Positions 1 through 64,000 of a stretch of 64,000 nt of DNA are shown here, piece by piece; the first letter of the stretch is position 1; the number at the start of each line of letters is the position of its first letter. Below the pieces are notes generated by a model. It had not been told where the DNA came from, did not search any database, and saw only the letters and a program-made list of their open reading frames with translations. The stretch is from Aureococcus anophagefferens (Eukaryota; Sar; Pelagophyceae; Pelagomonadales; Pelagomonadaceae). The position numbers and the translations under genes were made by a program. The DNA is taken from contig NW_008705590.1 in the NCBI RefSeq assembly GCF_000186865.1, positions 100,856 through 164,855 on the forward strand. The letters run 5' to 3'.

Positions 1-1
1 G

Positions 2-874
2 GCGCGGCTCGCGCGGCGCTGCCGGGCCATCGCCGCGCGCAACGTGCTCGAGGAGCGCGCCGTGACGCGGCTCCACATGGAGACGCGGGAGCTGCGGGAC
101 GTGCGCCGGCTCCGGGCCGAGGAGCTCGCGCGGACGGTGAGCCGCATGGCCCGTTACGAGGGCGCGAACCGGTCGAAGAACTTCCTCCGGGCCGTCAAGG
201 CCGCGGCCTGGACGGAAAAAATGCACCGCATCCTCGAGCGGAAGCGGCGCACGCGCGACAACCTGCGGGTCATGCGCGCGACGCTGCTCATGGTCCGCTT
301 CATCCGGAAGACGAACAAAAGGCACGGCCTCGACCGCGCGGTCGACTGCGTGCTCTACGTCGCGACGCTCCTCAAGGCGCAGAACGGCTTCCGCATGGCC
401 TGCAAGAAGTTGTGCTATTGCGTGACCTTCACGCAGCGCCACTGGCGGAAGCGCGCGAAGTCGTGCGACGCGCACGTGAATCTGTGCGCGACGCAGTGGA
501 AGACGGCGGGCTTCCAGGAGGCCGTGCCCATGCGCAAGATGACCCAGCTCCTCGTGGACCACCTGCGCATGAAGCGCCAGAAGCACGTCATGGCGTTGGT
601 CGTCTACGAGACCTACGACCTCAAGCCGCTGTTGGTCGAGGCCGTGACGTCGCGCGGCGACCGGGGGCCGCGCACCGCCGTGCGGACCTTCGTGGCCGAG
701 ACGCAGAAGCGCGGCTCGATGCAGTCCGTGGCGGCGGAGTACGGCCTCGACCTCACGTCGCTGCCCCCGCCGAAGATGACCGTGCTGTTGGAGAAGGACG
801 AGCTCCAGACCCTCCAGGACATCGCCATCACCCAGATGGAGCAGGAATTGATCCGGCTCCTGCGCGGGTCGTAA
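2..874 (+). CDS. 3' part of a basic, alpha-helical protein of unknown function
   Basis: The reading frame is already open at base 2 and runs to a TAA at 872-874, so the gene starts left of the window. About 290 residues are visible. They are rich in Arg, Lys, Glu and Leu and look like long basic helices (runs such as RLRAEELARTVSRMARYEG), with a few Cys and no membrane segment. I recognise no domain; the pattern would suit a structural or nucleic-acid-associated helical protein, but that is a guess. The next gene starts about 150 bp downstream on the same strand. Confidence 0.6.
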   Translation, partial: ARLARRCRAIAARNVLEERAVTRLHMETRELRDVRRLRAEELARTVSRMARYEGANRSKNFLRAVKAAAWTEKMHRILERKRRTRDNLRVMRATLLMVRFIRKTNKRHGLDRAVDCVLYVATLLKAQNGFRMACKKLCYCVTFTQRHWRKRAKSCDAHVNLCATQWKTAGFQEAVPMRKMTQLLVDHLRMKRQKHVMALVVYETYDLKPLLVEAVTSRGDRGPRTAVRTFVAETQKRGSMQSVAAEYGLDLTSLPPPKMTVLLEKDELQTLQDIAITQMEQELIRLLRGS

Positions 875-1025
875 TTTTGGTCCGTGGAGCGGCGCGCGCG
901 TGCCACCGCGTGGGCGCGTCGGACGCAGTTGCCACAGCGCGCCCGGGCCGGCGCCGGCTCGCGATCACGCTTGGCGCAACGCCTCGTCGGTTGCGAGGTG
1001 TGGGCGCGCGCTGGATTCGAGCACG

Positions 1026-2927
1026 ATGGCTGCGCCGTTCCTCGCCGCCGTGACCGCGGCGCTGGCCCGCAAGGACCCCGTCGAGGGCTGCGTCGAGAGC
1101 TCCGAGGGCGGCGTCGTCTTCACGTCCAAGGCCGGCGCCCAGCGCCTCGTGCCGCCCAAGGAGGTGCAGCGCCTCGCCGCCGCCTACGCGTCCGCCGCCG
1201 ACGACACGGCCAGGGCCGCGCTCGTCGAGTGCGCCTGCCGCGCCTACGTCGGCGGCGCCGCCGACGTGCCCGCGGCCTGGGACGAGGCCCGGGGCCGCCT
1301 CCTGCCGCAGCTCTGGCCGCTGGCGAAGATCGCCGCGAAGCAAAAAGCTCTACCCGGCGGCAACCGGCTGCCGTTCTGCGGCCTCCACGGCGAGCCCGGC
1401 GACGACCTGCTCGAGACCGCCCTGCCCGGCGGCGTCGGCGTCGTCGTCGTCTGCGACTTCGCGCCCGCGGGCTCGTCCGGCGGCGCCGCGCCGTCCTTAG
1501 AGACGCCCGTGCTCAGCCGCGACGTCGCGGGCTGGGCCGGCTGCGAGGACTGGACGGCGGCCCTGCGCGTCGCCGTCGACAACCTGCGCAAGCGGACCCT
1601 GGCCGTCGAGAAGGACGACGCGGCCTTCGTCGCGCGCTGGGAGCACCACGCGTCGGGCTGCGGGAGCAGCGGGTGGCGCGACCGCTACGACGCCGCGCGC
1701 TGCGCGCTGCTGCCGTCGCTCGTGGCGAAGCGGAAGCGCGGCGACGGCGAGGCGGAGCCCGGCGCCCACGTCGCCGTCTTCGCCGCGCGCGGCTGCGTGC
1801 TCGCGTCCACCGCGCGGAACGCGTTGGGGCTTTGCTACCTCGGCGACGTGCTCCACACGAAGATCGAGCTCAGCGGCGACTGCCTCTCGACGCAGCCCTA
1901 CCGCCTCGTCAAGGTCAAGATGCCGCCGCGCGACGCGCAGAAGTCCCACCCGTTGGTGCAGAAGGCCGGCGAGGGCGTGTCGTGGAAGTGGCTCGCCTAC
2001 GCGCCGAGTCCGACGTCGGGCGAGTTCTCCGTGCCGACGAACCAGGCGCAGGTCGAGCAGCTCCTCGCCTGCCTCGAGAAGGGCGAGCCCTGCCCCGTCT
2101 TCGGCGAGACCATGGACGCGAAGAAGCGCGACGCGCGCCGCAAGGCCTTCGCCGCGGCCAAGGACCAGGGCAACGCGCGGTTCCAAGCGGGCGACTGGTC
2201 GGGCGCGGTGGCTTCCTACGACCGCGCGGTCAAGGTCGCCGACGACGCCGCCGAGGACCGCGTGCCTCTGTTTGGCGCCGTCGGGTCCGACGACCCGCCG
2301 CGGCCCCTGGCGGCGGCGCACGCGAACGCCGCGCTCTGCCACCTGAAACTGTGCGAAGCGGCGGAAGGCGACGCGAAGAAGAACCAGAGCGCGCTGGCGT
2401 TGAAGCGGGCCATGGCGTCCGCGGAGACGGACCCGACCTACGCCAAGGCCCACGACCGCTGCGCCAAGGCCTTCGAGAACCTCGGCGAGGCCGCCGCGGC
2501 CGCGGAGTCGCGGACGCTCTTCGACGAGTGCGCGGCGAGGGACGACGCCGACCGGCGCGCGAAGAAGGCCGCGGCGGACGAGGTCCGCGCGGCGAAGCTC
2601 GCGGAGCGCGAGAAGAAATTGAAGGCCAGGGAGGAGGCGAAGCAGCGCGACGAGGAGAAGCGCGCGAAGCTCAAGGCCGCCGCGGAGAAGAAGGCCGCCG
2701 CGGCGAAGAAGGCCGCGGCGGCCAAGGCCGCGCCGCTCGCGGAGAACTCGAAGCTGCCGAAGACGACGATCACCATGGACGGCGGCGCGGGGCTCGAGAG
2801 CCTCGGCATCTACGGCAACGGCGGCCTGGGCCTGCCGAGCTTCATCCCCGGCGTCGACGCGGCGCCGCCGTCGGACCCGATCTACACGGCGAGCTCGCCC
2901 TTCGTGTCGGGCGCCAACTTCCAGTAG
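1026..2927 (+). CDS. TPR-containing protein with charged C-terminal coiled coil
   Basis: Protein of 633 aa starting at the ATG in a CACGATGGC context. Residues about 1-350 are a globular Cys-containing region I do not recognise. About 375-505 reads as tetratricopeptide helices (AKDQGNARFQAGDWSGAV, then AAAHANAALCHLKL and TYAKAHDRCAKAFENLGEA), the fold used for docking chaperones or other partners. About 510-590 is a Lys/Glu/Ala coiled coil, and the tail is Gly-rich (GLESLGIYGNGGLGLPSF). The layout resembles co-chaperone-like TPR proteins, but no partner can be named. It converges on the EGF-repeat gene with only about 50 bp between the stops. No intron is needed. Confidence 0.75.
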   Translation: MAAPFLAAVTAALARKDPVEGCVESSEGGVVFTSKAGAQRLVPPKEVQRLAAAYASAADDTARAALVECACRAYVGGAADVPAAWDEARGRLLPQLWPLAKIAAKQKALPGGNRLPFCGLHGEPGDDLLETALPGGVGVVVVCDFAPAGSSGGAAPSLETPVLSRDVAGWAGCEDWTAALRVAVDNLRKRTLAVEKDDAAFVARWEHHASGCGSSGWRDRYDAARCALLPSLVAKRKRGDGEAEPGAHVAVFAARGCVLASTARNALGLCYLGDVLHTKIELSGDCLSTQPYRLVKVKMPPRDAQKSHPLVQKAGEGVSWKWLAYAPSPTSGEFSVPTNQAQVEQLLACLEKGEPCPVFGETMDAKKRDARRKAFAAAKDQGNARFQAGDWSGAVASYDRAVKVADDAAEDRVPLFGAVGSDDPPRPLAAAHANAALCHLKLCEAAEGDAKKNQSALALKRAMASAETDPTYAKAHDRCAKAFENLGEAAAAAESRTLFDECAARDDADRRAKKAAADEVRAAKLAEREKKLKAREEAKQRDEEKRAKLKAAAEKKAAAAKKAAAAKAAPLAENSKLPKTTITMDGGAGLESLGIYGNGGLGLPSFIPGVDAAPPSDPIYTASSPFVSGANFQ

Positions 2928-2977
2928 GGGGCCGCCCCTCCGTGCGACGAGCGCGGCGCCTCCGTATAAAAACGCTT

Positions 2978-4853
2978 TTACGCGACGCCCGGGAGGATGG
3001 GCAGGACGTAGCCGCAGTCCTCCCGGGGGCCCTTGCCGCCGCTCCCGTCGGACGCGCCGAACTGGTCGAAGCAGTCGCAGGTGCCCTTCTCGTAGTCGCA
3101 GAGCCCGCGGCCGCTGCACTCCTTGACGTCGACGACGTAGGCCGTCAGGGGGTCGTCGCCGGCGAGGCACGTGCGCAGACTGCAGTCGTAGCCCGCCCAG
3201 CCGTCGTCGCAGTGGCAGCCGCGGACCATGTCGTCGTCCCAGGTGTAGGGGTCGTTGACGTCGCTCCGGTAGGGCGCGCGGCCCGCGGCCTCGAAGAGCT
3301 GGGCCATGGTCTTGCACTCGCCGTGGCCGTTGCAGGGCCGGAGCACGTCCGACGGGCACGCGAGGTACTCGCACGCGCTGCCCGCGAAGCCCTGCGCGCA
3401 CTCGCAGGTGCCCTCGTCGCGGAGGCACGTGCCCTTGTCGGAGCACTCCACCTCGGTCACGTGGGCCTCGTCCGTCGCCGTCGGCCGCCCGAACCAGGAA
3501 CGCCCCCGGGGGCACGCGAGGAGCGAGCAGTCCGCGCCTACCAAGCATGACGGTGACGATTTCTCGTTGTGTTCCCACCCCAAATCTCTCGAAAGTCGTC
3601 ACGGCCGCAGGACGCCGGTCCGCGCCCGTCCAGCCCTCCTGGCACGCGCACGCGTACGTGGGCTCGACGCCCGGGCCGGGGACGACGTCGTCGCAGACGC
3701 CGTGGCCGTTGCAGGGGATCTCGCCCGGGCAGTCCTCGATGGGCAGGTCGACGGCGACGCCGCAGTCGCCGCGCGTGCCGCGGCCGCCGTAGCCGTCGGA
3801 CGACCCCCACTTGTCCTGGTCGCAGCCGCAGCGGCCCGTGAGCGTGTCGCAGAGGCCCCGCCCGCTGCACTCGCGGTCCTCCTTCGTGCCCTTGGTCATC
3901 TCCGCGACGGAGATCTTGCCGACCTTGGTCGGGTAGAGCGTGTAGCCGAGGTCGCGGACGTCGGGCACGAGCGACGGCAGGTCCCCAAAGTCCTGGAGGA
4001 ACGAGATCTCCGTGACGACCGCCGGATGCCCGCAGAAGACGTCCACGGACCCGACGACGCCCACGGAGATGGCGCCGCCCGAGAGCTGGCGGTTCAGGGG
4101 CTCCGGCAGGAGGCCCGCCTCGTCGACGTACGCCTCGTCGCCCGCGGACGTCCGCAGCGTCGGCAGCTGCAGCAGCGCCGCGCGCACGTCGCTGGCCGTC
4201 GCGTCCCAGGGGATGGGCTTCGTCGACGCGCCCCGGAAGGCGAGGACGACGGTGCCGCGGTCGCCCTCGCACGTCACCCGCTGGACCTCGTTGTTTCCCT
4301 CCAGCGTGAACGGGTCGTCGCCCGTGGGGCAGTCCCAGACGGAGCAGTCGTGGGCCGCGAAGCCCGCCGCGCAGGAGCAGCTCCGCAGCATCTTGGCGTC
4401 CCAGGCGCCCGAGTAGTCGTAGACCTCGCCCGCGCCGGGGTCCCCGCGCGACGCGTAATACTCCAAGGTCACGCACGCGCCGCGGCCGTAGCACGCGTCG
4501 CCGCAGGACGACCGCTCGCAGGCCGCGCCCTCGAAGCCCGCCTGGCAGACGCAGCGCGCCTGCGTCGCGTCGCGGTCGCAGAGGCCCTTGCGGCTGCACT
4601 CGGCGGCGCCGTGGCCGACGCCCGACGCCGCGATCGCGGAGACCTCGTCGGCCCAGGCCCGGCCGACGGGGCACGTGCGCCGGCTGCAGTCCGCGCCCGT
4701 CCACGTGTCCGCGCAGTTGCAGACGTGGTAGACGTCGCAGAGCCCGTGGCCGCTGCAGGAGTTCGCGCAGGGCGAATTGATGAAGCCGGGCTGCCCGAGG
4801 CCGCCCGTGAACAGGCAGGCCGCGAGGAGGGCTGCTGTTCTGTGTGGTCTCAT
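2978..4853 (-). CDS. Secreted protein with about eight EGF-like repeats
   Basis: Two exons, 3614-4853 and 2978-3537, joined across an introner intron (3538-3613) in phase 1, give 599 aa. The start MRPHRTAALLAACLFTGGLG is a signal peptide. It is followed by eight EGF/tenascin-type Cys modules of the form CSGHGLCD...C.C..GWTGADC, often introduced by a CP.G.AW motif typical of extracellular stramenopile proteins. A region of about 120 residues in the middle, between modules 3 and 4, has no Cys pattern and looks like an immunoglobulin-like or sugar-binding insert. There is no C-terminal membrane anchor, so secretion or wall attachment is inferred. The introner lies inside an EGF module, so precise splicing is needed to keep the Cys spacing. 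Confidence 0.85.
3538..3613 (-). mobile_element. Introner element, family A copy 1 (76-nt intron)
   Basis: Element 3538-3617 lies between perfect 8-bp duplications GTCCGCGC at 3530-3537 and 3618-3625. In the sense of the host gene it begins CGGC|GTCCTGCGG and ends CTTGGTAG, with subterminal inverted repeats CGTGACGACTTTCG and CGGTGACGATTTCTCG. Splicing GT..AG leaves one duplication plus CGGC, adding 12 nt. Confidence 0.9.
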
Positions 4854-5109
4854 CGTTCCGCGCTTTGGTCAGGACACGCCCCGCCCGCGCGCGCGGCCGC
4901 GGCGGCGCTCGAGCTGTGCCGCTACCGCCGGTCCGCTGGCGTCCTTTATCAACGCCTGCAAGTTCGTTATGTTTACCTTTAAAAGCTTTAGCCGGCCTGG
5001 CGCGGTTTGCTGCTCTCCGTGCCGCGAACTTTTTCTCATCACGCTCTCAGCCAAAGCAAAGCACAGTCCCGAGGTTTGACAGAACGTAAAAACCAAAACA
5101 GAGTACACC
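4854..5109. promoter_or_regulatory. Divergent intergenic region (bidirectional promoter candidate)
   Basis: This 256-bp gap separates the starts of the EGF-repeat gene (minus) and the YdhR-like gene (plus). It holds an AT-richer patch around 4962-4992 (gttatgtttacctttaaaag) in otherwise GC-rich DNA. No defined motif can be named; a shared promoter is inferred from position. Confidence 0.4.
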
Positions 5110-5718
5110 ATGGCCCCCGCCCGCAACTCGCCCCGCGACGAGAACGTGCTCGCGCCGTTCATCTACATCGCCAACGGCCCCGGCGTCCACTCGCCCGTGC
5201 CCCGGGCGGCGGTCTACGGCTTCCGGCTGCGCGAGACGCACGTGAGCGCGCCCAAGCTCACGGTGCTCCAGCTGCGCCAGGGCGCGACCACCGGCATGGT
5301 CTGCGGCTTCGACAGCGCCAAGGACTTCAAGGTCGCGTCGCCGTCCGCGCGGACCTTCGAGTGCTGCGCCGCGGTGACGAACAAGACGCTCGAGGTCTCG
5401 GGCCGCCGCGTCGCGGACGCCAAGGCCGTGCTCGTCATCAACGGGACGCTCGACGGCATGAAGCAGAAGGCGTTCCAGAAGATGATCAGCGCCCAGGACG
5501 CCGTCGAGTCCTTCGGGGCGGCCTTCGGCGCGCAGCCCGGGCTCATCTGCAAGCACGTCGTCTGCTCGACGTGGGGGAAGCGCGACGTCATCGGCGGCGT
5601 CTACCTCTTCGAGAGCGTCGCGGACGTCGAGACCTACCTCAACAGCGACTTCTGGTCCAAGTGCGAGACCGAGACCAAGTGGACGGACGTCGTCGGCGAG
5701 GTCTTCGAGATCGTGTGA
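5110..5718 (+). CDS. YdhR/ABM-type ferredoxin-fold protein
   Basis: Protein of 202 aa with a good CACCATGGC start. The first ~115 residues are unassigned beta-rich sequence. Residues about 120-202 resemble the putative monooxygenase YdhR / antibiotic-biosynthesis-monooxygenase fold: QPGLICKHVVCSTWGKRD, then GGVYLFESVADVETYLNSDF, the usual QPGL...W...GG.YLF....A..YL pattern. Such domains are small dimeric alpha/beta barrels; catalytic activity is often unproven. There is no signal peptide, so a cytosolic location is likely. It converges with the oxygenase gene, 53 bp apart. Confidence 0.7.
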   Translation: MAPARNSPRDENVLAPFIYIANGPGVHSPVPRAAVYGFRLRETHVSAPKLTVLQLRQGATTGMVCGFDSAKDFKVASPSARTFECCAAVTNKTLEVSGRRVADAKAVLVINGTLDGMKQKAFQKMISAQDAVESFGAAFGAQPGLICKHVVCSTWGKRDVIGGVYLFESVADVETYLNSDFWSKCETETKWTDVVGEVFEIV

Positions 5719-5771
5719 GCGACGGCGCGCGCGCGCGTGTGTGTGTGGAAAGACTAAGCCCCCGGGCTGTG

Positions 5772-6760
5772 TTACATGAACCTCCAGAGGCAGTCGCGGT
5801 GGACGATGTCCGGCGACGTGTGGATGTTGCGCGCGTCGCTGTAGAGGAGGATCTCCCGGCCGCGGCCGTAGCTCGGCCGGACGATGGACGCCTCGGGCAC
5901 GTCGTCGACGTCGAGGTATCTGGCCGCGGGGTAGAACTCGCGGGGCGACGAGATGGTCTCCTCCTCGTCCGTGACGACGAGGTGCGACAGGGCCGCGACG
6001 TGGCTGAAGACGCCGCAGCCCTCGTAGCGGTCCGACGCGGGAAAGCCAAGCATCGCCTACCAAATGTAACGACTTTTCATTGTTTCCCCTACCCGAAATC
6101 TCTCGAAAATCGCCTCGGCCACAGGACGCCGAGCATCGCCGTGACCGCCCGCTCGTCGCCCGCGCGGTCCTGGTGCCACGCGTGCCTGGCGACCTTCGTC
6201 GCGCCCGGCCCGCCGACGATCTCGATGAAGTGGCCCGTCGCCGGCGCGACGCCGTCGAGCTCCAGGCCGCCGATGGCTTCGAGGAAGGCATCGCCCGACG
6301 GCGCGCCGGCCCCGAGCGCGTCGCGGAGCGCCGCGGACAGCGCCGGGCTCGCGCCGCCGCGCCAGGAGCCCTGGGCCGACGCGGCCAGGTCGAAGCGCAC
6401 GGGCGAGTCCTCGGCGACGCGGTCGTCTCGCGCCGCGCGCCGCAGCGCTTCGCGGAAGGCCGCGCTCTCGTCGTAGGCCTCGCCGATGCCGCTCCCCGCG
6501 AAGAGGTCGTCGAGCGCGACGAACTCGTACCAGCTTTGTTCGCAGGGCGCGCCGCGGCAGCGCTCGGGGACAAGGAGAGATTCCGCCGCCTCGTTGGCCG
6601 TCTGCGCCTGGCAGAGCATGGCTGCGTCGAAGGGCGGCGGTTTCTTCAACTGCGGCGCGCCAGGTGTAGGCCGGCGGCTGCCGACCTTCGTTTTACGGCG
6701 CGGCCGCGCCGAGAGCGCCGCGGCGCAGGCCAGGACGAAGACGGCTCGTGCAGGCGCCAT
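5772..6760 (-). CDS. Secretory-pathway Fe(II)/2OG-type oxygenase-like protein
   Basis: Exons 6128-6760 and 5772-6056 joined in phase 0 across an introner (6057-6127) give 305 aa. The N-terminus MAPARAVFVLACAAALSA is a signal peptide. The C-terminal half has RHAWHQD, then SDARNIHTSPD and HRDCLWRFM, spaced like the HxD...H metal triad and the 2-oxoglutarate Arg of PhyH/2OG oxygenases. The assignment rests on these motifs only. The splice makes a tandem AMLG-AMLG, the four-codon scar of the introner. A gap of 84 bp separates its start from the divergent gene at 6845. Confidence 0.65.
6057..6127 (-). mobile_element. Introner element, family A copy 2 (71-nt intron)
   Basis: Element 6057-6131 is flanked by perfect 8-bp copies AGCATCGC (6049-6056, 6132-6139). 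Its host-sense ends are CGGC|GTCCTGTGG and ATTTGGTAG. The inner region GAGAGATTTCGGG matches the other A copies. The host reading frame is kept with a 12-nt gain. Confidence 0.9.
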
Positions 6761-6844
6761 GCCCTAAAATGAAAATCCACAAAGCGGAGGACAGCACATC
6801 CACTCGCCGAAGCCTCGCGCCGCGCGCCACGACGCCCGAAAACC

Positions 6845-7270
6845 ATGGTCGAGGAATCGAAGTCATACAAAAACGCGCTCCTGACGCCAGCCAAACTCGC
6901 GGCGTACGACGGCGACGACGAGGAGACGCCGTTGTCGCCGGTGGGGAATCAATTCGTCGAGCAGGGCGACTTTTCGGACTCTGAGATGAAGGGCTCGCGG
7001 CGCAAGTCGTTCCGGTCCGCGCGGAAGGCGGCGGCGTCGCTCACGGGCATGCACGAGGTCTTCTCGCCGAAGTCGAAGTCGCCGACGCCGATAGTCGCGC
7101 CCGCGGCCGCGGCGACGCCGACCGAGACGCCCGCGCCGGCGGCGGCCGAGGTCGCGGCGCCCACGCCGACGGACGACGTGTCCGTGATCGCGGCCGAGGA
7201 CAAGGTCTGGTCCTCGACGAAGGCGCGCGACAGCGAGAGCACCTTCTGCTTTTGCTTCAAGTTCCCCTAG
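6845..7270 (+). CDS. Small low-complexity protein ending in CFCFKFP
   Basis: Protein of 141 aa from an ACCATGG start. It is rich in Ser, Lys, Ala and Pro: a Ser/Lys/Arg region with possible phosphorylation sites (SRRKSFRSARKAA) at about 50-62, an Ala/Pro/Thr stretch at about 80-118, and a C-terminal CFCFKFP that could be acylated. No known domain and probably mostly disordered. It might be a membrane-tethered adaptor, but nothing in the sequence proves this. Confidence 0.55.
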   Translation: MVEESKSYKNALLTPAKLAAYDGDDEETPLSPVGNQFVEQGDFSDSEMKGSRRKSFRSARKAAASLTGMHEVFSPKSKSPTPIVAPAAAATPTETPAPAAAEVAAPTPTDDVSVIAAEDKVWSSTKARDSESTFCFCFKFP

Positions 7271-7416
7271 AGCTTCCGCGAGACAAATCCCGTCTAGAAG
7301 TAAGTTGCTCGATTGCTCAGGACCGTCGTTGTCCGTAGCGGGCCCCCTGTCTACAGCACACAGAGAGAGTCCCCGTCTCGAGAGAGAGCACTACGTACTA
7401 CGCCGCGCCCGCGCAC

Positions 7417-8190
7417 CTACTTCTTCGCCTTCTTCGCCTTCTTCGCGGCCTTCTTCTCCGGGTCCGCGGCCTTCTTCTTCTTCGTCGGCGCGCCGTCGTC
7501 GTCTGGTCGTCGCGCGCCCTGGGCGGCGCCCGCGTAGCCCGGGAAGTCGAAGCCCGGGAAGTTCTCCGCGAGGCGCTTCCGCTTCTTCGCCTCCTTCTTG
7601 AGGAGCGCGGCGGCGCCCGCGGCGCGCTGCTCGTCGGTCTTGGCCTTGGCCGCCGCCAGGCTCTTCTCGCGCTGCTCCTTGCCGCCGCGGCGCTTGAGGA
7701 AGGGCTTGTCGCTGTGCGCGAAGAGCTTCGGGTGCCGCGCGAGATCGAGCGGCGCGACGTGGACGACGAGCTGCTTGCCGTAGAGGAGGTACTTGTCCAT
7801 GGTGCCCGCGGCGACGGCCGCCGTGTCGCCGTCGGCGAACTCGACGAAGCCGTAGCCCTTGGAGTTGCCCGTCTTCTTGGACCGCGAGATCCGCAGGTTC
7901 GTGACCTCGCCGAACTGCCCGAAGAAGCCGCGCATCTGGTCCTCGAAGAAGCCGTCGGGGATGTGGCCGATGTAGATGACGCGGCTCTTCTCCTCGCGCT
8001 CGCGCCGCTCCGCCGCCGCGCGCTTCTTCGCCTTGCGGCCCAGCTTGGGCGCCGGCGCCTCGGGCGCCGCCGTCGGGCTCGCCGGCGCGGCCTCCGGCGC
8101 GTCGTCGTCGGAGTCCCACTCGGGGCCGTCGAGCGCGGCGAGGCGCGCCTCGATCTCCGCCGCCTTCTTCAGCATCGCCTTGGACGCCAT
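7417..8190 (-). CDS. NIFK/Nop15-like nucleolar RRM protein
   Basis: Protein of 257 aa. After an acidic N-terminus comes a Lys-rich patch (KLGRKAKKRAA) and one RNA-recognition motif at about residues 72-150, with RNP2 VIYIGHIP and RNP1 KGYGFVEF. The match to NIFK/Nop15, ribosome-biogenesis factors of the large subunit, is specific: the linker SRSKKTGNSKGYGFVEF and the following TMDKYLLYGKQL are family signatures. The C-terminus is a strongly basic nucleolar-type tail. The start chosen is the ATG in GCCATGG-like context at 8190. Confidence 0.85.
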   Translation of the reverse strand: MASKAMLKKAAEIEARLAALDGPEWDSDDDAPEAAPASPTAAPEAPAPKLGRKAKKRAAAERREREEKSRVIYIGHIPDGFFEDQMRGFFGQFGEVTNLRISRSKKTGNSKGYGFVEFADGDTAAVAAGTMDKYLLYGKQLVVHVAPLDLARHPKLFAHSDKPFLKRRGGKEQREKSLAAAKAKTDEQRAAGAAALLKKEAKKRKRLAENFPGFDFPGYAGAAQGARRPDDDGAPTKKKKAADPEKKAAKKAKKAKK

Positions 8191-8309
8191 GGTCGTTGCA
8201 AGGACGCTGCTCTTCGTGGCCCAGACGCGAGGCCTCTGATCGCCCACTGCACACCCGGAGCGAGCAGTGCATGTTGAACCTTGCACATCGGCACATCCCA
8301 CAGCAGCTG

Positions 8310-10459
8310 TTAATTCAGCGCGCCCGGCGCGAAGAGAACGCGCACGAGGCTCCCCGCGACGGCGAGCTCGTGGACGCGCGCGTCCAGGAGCTCGTGGACG
8401 TCGTCGTCCGCGAAGACGCCCCGCCGCCCGTCCACCAGCAGCTCCCGGATCACGTCGGCCTTGTCGAGGCGCTCGCGCTTCACGGAGCGCACGACGACGT
8501 GGTCGAGGTGGAGCGTCTTCAGGTAGGCCTCGATGGCCTCGCGCCGCGCGTTCCGCGTCACGACGAAGGCCGACCCCGCGGGCACCTCGGCCAGGAGCTC
8601 GACGAGGGCCTCGTCGGACGACACGGCCTTCTTCGAGTCCTTCGCCGACGGCGCCATGGGATCCGCGCCGCTCCGCGTCGAGCAGAGCGTCCGGTCGAAG
8701 TCGAGGAACAGGCACGGCGGCGCGGCGCCGCCTCTCAGCTCGCGGTACGCGCGCGCGACGTCGTCGCCGTCGCCCCGCAGGAGAGCGCACTGCGCGCAGG
8801 AGTGGGCGTCGCAGCCGACGCAGCGCCTCGCGTGCGCGCAGAAGCCCGAGGCCGCGCCCCGGCGGCCGTGGCGGCGCACGGGGCAGCCCTTTTCGCCCCG
8901 CGGGCACCGGCCCTCGCGCCGTTCCTCCCGCTCGCAGCCCCAGCAGACGCCGTCGCGGGCCCAGGCGCGCTGGAACGTTGTGCCCTCGCACTTCCAGCAG
9001 GCCGCGTCGCCGTCGAGGTGCAGGCGCGCGGCGCGGATGCGGCCCGAGACCGCCGGGTCGGGCGGCCAGCCCTCGCGCGCGACGATCGCGTCGACCTTGG
9101 CGTCGAACTTCGCGACGACCGCCGCGGCGGCGGCGACGCCCGCGGCGAGGTCGCGGAAGCGCGGCGGCAGCGACGCCGCGCCCGCGTCGCCGCAGACGAA
9201 GACGCGCCCGTCGCTCTCCTCGAGCGCCGCGCCGCACGCGAGCCGCGCGCCGCGCAGGACCGCCGCGGCCGCGCGCATCGTCGCGACGTGCTTCGAGCAC
9301 TGGAGCGCGCGGCTCAGGAGCGCGTACCTGCCCTCGGCGACGCTCAGCGCCGCCGCCTCGCGCTCGCGGTCGCCGCGGAGCGCCTCGAGGCGCGCGGCCG
9401 CGGCCTCGAGGTCTTCCGGCGCGGCCGCGAGCGACGCGGCGTACTCGGCGACCTGCGCCGAGATGGCCATGGCCTTGGCGCCGCCGCGGCAGACGACCTA
9501 CCGAGCGCGACGGTGACGGTCTCCCACCCCACATCTCTCGAACATCGTCACGGCCACAGGACGCGGCAGACGACGGAGGCCCGCGCGAAGGCGCGCTCCT
9601 CCTCGGTGACGCCGTCGACGGCTTTCAGCGAGACGTCGATCTCGTCGAGGCCCGCGAGGCGCACCGCGTTTCCCCGCGCGTCGTCCTCGTCCTCGTCGAC
9701 CGGCGGCGGCCGCACCGCCTCGTCGACGCGCCGCGACCGCCAGAGCAGCTTCGCCGCCAAGCTCCCGGACGTCGCCAGCGCCCGGAGCCGCGGCGGCCGC
9801 GGCAGCTCCGGGTGCCGCGGGAGGCAGCACGCCCATTTCGTGACGTCCCGAGCGTCCTGCAGCGCGAGCAGCGTGCCGCGGCAGTCGTGGAGCGCCTTGG
9901 ACACCTCCTGGTAGTCCGCCTGCGACGACACCCACGCGTGGTCCCGGTAGCGGCCGCGCTTGCCGCCCTCGTAGGACACGCCGCTCGCCTCGTCGTCGAC
10001 GAAGAAGAAGGCGCCGAGCCGCATGAGCGCGAGCTCGAGGAAGCGGCCCTCGTTGAAGAGGCGCAGGCAGATCTTCTTCAGCGAGATGATCTCGCGCCGC
10101 GCGTCGAAGGCGCGCGCGAGCGGCGCCCGGACCGCGGCCTCGACGCGCGCCGCCGCGGCCGGCGCGAGGACGAGCGCGAGGTCCCGTTCGATGAGCGAGT
10201 AGCGGCCCTGCTCGTACATGAGCATGTTCTGCGGCGTGAAGCGCAGCGGGTCCGTGAAGTCGCGCGGGTAAAGGTGTGCAGCGCGCAAGGCCGTGTCACC
10301 ATTGCTGGCGGCGCCTTCGTCGTCGGTCGAGGCTTCGCTGGAGTGGTCTGCACATGCAGTGTCGCCGTCGGACGGCGCGACAGAGGCCGACAACTCGCTG
10401 GAGTGCTCCAAACGCGCGGTGCCGCACAACGCGACAGAGGCCGACAACACGCGGTCCAT
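8310..10459 (-). CDS. HAD-like protein with Cys-rich zinc-binding region
   Basis: Exons 9563-10459 and 8310-9497 join in phase 0 across an introner (9498-9562), giving about 694 aa. The N-terminus has degenerate 20-aa repeats (EHSSELSASVAPSDGD and related). The middle of exon 1 is unassigned. Exon 2 carries a Cys cluster (CWKCEG...CWGCE...CP.G..GCP...FCAHARRCVGCDAHSCAQCALL) that looks zinc-binding, then a HAD-type motif FLDFDRTLCSTRSG near the C-terminus with an acidic FADDDVHELLD motif, consistent with a phosphatase-like Rossmann fold. I do not know a family with this order. A shorter gene starting at the ATG at 9470 is possible, but the introner duplication shows the two exons were once continuous. 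Confidence 0.65.
9498..9562 (-). mobile_element. Introner element, family A copy 3 (65-nt intron)
   Basis: Element 9498-9566 is flanked by perfect 8-bp copies CAGACGAC (9490-9497, 9567-9574). Host-sense ends are CCGC|GTCCTGTGG and CTCGGTAG, with GTGACGATGTTCG and GGTCTCCC inside. Splicing yields a VVCR-VVCR tandem in the product. Confidence 0.9.
10310..10455. repeat. About 60-bp degenerate tandem repeat in a coding N-terminus
   Basis: The unit contains GCGACAGAGGCCGACAAC and TCGCTGGAGTG; two fuller copies and a partial third are visible. On the minus strand it encodes the 20-aa SSELSASVA/SSEASTDD repeats of the HAD-like protein. Confidence 0.6.
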
Positions 10460-10658
10460 GCCGCTTCTGCCACTGCAATCGCCGAAAATGTTCTCATTGA
10501 GGCAATGGTTGAGGCCTGTGATAACTCTGAGAGCGCTCTTGTCATCATCATATGCCAGGAAGACCAACCAAGTGCGCCTGTTTTCTCGTGCGCGACGGCC
10601 CTAAAGACGCTAGCAAAATACCTCGCTGACTCCGCGCACCGTCAATAGAAAAGAAACC

Positions 10659-11565
10659 ATGCTCGACTTCTCCGCGCCGCCGAACTTCCCGACGAGCAGC
10701 GACGCGCTGGCGCTCCTGGGCGACGACCTGGACTACGACTTCGCGGGCCGCATCGCCGGGCCCTACGCCTTCTGGCTCGACTGGAAGGTGCCCGCGCTCG
10801 GCGTGCTCTTCTACCTCGTCGTCAGCGAGCCGCTCTTCGACGCCGTGCGCGGCGTCACCGGCGGCGTCCACAAGGGCGTCGTCTTCGCGCACAACGTCGC
10901 GCTCGCCGCCTACAGCGGCTGGTCCGCGTTCTACACGTGGCGGATCCTCTTCGCCGCCATCGCGCGGAGCGGCTTCCGCGGCATGCACTGCGACCGCGAC
11001 GTCTGGCGCGGCGCCGACGGCTTCGGCACCTTCGCCGTCATCTTCTACGTGAGCAAGTACTACGAGTTCGTCGACAGCTGGATCCTCGTGCTCAAGAACT
11101 CGGACGGCAAGCACGCGCCGAGCTTCCTCCAGAAGTACCACCACGCGGGCATCGTCGTCTGCATGTATGCGGCCGTCGTCTCCGAGGCGAACTGGATGCT
11201 CATCGCCGTGACCTTCAACTGCACGATCCACTTTTTCATGTACTCGTCGCGCGGCCGCGCGGGCGACTTTCGACGCCGGCGAGAGACGGGGATGTTTCCG
11301 TCTTCGAGGAACGCCGCGCCGCCTCAGGTACTACGCGGCGGCGACGCTCGGCTACAAGTCGCCGCTCGCGAAGCTGCTGACGACGTGCCAGATGCTCCAG
11401 TTCATCATCGGCATCGTCTCCGCGGGCGCCTGCTACTTCTACGACCCCTGCGCCGGCGCGAACAAGCCCGCGCAGCTCGCCTGCGGCCTGACGCAGGTCT
11501 ACGCCGCGGGCCTCATCTACCTCTTCAACGAGATGCGCAAGCGCAAGTACGGCAAGCGGGCCTAG
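10659..11565 (+). CDS. Very-long-chain (PUFA-type) fatty acid elongase
   Basis: Exons 10659-11245 and 11328-11565 give 274 aa. It is an ELO 3-ketoacyl-CoA synthase, the condensing enzyme of ER fatty-acid elongation. Motifs in order: KYYEFVDSW (KxxExxDT box), FLQKYHHAG (histidine box of the Q-x-x-HH class seen in protist PUFA elongases), NCTIHFFMYS|YY and TTCQMLQF. Several hydrophobic helices and a basic C-terminus KRKYGKRA fit ER retention. The intron (11246-11327) splits the Ser codon of MYSYY. It leaves no duplication, so it is an ordinary, older intron. Confidence 0.92.
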
Positions 11566-11604
11566 CCTTCGTAACGCGGCGCGTTACGACGCCGCCGCGC
11601 TCAC

Positions 11605-13623
11605 TCAGTAGGCCCAGCCGAAGCCCGGGTCGCGGTCCGGGTCGCGGCCGAACTGGGGCCGCGGCTCCTCCGCGCGCTTCGCCAGGTGCTTCTTGTGGGC
11701 CTTGGCGTAGGCCTTGTTGCACATCTTGGCGGCCTTCTTGAGCTTGGGCCAGTGGGGCAGGAGGTGGTTCGCCGTCGCGGCGACGGCCTTGAGCGCGCGG
11801 AGCGACGGCTTCTTCAGGTCCGAGTCGTCGGGCGGCGTCGCGCCCTGGAGGCCGCCGACGCAGGCCGAGTAGGACCGCGCGACGCTGAGGCAGTTGTAGC
11901 CGCCCTCGAGGCAGAGCGCGACGCCGCGGCTCGGCCGGAGGCCCTTGAGGCGGTCGAGGAGCCGCGCGTAGCCCCGCGGCGTGAGGTCGCAGCCGCCGAG
12001 GGGGTCGCCGCGGGCCGAGTCGAAGCCCGCGGACACGACGATCAGCTCGGGCCGGTAGAGGCGGAAGAGGGGCAGCAGGAGCGAATCGAAGGCCGCGGCG
12101 TAGTCCGAATCGCCCGCGCCGCCGCCGTCCCAGCCGACGTTGACGTTGAAGCCCGCGCCCTTGCCGGACCCGACCTGCTGGGGCCCGCCGCCGTCGCCCG
12201 GCGGGTAGAAGGTGCCCCGGTCGTAGCGGTGGATGGAGCAGAAGAGCACGCGCGGGTCGTCGAAGAACATGTTCTGCGTGCCGTTGCCGTGGTGCACGTC
12301 CCAGTCGACGACGAGCACGCGCCGGCAGGGCCGCTTCTCGTCCTCGAGGGCCGCGGCGACGGCGACGGCGACGTTGTTGTAGAGGCAGAAGCCCATCATG
12401 CAGTGGCACTCCGCGTGGTGGCCCGGCGGCCGCACGAGCGCGCAGCCGTGGTCGAAGCGGCCGGACGCGACGGCCATGACCGCGTCCACCGTGCCGCCCG
12501 CGGAGAGCAGGGCGCAGTCCACGGAGTGCTCGTTGAGGTAGACGGAGTTCTGCCGGTTCGCGAGCTCCGCGACGTCCTGTCGGAGCCGCGCGACCGCGTC
12601 GTCGTCGCCGGACTCGAGCGCGGCGTCGCACTTGGCCTTGAGCGCGAAGGTCGCGGCGACGTAGGACGACTCGTGGACGCGCCGCAGCTCCTTGGGCGTC
12701 GCGCGGCGGCTCGGCAGCGTCGCGCAGGCGTCGAGGAGCCCCGCGGCGCCGAGCTCCGCGTGCGACATCGTGATGCGCTCGGGCCGCTCCGGGTGGTCCG
12801 TCGACCGCTCGTGGTGCCGCGTCATCGAGTCCGAGTAGGCCAGGCACACCTTCGCGCGCGCGGGCGACGCGAAGACGGACGCGAAGGGCGCCGCGACGTC
12901 CAGCAGCCACGTCGACTCCGGCGGCTCGGGACCGTCCTCGTCCTCCCAGTCGTCGTCGTCGCTCTCGTCGTCGCTCTCGTCCATGTTGTCCGGGAAGTCG
13001 CCGAGGAGCTGCGCCGTCTGCGACGCCGGCTTCGCCGGCTCCGGCGCGTCCTCGAAGTCGTCGTCGCTGTCGTCGTCGTTCGCGGGCTTCTTCTTGGCCG
13101 GGCCGTCGGCGAAGTCGTCGTCGCTGTCGTCCGAGTCGGCCGTCGCCGGCTTCTTGGCCGGGCCGTCGGCGAAGTCGTCGTCGCTGTCGTCGGAGTCGGC
13201 CGCGGCCGGCGTCGCGCCGGCGGCGCCGTCGCCGGAGGAGTCGTCGGAGTCGTCCGCCGCCGCGGCGCCGTTGGCCGCCTGCGCGCTCTCGGCGCTCGCG
13301 GCGCGCTCGCGGCCGAGCGGGCTGAACGGCGACACGTGGCGCGCCTTCGCGTTGCCCTCGAAGACGAAGACGCGCACCGAGCCGTCGGAGCCCGAGTCGG
13401 ACACGTCGTCGACGTCGTCGTCGTCATCGGAGGAGGACGACGACGAGGAGGACGGCGCCGCGCCGTTGGCCGCGGCGCCGGCCGCGGGAACGAAGAACTC
13501 GTCGTCGTCGTCGCTGTCGCTGCTCTGGTCGTCGAGGGCGTCCTGGTGGCGGCGCCAGCGCTCCCACTCCTTGAAGGCCCAGCGCACGTGCCAGCGGTGG
13601 CGCTTCCGGCGGAACGAGACCAT
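11605..13623 (-). CDS. Class II histone deacetylase
   Basis: Protein of 672 aa starting at the ATG at 13623 (TCCATGGTC). Residues ~20-290 are a disordered acidic region with Asp/Ser runs and a repeated ADSDDSDDDFADGPAKK unit. The C-terminal ~380 residues are a zinc-dependent deacetylase domain: HPERPERI, RPPGHHAE, VDWDVHHGNGTQ, SIHRYDRGTFYPPG, VSAGFDSARGDPLGG and LEGGYN give the metal ligands and catalytic His pair of HDAC6/Hda1-type enzymes. It would remove acetyl groups from histones or tubulin; location is not shown. The stop is 39 bp from the elongase stop, in convergent orientation. An upstream in-frame Met exists but has a weaker context. Confidence 0.93.
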   Translation of the reverse strand: MVSFRRKRHRWHVRWAFKEWERWRRHQDALDDQSSDSDDDDEFFVPAAGAAANGAAPSSSSSSSSDDDDDVDDVSDSGSDGSVRVFVFEGNAKARHVSPFSPLGRERAASAESAQAANGAAAADDSDDSSGDGAAGATPAAADSDDSDDDFADGPAKKPATADSDDSDDDFADGPAKKKPANDDDSDDDFEDAPEPAKPASQTAQLLGDFPDNMDESDDESDDDDWEDEDGPEPPESTWLLDVAAPFASVFASPARAKVCLAYSDSMTRHHERSTDHPERPERITMSHAELGAAGLLDACATLPSRRATPKELRRVHESSYVAATFALKAKCDAALESGDDDAVARLRQDVAELANRQNSVYLNEHSVDCALLSAGGTVDAVMAVASGRFDHGCALVRPPGHHAECHCMMGFCLYNNVAVAVAAALEDEKRPCRRVLVVDWDVHHGNGTQNMFFDDPRVLFCSIHRYDRGTFYPPGDGGGPQQVGSGKGAGFNVNVGWDGGGAGDSDYAAAFDSLLLPLFRLYRPELIVVSAGFDSARGDPLGGCDLTPRGYARLLDRLKGLRPSRGVALCLEGGYNCLSVARSYSACVGGLQGATPPDDSDLKKPSLRALKAVAATANHLLPHWPKLKKAAKMCNKAYAKAHKKHLAKRAEEPRPQFGRDPDRDPGFGWAY
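13050..13200. repeat. Short coding repeat in the HDAC acidic region
   Basis: A 57-60-bp unit reading TTCTTGGCCGGGCCGTCGGC then GAAGTCGTCGTCGCTGTCGT occurs at least twice, nearly identical, with a third degenerate copy. It encodes repeated Asp/Ser-rich segments and is a likely site of length variation. Confidence 0.6.
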
Positions 13624-13876
13624 GGATGATGCGTGCGCGCGGGTCGGCGGGTGGTGTCGAGGCTCGCGCGGGCGCGCGGGCGTACTAGTTTGTTGTCCGA
13701 CGGCGAGCGAGGCCAAGGCCACGATCGAAGTCAATGATGCACCTGCCGGCATGGCACGTTGCTGCTGCAGAATTGGACTCGTGACGACGACGATGGCAAG
13801 TCCGTCTTCGGGCTGCCTGCACCGCTAATGTAAACGACCGCCGCGTAAACAGCAACCCGCGCAAAAAACACGCCGT

Positions 13877-15439
13877 ATGCGGCTGCCGGAGATGGAGCTG
13901 CACCACAAGGCGACGCGCGAGGAGCGGCGGCCGCTGCGCCACAGCGGGAGCGCCGACCGCCTCGAGACCGGTGCGGGCCCGCTGCCCCTGGGCCTCATCG
14001 GCTGGTTCGGGTCCTACGCCCTCGTCGTCAACAACATCTCGGGCCCGGGCATGCTGGACTTCCCACGAGCCTTCCAGGAGGCGGGCGCCGTGCCCTGCGC
14101 GCTCTGCATCGGCGTCGTCGCCTCCGTGTCCGCCGTCGTCGCCGTCTACCTCGCGGACGCGCACCGGTCGCTGCGCCGGGGTTCGGGCGCGCTCGAGTTC
14201 AGCGACGTCTTCGGCGAGCTTATCGGCCGCCGTGTCTTCCTCGCGACGCAGGCGCTCTACTTCCTCAACCTCTTCAGCCAAAACGTCGCGGCGATCGTCG
14301 CGACGGCGCGGGCCGGGGCAGGAAATGGGTCATCTTCAACATGAGTGTTCCAGAGAAAGGATCCACGCTTCGAGAGCGCTCCGAGAGATCATCGCCCGTC
14401 CAAAAATGAGCCGAAAGGAGTGGAACGTGACCGAGAGAGGAGCCTCCAAAGATGTCCGGGAATTCCGCACCCTTGTCCTCCTCAGGCGCAGGCGACCGAC
14501 AGTATGTTCGCGGTGCTGCTCTCGCGGTCCGTGGCGCTGGCCGTGCCCCTCGACGGGTCGCGGCCCCTGTTTCTGGAGTGGACGGGCTGCCTGCGGGACG
14601 GCTGCACGCCCTTCGACGACGAGCGCGGCCTCGCGCCGTCGGCGCTCGTGTTGACGGCGGGCTACGTCTTCTCGGCCGCGACGCTCGCGCCGCTGGGCTT
14701 CGTGTCGCTGCGGGAGAACATGCTCGCGCAGAAGTTGTCCTTCGTCCTGCTCATCGTGCTCTGCGCCATCTTCCTGGGGTCCTTTTGGTTCACGCTGGGC
14801 GACGGCGCGGTCGCGGCCGTGGGGCCGAAGTCGTGGGACGTGCTCGGCGTCGTCATCTTCAACTTCGCCTTCTGCGTGACCGTGCCGTCCTGGCTCAACG
14901 AGAAGGCGGACCACGTCGACGAGACGCCCGTGATCTGGGCCGCCTGCCTGTCGACGGGCGTCGGCTACGTCGTCTTCGGATGGCTCGGCGGTTTAGCGTA
15001 CGAGGTCGCGCCGGACAACGTCCTCGACGCGCTCACGGGCCGCGCGGCGTCGACGCTGACGCGCGTCGCCGGCGGCGTCTTCGCCTTCGCCATCATCGGG
15101 CTGGGCGTGCCCATCTTCAGCGTGCTCATGCGCTACAATTTGGTCTCCGGCGGCTTCGGCCGCACCGCGGCGACGGTCGTCGCGGGCGCGCTGCCCTGGG
15201 CGGCGAGCTGGCTCGTCTATCGCGGCCACGGCATCGTCAACGTGCTGAGCTGGAGCGGCCTGATTCTGAACTCCGTCGTCGACTTCGGGCTGCCGCTCTG
15301 CGCGGCGCTCGCGACGATGGACAAGCGGACGCCGGGCCAGCGCGTCCGCGCGCGGCTCCTGCTCTTCCTCGTCTCCGTCGGCGTCGTCGTCGGCCTCGTC
15401 ATGAAGGTCGTCTCCGGCGACCCGCCCGGGCGGCGCTAG
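13877..15439 (+). CDS. Amino-acid permease-like transporter
   Basis: Exons 13877-14317 and 14486-15439, phase 0, give 464 aa. About ten hydrophobic helices are visible. The first has the unwound-helix motif NNISGPGMLDFP seen in amino-acid/auxin permease and tryptophan-permease families (APC superfamily), where it binds substrate. Later helices include VLGVVIFNFAFCVTVPSWLNE, also typical of these carriers. Transport of aromatic or other amino acids is a family-level inference. A family B introner in antisense orientation interrupts the gene after helix 3. The start shares a 253-bp divergent gap with the HDAC gene. Confidence 0.8.
14318..14485 (+). mobile_element. Introner element, family B, inserted antisense (168-nt intron)
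   Basis: Element 14314-14485 lies between GCGCGGGC (14306-14313) and GCGCAGGC (14486-14493), an 8-bp duplication with one mismatch. Its complement aligns with the copies at 18988 and 20419 (TTTTGGACG.GCGAT, CTCTCGGA.CG.TCTCGAAGC). It splices GC-AG (CGGG|GCAGGA ... CTCCTCAG) and keeps phase 0. Confidence 0.88.
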
Positions 15440-15467
15440 GATCGAAGGGGAGCTGACATTTAGTTCC

Positions 15468-17213
15468 CTAGGACGCGCGCGTCGTCGCGCGCCGCGGCTC
15501 CGGCGCGAGGATCGGGTGCGTCGCGACGAGGGACGCGAATTTGAAGTGGGCGATGCGCCGCGCGAGGGCCTCGTCGACGGGCAGCAGGTCCACGTCCCCG
15601 CCGTCGAAGGCCGCGCCCGTCACGGGCCAGCGCCGGAACTCGGCGACGTGGTCCAGCAGCGCGGCCTTGTCGACGGCGCGCGCCGCGTCGGGCACGCGCA
15701 CGGGCTCGTCCATGAGCGCGCCCGTGAGCGCGCAGCAGAGGTCGTCGTCGGGCGGCGGCGGCTGCTTCGCCGCGGGCGCGAGCGCCGGGTAGACGGGCGC
15801 GCCGCCGGACCGCAGCGGCGGCACGCGGTGCGGCGTCCACGTCGGCGCCCGCTTCGCGCCGGAGAGCGCCGCGGGCGACGCGGGCGACGCCGGCTCGCGC
15901 GGCGCCCAGGCGGTCCGCTTCGCGTCGCGGAGCGCCGCGGGCGACGGCGGCTCGAGCGGCGACGCCGGCGAGCCCGCGTCGCCCCGGAGGAGCGCCTTGG
16001 ACAGCGCGCCCGCGAGTTCCCGCGAGTCGCTCCGGGGCTGCGACTCCCAGTCGACGGGCGACGCCGCGGGCGTCGACGGGCCGACGCGCGGCGGCGGCGA
16101 GCCGAGCGACGACCGCGGCGGCGAGCCGCTCTTGCCGTCGCGGTCGTCGTCGCCCTTGCGGTCGCGCCGCTTGACGGCGCCGTGGACGATGGTCCAGGCT
16201 CTCGAGCCCCGGTTCACGGGGACGCCGTCGTGGAGCTGGAGGTGCCGATGGAACATGTGGCGCGACGTCGCGCGGAGGCCGCCGACGCGGTCCGCGAGGT
16301 CGCGCGCGGCGCGCTCGGCCGTCGCGCGCCACGCCGGCCCGTAGCCGCCCTCGACGTTCACGTTGAGCTTCACGAGGAGCGCGAGGCAGCCGCCGACGCC
16401 CGACAACCGGTCGTCGTCGTCGGCCGCGTCGTCGTCGACGACGGCGAGGACCGCGGCCGTCGGGTCGTCGTCGCAGACGGCCTTCCGCGCGGCCTTGAGC
16501 TTGAAGGTGGCCACGACGAGGAGCCGCAGGCTCAGGAGCAGGCGGCCCCAGTGGCGCCGCCGCGCCGCGGGCTCCGCGCCGCGCGCCGCGCCGGCGCAGC
16601 AGCGCCGGAGCAGGGGCAGCGCGACGTGTCGCGCGACGTCGCCGTCGCGCGCGAGCTTCTGGCGGAGCTTGGCCTGGAACTTGGACGCGAAGGCGAAGAC
16701 GTTCGCGAGGACGCCCAGCAGGCTCGCCGTCGCCGCGTCGCCGGGCGGCGGCGCCGCGGCGAAGAAGTCGCGGAGCAGGTCCTCGCGGAGCAGGCCCTCG
16801 GCGACGGCGTTGACCTTCGCCGAGAAGTCGCGGACGCGCTCGGCCATGGGCGCCGCGTCGTCGAAGCCGATGTGCTGGGCGTAGGCGCCGGGCAGCGTCG
16901 CGTCGAGGAGCGCCGCGGCCCAGCGCTCGACGACGGGGTTCTCGTCGCGGGAGAGAAACGCGTGCGCGTCGACGAGCGCTTCGCCCGCGCGGCCGGCGCC
17001 GACGGCCTCGACGACGTCGCAGCCGCGGAGGCGCGGCGCGGCGCGCGCGAGGATGACGACGACGAGCGCCCGAGCTCTCCGCGCGCGCTCGCCGGCCGCG
17101 AGCGCCTCGACGTCGCCGGCGAGGGCCTCGAGGCGCGCGAGCACCGCGGCGCGGCGCTTCGTCGTCTGCGCGTCGCGCGCGAGGTCCTCGAGCAGGATCG
17201 TGATCTCTTCCAT
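15468..17213 (-). CDS. U-box domain protein (putative E3 ubiquitin ligase)
   Basis: Protein of 581 aa. Residues ~1-370 are helical, possibly an armadillo/HEAT-like scaffold. A Ser/Pro-rich linker follows at ~370-500. The C-terminal ~75 residues have the U-box pattern: LCCALTGALMDEPVRVPD, then DKAALLDHVAEFRRWPVTG and LLPVDEALARRIAHF. U-boxes bind E2 enzymes without zinc and transfer ubiquitin. The order scaffold-linker-U-box resembles Ube4-like or plant PUB proteins, but the N-terminal half is not a clear Ufd2 core. The start is the ATG at 17213. Confidence 0.75.
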   Translation of the reverse strand: MEEITILLEDLARDAQTTKRRAAVLARLEALAGDVEALAAGERARRARALVVVILARAAPRLRGCDVVEAVGAGRAGEALVDAHAFLSRDENPVVERWAAALLDATLPGAYAQHIGFDDAAPMAERVRDFSAKVNAVAEGLLREDLLRDFFAAAPPPGDAATASLLGVLANVFAFASKFQAKLRQKLARDGDVARHVALPLLRRCCAGAARGAEPAARRRHWGRLLLSLRLLVVATFKLKAARKAVCDDDPTAAVLAVVDDDAADDDDRLSGVGGCLALLVKLNVNVEGGYGPAWRATAERAARDLADRVGGLRATSRHMFHRHLQLHDGVPVNRGSRAWTIVHGAVKRRDRKGDDDRDGKSGSPPRSSLGSPPPRVGPSTPAASPVDWESQPRSDSRELAGALSKALLRGDAGSPASPLEPPSPAALRDAKRTAWAPREPASPASPAALSGAKRAPTWTPHRVPPLRSGGAPVYPALAPAAKQPPPPDDDLCCALTGALMDEPVRVPDAARAVDKAALLDHVAEFRRWPVTGAAFDGGDVDLLPVDEALARRIAHFKFASLVATHPILAPEPRRATTRAS

Positions 17214-17392
17214 CGGGCTGAGCGAGGCTACTTATGGGCTGCCCATCGTCGGCCGTTCCGGCGCCACTTTAGCCTCAGCAGGGATCGATGACGGCAAGCT
17301 GATGTCAACATCAGGACGCGCAAGAGAAGCCGGCCCTGCGTGGATCTCGCCTCCTGCCGCGCGCCATCGACAAGACCCACGCCAAAGAGAAG

Positions 17393-17584
17393 ATGTTCGG
17401 CAACGCCGCCAAGGGCGTGGTCCTGCGCCGCCGCACGGGCGACTGGCACATGTACGTGATCTCCGCCTTCGCCGGCGTCGTCGGCGGCTTCTACATATGG
17501 CTCGAGCCGCTCCGCGAGCTCCAAATGAACTCCCTGGCCAAGGACGCCGCGGAGGCCAAGGCCGCGAAGGAGGACAAGAAGTAA
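17393..17584 (+). CDS. 63-aa single-pass membrane protein
   Basis: Small protein with basic N-terminus (KGVVLRRRTGDWH), one membrane helix (YVISAFAGVVGGFYIWL) and a Lys/Ala-rich tail. It resembles small supernumerary subunits of mitochondrial respiratory complexes in shape only; no family is recognised. The ATG context GAAGATGTTC is acceptable. Its TAA is one base before the ATG of the AP endonuclease gene, extreme spacing for a nuclear gene pair, so the downstream transcript must start inside this gene or the two share a messenger. Confidence 0.6.
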   Translation: MFGNAAKGVVLRRRTGDWHMYVISAFAGVVGGFYIWLEPLRELQMNSLAKDAAEAKAAKEDKK

Positions 17585-17585
17585 C

Positions 17586-19516
17586 ATGCAACAACAGCTC
17601 CACCTCATCAGCTGGAACGTCGCCGGCTGGCGGACGACGCTCGAGGAGATGACTCGGACGACGAAGGCGAGGAAGGGCCGGAGCCCCGAGGAGGAGCACC
17701 AGGCGGCGCTGCGGAGCTGGCTCGAGCGCCTCCGCGCGGACGTCGTGTGCCTCCAGGAGGTCAAGCTCAAGCGGAGCGACGTCGAGGCGCAGGCGCGGCT
17801 CCTCGGCGCGGCCGCGGACGACGGGTCCTGGGAGACGTACTGGTGCTGCAACGACGGCAAGGCCAGGGGCCAGCGCGCGGGGCTCAACGGCGTCGCGACG
17901 CTCGTGCGCGGGGGCGCCTTCGGCGTCCTCCGCGCGGACGCGAAGCCCCTCGGGGACCCGGACTTCGACGACGAGGGCCGGTGCCTCGTCACGGAGCACG
18001 GCGGCTTCGTGCTCTTCAACGTCTACGTGCCGAACGCGGGCGGCGGCGCCCGCGTCGCCTACAAGATGGCCTGGCTCCGGGCGCTCCGGAGCGCCATGGA
18101 CCGCGAGCGCGCCGCGACGGGCAAGCCCGCGATTCTAGCCGGCGACCTCAACGCGAAGATGGGCCCCAACGATTCGCACTGGACCTTCCGGTCCGTCGAC
18201 TGCGGCAGGCTCGCCGCCGCCGCGGCCGCGGCGGCCCTCGACGACGCCCAGCGGGCGAGCCTCGAGGCCGCGGCGGCGGCCTGGCCGGCCGTCCGCGCGT
18301 CGCTCCGGCGCCGCGACGTCGCCGCGGTCACGACGGAGAACCCGACGACGCGCGAGAAGCACGACCGCTTCCGCTGCCGCGCCGTGCCCGCCGGCGGCGG
18401 CGCGCCGGTCCAGCTCGCGCCCTACGAAGCGCAGCGCAGCGCGGCCTTCGCCAACTACGAGACGGAGGGGCTCGCCGTCGACGGCGACGGCGACGTCGTC
18501 GCAGGGCCCGCGCCCCCGGGCGGCTTCCCCGTGCGCCCGCCGGACGTCCTCGACGTCGACTGCGCCCTCGAGGCCCTGGAGAAGCTCGGCGGCGCGCACG
18601 TGCCCCGGGAGACGATGAGGCGGGCCCTGGGCGCGCTCGCGCCGCCGCCGCCGGCGCCGACGGCCCCGGGCGCGCTGCCCGCGAGCTCGACGGCCTGGCT
18701 CCTCGGGCTCCGCGACGTCGACGGCATGGTCGACTCCCTCGACGCGCTCCACCCGCAGCGCAGCGAGCGCTTCACGTGCTGGCACCAGTACCACAACAAG
18801 CGCTACGAGAACGTCGGCAGCCGCATCGACTACGTCCTCGTCGACCGGGCCCTCTTCGAGGCGGCGGCGCCCGTCGCCGGCGCGCTCGACGCCGGCCTGC
18901 GCAGCGACGTGGATGCGAACACCGCGCGCGCGGCGCGCGGCGCCGCGGTCCTCGACGGCCGCTGGGCGCCCGCGGGCTTCGACCAGGGCAGGACAAGGGT
19001 GCGAAATTCCCAACTTCAAAGGCTCCTAGCTCGGCCGTTTTCCACTCGTTTCGGCTGATTTTTGGACGAGCGATCATCTCTCGGAACGGTCTCGAAGCAT
19101 GGATGCTTTTCCCGGAACGCGCGCGCGCGGAACACTCACGTTGAAGCGACGTTGAATCACCCTTGTGCTGCCCAGGCTTCGACGGCGGCGGCCTCCGCGA
19201 CGGCCGCGCGTCCGACTACCTGCACCACTCGAGCCACGCGCCCCACACGGGCATCCGCTACACGCCGCCGACCTGGAGCGACCACGTCGCGGCGACCCTG
19301 TGCCTGGGCGCCGCGCCCGCGGACGCCGCGCCGCGCGCCGCGCGCGCGGCCGGCGACGCGCAGCCCCACGCCAAGGTGCGCACCATCACCCAGTTCTTCT
19401 CCGCGGCCAAGCCCGGCGCCAAGCCCAGCGCCAAGCCCAAGCCGCCGCCGCCGCCCAAGCGCAAGAGCCCGCCGACGATCCGCGACTTCTTCGCGAAGAA
19501 GCCGAAGGCGCCGTAA
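17586..19516 (+). CDS. APEX2: AP endonuclease 2 (exonuclease III family) with PCNA-binding tail
   Basis: Exons 17586-18987 and 19176-19516, phase 1, give 580 aa. Exonuclease/endonuclease/phosphatase fold: ISWNVAGW (metal site), CLQEVKL (catalytic Glu), AGDLNAKMG (Asp-Asn), RIDYVLVD and WSDHVA (catalytic Asp-His). It cleaves DNA 5' of abasic sites and removes 3' blocks in base-excision repair. The C-terminus has TITQFFSAAK, a QxxhxxFF-type PCNA-interacting box, and a second FF motif, TIRDFFAKK. The GRF zinc finger of animal APEX2 is absent. A family B introner splits the catalytic domain just before the final SDH motif, giving the four-codon scar GFDQ-GFDG. Confidence 0.9.
18988..19175 (+). 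mobile_element. Introner element, family B copy (188-nt intron)
   Basis: Element 18984-19175 sits between perfect 8-bp duplications GCTTCGAC (18976-18983, 19176-19183). Termini are inverted repeats: CAGGGCAGGACAAGGGTG and, on the complement of the far end, CTGGGCAGCACAAGGGTG. Frame requires a GC donor (CAGG|GCAGGA) and the AG of CTGCCCAG; the GT further in would break frame. Confidence 0.92.
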
Positions 19517-19599
19517 GGTTGAAGCTAGCGACAGATAGCGCGGTTGTGGGGCGCTTATCCAGAGGTTGTCATTGGCTGCGACGTCCAAACATCAGAGCG

Positions 19600-21557
19600 A
19601 TGGCACTCCAATGCGGCTCGGGCCTCGGCGCGGCTGCGGTCCACGTGCAGCGCTGCGCGTCCTGGCCCCTCGCGGAGATCGTCACGGCGCACCGGACGGA
19701 CCTGCTCGTCACCGAGTTCGCATCGCTGGACGAGGCCGAGGAGGCCTGGGGCAAGCTGTCCCTGTTGCACGCGTCCGTGCTCTTCGTCGGGCCAAAGGCG
19801 CTGCGCAGCTACGGGCGCACCCATAGCATCCGCCGCTGGAAGGAGCGCAGCGCGCGGCTCGAGGCGCGGCTCCCCGGCGAGTACGACGTCCGCGGCGCGA
19901 CGATCGCCGGCCGCGTCGTCTCGGAGATCGCGGCGACCGACGCGCGCATGCGCCGGCGCCTCGGCGCGGGCTTCGCCGCGCCGGCCTGGGTCGCCCACTT
20001 CCTGGCGCGGCGCGCCGCCGTGGACCCGTGCATCGCGGCCTGCCCGGCCGTCGCGGCCGCGCGCGCGCTCGCGGCGCTGCCCCGGCCGCCCATGCCGACG
20101 GGCGACGCCGACGCGCTGCTGCGCGCGCTCGACGCGGGCGGTGTCCCGACGCGCGAGGCCCACGTCTCGGCGACGGTCAAGGCCGCGCTGGACGCCGTCG
20201 CGGGCGCGAGCCCCGCGGGCGCGCGCGCCGTCGCCGCGTGGGTCCGCGGCCTCGCGCGCCTCGAGCCCCTGCGCCGGGGCCCCGGCCGCGCCCTCGCGCT
20301 GCCCGTCGACGCCCTCGACGCGGACCGGCTCGCCGCGGCGCTCCGCAGCGGCGCGCCGCGCGTCTCCGTCGCCGCGGCGACGGGCGCCGACGGCCGCCAC
20401 CGCTACGCGCTCGCCAGGGCAGCAAAAGGGTGCGAAATTCCCAACTTCAAAGGCTCATATCTCGGCCATTTTCCACTCGTTTCGGCTGATTTTTGGACGA
20501 GCGATCATCTCTCGGAACGGTCTCGAAGCGTGGATGTTTTATCTAGAACGCGCGCGCGCGGAACACTCACGTTGAAGCGACGTTGAATCTCTCTTGTCCT
20601 GCCCAGGCGCTCTCTCTCTTCCTCCCCGCGCTCGGCGCGTCGCTGGCGACGGCGCCGCGGCGCTTCAAGGCCTTCGCCGCCGTCGAGGAGGCGCTCCGGC
20701 GCCTGGACCCGCAGGCGAGCCTGAGAGCGCCGCCGCCCCCGGCGCGCCGGCTCTCGTCGCGCGTCCGCGGGCTCGCGGCCGCCGAAATCGAGGAGCGCCG
20801 CGCGGACCTCGCCGCCTACGTCGAGCGCCTCCTCGACGCCTACGACGGCCTCGGCGCGCGCGCGCGCGGCGCCGTCGCGTCGTGGCTCGCGGGCCTCGCG
20901 GCGCCCGACGCGCCCGACCCGCGGCCCGGGTCCCGCGTGCTCGCGGCGCGCGCGCGCGAGCCCCCGGGCCGCGACGCGCTCCTGTCCCTCTGCGGGCCCG
21001 ACGACGTCGCGCGCCCGGCGCGCCGCGCGCCGTCGGACGACGACCTCTACCGCCTCGCGTCGGAATGCCGCGCCGTCGCGCCGCCGGCGCCGCGCGGCGC
21101 GGAGGCGCTCGCGACGCTGTCGGAGGCGACGGCGGGCACGCTGGCGGCGCTGGGCGAGCGCGTCGACGGCGCCCTCGGCACGGAGCGGCCGGGCCGCCGC
21201 GCGCCCGGGAGCCTCCGGGCGCCGGCTCCCGGCGGCGCGCTCGCGACGGCCGCGGTCGGCGGCGGCCCGGAGGCCGTGGCGCTCGGCGGCGCCCTCGAGA
21301 CGACGACGGCCGCGGTCGGGGCGACGACCGAGTTCCTGGCCGACGGCCTCTTCGCGATCGGCGACGGCCTCATGGGCCTGGGCCTGGGCGTCCCGGCTAC
21401 GGGGCGGCGGCACCGCTGCGGCTCGCTCGAGGCGCAGGTCGACGAGGCGACGCGCGCGGCCGCCCTCGCGCGCGGCCGCTGCAGCACGCTCGAATACCAC
21501 GTCGACGAGGCGCACCACATGGCGCCCCTCGCCCGCGTGCCCGCGGGCGCAGCATAA
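19600..21557 (+). CDS. PX (phox homology) domain-like protein
   Basis: Exons 19600-20418 and 20607-21557, phase 0, give 589 aa. Exon 1 is Ala/Arg-rich and begins with a region rich in short beta strands (VHVQRCASWPLAEIVTA, DLLVTEFASLDEAEEAW) that could be another lipid-binding fold. Exon 2 starts with a PX-like segment: APRRFKAFAAVEEALRR, a Pro-rich loop, then EIEERRADLAAYVERLL, matching RRF..F..L, PxxP and the R..L..yl..l helix. PX domains bind phosphoinositides on endosomes. A family B introner lies between the exons. The last ~20 codons belong to an 85-bp sequence found again near 26983, so the C-terminus may have been replaced. Confidence 0.6.
20419..20606 (+). mobile_element. Introner element, family B copy (188-nt intron)
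   Basis: Element 20415-20606 lies between GCGCTCGC (20407-20414) and GCGCTCTC (20607-20614), one mismatch. It has the same length and orientation as the copy 1.4 kb upstream and is roughly 90% identical by eye. GC-AG splicing in phase 0 joins ALAR to ALSL. Confidence 0.9.
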
Positions 21558-21573
21558 ACCAACACCACACCAG
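21488..21573 (+). repeat. 85-bp dispersed repeat, copy 1
   Basis: CTCGAATACCACGTCGACGA and about 60 following bases recur near 26983 at roughly 85% identity with a 6-bp gap. Here it forms the C-terminus and stop of the PX-like gene. Directly after it, ACACCACACCAGTCGG is repeated twice in tandem. Confidence 0.6.
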
Positions 21574-21624
21574 TCGGAACACCACACCAGTCGGGAGAGT
21601 CCCCCGATCGAGATCGCGGGTTGA

Positions 21625-22995
21625 CGCCGTAGTCTGAGAACCGCGCGGCCGACGCGCCGCGGAGCGCCGCGTAACGCCGCCGCGCTCGCGGAGGCGACCG
21701 CGACCAGCGCCGCCGCCGAGGCCGCGCTCGCGGAGGCGACCGCGGCGAAGGAGACGTGCGAAGCACTCCTGTGCGACGGTCTCTTCGTCGACGCGTGCGC
21801 CGCCGAGAAGTACCTGGAAGGCAGAGAGTGCACGGACTGCCCCGCGGGCCACACGTGCGACGGCACCACCGCGACCAAGTGCGCCGCGGACAAGTACGTC
21901 GACGCGAACGCGTGCCTCGCGTGCCCCGCCGGCCTGGCGTGCGACGGTACCGATGCGATGTACTTTGTCGCGGACAAGATCGAGCTCGAGACCATGCTCG
22001 TCGCCTGGAAGGAGAACGCGACGAGCGCCAAGGTCAAGTACGGCCGCCTGCCCGCCTGGGACACGTCGAACGTCACGGACATGATAGGGTTGTTCTACTA
22101 TGACGAAACGTTCAACGAGAACATCGGCGGCTGGGACACGTCGAGCGTGACGTCCATTGCGAGCGCGTTCGGGAACGCCAACGCCTTCAACGAGAACATC
22201 GGCGGCTGGGACACGTCGAAGGTGACGGACATGGGCGGCGCGTTCTACGACGCCTCCACCTTCGACGCGGACATCGGCGGCTGGGACACGTCGAAGGTGA
22301 CGGACATGGGCGGCGCGTTCGAGGACGCCGCCGCCTTCAACCAACCCATCGGCGCCTGGGACGTGTCGCAGGTGACGGACATGAGCGGCGCGTTCTACCG
22401 CGCCTCCACCTTCGACGCGGACGTCGGCGGCTGGGACACGTCGAAGGTGGAGGACATGGAGGAGTTGTTCGACTACGCCGTGGCCTTCAACCAGGACGTC
22501 GGCGCCTGGAACACGTCGAAGGTGGCGTACATGAGCTACGCGTTCAACCAAGCCGCCGCCTTCAACCAGGACATCGGCGCCTGGGACGTGTCGAGCGTGG
22601 CGTCCATGTCCAACATATTCTCCGGCGCCACCGCCTTCGACCAGGACATCAGCGCCTGGGACGTGTCGAGCGTGACGACCATGCACTACGCGTTCAACGA
22701 CGCCGCCGCCTTCAACCAGGACATCGGCGCCTGGGACGTGTCGAGCGTGACGAACATGTACGCCACATTCCGCGACGCCGCCGCCTTCGACCAACCCATC
22801 GGCGCCTGGGACACGTCGAAGGTGACGGACATGGACTTCGCGTTCTCCGGCGCCACCGCTTTCGACCAGGCCATCGGCGCCTGGGACGTGTCGTCGGTGG
22901 CGGACATGCCCAACATATTCTCCGGCGCCACCGCCTTGTCCCAATGCATCCCCTGGCATGAAGATTTCCCCCCCGAGGCCCGGTGCGGCTTTAGT
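21625..22995 (+). CDS. DUF285/BspA-like repeat surface protein (5' end unresolved)
   Basis: The frame is open from 21625, with the first in-frame ATG only at 21958, so an upstream exon is missing or the 5' end is lost. The N-terminal part has Cys-rich CTDCPAGHTCDGTT and CLACPAGLACDG units, like ephrin-receptor/GCC modules. From about 22057 come twelve 25-residue repeats of the pattern WDTSKVTDM..AF..A.AFNQDIGA, the DUF285 family of bacterial and protist surface proteins. The last repeat changes to SQCIPWHEDF...CGFS, a plausible natural end. The frame stays open to 23367, but the residues there are Arg-rich out-of-frame type, so I end it near 22995. The family is patchy across protists and transfer is possible. 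Confidence 0.65.
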
Positions 22996-23111
22996 GGGCC
23001 CCCCAGTGCCCGCGTCCGCCCAAGGCAGGCGCGTAGGCGGGGTGCGTCGCCTAATGCGCTAGAGAGAGAGATTTCCGTTCCTCTTGCCAAGTTGATGGCC
23101 TTCGGGGCCAG

Positions 23112-23938
23112 ATGTCCTTCCTCGGCGTCGACGTCGACACCGCGAACGCGAACAAGCCCGCCTTCAATACAACGATCGCGGGGATCGCGGGCGTGGACGA
23201 AACGTCCTCGTCGCGCTCTCCTTCACCGACAACGTCGTCAACGTCGTCGATCGGTGCTTCCTCGACGGCGGCGACTGCGCCTCGTGCTGCCCGGACTGCG
23301 ACGTCACGACTTTCCTGGACAGCTCGGCGGCCGACAACTGCGTGTGCTACGAGGGCGAGGCGGCTGACCGTATCAGGCTGTCCGACTACGACGACTGCCT
23401 GCACATCACGGGCGACGGCATCCTGGATCTTGACTACACGCAAATCGTCGGCGGCGACGGCAACGACGTGATCGTGATCACGGGAGGCGATATCGATTAC
23501 ATCTACGGCGGCGACGGCGACGACGTGTTGACGCTCACGGGAGATGGTTTCGAAGAAGTAAATGGCGGCGACGGTGACGACACCATCACGATCTTCGGGG
23601 ACGATGCGCGGTGGATCGACGGAGGCTCCGGCGACGACGCCATCATCATCTACGGAAACAATCCGAGTGTTGTTGAGGGCGGTTCTGGTGACGACTCGTG
23701 CTCGATTATCGGGGAGTTCGAAGAAGATTACGTCAACTCGTGCGAGCGCGAGGCGGACGTGCCCCTTGTGTCCACCATGAAAGTTCTCTACGACATCAAG
23801 GTCGAGGACGTCGACGAAGCGAACGAGATCTCCGGCAGGATCACCTCGGCCGATCCCGCGGCCGTCTCCGTCGAAGGCCTCGAGGACGTCACTTGCCTGA
23901 GCATCGCCGCGCCCGCGAACTACACCACTTTCGCCTAA
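23112..23938 (+). pseudogene. GGxGxD-repeat (haemolysin-type calcium-binding) protein, frameshifted
   Basis: From 23112 the frame reads MSFLGVDVDTANANKP...AGVDE; the following residues continue only in another frame from about 23201, as NVLVALSFTDNVVNVVDRCF. A single missing base in the A run at 23200-23202 explains this. Downstream is a Cys-rich segment, then at least four parallel beta-roll units of the form GGDGDDVLTLTGDG, the calcium-binding repeat of secreted bacterial proteins. It stops at a TAA at 23936-23938. No toxin domain is present, so an adhesive or structural secreted role is more likely than toxicity. It may be a separate gene or later exons of the DUF285 gene. Confidence 0.55.
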
Positions 23939-23979
23939 CCGGCGACTTCGATTCATCCGCGGCCTGGCCGCACGGTGCC

Positions 23980-24114
23980 GCCGCGGGCCCATGCCCCGCG
24001 GCGCGCCGACGGAGGCGCCTTCTGCCGCGGGCCCATGCCCCGCGGCAGACGGCGCCGCGGGCCGCGGACCGGAGGGGGCGCGTCGGACGGCGCCGCGGGC
24101 CCATGCCCCGCGGC
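23980..24114. repeat. Three copies of a 23-bp GC palindrome
   Basis: GCCGCGGG-CCCATGC-CCCGCGGC occurs at 23980-24002, 24024-24046 and 24092-24114, with a perfect 8-bp stem and constant loop. The copies stand in the 190-bp gap between the GGxGxD gene and the LTR-type element. Nothing else is seen in this gap. Confidence 0.75.
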
Positions 24115-24129
24115 GAGCCGCAGACGCGC

Positions 24130-24277
24130 TGGAGTTGGTACTCCTACTTCACCTTGCCCTCACCAGGGGCTTCACCACTGGCTTCACCATCGGCCTCACC
24201 TTGACCTCACCTCAGACCTACACCTAGAGGCTCCGCCTCTCCTCTGTTCCCTCCTGTCCCTAAGACACTCGACTCCA
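24130..24277 (+). repeat. Left LTR-like repeat (148 bp)
   Basis: Identical base for base to 26637-26784. It contains short CTTCACC/CCTCACC-type internal repeats and ends ...GACTCCA. It is CT-rich on this strand. Confidence 0.85.
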
Positions 24278-24779
24278 GGTTAGGCCCACGCGACTACCGT
24301 CGCTGCGCACCTGCACACGCTCGCAAGACACCGACGCGGTCCCTCTTGCAGCACACAGGGCGCGCAGAGAGTACACAGCTACTCGAAGCGCCGCTCCTGA
24401 TTCACACCTCACGGCCCACGACCTCGGCTGCGGCCGAGGCCCGAACACAAATTTTGTTCGGCCCCCGCGCCGCTTCTTGCACCTCAAGGCGCACGCCCGT
24501 CGCCTACCACACCGTGCGGCGACGCCACGCGCCCTCGAGGTCCAACACCTTCCACATCGGCGCCTACTAAACCGCGAACGACGATCAGAATCCTTTTCCG
24601 AACATCGACCAGCGCCACACTCTACGCCGCTTCATGCACCTCAAGGGCGCGCACTCCATCGCCTACCACACTGTGGGGCAGCACAACACGCTCCGCGCCC
24701 GTCTCCTGAAGCACGCGGTGCACGGACATCGACCAGAACCGAATTTGCAACAGAACCGAATTCGCTCCACCTGCTACCA

Positions 24780-26040
24780 CGCGAACACCAAGAGCGACTC
24801 GCTGCCGAGCGAGTCGCTCCGGACGGACTCCGTCAGTGCCCGGCCGCGCCAGCGCCGCGGCGCCGGGCGCTCCTACATCCAGCGCGTCAACACGTACGTG
24901 CTCGTCACGACGCAAACCTCCGAGAGCTACTTCTCCGGGGGGGCGCGTCGTCCTGCCTCCGCGACTCGCCGCCGAGCGAGTCGCTCCAGACGGACTCCGT
25001 CCTCGCCCGGCTACGCCGACGCCGCTCGCCGGGCTTCTACAACGAGCGCGTCAACACGTACGTGCTCGTCACGACGCAAACCTCGAGATCTACTTCTCCG
25101 GGGGGCGCGTCGCTCCGCGACTCGCTGCCGAGCGAGTCGCTCCGGACGGACTCCGTCCTCGCCCGGCTACGCCGACGCCGCTCGCCGGGCTTCTACAACG
25201 AGCGCGTCAACACGTACGTGCTCGTCACGACGCAAACCTCCGAGATCTACTTCTCCGGGGGGCGCGTCGCTCCGCGACTCGCTGCCGAGCGAGTCGCTCC
25301 GGACGGACTCCGTCCTCGCCCGGCTACGCCGACGCCGCTCGCCGGGCTTCTACAACGAGCGCGTCAACACGTGCTCGTCATCATCGACGGCGCGAACCCT
25401 CGAGATCTACTTCTCCGGGGGGCGCGTCGTCCTCGCTCCGCGACTCGCTGCCGAGCGAGTCGCTCCGGACGGACTCCGTCCTCGCCCGGCTACGCCGACG
25501 CCGCTCGCCGGGCTTCTACAACGAGCGCGTCAACAAGTACGTGCTCGTCACGACGCAAACCTCGAGATCTACTTCTCCGGGGGGCGCGTCGCTCCGCGAC
25601 TCGCTGCCGAGCGAGTCGCTCCGGACGGACTCCGTCCTCGCCCGGCTACGCCGACGCCGCTCGCCGGGCTTCTACAACGAGCGCGTCAACCGTGCTCGTC
25701 ATCGTCGACGGCACAAACCCTCGAGATCTACTTCTCCGGGGGGGCGCGTCGCCCTGCCTCTGCGACTCGCCGCCGAGCGAGTCGCTACGGGCGGACTCCG
25801 TCCTCGCCCGGCTACGCCACTGCGGCTCCGCCGGGCTCTCCTACGACGAGCGCGTCAGCACGTTCTCGTCATCATCGACGGCGCGACCTCCGAGATCAAC
25901 GTCTCCGGGGGGGCGCGTCGTCCTGGCTCCGCGACTCGCTGCCGAGCGAGTCGCTCCGGACGGACTCCGTCCTCGCCCGGCTACGGCGACGCCGCTACGC
26001 CGGGCGCTTCTACAACGAGCGCGTCAACGTTCGTCGCCTC
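24780..26040. repeat. Eight tandem units of about 156-169 bp with paired hairpins
   Basis: Each unit starts near CGACTCGCT-GCCG-AGCGAGTCG (9-bp perfect stem) followed by GACGGA-C-TCCGTC (6-bp stem), then GCCGGGCTTCTACAACGAGC and ACTTCTCCGGGGGG. Unit starts are near 24796, 24961, 25119, 25276, 25442, 25598, 25763 and 25932. All three plus frames are largely open across it because stops are rare, so open frames here are not evidence of a protein. Confidence 0.8.
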
Positions 26041-26269
26041 AACTTCCAGCGCCCAAACATGCACCTGCCGCGTTACCAGACTTGATCACCTGAAAACGCG
26101 CCCCAGGCTGCTCGCCACCCGAGACGGACGCGTCCCAAAATTCGTGCAAACGAGCGCGTCCTCTACTCACGCTTTTGCCCACGTGCAAAGCACCATACAC
26201 AGCCCCAGCGCTCCACGACTAGTCAAACCTTGCAGCTCCTCTTACGGACACGCACCAGCAGCTCCTCTC

Positions 26270-26415
26270 ACGGACACGCTCAAACACGCGGCCTCTGACC
26301 ACGCTCACGCTCAATAGCAGCGCCGGGGTCGCTCCCCGACGCCGCGGCTACTACGCCTCACGACACTCTCAAACACGCGGCCTCTGACCACGCTCACGCT
26401 CAATGGCAGCGTCAC
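26270..26415. repeat. Direct repeat inside the LTR-type element
   Basis: CTCAAACACGCGGCCTCTGA and the following ACCACGCTCACGCTCAAT occur at about 26279 and 26370, spaced roughly 91 bp, with one mismatch in ~48 bp. Confidence 0.65.
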
Positions 26416-26636
26416 CCTGGCATCCTTATCCAGGAAGGGCGTTTTGCATGGTCCCCAAACCATGGAACCACTGCCAAACCACCTAGTCTGTCATCAACCG
26501 CGCATTCAACACGCATCGCGGTCGGCGCAATGACCGACACTACGAGTCCACATCGTCAAACTTCTTCTTCCACGTCAAGGTTCAACCTTCCTTCTCTCTC
26601 TCCAGCGAGAAACCAGCGTTTCTCTCTGCGGGGGGG

Positions 26637-26784
26637 TGGAGTTGGTACTCCTACTTCACCTTGCCCTCACCAGGGGCTTCACCACTGGCTTCACCATCGG
26701 CCTCACCTTGACCTCACCTCAGACCTACACCTAGAGGCTCCGCCTCTCCTCTGTTCCCTCCTGTCCCTAAGACACTCGACTCCA
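26637..26784 (+). repeat. Right LTR-like repeat (148 bp)
   Basis: Exact copy of 24130-24277, preceded by seven G residues (26630-26636 region) and followed by CGCGC, which matches the five bases left of the first repeat. Confidence 0.85.
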
Positions 26785-27079
26785 CGCGCCGCTCCCTACC
26801 CCCCCCACCCCCCCCCTCTGAGAGATTTATCCCCCCGGGCCCCGACGCCGCGTTCAGCGCGGCGTCGCCGCCCCGCGCCAGCGGCCTCGCCAACCCGCCG
26901 CGGCGCCCACCGCGGGCCGAGCAAAACTCGCGCCCGCCGACTAACACTACGATACGAAACCTCCGAGTCGTACTGTTTCGGCGCGCTCGAATACCGCGTC
27001 GACGAGGCGCGCCACGTGGCGCCCCGCGCGCGCGTGCCCGCAGCATCTACCAACGCCACACGAAGACTGGGCTGCGAAA
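26785..27079. other. Gene-free gap downstream of the LTR-type element
   Basis: Contains C-runs at about 26801-26818, a strong hairpin GACGCCGCG-TTCAG-CGCGGCGTC near 26849-26871, and copy 2 of the 85-bp dispersed repeat (about 26983-27064). The hairpin lies about 210 bp beyond the stop of the minus-strand selenouridine synthase gene. No gene is seen. Confidence 0.6.
26983..27064 (+). repeat. 85-bp dispersed repeat, copy 2
   Basis: GCTCGAATACCGCGTCGACG onward matches 21488-21573 at about 85% with a small gap. The two copies are direct repeats that bracket the accessory block. Confidence 0.6.
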
Positions 27080-28453
27080 TTAGCTCGGCGCGCACCAGGG
27101 CGGCCCGCCCTTGTCGCCGTCGTCGACCGCGTCGTCGAACGCGGGCGGCGCGCGCGGCGCCGCGGCCCCCCTCGCGGCGTCGTGGGCGTCGAGCGCCGCG
27201 ACGAGGCCCGCGGCGACGGCGCGCGCGTCGAAGGGGTGCGCCGCGTCCACGTCCAACACGGCCGCGTCCGTGCGCGCGCGCGCCGCGAGGTGCTTGTCGT
27301 ACAGCTTGTCGTAGTAGCGCTCCAGGAGCAGCCGCGCGTAGCCCGCCAGATCCCGCGCGTCGAGGAGCGCCAGGGCCTCGGCCGTGCGGTCGCCGCCGAG
27401 GCGCTTCGACACCTTGCGCGTCGCGTCGCGGAGCCGGCCGTCGAACGCGCCGGGGTCGCGCGCCGCGTCCTCGGCGTAGTCCTCGAGGAGGTTCGCGACC
27501 CGCGTCTCGTAGGCGCACTCGATCTTCAGCACCACGGGCGCGAGGCGCATGAGCTCGTAGAGCGGCGGCGGCACGAGGGCCGTGCCCACGTGGCCCTCCT
27601 CGTCCTCGACGAAGACGTCGCGGCTCGTGTCGAGCGATCGCCACGCGAGCCCGCAGAGGCTCTCGTAGGCCTCGTTCGTCGGCTGCGGCGCGCGCCAGCC
27701 AAAGGCCGAGCCCCGGTGCTTCGCCAGGGCCTCGAGGTCCAAGACCTGGCGCCCCGCGGCCGCGAGCGCGCCGAGCGCGCGCGTCTTGCCGACGCCGGTG
27801 CGCCCGCCGACGACGACCAGTCGCGGCTGCGGGGCCCGCGGGTCCCAGAGCGACCGCAGGTGGGCCCGGTAGGCCCGGTGGCCGCCGCGGAGCACGACGG
27901 CGTCGAAGCCCCGCCGCCGCAGGAGCCAGGCGACCGCGCCCGACCGCAGGCCGCCGCGCCAGCAGTGGACGCAGACGCGGGCGCCGGCGGCCGCGTCGCC
28001 CGCGGCGCGCGCCGCGAGCGCGCCGAGGCCGCCCTTTTTGGCGAGCTTGGACATGCCGAGGCTCATGGCCTCGGCGCGGCCCTTCCTCTTGTAGGCCGTG
28101 CCCACCTGCGCGCGCTCCACGTCGTCGAAGAGCGGCGCGTTCACCGCTCCCGGCACGTGGCCGCGCGCGAACTCGCCGGGCGACCGCACGTCGACGCAGC
28201 GCAGGCCGCCGTCGACGACGAGCGCGACGAAGGCCGCCGCGTCGACGTCGAAGCTGGCGCGGCTGGCTTTCACGGCGGCGGCGAGGGCCGCGAGGGCCGG
28301 GCCCTTGGCCTTGGACGGCAGCGTCTCGAGGTCGCGCTCGATGCGGTCTTCGTCGGCGTAGGGGTCTGTCGATGCATCGGTGCTGTTGTTGTCGAGTGAT
28401 GCTCGTGCCAAGGATGCTTCTGCGGCTTGTATCGCCTCGAGAGACGCGGCCAT
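27080..28453 (-). CDS. mnmH: tRNA 2-selenouridine synthase-like protein (MnmH/SelU)
   Basis: Protein of about 457 aa from the ATG at 28453. Residues ~60-190 are a rhodanese domain (VDVRSPGEFARGHVPGAVN) ending in the catalytic-Cys loop HCWRGGLRSGAVAWLL, and next comes VLRGGHRAYR. The C-terminal part has a Walker A VVGGRTGVGKTRAL, then LDLEALAKHRGSAFG and EDEEGHVGTALVP, all signatures of bacterial YbbB/MnmH. That enzyme replaces sulfur by selenium in wobble 2-thiouridine of tRNAs, using selenophosphate and a geranylated intermediate. Eukaryotic copies are uncommon but fit a selenium-rich alga. An upstream in-frame Met at 28606 would overlap the divergent gene's start. Confidence 0.85.
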   Translation of the reverse strand: MAASLEAIQAAEASLARASLDNNSTDASTDPYADEDRIERDLETLPSKAKGPALAALAAAVKASRASFDVDAAAFVALVVDGGLRCVDVRSPGEFARGHVPGAVNAPLFDDVERAQVGTAYKRKGRAEAMSLGMSKLAKKGGLGALAARAAGDAAAGARVCVHCWRGGLRSGAVAWLLRRRGFDAVVLRGGHRAYRAHLRSLWDPRAPQPRLVVVGGRTGVGKTRALGALAAAGRQVLDLEALAKHRGSAFGWRAPQPTNEAYESLCGLAWRSLDTSRDVFVEDEEGHVGTALVPPPLYELMRLAPVVLKIECAYETRVANLLEDYAEDAARDPGAFDGRLRDATRKVSKRLGGDRTAEALALLDARDLAGYARLLLERYYDKLYDKHLAARARTDAAVLDVDAAHPFDARAVAAGLVAALDAHDAARGAAAPRAPPAFDDAVDDGDKGGPPWCAPS

Positions 28454-28607
28454 CGCCTCTTGCCACTTCACCTTTACTTCATGTCGGCATCGTTGCCGAG
28501 GCTCGAGCCTCGGGGATCGCTGAGCATGTTGGCGGATCGTCGCCTCTGAGACGCCTTTGACAGCCGTATAGACGACCCTCGGCCGCTCCCGCCGCGCCGC
28601 CGCCTTC

Positions 28608-30023
28608 ATGGAGCCCCCGCCGCCGTCCGACGCGCCGCCCAACCCGCCGTCGCCGCCCGCGGCGTCGCGCGCGGCGTCGGACGCCGGCAGCGCCGTCTAC
28701 GGCGAGTTCCCGCACCCCGGCGCGCAGTCGCCGGCGCTGGCGACGACCTACAGCGTCATGAGCGAGGTGTCGACGGGCACGGAGCGGTCCGGCCCGTCCG
28801 AGGCGCCCGGCGCGATCCCGACGTTCGTCGGCGGCGGCCTTGCCGACGGCGGCGCGCCCGCGTCGCCGACGCCGAGCGCGGGCGACCCGCGGAAGCGCGA
28901 CCGCACGGAGTCCGACGAGGTCGCCGCCGCCGCCGCCAAGGCGCCGCGCACGGACGCGCCGCCCGCCGCCGACGCCTTCGACGCGCCGCCCGCCGCCGCC
29001 GCGGCCGCGGCGCCCGCCTTCGACGCCGCGGCCGCCGCGGCCGTGAAGCAGACGGACGACGCCGTCAACGCCGCGCTCGAGGCCTTCGCGGCGTCGACGC
29101 AGGCGCTCCGCGGACAGCCGAAGCCGCCGCCGGCCGCGGCCCCGCGGCCGCCGCCGCCCGCCGCGGCGCCGAGGCCGCCGCCGCCGCCGTCGGGCGACGC
29201 GGCCGCGGCGCCCGCCGCGGCGCCCGGTGCCAAGCCGTCGCAGCCCGCGCCGCGCTGGCACGAGAGCGGCAGCGCCATGCCCGACAACGGCGACCAGGTG
29301 CGCAAGATCTACGTGTCGAACCTCGACTACAAGACGAACGAGCGCGACGTCAAGCGCATCTTCGAGCGCTTCGGCGCGATCAAGGAGGTCTTCATGCCGC
29401 TCCACCCCGAGTTCGGCCGGTCCCGGGGCTTCTGCTTCGTGACCTTCGCCGAGGAGGCCGACGCGGCGACGGCCATCGAGAAGATGGACGGGGGCGACCA
29501 CGAGGGCCGCCAGCTCCGCGTGTCGCGGCCCGAGGTCCGCGGCAAGGTGAGCCACACGTTCTGCCGCTTCTTCAACAGCCCCGCGGGCTGCTTCAACGGC
29601 GCCAACTGCCGCTTCTCCCACGAGCCGGGCCGCGGCCAGGAGCGCCAGGAGCGCGGGCCGCCGCGGAACTACGGCGGCGGCCGCCCGCCGGGCGGCGGCT
29701 ACGGCCGCCCGCCCCAGGGCTACCCGGGCGACCGGCCGGGCGGCTACCGCGGACCCGGCGGCGGCTACGTCGGCGGCGGCGGCGGCTACGGCGGCGGCGG
29801 CGGCGGCAACTACGGCGGCCAGGGCGGCGGCTACGGCGGCCAGGGCGGCGGCTACGGCGGCCAGGGCGGCGGCTACGGCGGCCAGGGGGGCGGCTACGGC
29901 GGCCAGGGCGGCGGCTACGGCGGCCAGGGCGGCGGCTACGGCGGCGGCGGCTACGGCGGACCGCCGCCGCAGCAGCAGTATCCGCCGCAGCAAGGGTACC
30001 CCCCGCAGCAGCAGCGCTACTAG
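28608..30023 (+). CDS. RRM plus CCCH zinc-finger protein with Gly-rich tail
   Basis: Protein of 471 aa. Residues 1-220 are a disordered Ala/Pro/Ser-rich region. One RNA-recognition motif spans ~228-305 (RNP2 IYVSNL, RNP1 RGFCFVTF), followed directly by a C-x8-C-x5-C-x3-H zinc finger (C at FCRFF, GCFNG, NCRFSH). The C-terminus is Arg/Gly-rich then nine or more GGYGGQG units ending in a Gln/Pro-rich tail, a composition linked to RNA granules and condensates. Role in mRNA processing or stability is inferred. Its ATG lies 154 bp from the start of the selenouridine synthase gene. Confidence 0.88.
   Translation: MEPPPPSDAPPNPPSPPAASRAASDAGSAVYGEFPHPGAQSPALATTYSVMSEVSTGTERSGPSEAPGAIPTFVGGGLADGGAPASPTPSAGDPRKRDRTESDEVAAAAAKAPRTDAPPAADAFDAPPAAAAAAAPAFDAAAAAAVKQTDDAVNAALEAFAASTQALRGQPKPPPAAAPRPPPPAAAPRPPPPPSGDAAAAPAAAPGAKPSQPAPRWHESGSAMPDNGDQVRKIYVSNLDYKTNERDVKRIFERFGAIKEVFMPLHPEFGRSRGFCFVTFAEEADAATAIEKMDGGDHEGRQLRVSRPEVRGKVSHTFCRFFNSPAGCFNGANCRFSHEPGRGQERQERGPPRNYGGGRPPGGGYGRPPQGYPGDRPGGYRGPGGGYVGGGGGYGGGGGGNYGGQGGGYGGQGGGYGGQGGGYGGQGGGYGGQGGGYGGQGGGYGGGGYGGPPPQQQYPPQQGYPPQQQRY
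29800..29960 (+). repeat. 21-bp tandem coding repeat (Gly/Tyr/Gln)
   Basis: GGCGGCTACGGCGGCCAGGG is repeated head to tail about seven times, nearly without variation, giving the GGYGGQG repeats of the RRM-CCCH protein. Confidence 0.8.
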
Positions 30024-30210
30024 CCCGCCCGACACCGCACCGCTCGCTCGCCGTAAGAACCATCACCGGGGAGCTTCTCCGCACAGCGGGGCGGCTTCAC
30101 TCGCGCGGGGGCCGCGGGAGGGCTGCGCGAGGCCTTGCGCGGCCCTCGGGGACTGCATCATCATGATCGGTGCAACATTGCAGCAGCGGTGAACCTGGCG
30201 AGCTTGTGCG

Positions 30211-31059
30211 ATGTCATCTCTCGCTTCGACGACATGCGCCAGCGCTGCACCGGCTGCGATCGAGCCAATGCCATCTCTCGCAGCCGCTTCGTCGACATGC
30301 GCCAGCGCTGCACCGGCTGCGATCGAGCCAATGCCATCTCTCGCAGCCGCTTCGTCGACATGCGCCAGCGCTGCACCGGCTGCGATCGAGCGTCTCGAGC
30401 TCGCCTTCGCGCCGCACGCAACGACGAACCTCGTCGCGGGCGAGCGCGTCTTCGTCATGAAGAGCAAAGGCAGGAGCGGCCAGCGGCCCTTCGCCGCCGC
30501 GGTCGTCGGCGACGCGGCGCCCGCCGACGACGGCCGCGTGCCCGTGGTGTACGGCGACGGCAGCTCCTACCTCGTGCGGCCCGCGAACCTGGTGCGGATT
30601 CACCGCGGCGCGGGCCCGCGCACGCTCTTCTGCAACGAGACGCGCGAGTACCGCCTCGCCGCGAAGACCCAGGTCTTCGACGGCGACAAAGTCTTGGAGA
30701 TCGGCTGCGACCTCGGCGCGACGACGAAGGCGCTCGTCGCGCGCGGCGCCGCCGTCGTCGCCGTCGACAAGGCCAGGGATCGCCTCGCGGCGGCGGCCGC
30801 GGACGTCCGCGGCGCGACGTTCCTCGCGTGCGATGTGCTCGCGCACCCGGCGACGGCCGCGTCGGCCGCGCCGGCATCGGACGTCGTCTTCGTCGATATC
30901 AACGGGTCCCGCGAGTACGACGCCGTCGACGCGTGCGTGCGCTGGGCCGAGGCGACGTGGCCGGCGGCGCTCGTCGTCTGCAAGAGCGTCGCCTACATGC
31001 GGCGCCACTTCCCTGAGTCGCAGAGCGCGGAGGCGCCGCGGCGCCAGCGGCCTTCGTAA
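30211..31059 (+). CDS. SAM-dependent methyltransferase-like protein
   Basis: Protein of 282 aa. The N-terminal ~58 residues are three nearly identical 21-aa repeats (STCASAAPAAIEPMPSLAAA) from a 63-bp minisatellite. After it, a class I Rossmann fold is visible: VLEIGCDLGATTKALVARG (SAM-binding glycine loop), VVAVDKARDRL (acidic end of strand 2), ATFLACDVL and SDVVFVDINGSREYDA. The target is unknown; the protein is shorter than full RNA methyltransferases and may be catalytically divergent. If translation starts at a later Met, the repeats would lie in the 5' leader. Confidence 0.65.
   Translation: MSSLASTTCASAAPAAIEPMPSLAAASSTCASAAPAAIEPMPSLAAASSTCASAAPAAIERLELAFAPHATTNLVAGERVFVMKSKGRSGQRPFAAAVVGDAAPADDGRVPVVYGDGSSYLVRPANLVRIHRGAGPRTLFCNETREYRLAAKTQVFDGDKVLEIGCDLGATTKALVARGAAVVAVDKARDRLAAAAADVRGATFLACDVLAHPATAASAAPASDVVFVDINGSREYDAVDACVRWAEATWPAALVVCKSVAYMRRHFPESQSAEAPRRQRPS
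30230..30418 (+). repeat. 63-bp minisatellite, three copies
   Basis: Unit CGACATGCGCCAGCGCTGCA... begins at 30230, 30293 and 30356. The first two are nearly identical; the third diverges after GCGATCGAGC. The period is a multiple of three, so copy-number change keeps frame. Confidence 0.85.
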
Positions 31060-31189
31060 GGTTGATTTTGAGTATAGTCTCCCGGAGAAAGCCACGTAGC
31101 CTGCCACTGAGTTGGTAATGAGTTGGTTTTGCTGCGTCGTCTCTCGGAGAAAGCCACTTAGCCTCGGGGGTCCCGAGGGGGCGTTTCTC
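31060..31189. repeat. Short intergenic duplication between convergent genes
   Basis: CTCYCGGAGAAAGCCACKTAGCCT occurs twice, near 31078 and 31143, separated by about 64 bp that also hold GAGTTGGT twice. A small hairpin, CCTCGGGGGTCCCGAGG, lies near 31162. Function unknown. Confidence 0.5.
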
Positions 31190-31906
31190 TCAGGCGTAGT
31201 AGGCCGGCGACCGGCGCCAGGCCTCGACGCGCGCTCGCTCCTCGTCGTTGAGCCGGCCGCCCAGGAGGTGGTCGATGGCGAGGGACACGGCCTCGGACCG
31301 CGGCGGCGCGGACGCGACGAGGCTCGCGGTGACGTCGAGGAGCATGCGCGTCGCCGGCGCGTACGCGTGGCGGATCTCCGTGTAGCACTCGAGGAATTCG
31401 TCCCAGCCCCGCGCGTCGCGCCCGTCGGCGATGCCCAGGATGGCGCCGAGCGTCGCGCGGTGGACGTGGAGCTCGCGGTCCGACGCGTGCGAAAACCGCT
31501 CCGCGAGGACGACGACGAGCTCCCAGCCTCGCCGGCCGCGGAAGTAGCGGTCGACCCACTTGCTGCTCTCGCGGAGGGCCGCGTAGTGGTCCAGGGCCGG
31601 CAGCCAGACGGCCATGTGCAGCGCGGGGCCGACGCCGCGCCGGCGGACGACGCCGCAGCGGCGCCGCGACGCGGCGTAAAAGTCCGCGGCCTGCCGCGGG
31701 TGGAAGCCGAAGCCCGCCATGCGCGCGAGGAAGGCGTCCCGGCCGACGGCGTTGCTCACGGTGGCGAAGGCCCGGTGGCAGCGCTCGAGGCGGCCGAGCT
31801 CGCGGGGCCGCAGGAACGACGCGGCGTCGCACCACACTCGGAAGGGCAGCCGCTCGCGCGCGCATCGCCGCTTTTCGGTGGGGGGCGGCGACGGCGACGA
31901 CGGCAT
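31190..31906 (-). CDS. F-box-like protein
   Basis: Protein of 238 aa. After a Pro/Ser/Arg leader, residues ~19-50 read LPFRVWCDAASFLRPRELGR and RCHRAFATVSNAV, a weak F-box pattern that would link to an SCF ubiquitin ligase through Skp1. The remainder is helical with several Trp and Tyr and no LRR or kelch repeats. The short length suggests an adaptor-type or simple F-box protein. The call is tentative. Confidence 0.55.
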   Translation of the reverse strand: MPSSPSPPPTEKRRCARERLPFRVWCDAASFLRPRELGRLERCHRAFATVSNAVGRDAFLARMAGFGFHPRQAADFYAASRRRCGVVRRRGVGPALHMAVWLPALDHYAALRESSKWVDRYFRGRRGWELVVVLAERFSHASDRELHVHRATLGAILGIADGRDARGWDEFLECYTEIRHAYAPATRMLLDVTASLVASAPPRSEAVSLAIDHLLGGRLNDEERARVEAWRRSPAYYA

Positions 31907-32081
31907 TGCCTCGGAGACCAGGTCTACATGCCGGGTTCGTCAAGGCAGAGCATCATCCTGTCGCAGAACCCGGCCTATCAAAAGTGTTCTCTGAAACCGC
32001 TACGCACCAGATTGAACCTTGCTTATAATACGTCAAGCAAATATATCCGGATACTTGAAAGAAAGTCTATGATCTCTGTCT

Positions 32082-33469
32082 ATGGCTGCCCCTTCTAGAT
32101 CTCGAGAAGAGATGGCTGGGCAGTCGAACGTCCTCGACCGGCCTCTCCTGGACGATGCCGAGGCGGGCATCCTCCTCGAGCGCACCGAGGCGGGCATCTC
32201 CGACGAGGCGCGCGCTTCGGGGGCCGACGCGGCGGCCGAGGCGCCCTACGACCTCGACAACGGCGGTCTGCACCCCCTGCGCCGGCTCCTCGTCCTCGCC
32301 GGCCTCTGGCGCCCCAGCGACCGGCGCGCGGTGCTCGCCTGGCAGGCGCTCGCGTTCCTGGCGGCGTGCTCGTTCCTCGCGCTGCAGCTCGCCGGCCTGG
32401 GCATCGACGGCGGCGGCGGCTGCCGCGCCGCGGCGGCGACGGGCAGCGCCTCGCGGATCGACGCGTTCTTCGCGCGCGCGCGGACGACCTTCCGCGTGCC
32501 CGGGGGCTGCTGGGAGATGATGGTGCCGGGCGCGCTGCTCAACGCGCTGCCCGTCGTCGCGTTCGCCTACTGCTTCTTCGACCTGAACCGCGACCTCTTC
32601 TCGGCGCGCGCGGACCACGTCGCCGCGATCGCCGCGCGCGTGCCGCGGTCCGCGCGGCCCGACTTCGAGCGCCGCGTCCGCCGCGCGGTCGCGGCGCTCG
32701 AGGCGCTCCACGTCGCCGCGTCCGTCGCGACGGCGACGCTCGACGAGCGCGGCTGGGCGGAGGTCGCGCCCTCCGCGCTCTACCTGTGGCTCTGGTGGGC
32801 GCCCGTCGCCGCGTTCGCCGCGCTCGCCGCGACGGTCTGCGAGGGCCACCGCTGCGACGCCGAGCGCCTCGCGGCGGACCTCGCGAGCGGCCGCGCGCCC
32901 GTGGCGGCCACCTACGCGGCCGCGGGCGCGCTCGACGCCCGCGTCGGCGCGTCCGCGACGCGGCTCGCCGCGTTCCTCTGGATCCAGTGCGCGCTGCCGA
33001 CGGCGTCCCTGACCGCGCTGGTCCTCACGTACGTCCTCAAGCGCGAGGTCCAGGCCGCCGAATTCGGCCAGTACTGGCTCCTGACCTACACGGGCCTGGC
33101 CGTGGCCGGCAACGCGATCTCGCTCGCGAGCGCCAGCGTCGAGCGACAGGAGTGTTTTTTCGCGTGAATTTCGCCTGAAGATGTGAAGAAATCCGACCCC
33201 GTCGCACTTGGTAGGCGAGCGCCGCGGGGCTGACGCACGCGTTCGACGACATCTTGCGCGCGATCAACGCGCGCCACGCGGACCTCGGCGCGGACCGGGG
33301 CGCGCGCGCGGACGTCGAGCACGCCAAGGGCTTCCTGCGGACGCTCGACGGCGGGCCCAAGTGCTGCGGCTTCCGCGTGGACGGCCTCTTCTGCGCGCAG
33401 TACGTCGGCCTGAACGTCGCCCTCGTCCTGGGGGCCGTCGAGGTCAACATGATGCGCGCGCCCACGTGA
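32082..33469 (+). CDS. Multi-pass membrane protein of unknown function
   Basis: Exons 32082-33137 and 33215-33469, phase 0, give 436 aa. An acidic N-terminus contains a repeated AEAGI..E...EAGI motif. Hydrophobic helices lie at about 85-107, 147-168, 220-250, 308-330, 340-356 and near 415-430. The layout resembles gustatory-receptor-like seven-helix proteins of protists, but the homology is not certain. The intron is a family C introner in the last membrane region; splicing leaves the scar SAS-ASA. An AT-rich stretch at 32010-32070 upstream is the likely promoter zone. Confidence 0.65.
33138..33214 (+). mobile_element. Introner element, family C copy 1 (77-nt intron)
   Basis: Element 33134-33214 is flanked by perfect 8-bp copies GCGAGCGC (33126-33133, 33215-33222). 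It begins CAGC|GTCGAGCGACAGG and ends CGCACTTGGTAG. It is 80/81 identical to the copy in the cathepsin B gene. GT-AG splicing in phase 0. Confidence 0.95.
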
Positions 33470-33551
33470 GCGGCGGGAATTCACGCGGGACGCCCAGCCG
33501 CGGGGCCACTCGGTACACATGAAGCTCGCGCGGTTGCAGCCCCTGCTATTG

Positions 33552-33666
33552 ACCCCGCGTCTGGCATGAGTAGACCATGCCGCTCCCTTACCCCCGCCTG
33601 AGGTCATAGCTTCCCCCCGGCGGGCACAGGGGAGGGGCGTGGTCTACTCAGGTCGTACCCCGCGTC
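33552..33666. repeat. Hairpin between 10-bp direct repeats (MITE-like)
   Basis: Arms 33567-33586 (TGAGTAGACCATGCCGCTCC) and the complement of 33631-33650 match at 18 of 20 positions. ACCCCGCGTC is repeated at 33552-33561 and 33657-33666 outside the arms. It lies between two convergent stops, so a role in 3'-end formation is an alternative to a small transposon. Confidence 0.6.
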
Positions 33667-33674
33667 GATCGTGA

Positions 33675-34904
33675 TTATTGGGGCCCCTCGGCCTTGGGCG
33701 CGCGGGGGATCTCGATGGTGTTGCCGCTCGTCGCGCGGTAGACGCGGTCGGCGACGCCCGCGATGAGGCCCGGCGACGCCTTCTCGGCCTGGAGGTCGGC
33801 GATGAAGACGTTCTTGGCCTTGGGCACGTCCTCGGCCCAGCGGAGCGTCTCGAAGAGCGCGGCGGCGGCCGCGGCCGCGTCGCCGGCCGCGCTGAGGTCG
33901 CGGTAGGCGAGCGCGACGTCCTCGAGCGCCGCGAGGCGCCCGCCGAAGTCGACGACGACGCACTGGGCGACGTAGGCGTCGGACTTGGCGTCGTCGGCGC
34001 CCGCCTCGGCGACGAGCGACACGAGCGCCGCGGGGATCTTGGGCGCGTAGTGCGTGAGCAGCTGGCCCGGCGCGCACTCGGGCTTCGCCGGCGGCGCGGC
34101 GGGCGCCGCCGGGTCCGCCGGGTCCGCGTCGTCGGCGTAGGAGTCGACGACGACGAGCTTCGCGACGGCCGCGCGGAGTTCCGCGTCCGGCTCGTCCGCG
34201 ACGGCCCGCTCGAGCGCCGTCGCGGCGACGGCGCCGCGGCGGTAGACCGTGAGGACGACGGCGTCGTCGCGGCCCGGCGCCGGCGCGATGGCGCAGACCG
34301 TGGACTCGATGCCGTGCGCGCAGGGCGGGTCGCCTCCGAACTCGCCCGCCGCGGAGCCGTCGAGCACGTGGAGCTCGCTGGCGCCGAGGTCGTCCACAAC
34401 GTGCTGCGCCCGCGTCGGCGACACGTGGCCGAACAAATTCGCCGACGGCGCGGCGACGGGCACGCCCGCGGCGCCGATGAGCGCCCGCGCCAAACCGTGC
34501 GACGGGCACCGGACGCCGACGGTCCCCGTGCCCGCGCCGAGGCACGCCGGCAGGTGGTTCCGCGCGGGGCAGACCAGGGTCAGCGGGCCGGGCCAGAAGG
34601 CCCGCGTGAGCGTCACGAAGACCTTGTGGGCCGCCGCGCGCGCGCCGCCGAGGTCCACGAGGCCGAGCGCGTCCTCGGGCTCGGCGACGTGTACGATGAG
34701 CGGGTCGCTCAGCGGCCGCCGCTTCACCTCGAAGATGCGCCGCACGGCGGCCTCGTCGAGCGCGTTCGCGCCGAGGCCGTAGACCGTCTCCGTCGGGAAC
34801 GCGCAGAGGCCGCCCGACGCCAGCACGCGCCCGCACTCCTCGACGCCCGCCGACGTCGGCGCCACGACCTTGGCGAGGCGCTTCGGCGCCGCCAGCGACG
34901 CCAT
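33675..34904 (-). CDS. SUA5: Threonylcarbamoyl-AMP synthase
   Basis: Protein of 409 aa from the ATG at 34904. The YrdC domain (residues ~20-210) has PTETVYGLGANA, KRRPLSDPLIVHV, FWPGPLTLVC, VGVRCPSH and APSANLFGHVSPT, the ATP/Thr/bicarbonate-binding motifs. It makes threonylcarbamoyl-AMP, the first step of t6A formation at position 37 of ANN-decoding tRNAs. The C-terminal ~160 residues, starting at the linker APGQLLTHYAPKIP, form the Sua5 domain, so this is the long Sua5 type rather than short YrdC. A 241-bp gap separates it from the divergent oxygenase gene. Confidence 0.93.
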   Translation of the reverse strand: MASLAAPKRLAKVVAPTSAGVEECGRVLASGGLCAFPTETVYGLGANALDEAAVRRIFEVKRRPLSDPLIVHVAEPEDALGLVDLGGARAAAHKVFVTLTRAFWPGPLTLVCPARNHLPACLGAGTGTVGVRCPSHGLARALIGAAGVPVAAPSANLFGHVSPTRAQHVVDDLGASELHVLDGSAAGEFGGDPPCAHGIESTVCAIAPAPGRDDAVVLTVYRRGAVAATALERAVADEPDAELRAAVAKLVVVDSYADDADPADPAAPAAPPAKPECAPGQLLTHYAPKIPAALVSLVAEAGADDAKSDAYVAQCVVVDFGGRLAALEDVALAYRDLSAAGDAAAAAAALFETLRWAEDVPKAKNVFIADLQAEKASPGLIAGVADRVYRATSGNTIEIPRAPKAEGPQ

Positions 34905-35145
34905 GCCGCGGAGCTGGACCAACAAGATGACACTCGGGAGGCGAGGAATGGTACGGCCGACGCGCAGTGTGCGGCTTCGGCGGCGGTGGCGGCGCGGGCA
35001 GGCGAGCTCGCCAAGTGCAACGAGTTCGGGGAGGTCGACATCCACAGCAAGGAGCACTTTGAGGCCGATCGACGCTGCCCCGACTCGCCGTGTCTCACAT
35101 CCTGCTCTGCCTCGCGCGCGCGACGGGCCGCGCGCTGCTCGAGGA

Positions 35146-36148
35146 ATGATCGACGCGCTCGAAGCCGCGGCGTGGGCCGTCGCGGGCGCCGCCGCCGTCG
35201 GCGCGCTGCGTCGACGCCTGCGCCGGTCCGCGAAAAAACCGGCGCTGCGACGGTTCCCAGCGACGGCGAAGTTCGACGACATCTGGGCGGCCTACGAGCG
35301 CGACGGCGCCGTCATCGTCGAGGACATGCTGTCGCCGGAGACGCTGGCGAAGCTGCGGGACGAAACGGAGGCGTCCTTCCGCGCGACGGCGCCCGGCACC
35401 GCCGCCGACGACGCGGACGTGGCCGAGTTCTGGGGCGGCAACACGAAGCGGTTCACGCGCCTCGCCGCGCGGTCGCGGACGTTTCTGGATCGCGTCCTCG
35501 TGCATCCGCTGCTCCTGCGCGTCGCCGACGCCGAGCTCCTGCCGCACTGCGCGCAGTACTGGATGAACACGGGCCAGATGATGTGCATCGGCCCCGGGTC
35601 CCGGGCGCAGTGGCTCCACCGCGACGCCGAGAACTGGGGCCACTTCTGCGACGGGCCGAAGAGCATCCCCGTGACCGTGTCGTGCATGTTCGCCGTCACG
35701 GACTTCAAGGCCGAGACGGGCGCGACGCGCGTCGCGCCCGGGAGCCACGGCTGGCGCGACTTCCGGACCGAGGCGCGGCCGGACCAAATCCTCCAAGCCG
35801 AGATGAAATCGGGCAGCGGTTTGATCTATTCCGGCAAGGTCGTCCACAGCGGCGGCGCGAACGCGACGGCGGACGAGTGGCGCGGCGCGGCGTCGATTCT
35901 TTTTTCTCGCGCGCGACGACGCCGCGCTCGCCAGGCGCCACGGCCTACATCTGAGCTTCTGCAGCGGCTGGCTCACGCCCGAGGAGGCGGGCTGCGTCGG
36001 CTTCCCGCTGGAGAGGGCCAAGGACCTCACGCCGACGCAGCGGCGCCTCCTCGGCTACGCGTGCTACGACGACGCGAAGCAGAACGCGGTCCGCCTCTGG
36101 ACGTTGGACTACGAGGACATCCCGGCGGCCCTAGGCTGGGATGCTTAG
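35146..36148 (+). CDS. Phytanoyl-CoA dioxygenase (PhyH) family protein
   Basis: An N-terminal helix (ALEAAAWAVAGAAAVGALRRR) may be a membrane anchor or targeting signal. The PhyH fold follows: FDDIWAAYERDGAVIVEDML, the metal site WLHRDAENW, the strand TGATRVAPGSHGW and the distal SGKVVHSGGANATADEW. The reading frame then breaks near a run of six T. A 55-nt GC-AG intron at 35880-35934 would restore it and give DEWRHGLHLSFCSGWLTPEE, which matches the family motif exactly, for 315 aa. The alternative is an extra T in the run. The TAG stop (36146-36148) overlaps the TAA of the convergent FCF2 gene by two bases. Confidence 0.8.
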
Positions 36149-37170
36149 CCGCGCTTTTTGTTCGCGTGCTTCTTCTTGCCTTTGAGGCGCGCGTTGCCGG
36201 GCCCGCGCGCCTTGTCCTGGATCTGCGTGAATTTCCGCTTCGCGTAGGCGCGCTTCGTCTCGTCGCCGAGGAGCTCGCCCATGAGGGACGTCTTGCGGTC
36301 CCTGCGCCGCAGGGTCTGGCCCCGGCCCTCGAAGGCGCCGGCGACGACGGTGCCGATCTGCGCGAACGGCGACAGCGCGTCGTGCTTCTTGTAGAAGCGC
36401 TTCGGGTCCGTGACGCCGCGGAAGGCCAGCGCCTTGGCGTCGAGCTCGGAGACGGCCGTCTTCTCGCTGCGCGCCATGTCGAACCAGCCCGGGCCCGCGG
36501 TCGCCGGCGCCGCGGCCTTGTCGGACTTGGAGCGCCGCTTCTTGGGGCCCGCGGGCACCGCGGCCGCGGCCCTCGCGAGCGCGGCGTCGGCCGTGCCGCC
36601 GGCGGCGGCCAGCGCGTCGCCGCGGATCTCCAGGGCGTCGAAGTCGACGTAGCGCGACTCGCGGTCCGCGCGCGGCGCCGCCGCGGGCGCTCGTTCGTCG
36701 TCGGACGACGACGCCGCGTCGTCCGCGTCGAGCGCCCGCGCGGCGTCGGCGCCGACGCGCCGCAACATTTCCAGCTTCGCCGCGGCGACGCCGCGGGCGA
36801 CGGCGCCGAAGTAGGCGCCGGGCTCGAGCTCCTCCTGCTTCCCGAGGAAGTCGACGCGGACGACGTCCGCGCCCTCGTCCGCGGGCGCGGTGTCGACGAA
36901 GAAGGCGCTCGGCGCGTCGCCGCCGTCGCTCGCGTCGTTGTCGGAGGCGTCCTCCTCCGGCGCCGCCGGCGCCTCGCGCTGGCCGTCGTCGAACCAGAGC
37001 GGCTCGAGCTCCTCCTCCTCCTCCTCCTCCTCGGGCTCCTTCGGCGCCTTCTTCGACGCCGATTTTTTCGCCGACGCGGGCTTTTTCGACGACGGCGGCG
37101 CGCGCGGCGAGCTCGCCTTGGAGCCCGCCGAGTCGATCGACGACTTTCGGCCCGTGCGCGTGCTCACCAT
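36145..37170 (-). CDS. FCF2: FCF2-like pre-rRNA processing factor
   Basis: Protein of 341 aa. The N-terminal ~200 residues are disordered: Lys/Ser-rich then a Glu run. The C-terminal ~120 residues are the Fcf2 domain: GPGWFDMARSEKT, LALAFRG-type helix, DPKRFYKKHD, QIGTVVAGAFEG, RRDRKTSLMGELL and AYAKRKFTQIQ. Fcf2 (TDIF2 in animals) acts in the small-subunit processome on early pre-rRNA cleavage. The tail is basic and nucleolar in type. Convergent with PhyH, with stop codons overlapping. Confidence 0.9.
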   Translation of the reverse strand: MVSTRTGRKSSIDSAGSKASSPRAPPSSKKPASAKKSASKKAPKEPEEEEEEEELEPLWFDDGQREAPAAPEEDASDNDASDGGDAPSAFFVDTAPADEGADVVRVDFLGKQEELEPGAYFGAVARGVAAAKLEMLRRVGADAARALDADDAASSSDDERAPAAAPRADRESRYVDFDALEIRGDALAAAGGTADAALARAAAAVPAGPKKRRSKSDKAAAPATAGPGWFDMARSEKTAVSELDAKALAFRGVTDPKRFYKKHDALSPFAQIGTVVAGAFEGRGQTLRRRDRKTSLMGELLGDETKRAYAKRKFTQIQDKARGPGNARLKGKKKHANKKRG

Positions 37171-37208
37171 CGCTGTTTGCAGCAGTGGAAAAAACTGCTT
37201 GCAGTGTG

Positions 37209-37857
37209 ATGATGGCCCTGCGCGGCCTCGTCCTCGCGCTGCTGCGACTCAGCGCGGCCTTCCGGCCCGCGTCTCACCCGCCGCAGCGTCGCATCGCTCT
37301 GTCGGCAACGGGCAGCGCCGCCGTCGCGGACGTCTCCGACGGGTTCCTGACGCCGCAGCAGATCAAGACCCTGCGCCGGGAGATCGACAACCGGCGGCGG
37401 CGGCGCACGCTGCCCTGGGGCCAGCTCGCCGCGGGCGAGGGCGTCGACGACGCGCCCTTCAGCGACGCCATCGTCGCCGCCGCGACCACCGGCTGCGAGA
37501 CGACGGAGTTCTTCGAGGTCAGCGGCCCGAGCGACCAGGACGCGAAGCGCTGGCCGGAGATCGCGTCCGCGCCGGCGTCCCTGCGGCCGCGACGATGTTC
37601 GAGAGACGGGAAACGACGAAACATCGTCACCGCTCGGTAGGTTCGCGCTCGCGCGCGAAGTCGACGCGATGGTCGTCCAGCTCAAGAAGCGCCGGGCCGT
37701 GCTCTACGTGCCGCTGCCGCCGGGCAGCGACGGCGCCGTCGTGCTCTGGACGACGGGCAAGATCGACCAGTGGACGCAGCGGCCGCGCGCGATCCGCGAC
37801 AACCGGGGCCAGATCCTCGGCCGCGAGGGCGACGCGGGCTTCGAGGAGGCCGATTAA
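37209..37857 (+). CDS. Plastid-type small protein, possibly CRM/YhbY-like
   Basis: Exons 37209-37576 and 37641-37857, phase 2, give 194 aa. The N-terminus MMALRGLVLALLRLSAAFRP has a signal peptide followed by AAF-RP, resembling the ASAFxP motif for import into heterokont plastids. The mature part has LTPQQIKTLRREIDN, VAAATTGCETTEFFEVSG, AMVVQLKKRRAVLYVPLPPG, a helix-strand order reminiscent of the CRM/YhbY RNA-binding domain, though the GxxG loop is not obvious. A family A introner separates the exons. The stop is three bases from the stop of the convergent beta-propeller gene. Confidence 0.65.
37577..37640 (+). mobile_element. Introner element, family A copy 4 (64-nt intron)
   Basis: Element 37573-37640 lies between GTCCGCGC (37565-37572) and GTTCGCGC (37641-37648), one mismatch. 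It starts CGGC|GTCCCTGCGGCC and ends CGCTCGGTAG, with inverted repeats CGACGATGTTCG and CGAAACATCGTC. It is the shortest A copy, and the only one in a plus-strand gene. Confidence 0.88.
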
Positions 37858-37860
37858 CGC

Positions 37861-39099
37861 CTAGAACCCGCGGTCCTCGGGCTTCCAGTAGCGCCAGCCG
37901 CGGGGCACGGACGGGCGACCCTGCGGCTCGTGCTTCAGCACGGCGAACTTGCCCTCGCTCCAGCCGTGGATGAGGAGGTAGAGGCTCCCGTCGGGCGCGT
38001 AGTGGGGCCACGTGTGGTGGAGGTGCTTGAGCACGGGGATGCCGAGCACGCCCGGCTCGATGACGCTCCTGAGGGCGTCGCCGTCGTGCGCGAAGATGGG
38101 CGCGGTCTTCGCCGGCGTGTGCCGGATGGGCTCGAGCGCGTTCATCACGAAATACTTCTTCGACCGCGCGACGTTGCACACGCGCGCCGTGTCCGGGATG
38201 TCCGGCAACGACCGGAGAAAGTCGCCGTCCTTGGAGAACTCGACGACCTCGTGCGCCTCGCGGTTCGCGACGTAGATCTTGCCACCAAACGCGAAGACGC
38301 CGTGCGCCGTGTCGAACTCGCCCGCGCCGGAGCCCTTGCCGCCCCAGGCCAGCGGGCCCCAGGTCCATTCGCCCTCGGCGCCGAGCGTCGCCGTCAGCAC
38401 GAAGTCGCCGTCGCAGTAGCCCGTGACGACGTAGAGCTTGCCGTCCAAGTACGCGACGTCCGTGCACGCGAATTTCGCCCGATGGGGCGCCCCGTTGGGC
38501 ATCTGCTGCAGCGGCTTCTTGCTGTAGTAGGCGTTCGCCGGCGCGAAGGCGAATTCGCCGCCCTTGGGCATGGCGAGCTCGCCCAAAACGGCGCCCGTCG
38601 ACGCCGCGACGATCAAGACGCGCTCGTCGTTGTTTTGCGCGAGCGCGACGACCGTGCGGCCCGCGGCGTCGACGAAGCAGCACAGCCCGTGGATGTTGTC
38701 CTTGAGGCGCGGGTCCGAGCCGAGGCGCGTCCATTTCGTCAGATCCGGCGAGATGGCGCAGAAACCGTAGCCGGGGATGCCCGTGTAGACGGCGCCCGTC
38801 GCGGGATCCTCCGTGAAGCCGCCGTGCATGTCGGACTGGCAGTCGCGCGGGCAGTCCGCGGGGAAGCAGGCCGTCTTCTCCCGGTCCCAGGAGAAGACCA
38901 TGTCGCCCTGGCCCGTCGTCGACTCGACGTCCTCGCCGATGAGCTTGGCGAGCTTGCCGACCTGGGCCTCGAGCTCGACGAGCCGCGCGCGGTCGACGCC
39001 GGCGCCGTGGCACGTGGCAACGGTGGCGCCGCCGGCGACGACGGCGAGCGTCGACGCTGGGATGCGGCGCGCTGCCTGGGCTAACAATCTGAAGGCCAT
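37861..39099 (-). CDS. Beta-propeller (NHL-like) protein, organelle or secretory targeted
   Basis: Protein of 412 aa. The first ~35 residues (MAFRLLAQAARRIPASTLAVVAGGATVATC) look like a mitochondrial or secretory presequence. After a short helix (ELEAQVGKLAKLIGED) come repeated four-strand blades, for example GGKIYVANREAHEVVEFSKD and DGSLYLLIHGWSEGKFAVL, as in NHL/SMP-30-like propellers. Cys residues in the first blade (CFPADCPRDCQ) suggest a disulfide-rich, exported protein. No enzymatic motif is seen. Confidence 0.65.
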   Translation of the reverse strand: MAFRLLAQAARRIPASTLAVVAGGATVATCHGAGVDRARLVELEAQVGKLAKLIGEDVESTTGQGDMVFSWDREKTACFPADCPRDCQSDMHGGFTEDPATGAVYTGIPGYGFCAISPDLTKWTRLGSDPRLKDNIHGLCCFVDAAGRTVVALAQNNDERVLIVAASTGAVLGELAMPKGGEFAFAPANAYYSKKPLQQMPNGAPHRAKFACTDVAYLDGKLYVVTGYCDGDFVLTATLGAEGEWTWGPLAWGGKGSGAGEFDTAHGVFAFGGKIYVANREAHEVVEFSKDGDFLRSLPDIPDTARVCNVARSKKYFVMNALEPIRHTPAKTAPIFAHDGDALRSVIEPGVLGIPVLKHLHHTWPHYAPDGSLYLLIHGWSEGKFAVLKHEPQGRPSVPRGWRYWKPEDRGF

Positions 39100-39243
39100 C
39101 GCGCACGAGAATTGACACAGCTCGCGGAATGTTCAACACCGTCGATTGAACGGTAAAAAAAACGCCGCGATTTCCTCGTCGATGCTGGCGGCGTTCGACA
39201 TCGTTCGCCGGCGCAGCCCACATTGAGCACTGGAAGCTCGTCG

Positions 39244-40854
39244 ATGATGCTCCTCCTCCGCTGCGTCTTCGTCGTTGCCGCGCTGGCGGACGCCGCGTCG
39301 GAGTGCGCCGACTCCACGAGCTGGGAGCGCAAATCGAAGGGCTGCTCCTGGGTCGAGAAGAAGGCGAAGCGATGTAAGAAGAAGGATGAATACAAAGTGC
39401 CAGCCCGCGACGCCTGCGTCGAGGCCTGCGGGACCTGCATCATCGAAGAAGAGGTCGCCTGCGAAGGAGACTCGACGAGCTGGTTCGCGAAGAAGCCGAA
39501 GCGAAACTGCGACTACGTCGCGAAGAAGGCGAAGCGCTGCTCGCGCGAGGACTCGGCGGGCGTTCCCGCGACGGTCGCGTGCCCCTGCTCCTGCGAAGAA
39601 GACGAGGATGTCGCCCACGCCGAAGAAGCGCCGGCGCCGACGCCGCGGCCGTCGGACGCGCCGGCGCCCGCGCCGACGGCCGCGCCCGCGCCCGCGCCGT
39701 CGGGCGCGCCGACGTCGCCGCCGTCGCGCGCGCCGACCGCGGCTCCCTCGGTCACCCCCACAGCCGCGCCGTCGTCGCCGCCGTCGCCCCTCCCTTCCGC
39801 GACACCAGCGCCGACGTCGACGCCGGCGCCGAGCCGCGCGCCGTCGCTCTCCTCGGCGCCGTCGTCGCTGCCGTCGTCGAACCCGTCGACGAGCCTCCCC
39901 AGCACCGCGGCGCCGTCGCCCTGCCCCACGGTCACGCCCGTGCCGTCGACGACCACGGTTGCCTTCACGCAGCTTCCCGAGTACTTTTTCCTCGACGGGT
40001 CTTCCGCGGACATCGCCTTCCAGTTCACGACGGCCGCGGCGCTCTACGACTCCGGCGAGGTCACGGACGTGTCCTACCTCGTCGACGTCGTTTTGGTGGA
40101 TGGCGACGGCGCCGTCGTCGACTTCCTCGCGCACGCGGAGCAGCTCGAGTCGCCCTACTTTTTCAAGGAGGACTACGTGCCCGGGTCGGACCTGGCCTAC
40201 GGCCGGACGCTGACCGAGGGCTGGTACACGGTCAAGGTCATGGAGTACCGCGCGGGCTACGCGGCGGAGTCGCGGCCCGTGCTCATGACGTCCACGCCCT
40301 TCCCGACGCCGCGGCCCACGGTCCACCCGACCTCGCCGTCCCCCTCGGCGGCGCCGACGTCGACGCCGACGTCGGAGCCGACGTCGGACACGATCCACGC
40401 GCAGATGACCGTGCTCTCGCCCGAGCGCAGGGGCCGCGTCATCGAGTTCACGGAGCGCGGGCAGCGGATCCGCGACGGCCTCGTCGCCGCGGTCGACGAA
40501 TTCGAGCTCGCCGTGACCTTCACGGGCGCGACGCTCCGCGACGCCGTCGTCACCGTGCGCCTCGTCTCCGGCGACGGCGCGACGGACGAGAGCGGCGTCG
40601 ACCCGTGCGGGGTCATCGCGACCACTTTATGCCTCGGCGAGGACATCGCCAACGGCGAGCCCATGTTCTACAACACGACGATCCCGCGGGGCGTCGACCC
40701 GGGCGTCTACCGCCTGTCGCTCGTCTGGATCCCCCACGACGACGTCCGGCCGAAGCCGCCCGCGACCTACGTGTGCACGGACGACTTCCTCGTCGTCGAC
40801 GCCTACCCGACGCGGAAGCCCACGGGCCTGCCCGTGCCCGCGCCGACGGCGTAA
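39244..40854 (+). CDS. Secreted Pro/Ser/Thr-rich protein with ShK-like Cys motifs
   Basis: Protein of 536 aa. MMLLLRCVFVVAALADAAS is a signal peptide. Two Cys modules follow (DSTSWERKSKGCSWVEKKAKRC...CVEACGTC and DSTSWFAKKPKRNCDYVAKKAKRC...CPCSC), of the ShKT-like type often attached to stramenopile secreted proteins. Residues ~125-235 are a Pro/Ser/Thr/Ala linker, likely O-glycosylated. Two beta-sandwich-like domains follow, separated by another Pro-rich linker. An extracellular wall or scale role is inferred. Confidence 0.75.
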   Translation: MMLLLRCVFVVAALADAASECADSTSWERKSKGCSWVEKKAKRCKKKDEYKVPARDACVEACGTCIIEEEVACEGDSTSWFAKKPKRNCDYVAKKAKRCSREDSAGVPATVACPCSCEEDEDVAHAEEAPAPTPRPSDAPAPAPTAAPAPAPSGAPTSPPSRAPTAAPSVTPTAAPSSPPSPLPSATPAPTSTPAPSRAPSLSSAPSSLPSSNPSTSLPSTAAPSPCPTVTPVPSTTTVAFTQLPEYFFLDGSSADIAFQFTTAAALYDSGEVTDVSYLVDVVLVDGDGAVVDFLAHAEQLESPYFFKEDYVPGSDLAYGRTLTEGWYTVKVMEYRAGYAAESRPVLMTSTPFPTPRPTVHPTSPSPSAAPTSTPTSEPTSDTIHAQMTVLSPERRGRVIEFTERGQRIRDGLVAAVDEFELAVTFTGATLRDAVVTVRLVSGDGATDESGVDPCGVIATTLCLGEDIANGEPMFYNTTIPRGVDPGVYRLSLVWIPHDDVRPKPPATYVCTDDFLVVDAYPTRKPTGLPVPAPTA

Positions 40855-40879
40855 CAGGTTTACGGAAGGGGAGGGATTT

Positions 40880-42226
40880 TCACCACGCCTGCCGGACGCC
40901 GCGCGCGCCCTTGACGCCCGCGCCGGCGATGTGGGGCAGCGTCCGCGCGCCGGGCTTTTGGCTCCGCCCGCCGGGCCGCGTCGAGCCGGCGTAGGAGCTG
41001 CCGTAGCCCCCCGTCTTGCTCTTGGCGAGCTTGGGCATGCGGCCGCCCGCGCGCGGCGCGCCGCCGCCGGCCGTCGTGCGGATGCGCCGCTTGCCCGTCG
41101 CCTTGTAGGTCGCGCCGCCCGGCGGCCCGCCTCCCAGGGACCGTCGCACGCCGCCGCCGCCGCGGCGCATGTTGTCCTTGCGCTTCTCGACCTGGCGCTT
41201 CATGTCGAAGAACTTCTGCTGCGCGGGGTTCTTGCCGCGGCGGCCGCTCGCCGCGCCGCGCGCGGGCGCCTTGACGGGCAGGCGCTCGCCGTTGGCGCGG
41301 GCGAGGGACTGCTGCTGGCGCTGCTGCTCGCGCTGCTTCTTGCGGTTGAGCCAGCTGTTGATGGCCGCGTCCTGGCGCGACGCGTTCGGGTCCGCGGAGC
41401 CCTGCTGGTAGCCGACGGGCCGGCGGACGCCGCCGGGCCCCGCGCGGCCCCGGCCCCGGCCGCCGGGCCCCTGCTGCTGGAGGCGCACGGCGTAGACGTC
41501 CTTGGACGGCCGCGTCGTCGACGGCGGGATGCGCTGCTTCGTGAACGAGAGGCCCGACCGGCCGCCGCCGCGCCGCGACGACCGGTCCGTGGCGACGGAG
41601 CCGGCCATGGACCCGCCGGCGGCCAGCTCGACGCGGTCGAAGATGGAGTCCTTCTCCAGGGACGCGATGCGCCGCTCGAGGTCCACGAGGCGGTCCAGCG
41701 AGCTGATGACCGTCGTCAGCGTGCCCTGCGCCGCGTCCGTCATCGCGACGCCAGGGCCCTGGTGGCCGCCGTCGTCGCTCGGCGCGGGCCGCTTCGCCGC
41801 GAGCTTCGACGAGGGCACGCTCTGCTTCTGGTGCTGCATGGCGCGGCGGTAGGCCTCCTTCTTGGCCTTGACGGACTCGCGCTTCTCGATCTGGTCCCGG
41901 AGCCGCCGCAGGCACTCGATGTGGCGCTGGACCTCGGCGTCGAGGCGCTCCTCCTCGCGCCGCTCGCGCTCCTGGTAGCTCAAAACAAAGTCCTTGGACA
42001 CCTGGAGGGGCTTGGACTGCTCCTCCTCGATGACGCGCTGCATCCAGGCCGCCTGCGCGCGCGTCGTCTCCGCGCCGCGCGGCCGCGCGTCCCGCTCCTT
42101 CATCTGCTTCGTCTTCAGCAGGGCCGCCTTCAGGGCCGCGTCGTTCGCGAGCTTGTGCCAGTTCAGCAGCTTCATCTCCGCCTGGAGCTGCTCCTGCTCC
42201 GGGCGCTCCTCGGCCCCGACGCCCAT
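40880..42226 (-). CDS. Coiled-coil protein with basic Gly/Arg-rich C-terminus
   Basis: Protein of 448 aa. Residues ~1-210 are helical with charged heptads (YQERERREEERLDAEVQRH, LRRLRDQIEKRESVKAKKEA). Residues ~215-448 are Gly/Arg/Lys/Gln-rich and probably disordered. No known domain. A cytoskeletal, ciliary or RNA-associated protein would be compatible. Its stop is 25 bp from the stop of the secreted protein gene, in convergent orientation. Confidence 0.65.
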   Translation of the reverse strand: MGVGAEERPEQEQLQAEMKLLNWHKLANDAALKAALLKTKQMKERDARPRGAETTRAQAAWMQRVIEEEQSKPLQVSKDFVLSYQERERREEERLDAEVQRHIECLRRLRDQIEKRESVKAKKEAYRRAMQHQKQSVPSSKLAAKRPAPSDDGGHQGPGVAMTDAAQGTLTTVISSLDRLVDLERRIASLEKDSIFDRVELAAGGSMAGSVATDRSSRRGGGRSGLSFTKQRIPPSTTRPSKDVYAVRLQQQGPGGRGRGRAGPGGVRRPVGYQQGSADPNASRQDAAINSWLNRKKQREQQRQQQSLARANGERLPVKAPARGAASGRRGKNPAQQKFFDMKRQVEKRKDNMRRGGGGVRRSLGGGPPGGATYKATGKRRIRTTAGGGAPRAGGRMPKLAKSKTGGYGSSYAGSTRPGGRSQKPGARTLPHIAGAGVKGARGVRQAW

Positions 42227-42528
42227 CGTGGGGTCGCGCGCGGACGCTCCGCGGCCGCGCTGCCCGCCTCCTTCCTACGGACTTGTCGCCCGCCCGCGAC
42301 GCTCGGCGCCCCGCGCGGACCCGCGACCCCCGGCGGCGAGCGAAACGACGGCGCGGCCGGGCCCGGCGCCAGCCAGACGCCGCTAGCAACTGATAAGCGC
42401 CGCGGCAGCATCTACTATATCGGCACGGCGCACCCTTTGCCGCTCTTGCAGTGCTGATTGCCCGGCGTCGATCGGCTGCCCCTCTCAGCGCGCCTCGGCG
42501 CACCGTCCAGGCGGGGCCCGCGCGGGCC
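42227..42528. promoter_or_regulatory. Divergent 302-bp intergenic region
   Basis: Lies between the starts of the coiled-coil gene (minus) and the channel gene (plus). It contains CATCTACTATATCGG near 42410, an AT-richer stretch about 110 bp before the channel ATG that could serve as a core promoter. Nothing else stands out. Confidence 0.4.
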
Positions 42529-45123
42529 ATGGGTCGGCGGAGCTTCTTCGGTGGCCGGCCCGCGGCGCCCCTGAAATTGCCGGAGAAGCAGCACATCCAC
42601 CGCGAGTCCATGCGCGAGGCCGTCGAGGAGGCGAAGACGGAGATGGACCCGACGATCGAGGGCAAGCGGAAGCGCTGGAGCCACATCAAGATGCTCGTGA
42701 AGAACACGGACAAGCTCTACGAGATCATGCTCGAGAAGGAGGAAAAAAAGGTCGTGAGCAAGAAGGTGCCGTCCTTCATCTGGGAGCGGTCCGGCCGCGA
42801 CGTCGTGCCCGTCGAGGAGGACGGCGCGCTCGAGGACGACGCGGCGCCGCCGCCGTCGCCGGCGCCGGGGTCCCTGTCGCCGTCGCCCAGCGAGCGGACC
42901 GTGGGCAACCGCGTCGAGCACCCCCAGGACCTCGCCGCGGCGCCGGCGCCGGCGGCGGACAAGCGGCTCTGGTGCGCGTGCGTGCCCGTGCTCCACCCGG
43001 ACGGCAAGTTCCGGCTGCGCTGGGACGTCGCCCAGGTCGTCGCTTTGGCCTACGTCTCCCTCATGGTGCCCATGCGCCTCGGCTTCGACTGGAGCGCGGT
43101 CGGGGTCTGGTACGCCGTCGAGACCGCGCTCGACCTCTACTTCTTCCTCGACATCTTCGTCAACTTCCTGACGGCGCTCTACCGGCGCGACGAGGGCCAC
43201 ATCGAGGGCCTCGAGGAGCACCTGAGCCCGGGCCTCATCATCGACAAGCGGCGCATCGCGCGCGCGTACCTGAGGGGGTGGTTCCTCGTCGACGCGCTCG
43301 CGTGCGCGCCCGTGGACTACTTCATGCGCGGCGTCAACGGCACGCTCCTCTGCAGCGCCCACCCCGTGCACCCCTGCCTGCGCCAGTCGTCGGCGAGCAG
43401 CAAGGCGTCGGCGTTCCGCCTGTTCAAGATCCTGCGGGTCTTCCGCGTGCTCAAGCTCTTCCGGCTCTTCCGCCTGAAGCGCCTCTTCAAGAAGTACCAG
43501 GACGAATTGCTCTACTGGATGCCCCTGATCCAGGCGTCGAAGCTCTTCTTCATGCTCATCTTCGCGAGCCACTGGATGGGCTGCGCGTACGCGACGGTGT
43601 TCCCCTTCGACGAGCGCCTGAGCCAGGGTCTCGGCGAGCGGTACGTGGACATGGTCTACTGGGCCATGCAGACCATCACGACGGTGGGCTACGGCGACAT
43701 GGTGTCGACGAAAACGTCGGCGCGGCTCGTGTCGACGACCGCGATGGCCGTCGGCGGCCTCATCTTCGGCTGGCTCATCCAGTACGTGCTCAACGTGCTC
43801 GACCCGGACACCTTCGAGCGGAAGCAGCAGGCGCGCATCGAGCGCGTCATGGGCTACCTACGGGCCAACGCCTTGCCCGTGGAGCTGTCGCAGCGCGTCA
43901 TCCGCCACGTGCGGCAGCAGAACTCGCGGCAGACCGAGGACCGCGCGGTGCTCATGGAGCTGCCGCGCCAGCTCCGCGCGGACGTCTTCGAGCACCTGTA
44001 CAAGGCGTCGCTGTCCGACGTGACCATCTTCGCCGGCGCGTCCGTCGCCTTCCTCAACGACGTCTGCACGAAGATCGTGCCGCTCGCGATCCCCCAGGGG
44101 GAGGTCGTCTACGGCGAGAACGACCTCGCGGACGAGGGCACCTTCATCGTCAACAGCGGCGAGATCGAGCTGACGGTGCTTTCCGTCATGCCCGAGCACC
44201 GGAACCACCACAAGAAGCACCACCACCGCCTGCCGCGCGTCGCCGTGCCCACCGCGCGGCTCACGAACGGCGCGATCTTCGGCGAGGAGTCGTGCCTCGG
44301 CTGCAGCCGGCGCCACGACACGGCGACGGCCTGCAAGACGAGCGAACTCCTGACCATCGCCGGCGCCGATTTTCGGTTGGCGCTCGACCTCTTGCCCAAG
44401 CTCCGGTGGCGCATCTTGAAGCGGCACATCGAGCAGCGCATGCGGCACACGCGGAACCGCCACACGACGGCCAAGGCGTTCCTGGAGATGGACCTGCCGG
44501 AATTGGTCGTCGGCAAGGTCCAGGACGAGGTCCTCGGCGTCAACGAGCTCACGGGCAAGACCGCGACCGTGGACCGCGACATCTCCATCGCCGACGACTG
44601 GCGCGAGGTTTTGATTGGATTGCGGGGGCCCTGGGAGGCGCGGCACACGCGGCAGCACCGCATGGCGCCGACGGACCTGTCGAAGACGACGTCCTTCACG
44701 CGGTCCAACGACCACCTGGAGGGCGTCGCGTCGACGCAGCACGCGGGCCGCGACGACGCGGATAACGGCCTCGCGCCGCCGTCGCGCGGCGTCGACGCGC
44801 CCGGGACGTTGGGCGCGGGCGGCGTCGACGTCGACTGGATCCGCGCGGAGATCCGCCAGTCGCTGCGGGACGAGTTCCAGGTCGAGCTCGGCGTCTACAA
44901 GGAGGCCGTCGCGAACGAGGTCAAGTTCGCCGTCGCGCGCGAGTTCGAGCGCGAGCTCGCCGCGTACAAGGCGCAGATCGCCGCCGAGGTCCGGGACGCC
45001 GTCGGCCGCGAGTTCCAGCGCGAGCACGAGCTCTTCAAGCAGGAGTTCGCCGCCGAGGTCTCGGGCGCCGTCACCGCGGCGCTCGACGCGCGCTCGGGCA
45101 AGCTCGCGCCCCTAAATTCGTAG
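42529..45123 (+). CDS. Voltage-gated K+ channel with cyclic-nucleotide-binding-type domain
   Basis: Protein of 864 aa starting at GCCATGG. Cytosolic N-terminus to ~170; S1-S3 at ~175-260; S4 near 294 with regularly spaced Arg/Lys (SAFRLFKILRVFRVLKLFR); pore with selectivity filter TITTVGYGD near 382, so K+ selective; S6 GGLIFGWLIQYVL; C-linker; a CNBD-like beta-roll at ~490-620 (IPQGEVVYGENDLADEGTFI, NGAIFGEESCLG). The His-rich insert HRNHHKKHHHR within the roll is unusual. The C-terminus (~765-857) has coiled repeats (EFERELAAYKAQIAAEV). It belongs to the EAG/HCN/AKT-like class in the plasma membrane; cyclic-nucleotide binding itself is not certain because the FGE...R..T signature is imperfect. 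Confidence 0.92.
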   Translation: MGRRSFFGGRPAAPLKLPEKQHIHRESMREAVEEAKTEMDPTIEGKRKRWSHIKMLVKNTDKLYEIMLEKEEKKVVSKKVPSFIWERSGRDVVPVEEDGALEDDAAPPPSPAPGSLSPSPSERTVGNRVEHPQDLAAAPAPAADKRLWCACVPVLHPDGKFRLRWDVAQVVALAYVSLMVPMRLGFDWSAVGVWYAVETALDLYFFLDIFVNFLTALYRRDEGHIEGLEEHLSPGLIIDKRRIARAYLRGWFLVDALACAPVDYFMRGVNGTLLCSAHPVHPCLRQSSASSKASAFRLFKILRVFRVLKLFRLFRLKRLFKKYQDELLYWMPLIQASKLFFMLIFASHWMGCAYATVFPFDERLSQGLGERYVDMVYWAMQTITTVGYGDMVSTKTSARLVSTTAMAVGGLIFGWLIQYVLNVLDPDTFERKQQARIERVMGYLRANALPVELSQRVIRHVRQQNSRQTEDRAVLMELPRQLRADVFEHLYKASLSDVTIFAGASVAFLNDVCTKIVPLAIPQGEVVYGENDLADEGTFIVNSGEIELTVLSVMPEHRNHHKKHHHRLPRVAVPTARLTNGAIFGEESCLGCSRRHDTATACKTSELLTIAGADFRLALDLLPKLRWRILKRHIEQRMRHTRNRHTTAKAFLEMDLPELVVGKVQDEVLGVNELTGKTATVDRDISIADDWREVLIGLRGPWEARHTRQHRMAPTDLSKTTSFTRSNDHLEGVASTQHAGRDDADNGLAPPSRGVDAPGTLGAGGVDVDWIRAEIRQSLRDEFQVELGVYKEAVANEVKFAVAREFERELAAYKAQIAAEVRDAVGREFQREHELFKQEFAAEVSGAVTAALDARSGKLAPLNS

Positions 45124-45203
45124 AGATGTGCCACCGGGGCTCTCGACGACCCGCGGCGCCGCGCTGCTGCGGAAACCCCCGCGCCGCCGCGGACACACCC
45201 GTG

Positions 45204-45815
45204 TTACTCCATGGCGTTGACCTCCGTGACGAGCCACTCCATGCCCTCGGCGAGGCCGTCGCCCTCCCGGGCGTTGCAGGGCTGGATGTGCCAGGGCCGC
45301 ACGCGTATTTGCTTGAGGTCGAGCACGGAGACGATCTCCTCGACCTCCGCGGCGTTGATGAGGTCCTGCTTGTTCGCGAAGACGAGAAGCGGCGTGTTCT
45401 CGAGCTTCGGGTCCGCGAGGAGCTGGCCGAGCTCGATGGACGTCTCCTCGAGGCGCTGCGTGTCCGCCGAGTCGATGACGTAGACGAGGCCCTCCGTCTT
45501 GTCGTAGTAGTTGCGCCAGTACGCGCGGATCGACTTCTGCCCGCCGATGTCCCAGCCTGCGGAACGCGCGCGCGTTCGTTCGTCTCCGGCGCGCGAAGGT
45601 CGCGTGGACGCGGGCCGCGCACAGTTGAGCGTGTAGGGCCCGTGCTGGAGCAGCTGCATGTTGAAGCCCTGCGTCGGCCGCACCTGCGACAGGTCCTCCT
45701 TGCCGAGCTGCCGGAGGATCGTCGTCTTGCCGGCGTTGTCGAGGCCGAGCACGAGGATTTTGCAGTCGTCGTCGTTCTTCTTCAGCTTCTGCAGCATCTG
45801 CATGAGGCCCGGCAT
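45204..45815 (-). CDS. ARL3: ARL3-like small GTPase
   Basis: Exons 45623-45815 and 45204-45556, phase 1, give 181 aa, the normal family length. G1 GLDNAGKTT, G2 Thr in PTQGFN, G3 WDIGGQ, G4 NKQD and the G5 region at IQPC are all present. WDIGGQKSIRAYWRNYY is the Arf-like 3 switch 2. ARL3 releases lipidated cargo from carrier proteins in cilia. A myristoylation Gly2 is absent (MPGLMQ), as in many ARL3 proteins. The intron (45557-45622, 66 nt, GT-AG) splits the Cys codon of LNC|WD and has no duplication. Confidence 0.92.
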   Translation of the reverse strand: MPGLMQMLQKLKKNDDDCKILVLGLDNAGKTTILRQLGKEDLSQVRPTQGFNMQLLQHGPYTLNCARPASTRPSRAGDERTRARSAGWDIGGQKSIRAYWRNYYDKTEGLVYVIDSADTQRLEETSIELGQLLADPKLENTPLLVFANKQDLINAAEVEEIVSVLDLKQIRVRPWHIQPCNAREGDGLAEGMEWLVTEVNAME

Positions 45816-45985
45816 GGTCGGGGCTGCGCCCGCGCGCGCGCACGATGACAGCGGCGGCGGTGTGCTGATGGGAGAGCGTTTTGTGTGAGAGTTCACCTTG
45901 AGGGGAAACTGCGCCCCGGGAGGCGTCCGCGCGCGCTGGCTTTTAGCGAGCGCTGTCCGTCTGACATCCAGAGCCTCGACTTACT

Positions 45986-47128
45986 CTAGCTGGGAGGCGT
46001 GTCTGGGGATTCCGCGGCGAACTGAACCACGATCCCGTTCATCTTTTCGAGCGTGGCTGGGGCGTCCTCGTGGCCGTTGGCGGCCGCGCGCTTCATCCAG
46101 ATGATAGCTTTTTCATGATCGCGTTCCACACCCTGGCCGTTCCAATAGCCTCCGGAAAGATTGTGCTGTGCCCTGGCTAGGCCGAGATCGGCAGCAATCG
46201 CGAAGTAGCGCATCGCGTCCTCGAATTTGTCAGCTCTTAAATACCCGTTTCCAAGCTCGCACATCGCATACGGGTGGCCTCGCTCCGCTGCCATATGGAA
46301 TAAATGATTCGCTTTCTTCGTATTCTGCCTGACACCGTTTTCGCCTTTCTGGAGTATACATGCAAGATTGCACATCGCATCCGCCTGCCCAAGCTCAGCG
46401 GCGCGTTTGAAAAGCTTCGCAGCCTTCTTGTAGGAGTCTCTGGGAAGGCCGAGCTGACCGTCGCGATAGCTATTCCCCAGATCGTTAATCGCCTCCGGTA
46501 CCTCATTTTCCACGTGGCGACGAAGACGTGCGAGACATTCCGCGTGCGATTCGGGATACGGCACCCGACACAAGGGACATGGCATACGGTCTTTCATGAT
46601 CGGCTTTGCACACGACCGGCAGACCATCCAGCAGCAACAGTACAGTAGCAAAGGGTCCTCATTGACGTCCCAATCCTCGAAGCAGACCGGGCACCGTGAC
46701 CCAAAGCGCGTCGACTGCCAGAGCAAAGGCTTCTCCGGCTCCGGCTCCGCCTCGCGCCGCGCCCGCGCCGCCTCGTGCTCCGCCGCGATGCGCGCGCGGA
46801 CCTGGTCGGCGTGCGACCGCGGGGCGGGCCCGTAGAACACCTCCTCCGGCAGCGGGGGCGTCGGCGCCTCGGCCCGCGCCGCCTCCGCCGCGCGCTCGTT
46901 TCGGATCTTTTTGCACGCCGCACGGTGGCCCCGGTCGCGCCAGTCAATTCTTTGGCATTCAGTCGAGCAGTACTGGGTTGTTTCGCAGGGGCAATTGAGC
47001 TTGGCCTTCGCCCCGCAGATGGTGCAGGTCAGGCGGAGTTTTAGCGCTTTGGCCCGGGCCTTTTTGATCTCGTATTCTTTCTGCTTTTTGCGCCATTCCG
47101 GCTCAGGCGCATCGTCTCCCTCCGACAT
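45986..47128 (-). CDS. MYND-finger, RING-like, Sel1-repeat protein
   Basis: Protein of 380 aa. Residues ~35-72 are a MYND zinc finger (CTICGAKAKLNCPCETTQYC...CQRIDWRDRGHRAAC). A RING-like Cys cluster follows at ~143-195 (CPVCFEDWDVNED...CCCWMVCRSC...MPCPLC). The rest is at least four Sel1/TPR-like repeats (AAKLFKRAAELGQADAMCNL, GVRQNTKKANHLFHMAAERG). Such proteins are protein-interaction scaffolds, some with ubiquitin ligase activity, and form large families in some algae. The central ~500 bp is clearly lower in GC than its neighbours. Confidence 0.85.
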   Translation of the reverse strand: MSEGDDAPEPEWRKKQKEYEIKKARAKALKLRLTCTICGAKAKLNCPCETTQYCSTECQRIDWRDRGHRAACKKIRNERAAEAARAEAPTPPLPEEVFYGPAPRSHADQVRARIAAEHEAARARREAEPEPEKPLLWQSTRFGSRCPVCFEDWDVNEDPLLLYCCCWMVCRSCAKPIMKDRMPCPLCRVPYPESHAECLARLRRHVENEVPEAINDLGNSYRDGQLGLPRDSYKKAAKLFKRAAELGQADAMCNLACILQKGENGVRQNTKKANHLFHMAAERGHPYAMCELGNGYLRADKFEDAMRYFAIAADLGLARAQHNLSGGYWNGQGVERDHEKAIIWMKRAAANGHEDAPATLEKMNGIVVQFAAESPDTPPS

Positions 47129-47263
47129 GATAGCGAGGTCTTGATCGAGATGGTGTTCACCCCGCGCCCTGACGTTTTGTGGGGCGTGGTCGCGTGCGCG
47201 TCGGGTCGTAAGGCGGACGCTCGATCAGCAGCAGCTCGCCAAAGACCTGCCGCAACCACGGCA

Positions 47264-48205
47264 ATGGCATCGATGGCCGGACGTCTTCAGGCATCGATGG
47301 CCGGCGTACGCGAGCGATATTCGTGTCAAAGCAAGCTTCTTGTCCTCCTCGCGGCGACCGCCAGCGCAGGAAGTAGTCGACGAAGCAGGTGCTGGTTAAA
47401 TGTTCACGGTTTTGCACACAGCGGAACTGGTGTCCTCCGACAGCACCTCGCGGCGATGCCGTCGAGTTCCGTGCAACACGTGCGACCCAAGGGCTCGGTT
47501 TTGAGACATGTTTCATACGTCGAAGACGAGAGCATGCACGCACAAACCGTATACCCGATTTTGAAGCGTCGCGACGCGACGACGGATTGCGGCGGCGACG
47601 ACGTCCACACGTGCAAAGGCCTGCTCAAACTCGTCAAAAATACGACACGCGCCATCCTCGAGCGCGAGTGGCTCGCCGTCCACGTCGACCCCACAGCATC
47701 GATTCTGATACAGAAGAGCCCGACGTTCGACGTCGCGCTGATGGAGGCGTTCTTCCCGCGGCGAGCGGCCCACGCGCTCGTGATGCGCCACCCGTTTTTC
47801 ACGCATTGTCACCAGGCGCTCGCGTGCTGGCAGCAGTGGCACGGCGTCTGGAGGACGCTGTTCGACGACGTGCTCCCGGCCGTCGAGCGCTACGCGGTCG
47901 TGCAATACGAGGCCGACTACGACCTCGCGGCGCTCGCGCCGGCGCTCCTCTGCGACCACGAGCAGCGACGGCTGAGATTAGAGGACGGCGGCGTTCTGGA
48001 TTTCTCCAAATTCAACGACCCGATGAGCGCCAAATTCGACGCCGCGTGGAACCGCTCCGCGTCCGAGGTCGAGGAGCTCGCGCGGTGGGAGCCGACGGCC
48101 TTCGCCTTCGGCTACAGCGTCCTCTCGCGGAAGGACGCCTTCGCGAACGTCCAGGACGGCATTTTTGCGACGCACGCGGCGCCGCTCCCGCGCGTGGACT
48201 GGTAA
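47264..48205 (+). CDS. Sulfotransferase-like protein, probably Golgi
   Basis: Protein of about 313 aa if it starts at the ATG at 47264; the frame is open upstream to 47141, only 13 bp from the divergent MYND gene. A hydrophobic stretch (KLLVLLAATASAG) suits a signal anchor. VHGFAHSGTGVLRQHL resembles the 5'-phosphosulfate loop of carbohydrate sulfotransferases (PAPS binding), and AHALVMRHPFFTHCHQAL resembles the VRHP region of the 3'-phosphate site. It may sulfate glycans. Two copies of CATCGATGGCCGG near the start are a local duplication. Confidence 0.6.
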   Translation: MASMAGRLQASMAGVRERYSCQSKLLVLLAATASAGSSRRSRCWLNVHGFAHSGTGVLRQHLAAMPSSSVQHVRPKGSVLRHVSYVEDESMHAQTVYPILKRRDATTDCGGDDVHTCKGLLKLVKNTTRAILEREWLAVHVDPTASILIQKSPTFDVALMEAFFPRRAAHALVMRHPFFTHCHQALACWQQWHGVWRTLFDDVLPAVERYAVVQYEADYDLAALAPALLCDHEQRRLRLEDGGVLDFSKFNDPMSAKFDAAWNRSASEVEELARWEPTAFAFGYSVLSRKDAFANVQDGIFATHAAPLPRVDW

Positions 48206-48257
48206 AAATCGGTTCAACATGCACTGCAACACAGCGCATTTTGAAAGTCCATCGAGG

Positions 48258-49004
48258 ATGGCAGGTCGCAAAGCGCTGCTCCTCTGCAGCGTTGCGCTAT
48301 GCTGCAGCGGCTTTAAACTACCGTCGCGCCACCTCGCGCGCGCGCCGCGGCGGCCGGCGCAGCCGCGCGTCCCGCTGACGGTGCGCGGCGGCGCTCTCTT
48401 CGACGGCGGCGACAGGATCGAGGCCGTGCGGGCGCTGACGTCGACGCCGCTGGGCTCCCTGGCGTACATCGCGGCCTACGTGACCGTCGAGATGTGCGGC
48501 ATCCCGTCGATCCCGCTCGCGGCCGCCGCCGGCGTCATCTATCCCGTGCCGGCCGCGCTGGCGCTCGTGCTCGGCTCGTCGACGGCGGCGGCGTGCATGG
48601 CGTTCCAGATCGGGCGCACGAAGCTGCGGCCGAAGCTCGAGGCGAGGATACGCACGGACCCGAAGCTCGGCGCCATCGACGCGGCGGTGCGGGAGAACGG
48701 GTTCACGCTGCTCCTGCTGCTGCGCCTCGTGCCCATGCCGCCGGCGATCAACTACGTCTACGGCGCCATCAAGCCGTCCTGGGCCGCCTACGTCGGCGCG
48801 ACGCTCATCGGCTACATCCCGGGCACGGTCATGACCGTCTTCGCCGCCGCGGGCGCGCGCGGCCCGCTCCTCGGCGGCGCGAAGCTGCCGTGGTACGGCT
48901 ACGCCGCCGGCGGCGCGTTGGTCGCCGCGATCGTCGGGCTCCTCGCGAAGCTCGCGGCGAACGTCAAGGCCACGCTCGACGAGTACGAGAAGCGCATGTC
49001 GTAA
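48258..49004 (+). CDS. VTT (TVP38/TMEM64/DedA) membrane protein
   Basis: Protein of 248 aa. MAGRKALLLCSVALCCSGFKLP is a signal-type N-terminus with the C-SGF-KLP form of heterokont plastid precursors; LTVRGGALF follows, a motif common in this group. The core has VEMCGIPSIPLAAAAGVIY, re-entrant GSSTAAACMAFQIGR, LLLRLVPMPPAINYVYGA and GTLIGYIPGTVMTV-like segments, the VTT fold of lipid scramblases. A plastid envelope location is inferred. It ends with a basic helix. The gene starts 52 bp after the sulfotransferase-like stop. Confidence 0.83.
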   Translation: MAGRKALLLCSVALCCSGFKLPSRHLARAPRRPAQPRVPLTVRGGALFDGGDRIEAVRALTSTPLGSLAYIAAYVTVEMCGIPSIPLAAAAGVIYPVPAALALVLGSSTAAACMAFQIGRTKLRPKLEARIRTDPKLGAIDAAVRENGFTLLLLLRLVPMPPAINYVYGAIKPSWAAYVGATLIGYIPGTVMTVFAAAGARGPLLGGAKLPWYGYAAGGALVAAIVGLLAKLAANVKATLDEYEKRMS

Positions 49005-49009
49005 CACCA

Positions 49010-49140
49010 GAAACTAGGCTCGAGGCACCAGTCGAAGTCGTCGTCGAGGTCGCAGAACGAGGTCCGCGGTGCCACAAAACTAGGCTCCTCTACGCGGCAC
49101 GGCCGCGCGCCAGTCGAAGTCCGCGTCGTCGTCGTCGAGG
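49010..49140. repeat. Partial duplication of the SET gene's 3' end
   Basis: AACTAGGCTC...CCAGTCGAAGTC...GTCGTCGAGGTC...GACGAGGTCCGCGG-type sequence near 49012-49068 repeats, with deletions, the true gene end at 49077-49160. The outer copy lies beyond the stop, a relic of local duplication. Confidence 0.6.
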
Positions 49141-50360
49141 TCCCGGACGAGGTCCGCGGCCTCGCGGGCGAGCGCGGAGCCGCGGCCGTGGGACGTGTCG
49201 AGGCGGATCTTCGCGAGGACCGCGTGGCGCTGCGCCGCGGCGTCGTCGCCGAGCGCGAGGCGCAGCTTCGCGCAGCGCAGCCGGTGCACGGCGACGTAGG
49301 GGTGGCCCGCGGCGAAGCGGTCCTCGAGGTGCGCGAGCGCCTCGGCCTCGCGCGCGGCCGCGGGCCAGTCCCGCGCCGCGATGGCCGCCTCCATGGCGCC
49401 GCGCCGCGCGCGGACGCCGTCGAGGCTCGGTCCGCCGCCGACGCAGACGGCGCAGGCGCATTGGAAGCCGTAGCCGCGCCGGAGCGCCGCGCGGCGGTCC
49501 GGCGTCGCGAGGTCGAGGTACTCGTGGCAGAGCTCCGCGCCCGGTTCCAGCGACCGCAGCGCGACGTACTCGAGGGTCGGCGGCGCGCCCGGCGCGCGGG
49601 CGAACCGCGGCCAGATCGTCGGCGCGCAGCTGTGGTTCGCCGCCGTGATCTCGCGCGGATAGAGCGCGACGCCGACCTCGCGCAGCTCCTCGTCGCAGAC
49701 GGAGTGGGCGTTGCGCCGCAGCGCGCCGAGGACCGCGGCAGCGGCCTTCGCGTCGCTCCCGGCGAGGCGCGCGGCGACCTCCGCGGCGGCCGTCAAGCCG
49801 TCGTCTTCCGCTAACACCTCGTCGGACGCGCGGTGCAGTCGTTCCACGTACGCGCGGACGCCGCCGTCCGCCATGGCCCGCAGCACGCGGCTCGCGAGCA
49901 GGCAGCTCGGCGGCGGCGCGCCGAGATGCTTCCACTTGCGCAGCGCGGCGCACTCGCCGCGCGCGATGTGCCGCGCGGCGCGCGCGGACGACGAGCACGC
50001 GCGGCAGTAGACGACGCCGCCGCAGCCGCCGCGGCACGCGACGGGCGCGTCCGCGGGCGACAGGCAGACGTCGCAGCACGCGCCGTCGCCGCGCGCGGCG
50101 TGCGCGATGGGCGCCGCGCGCGCGACGACGGCGCCGCCGCCGACGCCGCGAGACGCGAAGAGGCCGACGCCGACGCCGGCGCCGACGTCGACGATGGACG
50201 CCGACGACGACGCCCGGGCGAGCGTCCGGGGCGGCGGCAGGCTCTGCGCGAAGGCCCAGCGCGTGCGTTCGTCGCGGTGGACGAGCACGAGGGCATCGCT
50301 CTGGTCGGTCGGCGCGTGCGCCTCGAGGTAGTCGTCGAGGCTGAAGGCGTCGTCGTCCAT
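49080..50360 (-). CDS. SET and MYND-domain methyltransferase-like protein
   Basis: Protein of 426 aa from the ATG at 50360. A SET domain is split by a MYND-like zinc finger (CCDVCLSPADAPVACRGGCG...YCRAC...HIARGEC), the SMYD order. SET motifs: VGVGLFASRGV at the start; ITAANHSCAPTIWPRF (NHSC, SAM binding) and ELCHEYLDL (catalytic Tyr), then post-SET CACAVC. The C-terminal ~130 residues are helical, TPR-like. It probably methylates lysine in histones or other proteins. Confidence 0.85.
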   Translation of the reverse strand: MDDDAFSLDDYLEAHAPTDQSDALVLVHRDERTRWAFAQSLPPPRTLARASSSASIVDVGAGVGVGLFASRGVGGGAVVARAAPIAHAARGDGACCDVCLSPADAPVACRGGCGGVVYCRACSSSARAARHIARGECAALRKWKHLGAPPPSCLLASRVLRAMADGGVRAYVERLHRASDEVLAEDDGLTAAAEVAARLAGSDAKAAAAVLGALRRNAHSVCDEELREVGVALYPREITAANHSCAPTIWPRFARAPGAPPTLEYVALRSLEPGAELCHEYLDLATPDRRAALRRGYGFQCACAVCVGGGPSLDGVRARRGAMEAAIAARDWPAAAREAEALAHLEDRFAAGHPYVAVHRLRCAKLRLALGDDAAAQRHAVLAKIRLDTSHGRGSALAREAADLVRDLDDDDADFDWRAAVPRRGA

Positions 50361-50617
50361 GCTCGCTCGCGCTGCGCCGACTCGAGCAGCGCGCGGCTGC
50401 GTGCGCAGCACTTGGAGTGATTTCTGCGCGCTCTTCTCAGCGGCCTAGACGGCCTCGTCCTGCCAGCTTATCTCGCGCGCGCCATGCCAGCAAGAATTGC
50501 CACAGCGGTGCTCCTCGCCCTCACCATCGACATTTGCGGCCACGAGCTCGAGCTCTGCGCATGCGCGCCTGTGTGTTGCGCGATCCTAGCACCTCGGCAA
50601 CACGCGCTATTGAGACG

Positions 50618-51151
50618 ATGGGCCGCATCGCGATCCTCGCGCTGCTCTGCGCCGCCGTCGACGGCTTCGCGCCGCCGTCGCGCACTGCGACGTCGCCGTC
50701 GCGGACTGCGCCGTCGCCGTCGCTGCTGCAGGCCAGCCAGGCCGACGTGCAGGCCATCGCCGGCGGCCTCGGCGACGCCGCATCGGTGGAAGCCCTCTTC
50801 ATGGTCAAAGGCGAGCCGCGCCAGTTCCTGCGGCGCGACCAGTTCTGCCAGGCGCTCGTCGACGCGACGTCGTGCTCGCCCGACGGCGCGTACGAGGCCT
50901 GGCTGGGCCTCGGCGGCGCGCCGAAGCCCGCGGAGAAGAAGAAGGAGAGCAAGGGCTTCTTCGGCGCCTTCGCCGAGAGCATCAAGGAGAACGCCGGCGG
51001 CGTCAAGGACACGCGGCCCAAGGACAAGTGGGGCGACACGGTCGTCGAGATGACCATCGTCGACGCCGCGACGATCCTCGAGTCCGACGCGGGCGCCGCG
51101 GGCTTCTCCGAGGCCGCCGTCGCCGCGTGGCTCGGGGGGGACGGCGTCTAG
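50618..51151 (+). CDS. Plastid-targeted protein of unknown function
   Basis: Protein of 177 aa. MGRIAILALLCAAVDGFAPP is a signal peptide with the DGF-AP cleavage motif, followed by a Ser/Thr/Arg transit region (SRTATSPSRTAPSPS). This is a clear bipartite plastid presequence of the heterokont type. The mature part has VEALFMVKGEPRQFLRRDQF and a Lys-rich KKKESKGFFGAFAESIKEN segment with no known domain. Upstream 257 bp is shared with the divergent SET gene. Confidence 0.7.
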   Translation: MGRIAILALLCAAVDGFAPPSRTATSPSRTAPSPSLLQASQADVQAIAGGLGDAASVEALFMVKGEPRQFLRRDQFCQALVDATSCSPDGAYEAWLGLGGAPKPAEKKKESKGFFGAFAESIKENAGGVKDTRPKDKWGDTVVEMTIVDAATILESDAGAAGFSEAAVAAWLGGDGV

Positions 51152-51256
51152 ACAGCGTCGTAAGAGTTCTCGCGGTGGGGGTGTTAATTGGGGCGCCGCG
51201 TCTGTACATTTCGCGCGGCGCTCTCTCCTTGGATTCTCGTAGATCTTGTTCGCGCC

Positions 51257-51791
51257 CTAGTTCGACTTGTCGATGTTCTCATAGATCTTGTTGGCCGACT
51301 CGGCGAATTCGACCATGATGCAGGTCTTGTCGCCGAGAATCTTCGGGATGTGGCCCGGCCCCACAAAGTAGGTCTGGCCCGCGGTGAACTCCTCGTCCGG
51401 GCGGTCGTCCTCGTACCTGGGCGCGGCGCGTCGTCGGGCTCGGCGCGATCGAAACGAAATCGCCCTGAGGCGCGTCGCGCGCGGCGCGGCCGGACGACGC
51501 GATCGAGATTCGAGACGACGCCGGAGTCGCGCTCGACCTTCATGCATCCCTGCTCGATGATGCCGAAGTGCGTCGCCGGGCACCAGTCGGGGTTCCCCGG
51601 CATGATGGGCTTACAGACGCAGCGCCAGTCGAAGGACGGCTCGATCCAGAGCTTCGAGGCCTTCTTGCCGCCGATCTCGGTCGTGACCTGTGCGCGCGCG
51701 TCAGATTTGACCATCGGCTCTCGTCACATCGCACCATCTTGCAGCCCTCGAGCTGCGTGACGTTGCCATCGGTATGCGTGATCACGGGCAT
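51257..51791 (-). CDS. Small cupin-domain protein, three exons
   Basis: Best model: exons 51735-51791, 51533-51687 and 51257-51416, giving 123 aa. The first intron (51688-51734) is 47 nt, GT-AG. The second is read as GC-AG (51417-51532) because it gives GCMKVEYEDDRPDEEF; a GT donor five bases upstream needs a different acceptor to stay in frame. The fold is a single cupin barrel: HFGIIEQGCM...DEEFTAGQTYFVGPGHIPKIL...CIMVEF. Metal-site His residues are few, so binding or regulatory function is as likely as catalysis. No targeting signal. Confidence 0.7.
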
Positions 51792-52129
51792 GGTTTCTGT
51801 GAGTGATGAAGAAGTCCGGAACCTGTGAGCGGCCAAATCGGTGAACGTTTCGGACCGGCGACTGCGGGGCGTTCGCCCGCGGCCGCCCGAAGGCGGGAAA
51901 GGCGGCCGCGCGCCCGTGTGGCCCGCGCGGGCGGTCGCGAGGACGCCGAAGCCGGACAGAAAGAAGGACTCGAAAGATTCTCGCTGTGAAAATCCACAGC
52001 CAGTGACTGGGAGTCCTACTGGGCTCCAGTCGCACCGGTGAGGCTCGTGACGCCTCTCGAGAGGTCTCCCACGCCCTCTACGAGCGCAAGGACGGCCGCG
52101 TCGAAAAAGCGAAGCAATTTGCACGAAAC
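51792..52129. other. 338-bp gap without a gene
   Basis: Lies upstream of the cupin gene and downstream of the LON-like gene, both on the minus strand. It contains GACTGGGAGTCCTACTGGGC-TCCAGTC, a potential 8-bp hairpin near 52002-52028, and a GC-rich stretch at 51890-51945. The minus frame is partly open into the cupin ATG but shows no domain. Likely 5' leader and promoter. Confidence 0.4.
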
Positions 52130-53140
52130 TTACGACGCGTTGAACGCGCGCGCGAGGGCCGCGCGCTGGGCCACGCGGCCGCCCTCGCGGAGCGCGTCCG
52201 CCGCGAGCCTCTCGAGGCGGTCGTCCGCGGCCGTCGACTCGAGGCACGCCTGGAAGAAGGCGTCGTCGGCCAGGTCCATCTCCTCGACGTACTCCGCCGC
52301 GCGCCGGTCCAGGTCCGCGAGCCGGGCGCGCGCCTCGTCGCCCAGCGTCGCCTCGTTCACGGGGATCGAGAGCACGCCGCCCTCGCGGAGCTTCGCGTCG
52401 ACGATGAGCTCGTCGCGCTCGGCCCGGTGGTACGCGGCCACGGCCGCGCGCCGCGTCGCCGCGTAGCGCTGCCAGAGCTCGAGCGCCGCCCACGCGTCGC
52501 GCCGCTCCGCGAAGTCCGCGGCTTCGGCCAGCGCCTTCCCGGCCTCGGCCGCGTCCATGCCGACCTCGGCGCCCGCGCGCGCGAGGGACGCGGCGAGGAA
52601 CCGCAGGGCGCCGGCCGCGGACGCCGCCGCCGCCTCCGACGCCTCGGGATCGTCGTCCTCGACGTCCTCGACGCGCGCGACGAGGTACTCGCGTCGCGAC
52701 GGGTCGCGCCACGCGTCCGGGTTGTCGATCCCCACGACGCGGCAGCGGCCGACGACGGAGCAGCGTACGCGCAGCGCCCGCGGTTGCGCTCGCGGCGTCG
52801 CGAGGACCTGGTCGCTGGCGTCGCGGGTGGCGTTCTCGACGCCGTCGATGCGGAGCAGCGCGCCGACGGTCGCGACGCTCGACCGGTCGGCGGAGACCTG
52901 GCTCGCCACGAAATATTCCTCCTTCGTCGCCATCTCGACGTTGCGCGGCTCCGAGTTGCGCAGGAAGATGGTCGAGCCCGGCAGGTACGTCGCGGGCAGC
53001 GGGTAGAGCGGGTAAGCCTTTGCCGTCGCCGGCGGACTCGGCGACGCGGCGATGCGGACCCATTTTTGCAGCGCGCTGGTCTGCGTCACGAGGAGGAGAT
53101 GAGCGAGCATCGCGTTTCTGCCACGGATCTTGCTCGCCAT
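52130..53140 (-). CDS. LON-N-terminal-like domain protein
   Basis: Protein of 336 aa from the ATG at 53140. After a hydrophobic leader (MLAHLLLVTQTSALQ), the sequence YPLYPLPATYLPGSTIFLRN, then YFVASQV...SSVATVGALLRIDGVE, resembles the substrate-binding LON domain found in Lon proteases and cereblon-like proteins. Protease domains are absent. Residues ~190-336 are long charged helices (AADFAERRDAWAALELWQRY, ARARLADLDRRAAEYVEEMD). A plastid or secretory leader is possible. The start lies 64 bp from the divergent prolyl-hydroxylase-like gene. Confidence 0.6.
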   Translation of the reverse strand: MASKIRGRNAMLAHLLLVTQTSALQKWVRIAASPSPPATAKAYPLYPLPATYLPGSTIFLRNSEPRNVEMATKEEYFVASQVSADRSSVATVGALLRIDGVENATRDASDQVLATPRAQPRALRVRCSVVGRCRVVGIDNPDAWRDPSRREYLVARVEDVEDDDPEASEAAAASAAGALRFLAASLARAGAEVGMDAAEAGKALAEAADFAERRDAWAALELWQRYAATRRAAVAAYHRAERDELIVDAKLREGGVLSIPVNEATLGDEARARLADLDRRAAEYVEEMDLADDAFFQACLESTAADDRLERLAADALREGGRVAQRAALARAFNAS

Positions 53141-53204
53141 GCTCAGCTGTCTGACTGCTCTTTGACAATTCTTTGACAGATTCGTCGAAGTTGACGCAGA
53201 CGCG

Positions 53205-54383
53205 ATGGCGGTCTCGACGATGGTGGACTCTATACGCAGCCCGCCGACCGACACGCTTGTCACCTACGAGAGCCCGAAAGCCTGCTCCGTCGTCGCACCC
53301 AAGGGCTGCATCGTGCGCGCCGGCTGCAACAAGAAGAGCACCTGGGTCATGAAGCTGTTGCCCGGCATGGAGGCGCTCGCCGTCGGCGAGGCGCTGGAGC
53401 CGCGCGACGGGTGCACCGTGCGCGTGAAGCTCGTCGAGCCCGTCGCCGGCTGGACGACGCTGCGCATGCTCCGGCCCTACGCGCCGGACGACGCCTGGGG
53501 CTCGTGCGCGGCGGCCGCCGCGGCGCCGCCGACGGAGGGCACGACGGAGCGCCTCTTGCGCGCGCTCGTCATCGAACCGCGCGACCCGCCGGTCCTCAGC
53601 GCGCACCCCCCGCGGCCCTGGCGCTTCCCCGCCGTCGACGTGGACGACGGCGCCGGCGGTTTCGAGCGAAGGCCGCACCGCGTCGCGGCGATCGAAAAGG
53701 CGAACGACGGCGACCGCGCGAGCCCCGTCTTCGCCGTCGACGCGCCCATGCTGCGCCCCCGGGGCGCGCCGGGCGCGGCCGTCGCCGTCGCCGGCGCGGC
53801 CGTCGCCGTCGCCGGCGCGCTCTCGCGAGCCGAGGCCGCCGCGCTCGTCGCCGCGACGGAGGCCATGGGCTACGACGACGCGCGCAACTCCGCCGTGCGC
53901 CGCAACGACATGTGCGCCGTCGTCGTCGCCGAGGCCGACGCCGCCGAGCTCTTCCGGCGGGTCCGCGGCGCCGTGCCCGCGACCGTCGCCGTCGGCGACA
54001 AGACGGTCGGCCCCGCGACGACCGCGAACCGGCGCTGGCGCTTCTACCGCTACGCGGCCGGCGCGCGCTTCCTGCCCCACTTCGACGCCGCCTGGCCCGC
54101 CGCGGCGCTCGACGGCGCGGGTGTCCTCGTCCACGACGCGACGGGCCGCGCGCTCTCCTGGTACACGCTCCTCGTCTACCTCAGCGACGGCTTCGACGGC
54201 GGCGCGACGCGGCTCCACGGGACCGACGGCGCCGTCGACGTGCTGCCGGCGGCGGGCGGCGCGCTCCTCTTCCCCCACGGCCACCACCCGGCCTCCGTCT
54301 ACCACGAGGGCGCCGCCGTCGCCTCGGGGACGAAGTACGTCCTCCGCACGGACGTGCTCTACGCGTCCTCGACCGTCGATTAA
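53205..54383 (+). CDS. Prolyl-4-hydroxylase-like 2OG-Fe(II) oxygenase
   Basis: Protein of 392 aa. The C-terminal ~190 residues are a P4H-type jelly roll: NRRWRFYRYAAGARFLPHFD (HxD iron ligands), LSWYTLLVYLSDGFDGGATR, and LFPHGHHPASVYHEGAAVASGTKYVLRTDVLY with the distal His and the Lys/Arg for 2-oxoglutarate. Many protist relatives hydroxylate proteins or nucleotides. The N-terminal ~150 residues include a small Cys-containing beta domain of unknown type. An Ala/Val repeat (AVAVAGAAVAVAGA) precedes the catalytic domain. No signal peptide. Confidence 0.82.
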   Translation: MAVSTMVDSIRSPPTDTLVTYESPKACSVVAPKGCIVRAGCNKKSTWVMKLLPGMEALAVGEALEPRDGCTVRVKLVEPVAGWTTLRMLRPYAPDDAWGSCAAAAAAPPTEGTTERLLRALVIEPRDPPVLSAHPPRPWRFPAVDVDDGAGGFERRPHRVAAIEKANDGDRASPVFAVDAPMLRPRGAPGAAVAVAGAAVAVAGALSRAEAAALVAATEAMGYDDARNSAVRRNDMCAVVVAEADAAELFRRVRGAVPATVAVGDKTVGPATTANRRWRFYRYAAGARFLPHFDAAWPAAALDGAGVLVHDATGRALSWYTLLVYLSDGFDGGATRLHGTDGAVDVLPAAGGALLFPHGHHPASVYHEGAAVASGTKYVLRTDVLYASSTVD

Positions 54384-54495
54384 ACGAGCTAGAAGTATGG
54401 AGGATTCTCTTAGGGCTTGCTGCGGCGGTCCTCGCGCGCGCGGCGGGCCGGTTTGAGCGGTGGCGCCAGCGCGTCGCATCGCCGGCGTGGTCCGC

Positions 54496-54981
54496 TCACA
54501 TGAAGAACGTGTAGACGGAGAGCGCGCAGATCGTCGCGCAGGCGATGCCGCCGCCGAGCTGGCCCTTGTACTTGCCCGAGGAGATGAGCGAGCCCTCGTT
54601 CTGCCACTTGAAGTGCATGAGCGTCCAGGCGATCCAGCCGTAGGTGAAGCGCTTGCCAAAGGTGGCGATGTCGCCGCCCTCCGTGGCGATCTTGAAGCCC
54701 TGGAAGGCGTGGAGCAGGAGGGCGATGCCCATGGCCTCGGAGAGCTGCTTCCACGCGCGCGTCGGCTTGGCGTCGTCCCAGTAGCGCGTCGACGCCCAGT
54801 CGGAGAAGATGAACTCCGTGCCGAACATGCCCGTGCCGGCTGCCTGGATGAGGAGCATGGTCTTGTCGTCGATGCCGCCGAGCTGCGCGCCGCCGCGGAG
54901 CTTGAGCGCGACGGGCGTCGGGCCGCGGAGCGGGCCGGCGGCGGCGACGGCGGCGAGGGAGGCGACGAGGAACTTCTGCAT
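54496..54981 (-). CDS. Small membrane protein with LKLRGG presequence motif
   Basis: Protein of 161 aa from the ATG at 54981. MQKFLVASLAAVAAAGPLRG is a signal peptide, followed by TPVALKLRGGAQLGG, a motif frequent after the signal of heterokont plastid/ER membrane proteins. Three to four hydrophobic segments follow (GIALLLHAFQGFKIA, RFTYGWIAWTLMHF, GGIACATICALSVYTFFM). Function unknown; small photosynthesis-linked membrane proteins of this group look similar. Confidence 0.7.
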   Translation of the reverse strand: MQKFLVASLAAVAAAGPLRGPTPVALKLRGGAQLGGIDDKTMLLIQAAGTGMFGTEFIFSDWASTRYWDDAKPTRAWKQLSEAMGIALLLHAFQGFKIATEGGDIATFGKRFTYGWIAWTLMHFKWQNEGSLISSGKYKGQLGGGIACATICALSVYTFFM

Positions 54982-55427
54982 GATGGGTGTGAGAGGTCTG
55001 CGGGGGCGCGCGGGGGTCACCATCTGCTAGATTCAAGCTGTCTCGATCTTTCGAGTGAAACGTCGCGCGTACGGCCTCTCCGAGCGCGCGCTCTTCGCCA
55101 GTGGGGTTCGGGGTGCATGGGGCATTGCCCGCGGGGTGCAAGGGCGGGCGGAAGTGCAGGGGCGGGCGCGCGCGGGTGCATAGTGTACACGGGTCGAGCA
55201 CGAGGCGTCGGAGAACTCGAGCAGAGGCTTGTGGTTCTGCGGCACCTTCGACCAAATCTGGCACGTCGCAGTCGGCTTCTTGCCGGGCGCCCAGGGCCGC
55301 ACCCCTCCGACTAAGACGGAGCAGGTTAGGTGGTGCTCCTCAGCACACAGGGCCTCGCGCTCGCGACGCGGCGCGCCGCGTCGAGCGGGCGGGCGGTGGA
55401 ATCTCGTTCCTTGAAGCGGCGGCCAAC
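54982..55427. other. 446-bp gap without a certain gene
   Basis: Between the small membrane protein and the cathepsin B stop, both minus strand. On the minus strand 55190-55330 reads protein-like sequence (GKKPTATCQIWSKVPQNHKP) in an open frame without a start, possibly a relic or unplaced exon. A GCGGGCG-rich run lies at 55130-55185. Confidence 0.4.
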
Positions 55428-56709
55428 CTAGGCCGACTTGGGGTGGCCGGCGACGGGCCCGCCGTTGATGACCGGGTCCTCGATCTGGCACGCGTTCTTG
55501 CCGCGGATGATCTTGAAGTAGCCGTCGTCGCCCCAGTCCTCGTTCCACGAGTTGGCCACGAGCCAGTAGTCCTTGCCGTCCTCCGTGCCGAAGCCCATGA
55601 TCTTGATCGCGTGGCCGCCGAGCGGCGGCGAGAGGAGCTTGGGCTCGTAGACGCCCGACTTGTAGGCGAGGAAGTCCTGCTTCACGAAGAACATGCCCGT
55701 GATGGGCCCGTTCTGGTAGATGTCCGCGGCCATCTTGATGGCGCACGTGCCCTCGAGCTCGCCCTGCTGGCAGACGGAGTAGCCCTTCTCGCCCTTGACC
55801 TTGGCCTTGGTCCAGTCCTTGTCCTCGGACTCGCACTTGCGCGCGCACTTGGGCGCCCGGACCTCGTCGGGGCACGCCGGGTACTTGGAGCTGTTGACGT
55901 GGTGCGCGCAGGGCTCGAGCTGGTAGGACCAGCAGCCGCTCTTGTCGCCGTAGTTGCCGCCGTCGACGATGCCCGAGAGGGCCCAGTACGAGTAGACGGA
56001 GCTCGGGATGCCGCCGTTGCAGCCCATGTCGCCGAGCTTGTCGCAGGACGTGACGTCCTGGGCGCTGAGGTGCGTCGTCACCGTGCCGTTGGACGCGATG
56101 CACATGCGGTCCGTCATGGCCTCCGTGGACCCGAAGGCCCAGCAGCTGCCGCAGTTGGCCTGGTCGCGGATCTCCTTGAGCGACGGGCACTTGGCCGCGC
56201 GCGGGTCAGTGCGCCAGTCGAACTCGGTCGGCACCTACCAAGCGCGACGGGGTCGGATTTCTTCACATCTTCAGGCGAAATTCACGCGAAAAAACACTCC
56301 TGTCGCTCGACGCTGGTCGGCACGGCGTCGAGCTCGGCCTGCGTGAACTCGCGGGCCTCGAGGACGTGCTCGTTCGTCGCGTCCTTGAGCACGCCCATGA
56401 GCTTGGCCGCGTCCTCGAGGGTCGCGCCGGCCCACTTGGGCGAGAGGTGGGCCTCCCAGCCGGCGTCGGCGAGGGACACGAGGAGGGCGTTGTCGATGGC
56501 GGGCGCCTTGAGGGCGTCGCCGGAGAGGAGGCCCTCCCACTGCTCGAGGGCGAGCGCGCCTATGTCGAGATCGGGGTCGCGGGGCTGCCCCGAAGGGCCG
56601 GGGAGGGGCCGCGGAAGGGGGAAGCGGGGCTGCTGGAGCGGGCGACGCTGCCCGTGGGGGCGGGAGCGGGCGACGCACCGGAGGCGAGGAGAGCGAGTTT
56701 GGCAGCCAT
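55428..56709 (-). CDS. Cathepsin B-like cysteine protease
   Basis: Main exons 56312-56584 and 55428-56234, joined in phase 0 by a family C introner. The mature enzyme has the oxyanion/catalytic site QANCGSCWAFG, the CNGGIPSS motif, the occluding-loop His pair CAHHVNSSKYPAC specific to cathepsin B, catalytic His in GGHAIKIMGFG and Asn in NSWNEDWGDDG. It is a lysosomal/vacuolar papain-family protease with carboxydipeptidase potential. The prodomain is short. The 5' end is uncertain: from the ATG at 56709 the frame fits only if a GC-AG intron (about 56585-56676) is removed, giving a brief MAAKLALLASG leader. Confidence 0.9.
56235..56311 (-). mobile_element. Introner element, family C copy 2 (77-nt intron)
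   Basis: Element 56235-56315 is flanked by perfect 8-bp copies GTCGGCAC (56227-56234, 56316-56323). In the host sense it differs from the copy at 33134 at one of 81 bases (CGCGCTTGG against CGCACTTGG). The splice gives a VPTS-VPTE tandem at the prodomain/mature junction. Confidence 0.95.
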
Positions 56710-56831
56710 AGCGCTTTGTGCGTTCGCGATCGATCTGGATGGCTCTCGGACTTCGACGGAAGCCTTGAAACACCTGTGATTCAAACGCGATGGCGCGCTC
56801 GGCGCGCCTCACTAGTAGTACTCCTTACACG

Positions 56832-59800
56832 CTACCTCGCCGCGGCCTTCTTCGACATGCCGAACCAGCCCTTCTTCGCCTTCGTCGGGCTGTTCTCCGG
56901 CGAGAGGTGGAGGTCCGCGGCCGTCGTCCGCTTGCCCGAGCCCTTGAGCTCGTCGAGCTCCGCGCCGAGCGTGACCGCGTTCATCTTCGCGTCGCAGAGC
57001 GCCTCCTTGAGGTCGTGGACCTCGCGGTCCCGGTCGCCGAGGTCCCGCCGCAGCGCGTCGGCGTCGCCGGCCGCGGCCCCGGCGGCCTCGAGCTCGGCCC
57101 GGAGGCGCGCGGCGTCCGCGCTCGCTCGCTCGAGCTCCGCGCGCGCCGCCGCGTGGTCGCGCGCGAGGGCCTCGTAGGCGTCCTGGGGGCCGTCGTCGTC
57201 GAGCCGCGCCCGGAGGGCCTCGTTGTCCGCCTCGAGGCGCGCGACGTCCGCCTCGAGGCGGCCCGCCGCGGCGCCCGCCCCGCGGAGCGCGGCGTTCTCC
57301 GCCTCGAGCCGCGCGACGTCGCCGGCGCCGGCGTCGCCGCCGCCCTCGTCGGGATGCTCCATCCGCCGCCGCAGCTGCTCGTTGTCCTCCTGGAGCCGCT
57401 CGACGTCCGCCTCCGCGGCCGCGAGGTCCTCCTCGAGCTGCGCGCGCTCCTCGTCCAATCGGGCTCGCGTCCCCTCGCGCTCGGCGCTGTCCTCCTCGAG
57501 CCGGGGTCGCGTCTCCTCGTGCTGGGCGCGCTCCTCGTCCAACCGACTCCGGTCCTCGTCCAGCCGCGCTCGGTCCTCGTCCAGCCGAGCGCGCTCCTTG
57601 TCCAGCCGACTCCGCTCCTCGTCCAATCGCGCTCGCGTCCCCTCGCCCTCGGCGCTCTCCTCGAGCCGGGCTCGCGTCCCCTCGTGCTGGGCGCGCTCTT
57701 CGTCCAACCGCGCTCGGTCCTCGTCCAACCGCGCTCGGTCCTCGTCCACCCGCGCTCGGTCCTCGTCCAGCCGACTCCGGTCCTCGTCGAGCCCGCCGTC
57801 GACCATCTCGGCGCCGTTGGCGTGCAGCGCGAGGAGCTTGTCGTGCGCGGCCTTGACCCCCTCGAGCTCGGCGCCTCGCTTGTCGTGCGCGGCCTTGACC
57901 CCCTCGAGCTCCGCTTGTCGCGCGTCGTGCGCGGCCCGGACCTCCTCGAGCGCGTCCCGGTGCCCGGCCGCCGCGCGCTCCGCCCTCTTGCGCTCGCGCT
58001 CGTGGTGGTGCGCGACGCGCGCGGCGGCGTGCATGGCCTGGTGCATGGAGTCCTCGTAGGACGGGTGCACCCTGGTCTGCGTGAACCCGTCCTCCGTCTC
58101 CGCCGCGCCCCGGCTCGGCGCCGGCGCCGCGTCCGCGAGCGCGCGGTAGCGCGCGGCCTCGGCCTTGAGCTCGTCGCGCTGGGCGTCGAGGCCGCTCCGC
58201 TGGGCCTTGATGCGCGCGTCGAACTTGGCCCGGTGCCGCGCGAGGTCCGCCTCCTGCGCCGCGCGCTCCGCAGCGAGCATGCGCTCCGCGGCGCCGCGCT
58301 CGTCCGCGCGCGCGGCCTCGGTCTCGGCCGCCGCCGCCGCGAGGGCGTCGGCGGCGTCGTTGCGCTCGACGGCGAGGAGCTCCTCGAGCGCCGCGACGCG
58401 CGCGTCCGCGTCCCGGTCGCGGTCGCGCGCCGCCCCGTCGAGGGCCGTCATCGCGTCGCGGCGCTCCACGGCGAGCTGGTCCTCGAGGCCCGCGACCCTG
58501 GCCTTCCACCGCGACTCGGCGCCCGCGAGGCGCGCCTCCCAGGCCGCGTCCGACGCCGGCGCGGCGACGGCCAGCGCGCCGAGGCCGTGCGCGTCGTCGT
58601 CGTCGAGGTCCCTCGCCGCGGCGGCGGCCGCGGCCGCGGCGGCGGCGGCGTCGTCTACGATAGCGCGCCAGTCGACGTCCTCGACGGCGCTCGCGAGGAG
58701 CGCGTCGTCCAGGTCGCCCTGGAGCGACGCGACCTTGAAGCGGAGCGCGGATTCGACCTCGTCCTTGGACGCGACGGCGGCCTCGAGCTCCGCGACGCGC
58801 GCCGCCAGAACCGCGCCGCCGCCGTCCCGGGGCGCCGGCGCCGCCCGCGCGAGCGCCTCGAGCTCCGCGATGCGCGCGCCGGCCGCCGCCTGCCGCTCGC
58901 CGGCGGCCGCGAGGTCCGCCTCGAGCGCCGCGACGCGGTCGCCGTCGTCGTCGTCCGGAGGCGCCGCCGCGGCGCCTTCCAGCTCGGCCACGCGCGCCCG
59001 GAGGTCGGCCTCGACGGCCCGGAGGCCGGCCTCCCGCGCGCGCGCCGCGTCGTCCCGCGCCGCGGCCTCGGCCTCGAGCTCCGCGACGCGCCGCCGCGCC
59101 CGCGTCCTCGAGCGCCCGCGCCGCCTCCGCCGCCGCGGCCGCCGTCGCGCGCGCGGCGTCGGCCGCCGCGAGCTCCGCGGCGTCGGCGCGCCGCTCCGCG
59201 GCGACCAAGGCGTCGGCGTCGCGCGCGGCCCGGAACCGCTCCGGCGCCCGCGGGGGCCCCTTGGCGGCCCGCACGAGCGACACGAGCGCGGCGAGCTCCG
59301 CGGGCTCGAGCTTGCGGATCCGCCGCTTCGCCGACACGACGGCGGCCCGGGGCCAGGGCCGCAGGAGCGGCGCCGCGGTGAGGATGCCGACGCGCCGGTC
59401 CCGCTCGGCCTCCGCGGCGCGGACGACGCCGGCCGTCGCGTCGCGCCGCGCGGCGGCCTCGGCGCGGTCCCGCGCGGCCGCCGCGGCGACGCGCTCGGCG
59501 CGCTCGCGCTCGCACGCGTCGCGGAGCTCGCGGCGCGTCGCCGGCAGCCGCGCCGCGTGCGCCTCGGCGTCCGCGGCCCACTCCCGCAGGCGCCGCTCCC
59601 GCTCGCCGTCCGCGTAGGCCGCCGCGAGCGTGCCGTGCATGGCCCGCGACGCCAAACCGTCGATGCGGTCCGCCGCGTCGCGCTCCTTCCGCCGCGACGC
59701 CGCGTCCTCGGCCTCGGCGTTCTTGAGGGACACGGCCGCCAGGATCGACGCCTTGCGCGCGGCGGCGGTCTCCGCCGACGCCGACGCGCGGGCCGCCCGG

Positions 59801-62027
59801 TCCAGGGACACGCGCCGATTCCGCTCGCCCTCGGCGAGCGCGACGGCGAGCGCGACGGACGCCGCGCGCGCGTCGCGGCTCTCGGCCAGCGCCGCGTACG
59901 CGCGCATGGCGGCCTCGCTCGTGCGCCGCGCGCGCTCGAGCTCCGCCGCCGCCGTCGCCGCCGCGCGCGCCGCCGCGCGCCGGTCTTTCTCCCTCCGGAG
60001 GCGCTCGACGGCCCGGCGGTCCCGGAGCCGCCGCTCGGCCTCCTTCGTCGCGAGGACCCGCCGCTTCTCCTTCCGCGCGTCCACGAGCCGCTGGTGCTCG
60101 ATGACGGCCAGCGCGTGCGCCGCGTCCGACGCCGCGTCCGCCGCGGCCGCCGCGTCCTTCCGGGACAGCCGCGCGGCGTCGAGCCGCTCCCGCAAAGACG
60201 CGGCCTCGCGGTCCGCGAAGTCGTCGTCGTCCGCGTCCTTCTGCAGGACCTGGCTCCGCAAGTCGTCGTCGTCGTCCCAGTTCGGCGCCTCGTCGAGCGG
60301 CGCGTCGAATTCGTCCTTCGCCGCGAGCAGCTCCGCGGCGTCGACGGGCGACCCGGGCTCCGGGGGCCGCCGCGCGGCCGCGGCCATGGCCCGGAGCGCG
60401 TCCAGGTCCGGCCGCTTCGAGTTCACGGGCGGCCGCTTCTTCGACGGCGTGCCCACGCGGCTCCGCAGCTTCTCGAGCGCCGACGCCGCCGGCGTCGACC
60501 GCGCGGCGACGGACCCGAGGTCCGACTCCGTGACGTCGCTCAAGTCGTCGTCGTCCCACAAATCGTCGCGCCCCGTGGCCAGGAGCCGCGCGACGAGCGC
60601 GACGTCGTCGGCGCAGCCCGCGGCCAGCGCGTCCGCCACGTCGCCGCCGAAGGCGCCCAGCGCCGCCGCGAGGTCGCGCTGGAGCTTCGCGAGCGGCCCG
60701 CGGGGGAAGTCGCCGTCCTCGATGCGCTTCCGCCGCAGCTCGCGGAGCTCGGCCCGGAGCCGCTCGAGCCGCGGCGCGCCGCCGGCGGCGCCGCGCGCGA
60801 GGGCCACGGCGGCGCTCGCCGCGTCCACGCAGGCTTCCGAGGACGCCGCGGCGTCGCGCGCGGCGCCCTCGACGCGCGCGCGGCGCCGCGCGTCGCGCTC
60901 GCGCCGGATCACGGCGAGCTCCGCGGCCTCCGTCTCGGCGACGAGCCGCTGCGCGCTCGCCCGGGCCTCGAGCGTCGCCGCCGCCCGCCGCGCCTCCGCC
61001 TCGCTCTCGCGCCGGCTCCGCCAGAGGTCCTCGTCGTGGCGCGCGTCGTGCGAGTTCCAGAACGGCTCGTCGACCTGCGACGTCGCTTCAACGTGCGCGT
61101 TCCGCGCGCGCGCGTTCCAAAGAAAGCGTCCGCGCGTCCGCGCGTCGAGAGCGCTCCGAGCGATGATCGCTCGTCCCAAAGATCAGCCGAAACGAGTGGA
61201 AACCGGCCGAGAGATGCATTGGCCCCCTGTTTCGCGGCGCCGTCGCCGACGGGCTCCGCCTCCGCGAAGACGACGGGCGCCGACTGGACGCGCCGCACGC
61301 GGCCCGGGTCGTCGTCGGCGTCGCCGAAGGCCGCCTCGAGGAACGACGACGACACGGAGGCCTTCTTCGGCTTCGGCGGGCTCTTGGGCTTCTGGGGCGG
61401 ACTCTTGGGCTCGCCCGCGCGCTTCGACGCGCGCCGCGCGGCGCGGTGCCGCGCCTCCTCGCGCTCCGCGGCCACGGCCGCCGCGTTCGCCGCCTCGCGC
61501 TGGGGGCCGAGCGCGAAGACGAGGCTCAGCGGCCGCGGCGCGTCGCGGAGCCGCGCGAGGAGCGCGCCAAAGGCCTCGACGGTCGGGTCGACGACGAGGT
61601 CGACGTCGCCGTGGCCCGCGTCGACGCCCACGAGCTCGTCCGTCGGCGCGAGCATGCGCCGCGCGACGCCCAGCGGCCGCGTCGTCTCCACGACGACGAG
61701 GCGCCGGCTCAGCGCGGCCGACCGCGCGCCGTCGTCGCACTCGTCGACCGCGTCGAAGCGCGCGAGGATGAAGGACACGCCCAGGTCCCGCTCCTCGAAG
61801 GCGACGCTCCGCAGGCGGCCCTTCTCCAGGAGCGCGTCGTAGCAGGCGCGCGCGTCGGCCGCGAGCGCCAGCGCGTGCGCCGCCTCGAGGGCGCGTATGC
61901 TCTCCTGCGCCGCTTCCACGTTCTTCATGTCGCCGAGCACCGACGCCGTCGAATCGCTGAGGGCGCGGCGCCGCCGGCGCACGGCCCGCGTCAGCTCCAG
62001 GTTCGGGTCCTGCGACGCCGCCGCCAT
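56832..62027 (-). CDS. Giant coiled-coil protein (about 1,680 aa)
   Basis: Exon 1 61224-62027 and exon 2 56832-61074, phase 0 across a family B introner. Residues 1-268 include a folded N-terminal region (LSLVFALGPQREAANAAAVA and a Lys/Pro-rich KSPPQKPKSPPKPKK). Exon 2 is almost all heptad coiled coil, first Arg/Ala-rich (to ~930), then Glu-rich with near-perfect RARLDEDRARLDEERA-type repeats (57440-57790), ending KKGWFGMSKKAAAR. One base must be skipped near 59088 to pass from the first frame to the second, a likely indel. Similar proteins serve as Golgi, centrosomal or cytoskeletal tethers; the specific role is unknown. Confidence 0.75.
57440..57795 (-). repeat. Tandem coiled-coil codon repeats
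   Basis: Units of 21-24 bp such as TCCTCGTCCAGCCGCGCTCG are repeated about 14 times. They encode LDEDRAR/LDEERSR heptads of the giant coiled-coil protein. Confidence 0.8.
61075..61223 (-). mobile_element. Introner element, family B, diverged copy (149-nt intron)
   Basis: The host-sense sequence shares CCACTCGTTTCGGCTGAT, GACGAGCGATCATC and ACGTTGAAGCGACGT with the other B copies, but lacks ~25 bp at the start and ~20 bp at the end, and has no clear 8-bp duplication. Frame calls for GC (CAGGGG|GCCAAT) to AG. It is the oldest-looking introner here. Confidence 0.78.
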
Positions 62028-62324
62028 GACGACGGCGCGCGCCGCGCAGACACCCGGGCTGCTGTATTTAATAGGCTTCTATATTGCACGGCAATTGAGG
62101 TGAATTATGAAAGTTTGAGGGGCAGCCCGGTCGACAACAAAGGCGAGGTGTGGTCCCGCCGCCGCCACCGTCGGGCCCCGCGCGCGCGCTCCCGCCCCCG
62201 CCGCGGCGCTTCGGCCCGCGGTCGCCGGTCGGGGGCCGCGCGGGCCGGGCGTGCGCGGCGCCCGTTCGGGCCCCCGAAGCGCCCCCCGCGGCGCGCCGCT
62301 ACCCGACTGCGCGCGTCCTAGACC
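62028..62324. promoter_or_regulatory. Divergent intergenic region with AT-rich core
   Basis: Between the starts of the giant coiled-coil gene (minus) and the hydrolase-TPR gene (plus). 62059-62115 is sharply AT-rich (TGTATTTAATAGGCTTCTA) in a ~75% GC surround. A shared promoter is inferred. Confidence 0.45.
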
Positions 62325-64000
62325 ATGGGCGGGTCGAGCAGCAAGGAGGCCGGGGGAAACGGGGGCGGCGGTCCCGAGGCCGCGGCGAGCCCGAGCTACT
62401 GGAGCATCATGCGCCAGGGCTACGACGAGCTCGTCAACGCCATCATACGGCCGCCGCGCGCGGAGTACGACATCGAGCGGCTCGGGCCGCGCGAGTTCGC
62501 GTTCTGCGGCAAGCAGTACATGCGCACGGACCTCGTGCTCGTGAACCAGCGGGGCCTGGCCCTCCAGTGCTCCCACTGGGAGCCCGTGGAGCGCGTCGCC
62601 GAGGCGCTGCCCTGCGTCGTCTTCATGCACGGCAACTCGAGCGCGCGGTTGGAAGGTTTGAACCAGCTTTCCGTGTGCCTGGGCTTCGGGGTGACCCTGT
62701 TCAGTTTCGACTGCGCCGGGAGCGGCAAGTCCGAGGGCAAGTACGTGTCCCTGGGCTACTGGGAGAAGGACGACCTGCGGGTCGTCGTCGACCACTTGAG
62801 GGGTTCGGGCACGGTGTCGAACATCGCGGTCTGGGGCCGGTCCATGGGCGCCGTGACGGCGCTGCTCTACCAGTCCCAGGACCGGCGGCTCCTCGACAAC
62901 AACATGACGGTGAACGCCATGGTGCTCGACTCGCCCTTCGCGGACTTTTGCCAATTGGCGGAGGAGCTCGTCGCCAAGGGCCGCGAGCGCGGCGTCGTCG
63001 TGCCGACGATGGTGACGCGCATGGCGCTGACCATGCTGTCCAACTCCGTGAAATCCATCGCGGGCTTCGACATCCGCGACCTCAGCGCCATCACGGAGGT
63101 GCCCAAGTGCACGCTGCCCGCGCTCTTTATCTGCGCGAAGAAGGACGACTTCATCGGCACGCACCACTCCCAGTCGCTCCACGACGCCTACGGCGGGCCG
63201 AAGCAGATCATCGTCGCCGACGGCGACCACAACACGCTCCGGAGCTCCAAGAGCCTCCTGGCCATCGGCGGCTTCCTGCAGCGCGAATTGCGGGTCCCCG
63301 AGGCGTGGATGGACGACAAGGCCGTGGCCATGTTCGGGTCGTTGCCCTGGCGCGCGGGCCACCGCGGCGACTTCCTCGACGAGCAGGCCACGGGCTTCGG
63401 GCGCGACGCCGTGGGCAAGCTCCAGGGCAAGATCGACCGGTCCATGGCCGTGTACGGCTCCGGCGGCCCCGCGGGCGGCCCCGGCGGCGGCGGCAAGCAG
63501 GAGCAGCAGTGGTGCCTCGACCAGGCCCACTACTACTGCAACCGGGGCAACACGCTCGAGGAGAGCGGCAAGATCGACGCGGCGATCCGCGCGTACCGCG
63601 CGGCGATCACGTACCACTCCGAGTACCCGGACGCGCACTACAACCTGGGCATCGCGCTCAAGAACCGGGGCTACGTCGAGGAGGCCATCCGCGAGTACCG
63701 GCGCACGATCACGATCAAGCCGGGCCACGCCGACGCCCACAACAACCTCGGCGTCGCGCTCGAGGAGAAGGGCTACGTCGACGAGGCGATTTTAGCATAT
63801 GCAAAGGCCATCGAGCACAACTCGCAGCACTCCGAGGCCCACTGCAATTTGGCCGACTCGCTCCAGTCCGTGGGCCGCCTCGACGAGGCCGTCAAGGAGT
63901 ACCACATCGCCATCGCGCAGAACCCGGGCGACGCGGACACGATCAACAACCTCGGCGTCGCCCTCGAGGCCAAGGGCCAGCTCAAGGAGGCCATTTTGGC
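62325..64000 (+). CDS. Alpha/beta hydrolase-TPR fusion, truncated by window end
   Basis: The frame runs open from the ATG in GACCATGGG to the last base; 558 residues are visible. MGGSSSKEAGG fits an N-myristoylation signal. Residues ~65-330 are a serine hydrolase of the ABHD17/BEM46 type: HGNSSARLEG, nucleophile elbow GRSMGAVTA, Asp in ICAKKDDFIG and His in DGDHNTLR. A Gly-rich linker follows, then at least four TPR units (AHYYCNRGNTLEESGKIDAA, AHYNLGIALKNRGYVEEAI, AHNNLGVALEEKGYVDEAI). Membrane-attached depalmitoylase-like activity with TPR docking is an inference. Confidence 0.85.
   Translation, partial: MGGSSSKEAGGNGGGGPEAAASPSYWSIMRQGYDELVNAIIRPPRAEYDIERLGPREFAFCGKQYMRTDLVLVNQRGLALQCSHWEPVERVAEALPCVVFMHGNSSARLEGLNQLSVCLGFGVTLFSFDCAGSGKSEGKYVSLGYWEKDDLRVVVDHLRGSGTVSNIAVWGRSMGAVTALLYQSQDRRLLDNNMTVNAMVLDSPFADFCQLAEELVAKGRERGVVVPTMVTRMALTMLSNSVKSIAGFDIRDLSAITEVPKCTLPALFICAKKDDFIGTHHSQSLHDAYGGPKQIIVADGDHNTLRSSKSLLAIGGFLQRELRVPEAWMDDKAVAMFGSLPWRAGHRGDFLDEQATGFGRDAVGKLQGKIDRSMAVYGSGGPAGGPGGGGKQEQQWCLDQAHYYCNRGNTLEESGKIDAAIRAYRAAITYHSEYPDAHYNLGIALKNRGYVEEAIREYRRTITIKPGHADAHNNLGVALEEKGYVDEAILAYAKAIEHNSQHSEAHCNLADSLQSVGRLDEAVKEYHIAIAQNPGDADTINNLGVALEAKGQLKEAIL

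What the first reader, a model, noticed from the sequence alone, without database searches (positions are those of the whole stretch)
3530..61227. Ten of about 16 introns are introner elements from three families
Introns at 3538, 6057, 9498 and 37577 (family A), 14318, 18988, 20419 and 61075 (family B), 33138 and 56235 (family C) share sequence within families, and nine sit between 8-bp duplications (six exact, three with one mismatch). Introner elements are established in Aureococcus and Micromonas; three families active in one 64-kb window shows how much of the local intron content comes from transposition.
Basis: partly seen in the sequence, partly recalled or inferred. Interest (0 to 1): 0.85.

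Follow-up and report, generated by a model that had tools for sequence, protein, structure and literature searches.

The report
Transposon-made introns in Aureococcus
Ten introns in this stretch of a brown-tide alga's genome look like copies of short mobile DNA elements that turn into introns when they land in genes, a process already known in this alga; the commonest element here also exists in two forms that would be spliced in opposite directions.

Summary
All ten, not nine, have 8-bp duplications (6 exact, 4 at 7/8). Removing the upstream duplicate plus the element leaves coding signal in sense and in phase at 10 of 10.

The window is Aureococcus anophagefferens or a very close strain, where introners are already published. 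Families A and C share termini, so there are two end types. Genome counts: B 717+409 by 5' end, A 330, C 88-107. AG is the element's end; GC or GT comes from the duplicated target. Of 99 copies sampled without annotation, 95 have both flanks coding in sense, and 91 are in phase after exact removal.

Not in the finding: family B has two splice polarities. One body reads forward or in reverse, set by the second base of both ends. None of 100 examined copies combines a reverse-type 5' end with a forward-type 3' end, and cores of both types mix on a tree. A review says Huff et al. already reported both orientations.

No RNA evidence was available. No transposase was found, but those searches were uninformative.

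The parts
3538..3625 (-). Introner intron A1 (element 3538-3617, TSD1 3618-3625, TSD2 3530-3537; GC-AG) in an EGF-repeat protein gene
   Evidence: TSD 8/8; a Pfam EGF match spans the junction in the joined protein
6057..6139 (-). Introner intron A2 (element 6057-6131, TSD1 6132-6139, TSD2 6049-6056; GC-AG)
   Evidence: TSD 8/8; no Pfam match
9498..9574 (-). Introner intron A3 (element 9498-9566, TSD1 9567-9574, TSD2 9490-9497; GT-AG)
   Evidence: TSD 8/8
37565..37640 (+). Introner intron A4 (TSD1 37565-37572, element 37573-37640, TSD2 37641-37648; GT-AG), diverged copy
   Evidence: TSD 7/8; no Pfam match
14306..14485 (+). Introner intron B1 (TSD1 14306-14313, element 14314-14485, TSD2 14486-14493; GC-AG) in an amino acid transporter gene on the + strand; reverse-polarity (R) type: the family B core lies on the - strand
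   Evidence: TSD 7/8; homologues continuous across the junction
18976..19175 (+). Introner intron B2 (TSD1 18976-18983, element 18984-19175, TSD2 19176-19183; GC-AG), forward (F) type, in an endonuclease/exonuclease/phosphatase-family gene
   Evidence: TSD 8/8; same junction product in AURANDRAFT_68316
20407..20606 (+). Introner intron B3 (TSD1 20407-20414, element 20415-20606, TSD2 20607-20614; GC-AG), forward type, in a gene with a PX domain match
   Evidence: TSD 7/8
61075..61250 (-).
   Evidence: TSD 7/8
33126..33214 (+). Introner intron C1 (TSD1 33126-33133, element 33134-33214, TSD2 33215-33222; GC-AG)
   Evidence: TSD 8/8; no Pfam match
56235..56323 (-). Introner intron C2 (element 56235-56315, TSD1 56316-56323, TSD2 56227-56234; GT-AG) in a papain-family (cathepsin B-like) protease gene
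   Evidence: TSD 8/8; homologues continuous across the junction

Best explanation
The ten sites are introners: short non-autonomous DNA transposons that act as spliceosomal introns. Insertion duplicates 8 bp of coding sequence. The intron is the upstream duplicate plus the element: its first two bases (GC or GT) come from the duplicate, its last two (AG) from the element's end, so splicing gives back the pre-insertion mRNA. Shown by sequence: repeat families, 8-bp duplicates, end structure, sense orientation, in-phase removal. Inferred: splicing itself, cut-and-paste transposition, and a transposase supplied in trans. Family B also exists in two polarities, so one body makes introns in either direction; how it switches is open (inversion of the core between the inverted repeats is my first choice).
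For: Ten model hits at the ten sites. TSDs at ten of ten, in-phase sense coding flanks after removal at ten of ten, tested gene left out of training. Genome-wide 95 of 99 copies with both flanks coding in sense, 91 of 99 also in phase, none with both flanks antisense, against 66-69% in-phase coding on either strand at random positions. Start dinucleotide GC or GT in 38 of 40 F and 39 of 40 R copies in their splice sense, 15 of 40 and 10 of 40 in the other sense. Homologues continuous across B1 and C2; gene model across B2.
Against: No RNA evidence. No transposase or long element with these ends was found, though those searches were limited. The near absence of copies outside sense coding sequence is more than a simple picture of random insertion predicts, so target choice or strong selection must be added. 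Three of 40+40 B copies do not start GY in splice sense, and 5 of 80 have duplicates under 7/8. GC donors are commoner here (A 26 of 32, C 28 of 40 with good TSDs; B-F 27 of 40) than the 0-50% range given in PMC9860276 (passage).
Confidence: 0.94

Rival explanations
1. The introners spread by an RNA route (reverse splicing, then copying into DNA), as has been proposed for fungal introners, not as DNA transposons.
For: Nearly every sampled copy lies in sense orientation in coding sequence (95 of 99 both flanks), as an RNA intermediate would favour. No transposase was found.
Against: 8-bp duplications and inverted termini, strongest in B, are marks of cut-and-paste DNA transposons. The B core occurs in both orientations relative to splicing, which simple reverse splicing of one RNA does not give.
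Confidence: 0.04
2. For the two polarities of family B: a single old switch gave an F and an R lineage, and gene conversion between copies later mixed their cores, so no repeated inversion is needed.
For: Polarity is clustered on the tree (14 changes against 28 for shuffled labels, 0 of 500 shuffles as low), and only 7 of 81 inner branches are well supported. Conversion tracts that spare the ends would give the same picture.
Against: Starred branches force at least 4 changes, and F copy L151 differs by one base from each of four R cores. Conversion would have to spare both ends each time.
Confidence: 0.45
3. The GC/GT at the start of the duplicates is a target preference of the transposase rather than the result of selection for splicing.
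For: A and C duplicates also favour C at position 8 (21 of 32 and 21 of 30 against 37.5%), as a symmetric G......C target would. Almost no non-GY copies persist.
Against: In B the GY follows the splice sense, not the core: it moves to the other end in R copies. B shows no position-8 preference.
Confidence: 0.25
4. The segments are ordinary repeats or variable coding insertions that are not removed from mRNA.
For: No RNA data; at 72% GC open frames are common by chance.
Against: For eight of the nine genes tested the retained intron leads to a stop within 8-59 codons or a frame change (A1 stays open in another frame; the A3 value there came from a misplaced border). Coding signal is in phase only after removal. 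The A1, B1 and C2 products give domains or homologues across the joint.
Confidence: 0.03

Closest known systems
Introner elements of Aureococcus anophagefferens (Huff, Zilberman and Roy 2016, Nature, doi 10.1038/nature20110; not held; known here from citing papers and recall)
   Same: Same or near-identical organism; one splice site carried by the element and the other taken from the duplicated target (recalled from that paper's abstract); B introns of 200 bp fit the characteristic length of about 210 bp quoted in PMC9481584 (passage); insertion in both orientations is attributed to Huff et al. by PMC10228655 (passage).
   Different: I could not check whether families A and C (intron lengths about 76-89 bp), the strict coupling of the two ends, or the mixing of F and R cores are described there.
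Introner families surveyed by Gozashti et al. 2022 (PMC9860276, passages)
   Same: Non-autonomous DNA elements with TSDs and TIRs; the mode with an element-borne 3' splice site and a TSD-borne 5' splice site; their method also allows for opposite-orientation copies.
   Different: Their Aureococcus sp. example (Fig. 2F legend) carries both splice sites and adds 12 bp; these do not. Their supplementary family tables were not available to me.
hAT-type MITEs
   Same: 8-bp duplication and a CAGGG terminus in family B (hAT signature recalled, not from a call).
   Different: No hAT transposase match in this assembly, with a control that rang nowhere; A and C have other termini; these copies sit in genes as introns.

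Membership tests
Introner elements | Near-identical introns at many unrelated sites of one genome | tested here: met
   B 717+409, A 330, C 88-107 matches by terminal patterns, controls 0-3
Introner elements | Target-site duplication at each insertion (8 bp reported for Aureococcus in recall; 8 bp TSD in the Aureococcus sp. example of PMC9860276) | tested here: met
   10 of 10 in the window at 7/8 or better; 75 of 80 fetched B copies at 7/8 or better
Introner elements | One splice site in the element, the other co-opted from the duplicated target; exact restoration of the frame | tested here: met
   By sequence only: GY start and AG end; 91 of 99 in phase after exact removal
Introner elements | Removed from mRNA by the spliceosome | not testable with these tools
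   No RNA data; one public gene model product and homologues agree with removal
Non-autonomous DNA transposon (MITE) | Terminal inverted repeats | tested here: met
   B: about 18-bp inverted ends matching except mainly at base 2 in many copies. A and C: only partial similarity of the two ends by eye
Non-autonomous DNA transposon (MITE) | An autonomous partner with the same ends and a transposase | tested here: inconclusive
   All 10 unpaired C 5' ends and 9 of 22 unpaired 3' ends fetched are short copies; A and B ends were not examined for long elements
hAT superfamily | hAT transposase in the genome | tested here: inconclusive
   PF05699: no match, but the control search rang nowhere
KDZ (Zisupton-like) superfamily | KDZ transposase in the genome | tested here: inconclusive
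   PF18758: no match, but the control search rang nowhere

The most novel reading that the evidence does not exclude
Family B is an introner with an invertible core. The outermost bases fix which end is the splice acceptor, while the core between the inverted repeats has flipped repeatedly relative to them, by recombination between the repeats or during repair. One transposon body thus makes introns in either direction without passing through a non-spliceable state. Support: 717 F and 409 R 5' ends; none of 100 examined 3' ends is joined to a 5' end of the other type; at least 4 and on the best tree 14 polarity changes; an F core one base from four R cores.
Probability: 0.35. Interest if true: 0.65.

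Novelty: already known. Interest (0 to 1): 0.42.

Why it matters
Introners are a leading explanation for bursts of intron gain. The copies here were sampled by DNA sequence without gene annotation, and still almost all sit in sense orientation in coding sequence, which makes target choice versus selection a sharp question. Forward and reverse copies of one element separate what the element adds to splicing from what the target adds: R copies use GT starts in 26 of 39, F copies in 11 of 38 (p = 0.0013). If the core inverts, it is a simple way for a transposon to serve both strands.

Tried and rejected
Autonomous element: I paired the 88 C 5' ends with the 100 listed of 107 C 3' ends; 10 and 22 were unpaired. 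I fetched the ten 5' ends, nine of the 22 3' ends and one paired copy of odd length (L088). They are diverged, truncated or internally duplicated short copies, or in L084 an A/C chimaera. Thirteen unpaired 3' ends were not fetched in that call; one of them (C15:820779) was already in hand as L065. Ends of A and B were not examined this way.

Transposase: PF05699 and PF18758 gave no match, with controls that rang nowhere.

Other introns: a scan for GY duplicates with a preceding AG gave 51 pairs on both strands, among them five of the ten known sites plus A1, A2 and C2 on the minus strand; the others were not followed up.

Long ORFs as gene evidence: rejected, since 104 ORFs of 250 aa or more overlap one another in the window. 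I used a codon model (6 genes, 2,657 codons) and phase after removal instead. Three of the 99 copies (L009, L039, L064) lie in training genes.

Mistakes mended: the first A3 border was two bases off; the right one was used. One F and R comparison is paired data (two readings of the same copies), so its p-values are only a guide. The tree's bootstrap had not settled. The two F and one R copies without GY were not resolved; two F copies had misplaced ends.

Pfam was run on 8 of the 10 products (A3 and B4 left out); 5 of 8 had a match.

Literature: Huff et al. 2016 is not held. Passages only were seen of PMC9860276, PMC9481584, PMC7789003 and PMC10228655; PMC11237714 was read as the first of two parts; the rest are search listings.
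Full report
WHERE IT IS. The window is G000:C30:100856-164855 of a 49.05-Mb assembly in 86 contigs, 71.8% GC. A search with the spliced permease product returned AURANDRAFT_68316 of Aureococcus anophagefferens, 98% identical over 27% of the query; a later part of that protein is the B2 gene product. The organism is A. anophagefferens or a very close strain.

THE OBSERVATION. Consensus elements: A 80 bp, CAGCGTC...TTGGTAG; C 81 bp, CAGCGTC...TTGGTAG; B 192 bp, CAGGGCAG...CTGCCCAG. A and C align better than any of 500 shuffles (score 19 against a maximum of 16), and L084 has an A 5' part with a C 3' end, so I treat them as branches of one type. Random pairs reach 7/8 in 0.29% of trials.

HOW IT WORKS. 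In splice sense the upstream duplicate nearly always begins GC or GT and the element ends AG. Taking the intron as upstream duplicate plus element removes the insertion exactly. For the ten window copies both flanks then have their best coding frame on the sense strand and in phase, ten of ten. Outside support: the B2 joint RWAPA-GFDGG is in AURANDRAFT_68316 (that allele may or may not hold the insertion); permease homologues run through the B1 joint; protease homologues run through the C2 joint; a Pfam EGF match spans the A1 joint. Genome-wide, of 99 near-complete copies with 240-bp flanks, 95 have both flanks on the sense strand, 91 are also in phase after removal, and none has both flanks antisense (three of the 99 lie in training genes). 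Random positions are in-phase coding on either strand 66% (window) or 69% (other loci) of the time, so about a third would be sense by chance. Selection, targeting or both must explain the excess.

COPY NUMBER AND AGE. B: 717 CAG-type and 409 CTG-type 5' ends by exact pattern, controls 0; 1,122 3' ends, control 0. A: 330 5' ends with up to 3 mismatches, control 0. C: 88 5' ends with up to 2 mismatches, control 0, 107 3' ends with up to 3, control 3. Mean pairwise identity: C 97.6%, A 88.5% (top hits, so biased to young copies); B cores 93.0% within F, 92.5% within R, 91.8% between.

TWO POLARITIES OF FAMILY B. The window copy B1 (14306-14485) lies in a permease gene on the + strand, but its core matches the B model on the - strand. 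Genome-wide, copies whose core begins CTG instead of CAG end CTG (or CCG, CGG) instead of CAG, which puts AG at the other end. Of 40 fetched F copies, 38 start GC or GT in the forward sense (15 in the reverse sense); of 40 R copies, 39 do so in the reverse sense (10 in the forward sense). I then took the first 100 listed of 1,122 3' ends. Sixty-seven paired with listed 5' ends: 43 A/A, 22 T/T, 2 T/C, none of A with T. I fetched the other 33: the 24 A-type 3' ends have CAG, CGG, CCG or decayed 5' ends, none CTG; of the nine T/C/G-type ends eight have CTG and one (L183) is irregular. Of 22 R copies with flanks, 21 are sense and in phase in the reverse direction. On a tree of cores without their ends (80 fetched plus 4 window copies) polarity needs 14 changes (12-15 in bootstraps; 28 for shuffled labels); starred branches force at least 4; only 7 of 81 inner branches are starred and the bootstrap had not settled. 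F copy L151 differs by one base from each of four R cores. Changing polarity by point mutation needs two changes through a state not seen among the 100. Inversion of the core between the inverted repeats explains the coupling in one step; gene conversion after one old switch is the main rival. R copies start GT more often (26 GT, 13 GC) than F copies (11 GT, 27 GC), p = 0.0013.

TARGET. A and C duplicates favour C at position 8 (21 of 32 and 21 of 30, background 37.5%); B does not (6 of 10 and 7 of 22). Intron phase departs slightly from the GY background (p = 0.02). GC starts are the majority in A (26 of 32), C (28 of 40) and B-F (27 of 40).

SEARCH FOR A DRIVER. No long element with C ends turned up in what I fetched, and two transposase families gave no match with uninformative controls.

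WHAT IS KNOWN. Introners are published for this alga. PMC9860276 (passages) describes 5' splice sites taken from TSDs and allows for opposite-orientation copies in its method; PMC9481584 (passage) gives about 210 bp as the characteristic length; PMC10228655 (passage) says that Huff et al. 2016 reported insertion in both orientations. I could not read Huff et al. or any supplement. Searches for introner with 'both orientations' (1 paper) and 'opposite orientation' (2 papers, not opened for that phrase) gave no account of coupled ends or core inversion that I saw; this does not show that none is in print. I file the finding as already known and put the invertible-core reading in the section on the most novel reading.

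Noticed in passing
window 14306-20414; P0148: The public model AURANDRAFT_68316 appears to fuse three genes: it runs from permease exon 1 (up to the B1 joint) into the end of the B2 nuclease product and on into the start of the B3 product.
   Followed up: partly
L072 and L065 (C15:816945 and C15:820717): Two C copies about 3.8 kb apart with the same duplicate and near-identical exon sequence: probably a gene duplicated after insertion.
   Followed up: no
L084 (C2:651850-651929): Chimaeric element with an A 5' part and a C 3' end; a B copy starts about 60 bp downstream at C2:651988.
   Followed up: no
L088 (C47:9799-9907) and L074 (C1:1934241): C-type copies with an internal duplication of part of the element.
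   Followed up: no
L081 (C8:1184314 and C8:1184597): Two C copies 283 bp apart on the same strand, the second lacking its 5' end.
   Followed up: no
window 21942-22991: About eleven registers of a 75-bp tandem repeat, in frame with long ORFs.
   Followed up: no
window 24794-26029: Repeats of about 156-169 bp in tandem.
   Followed up: no
window 29682-29980 and 57408-57830: Short-unit repeats: 9/12-bp GGCGGCTAC-like units, and a 21-bp unit.
   Followed up: no
window 11057-11327: Exact 8-bp repeat GTACTACG around a 263-bp, 63% GC segment ending in AG: possibly another or older insertion.
   Followed up: no
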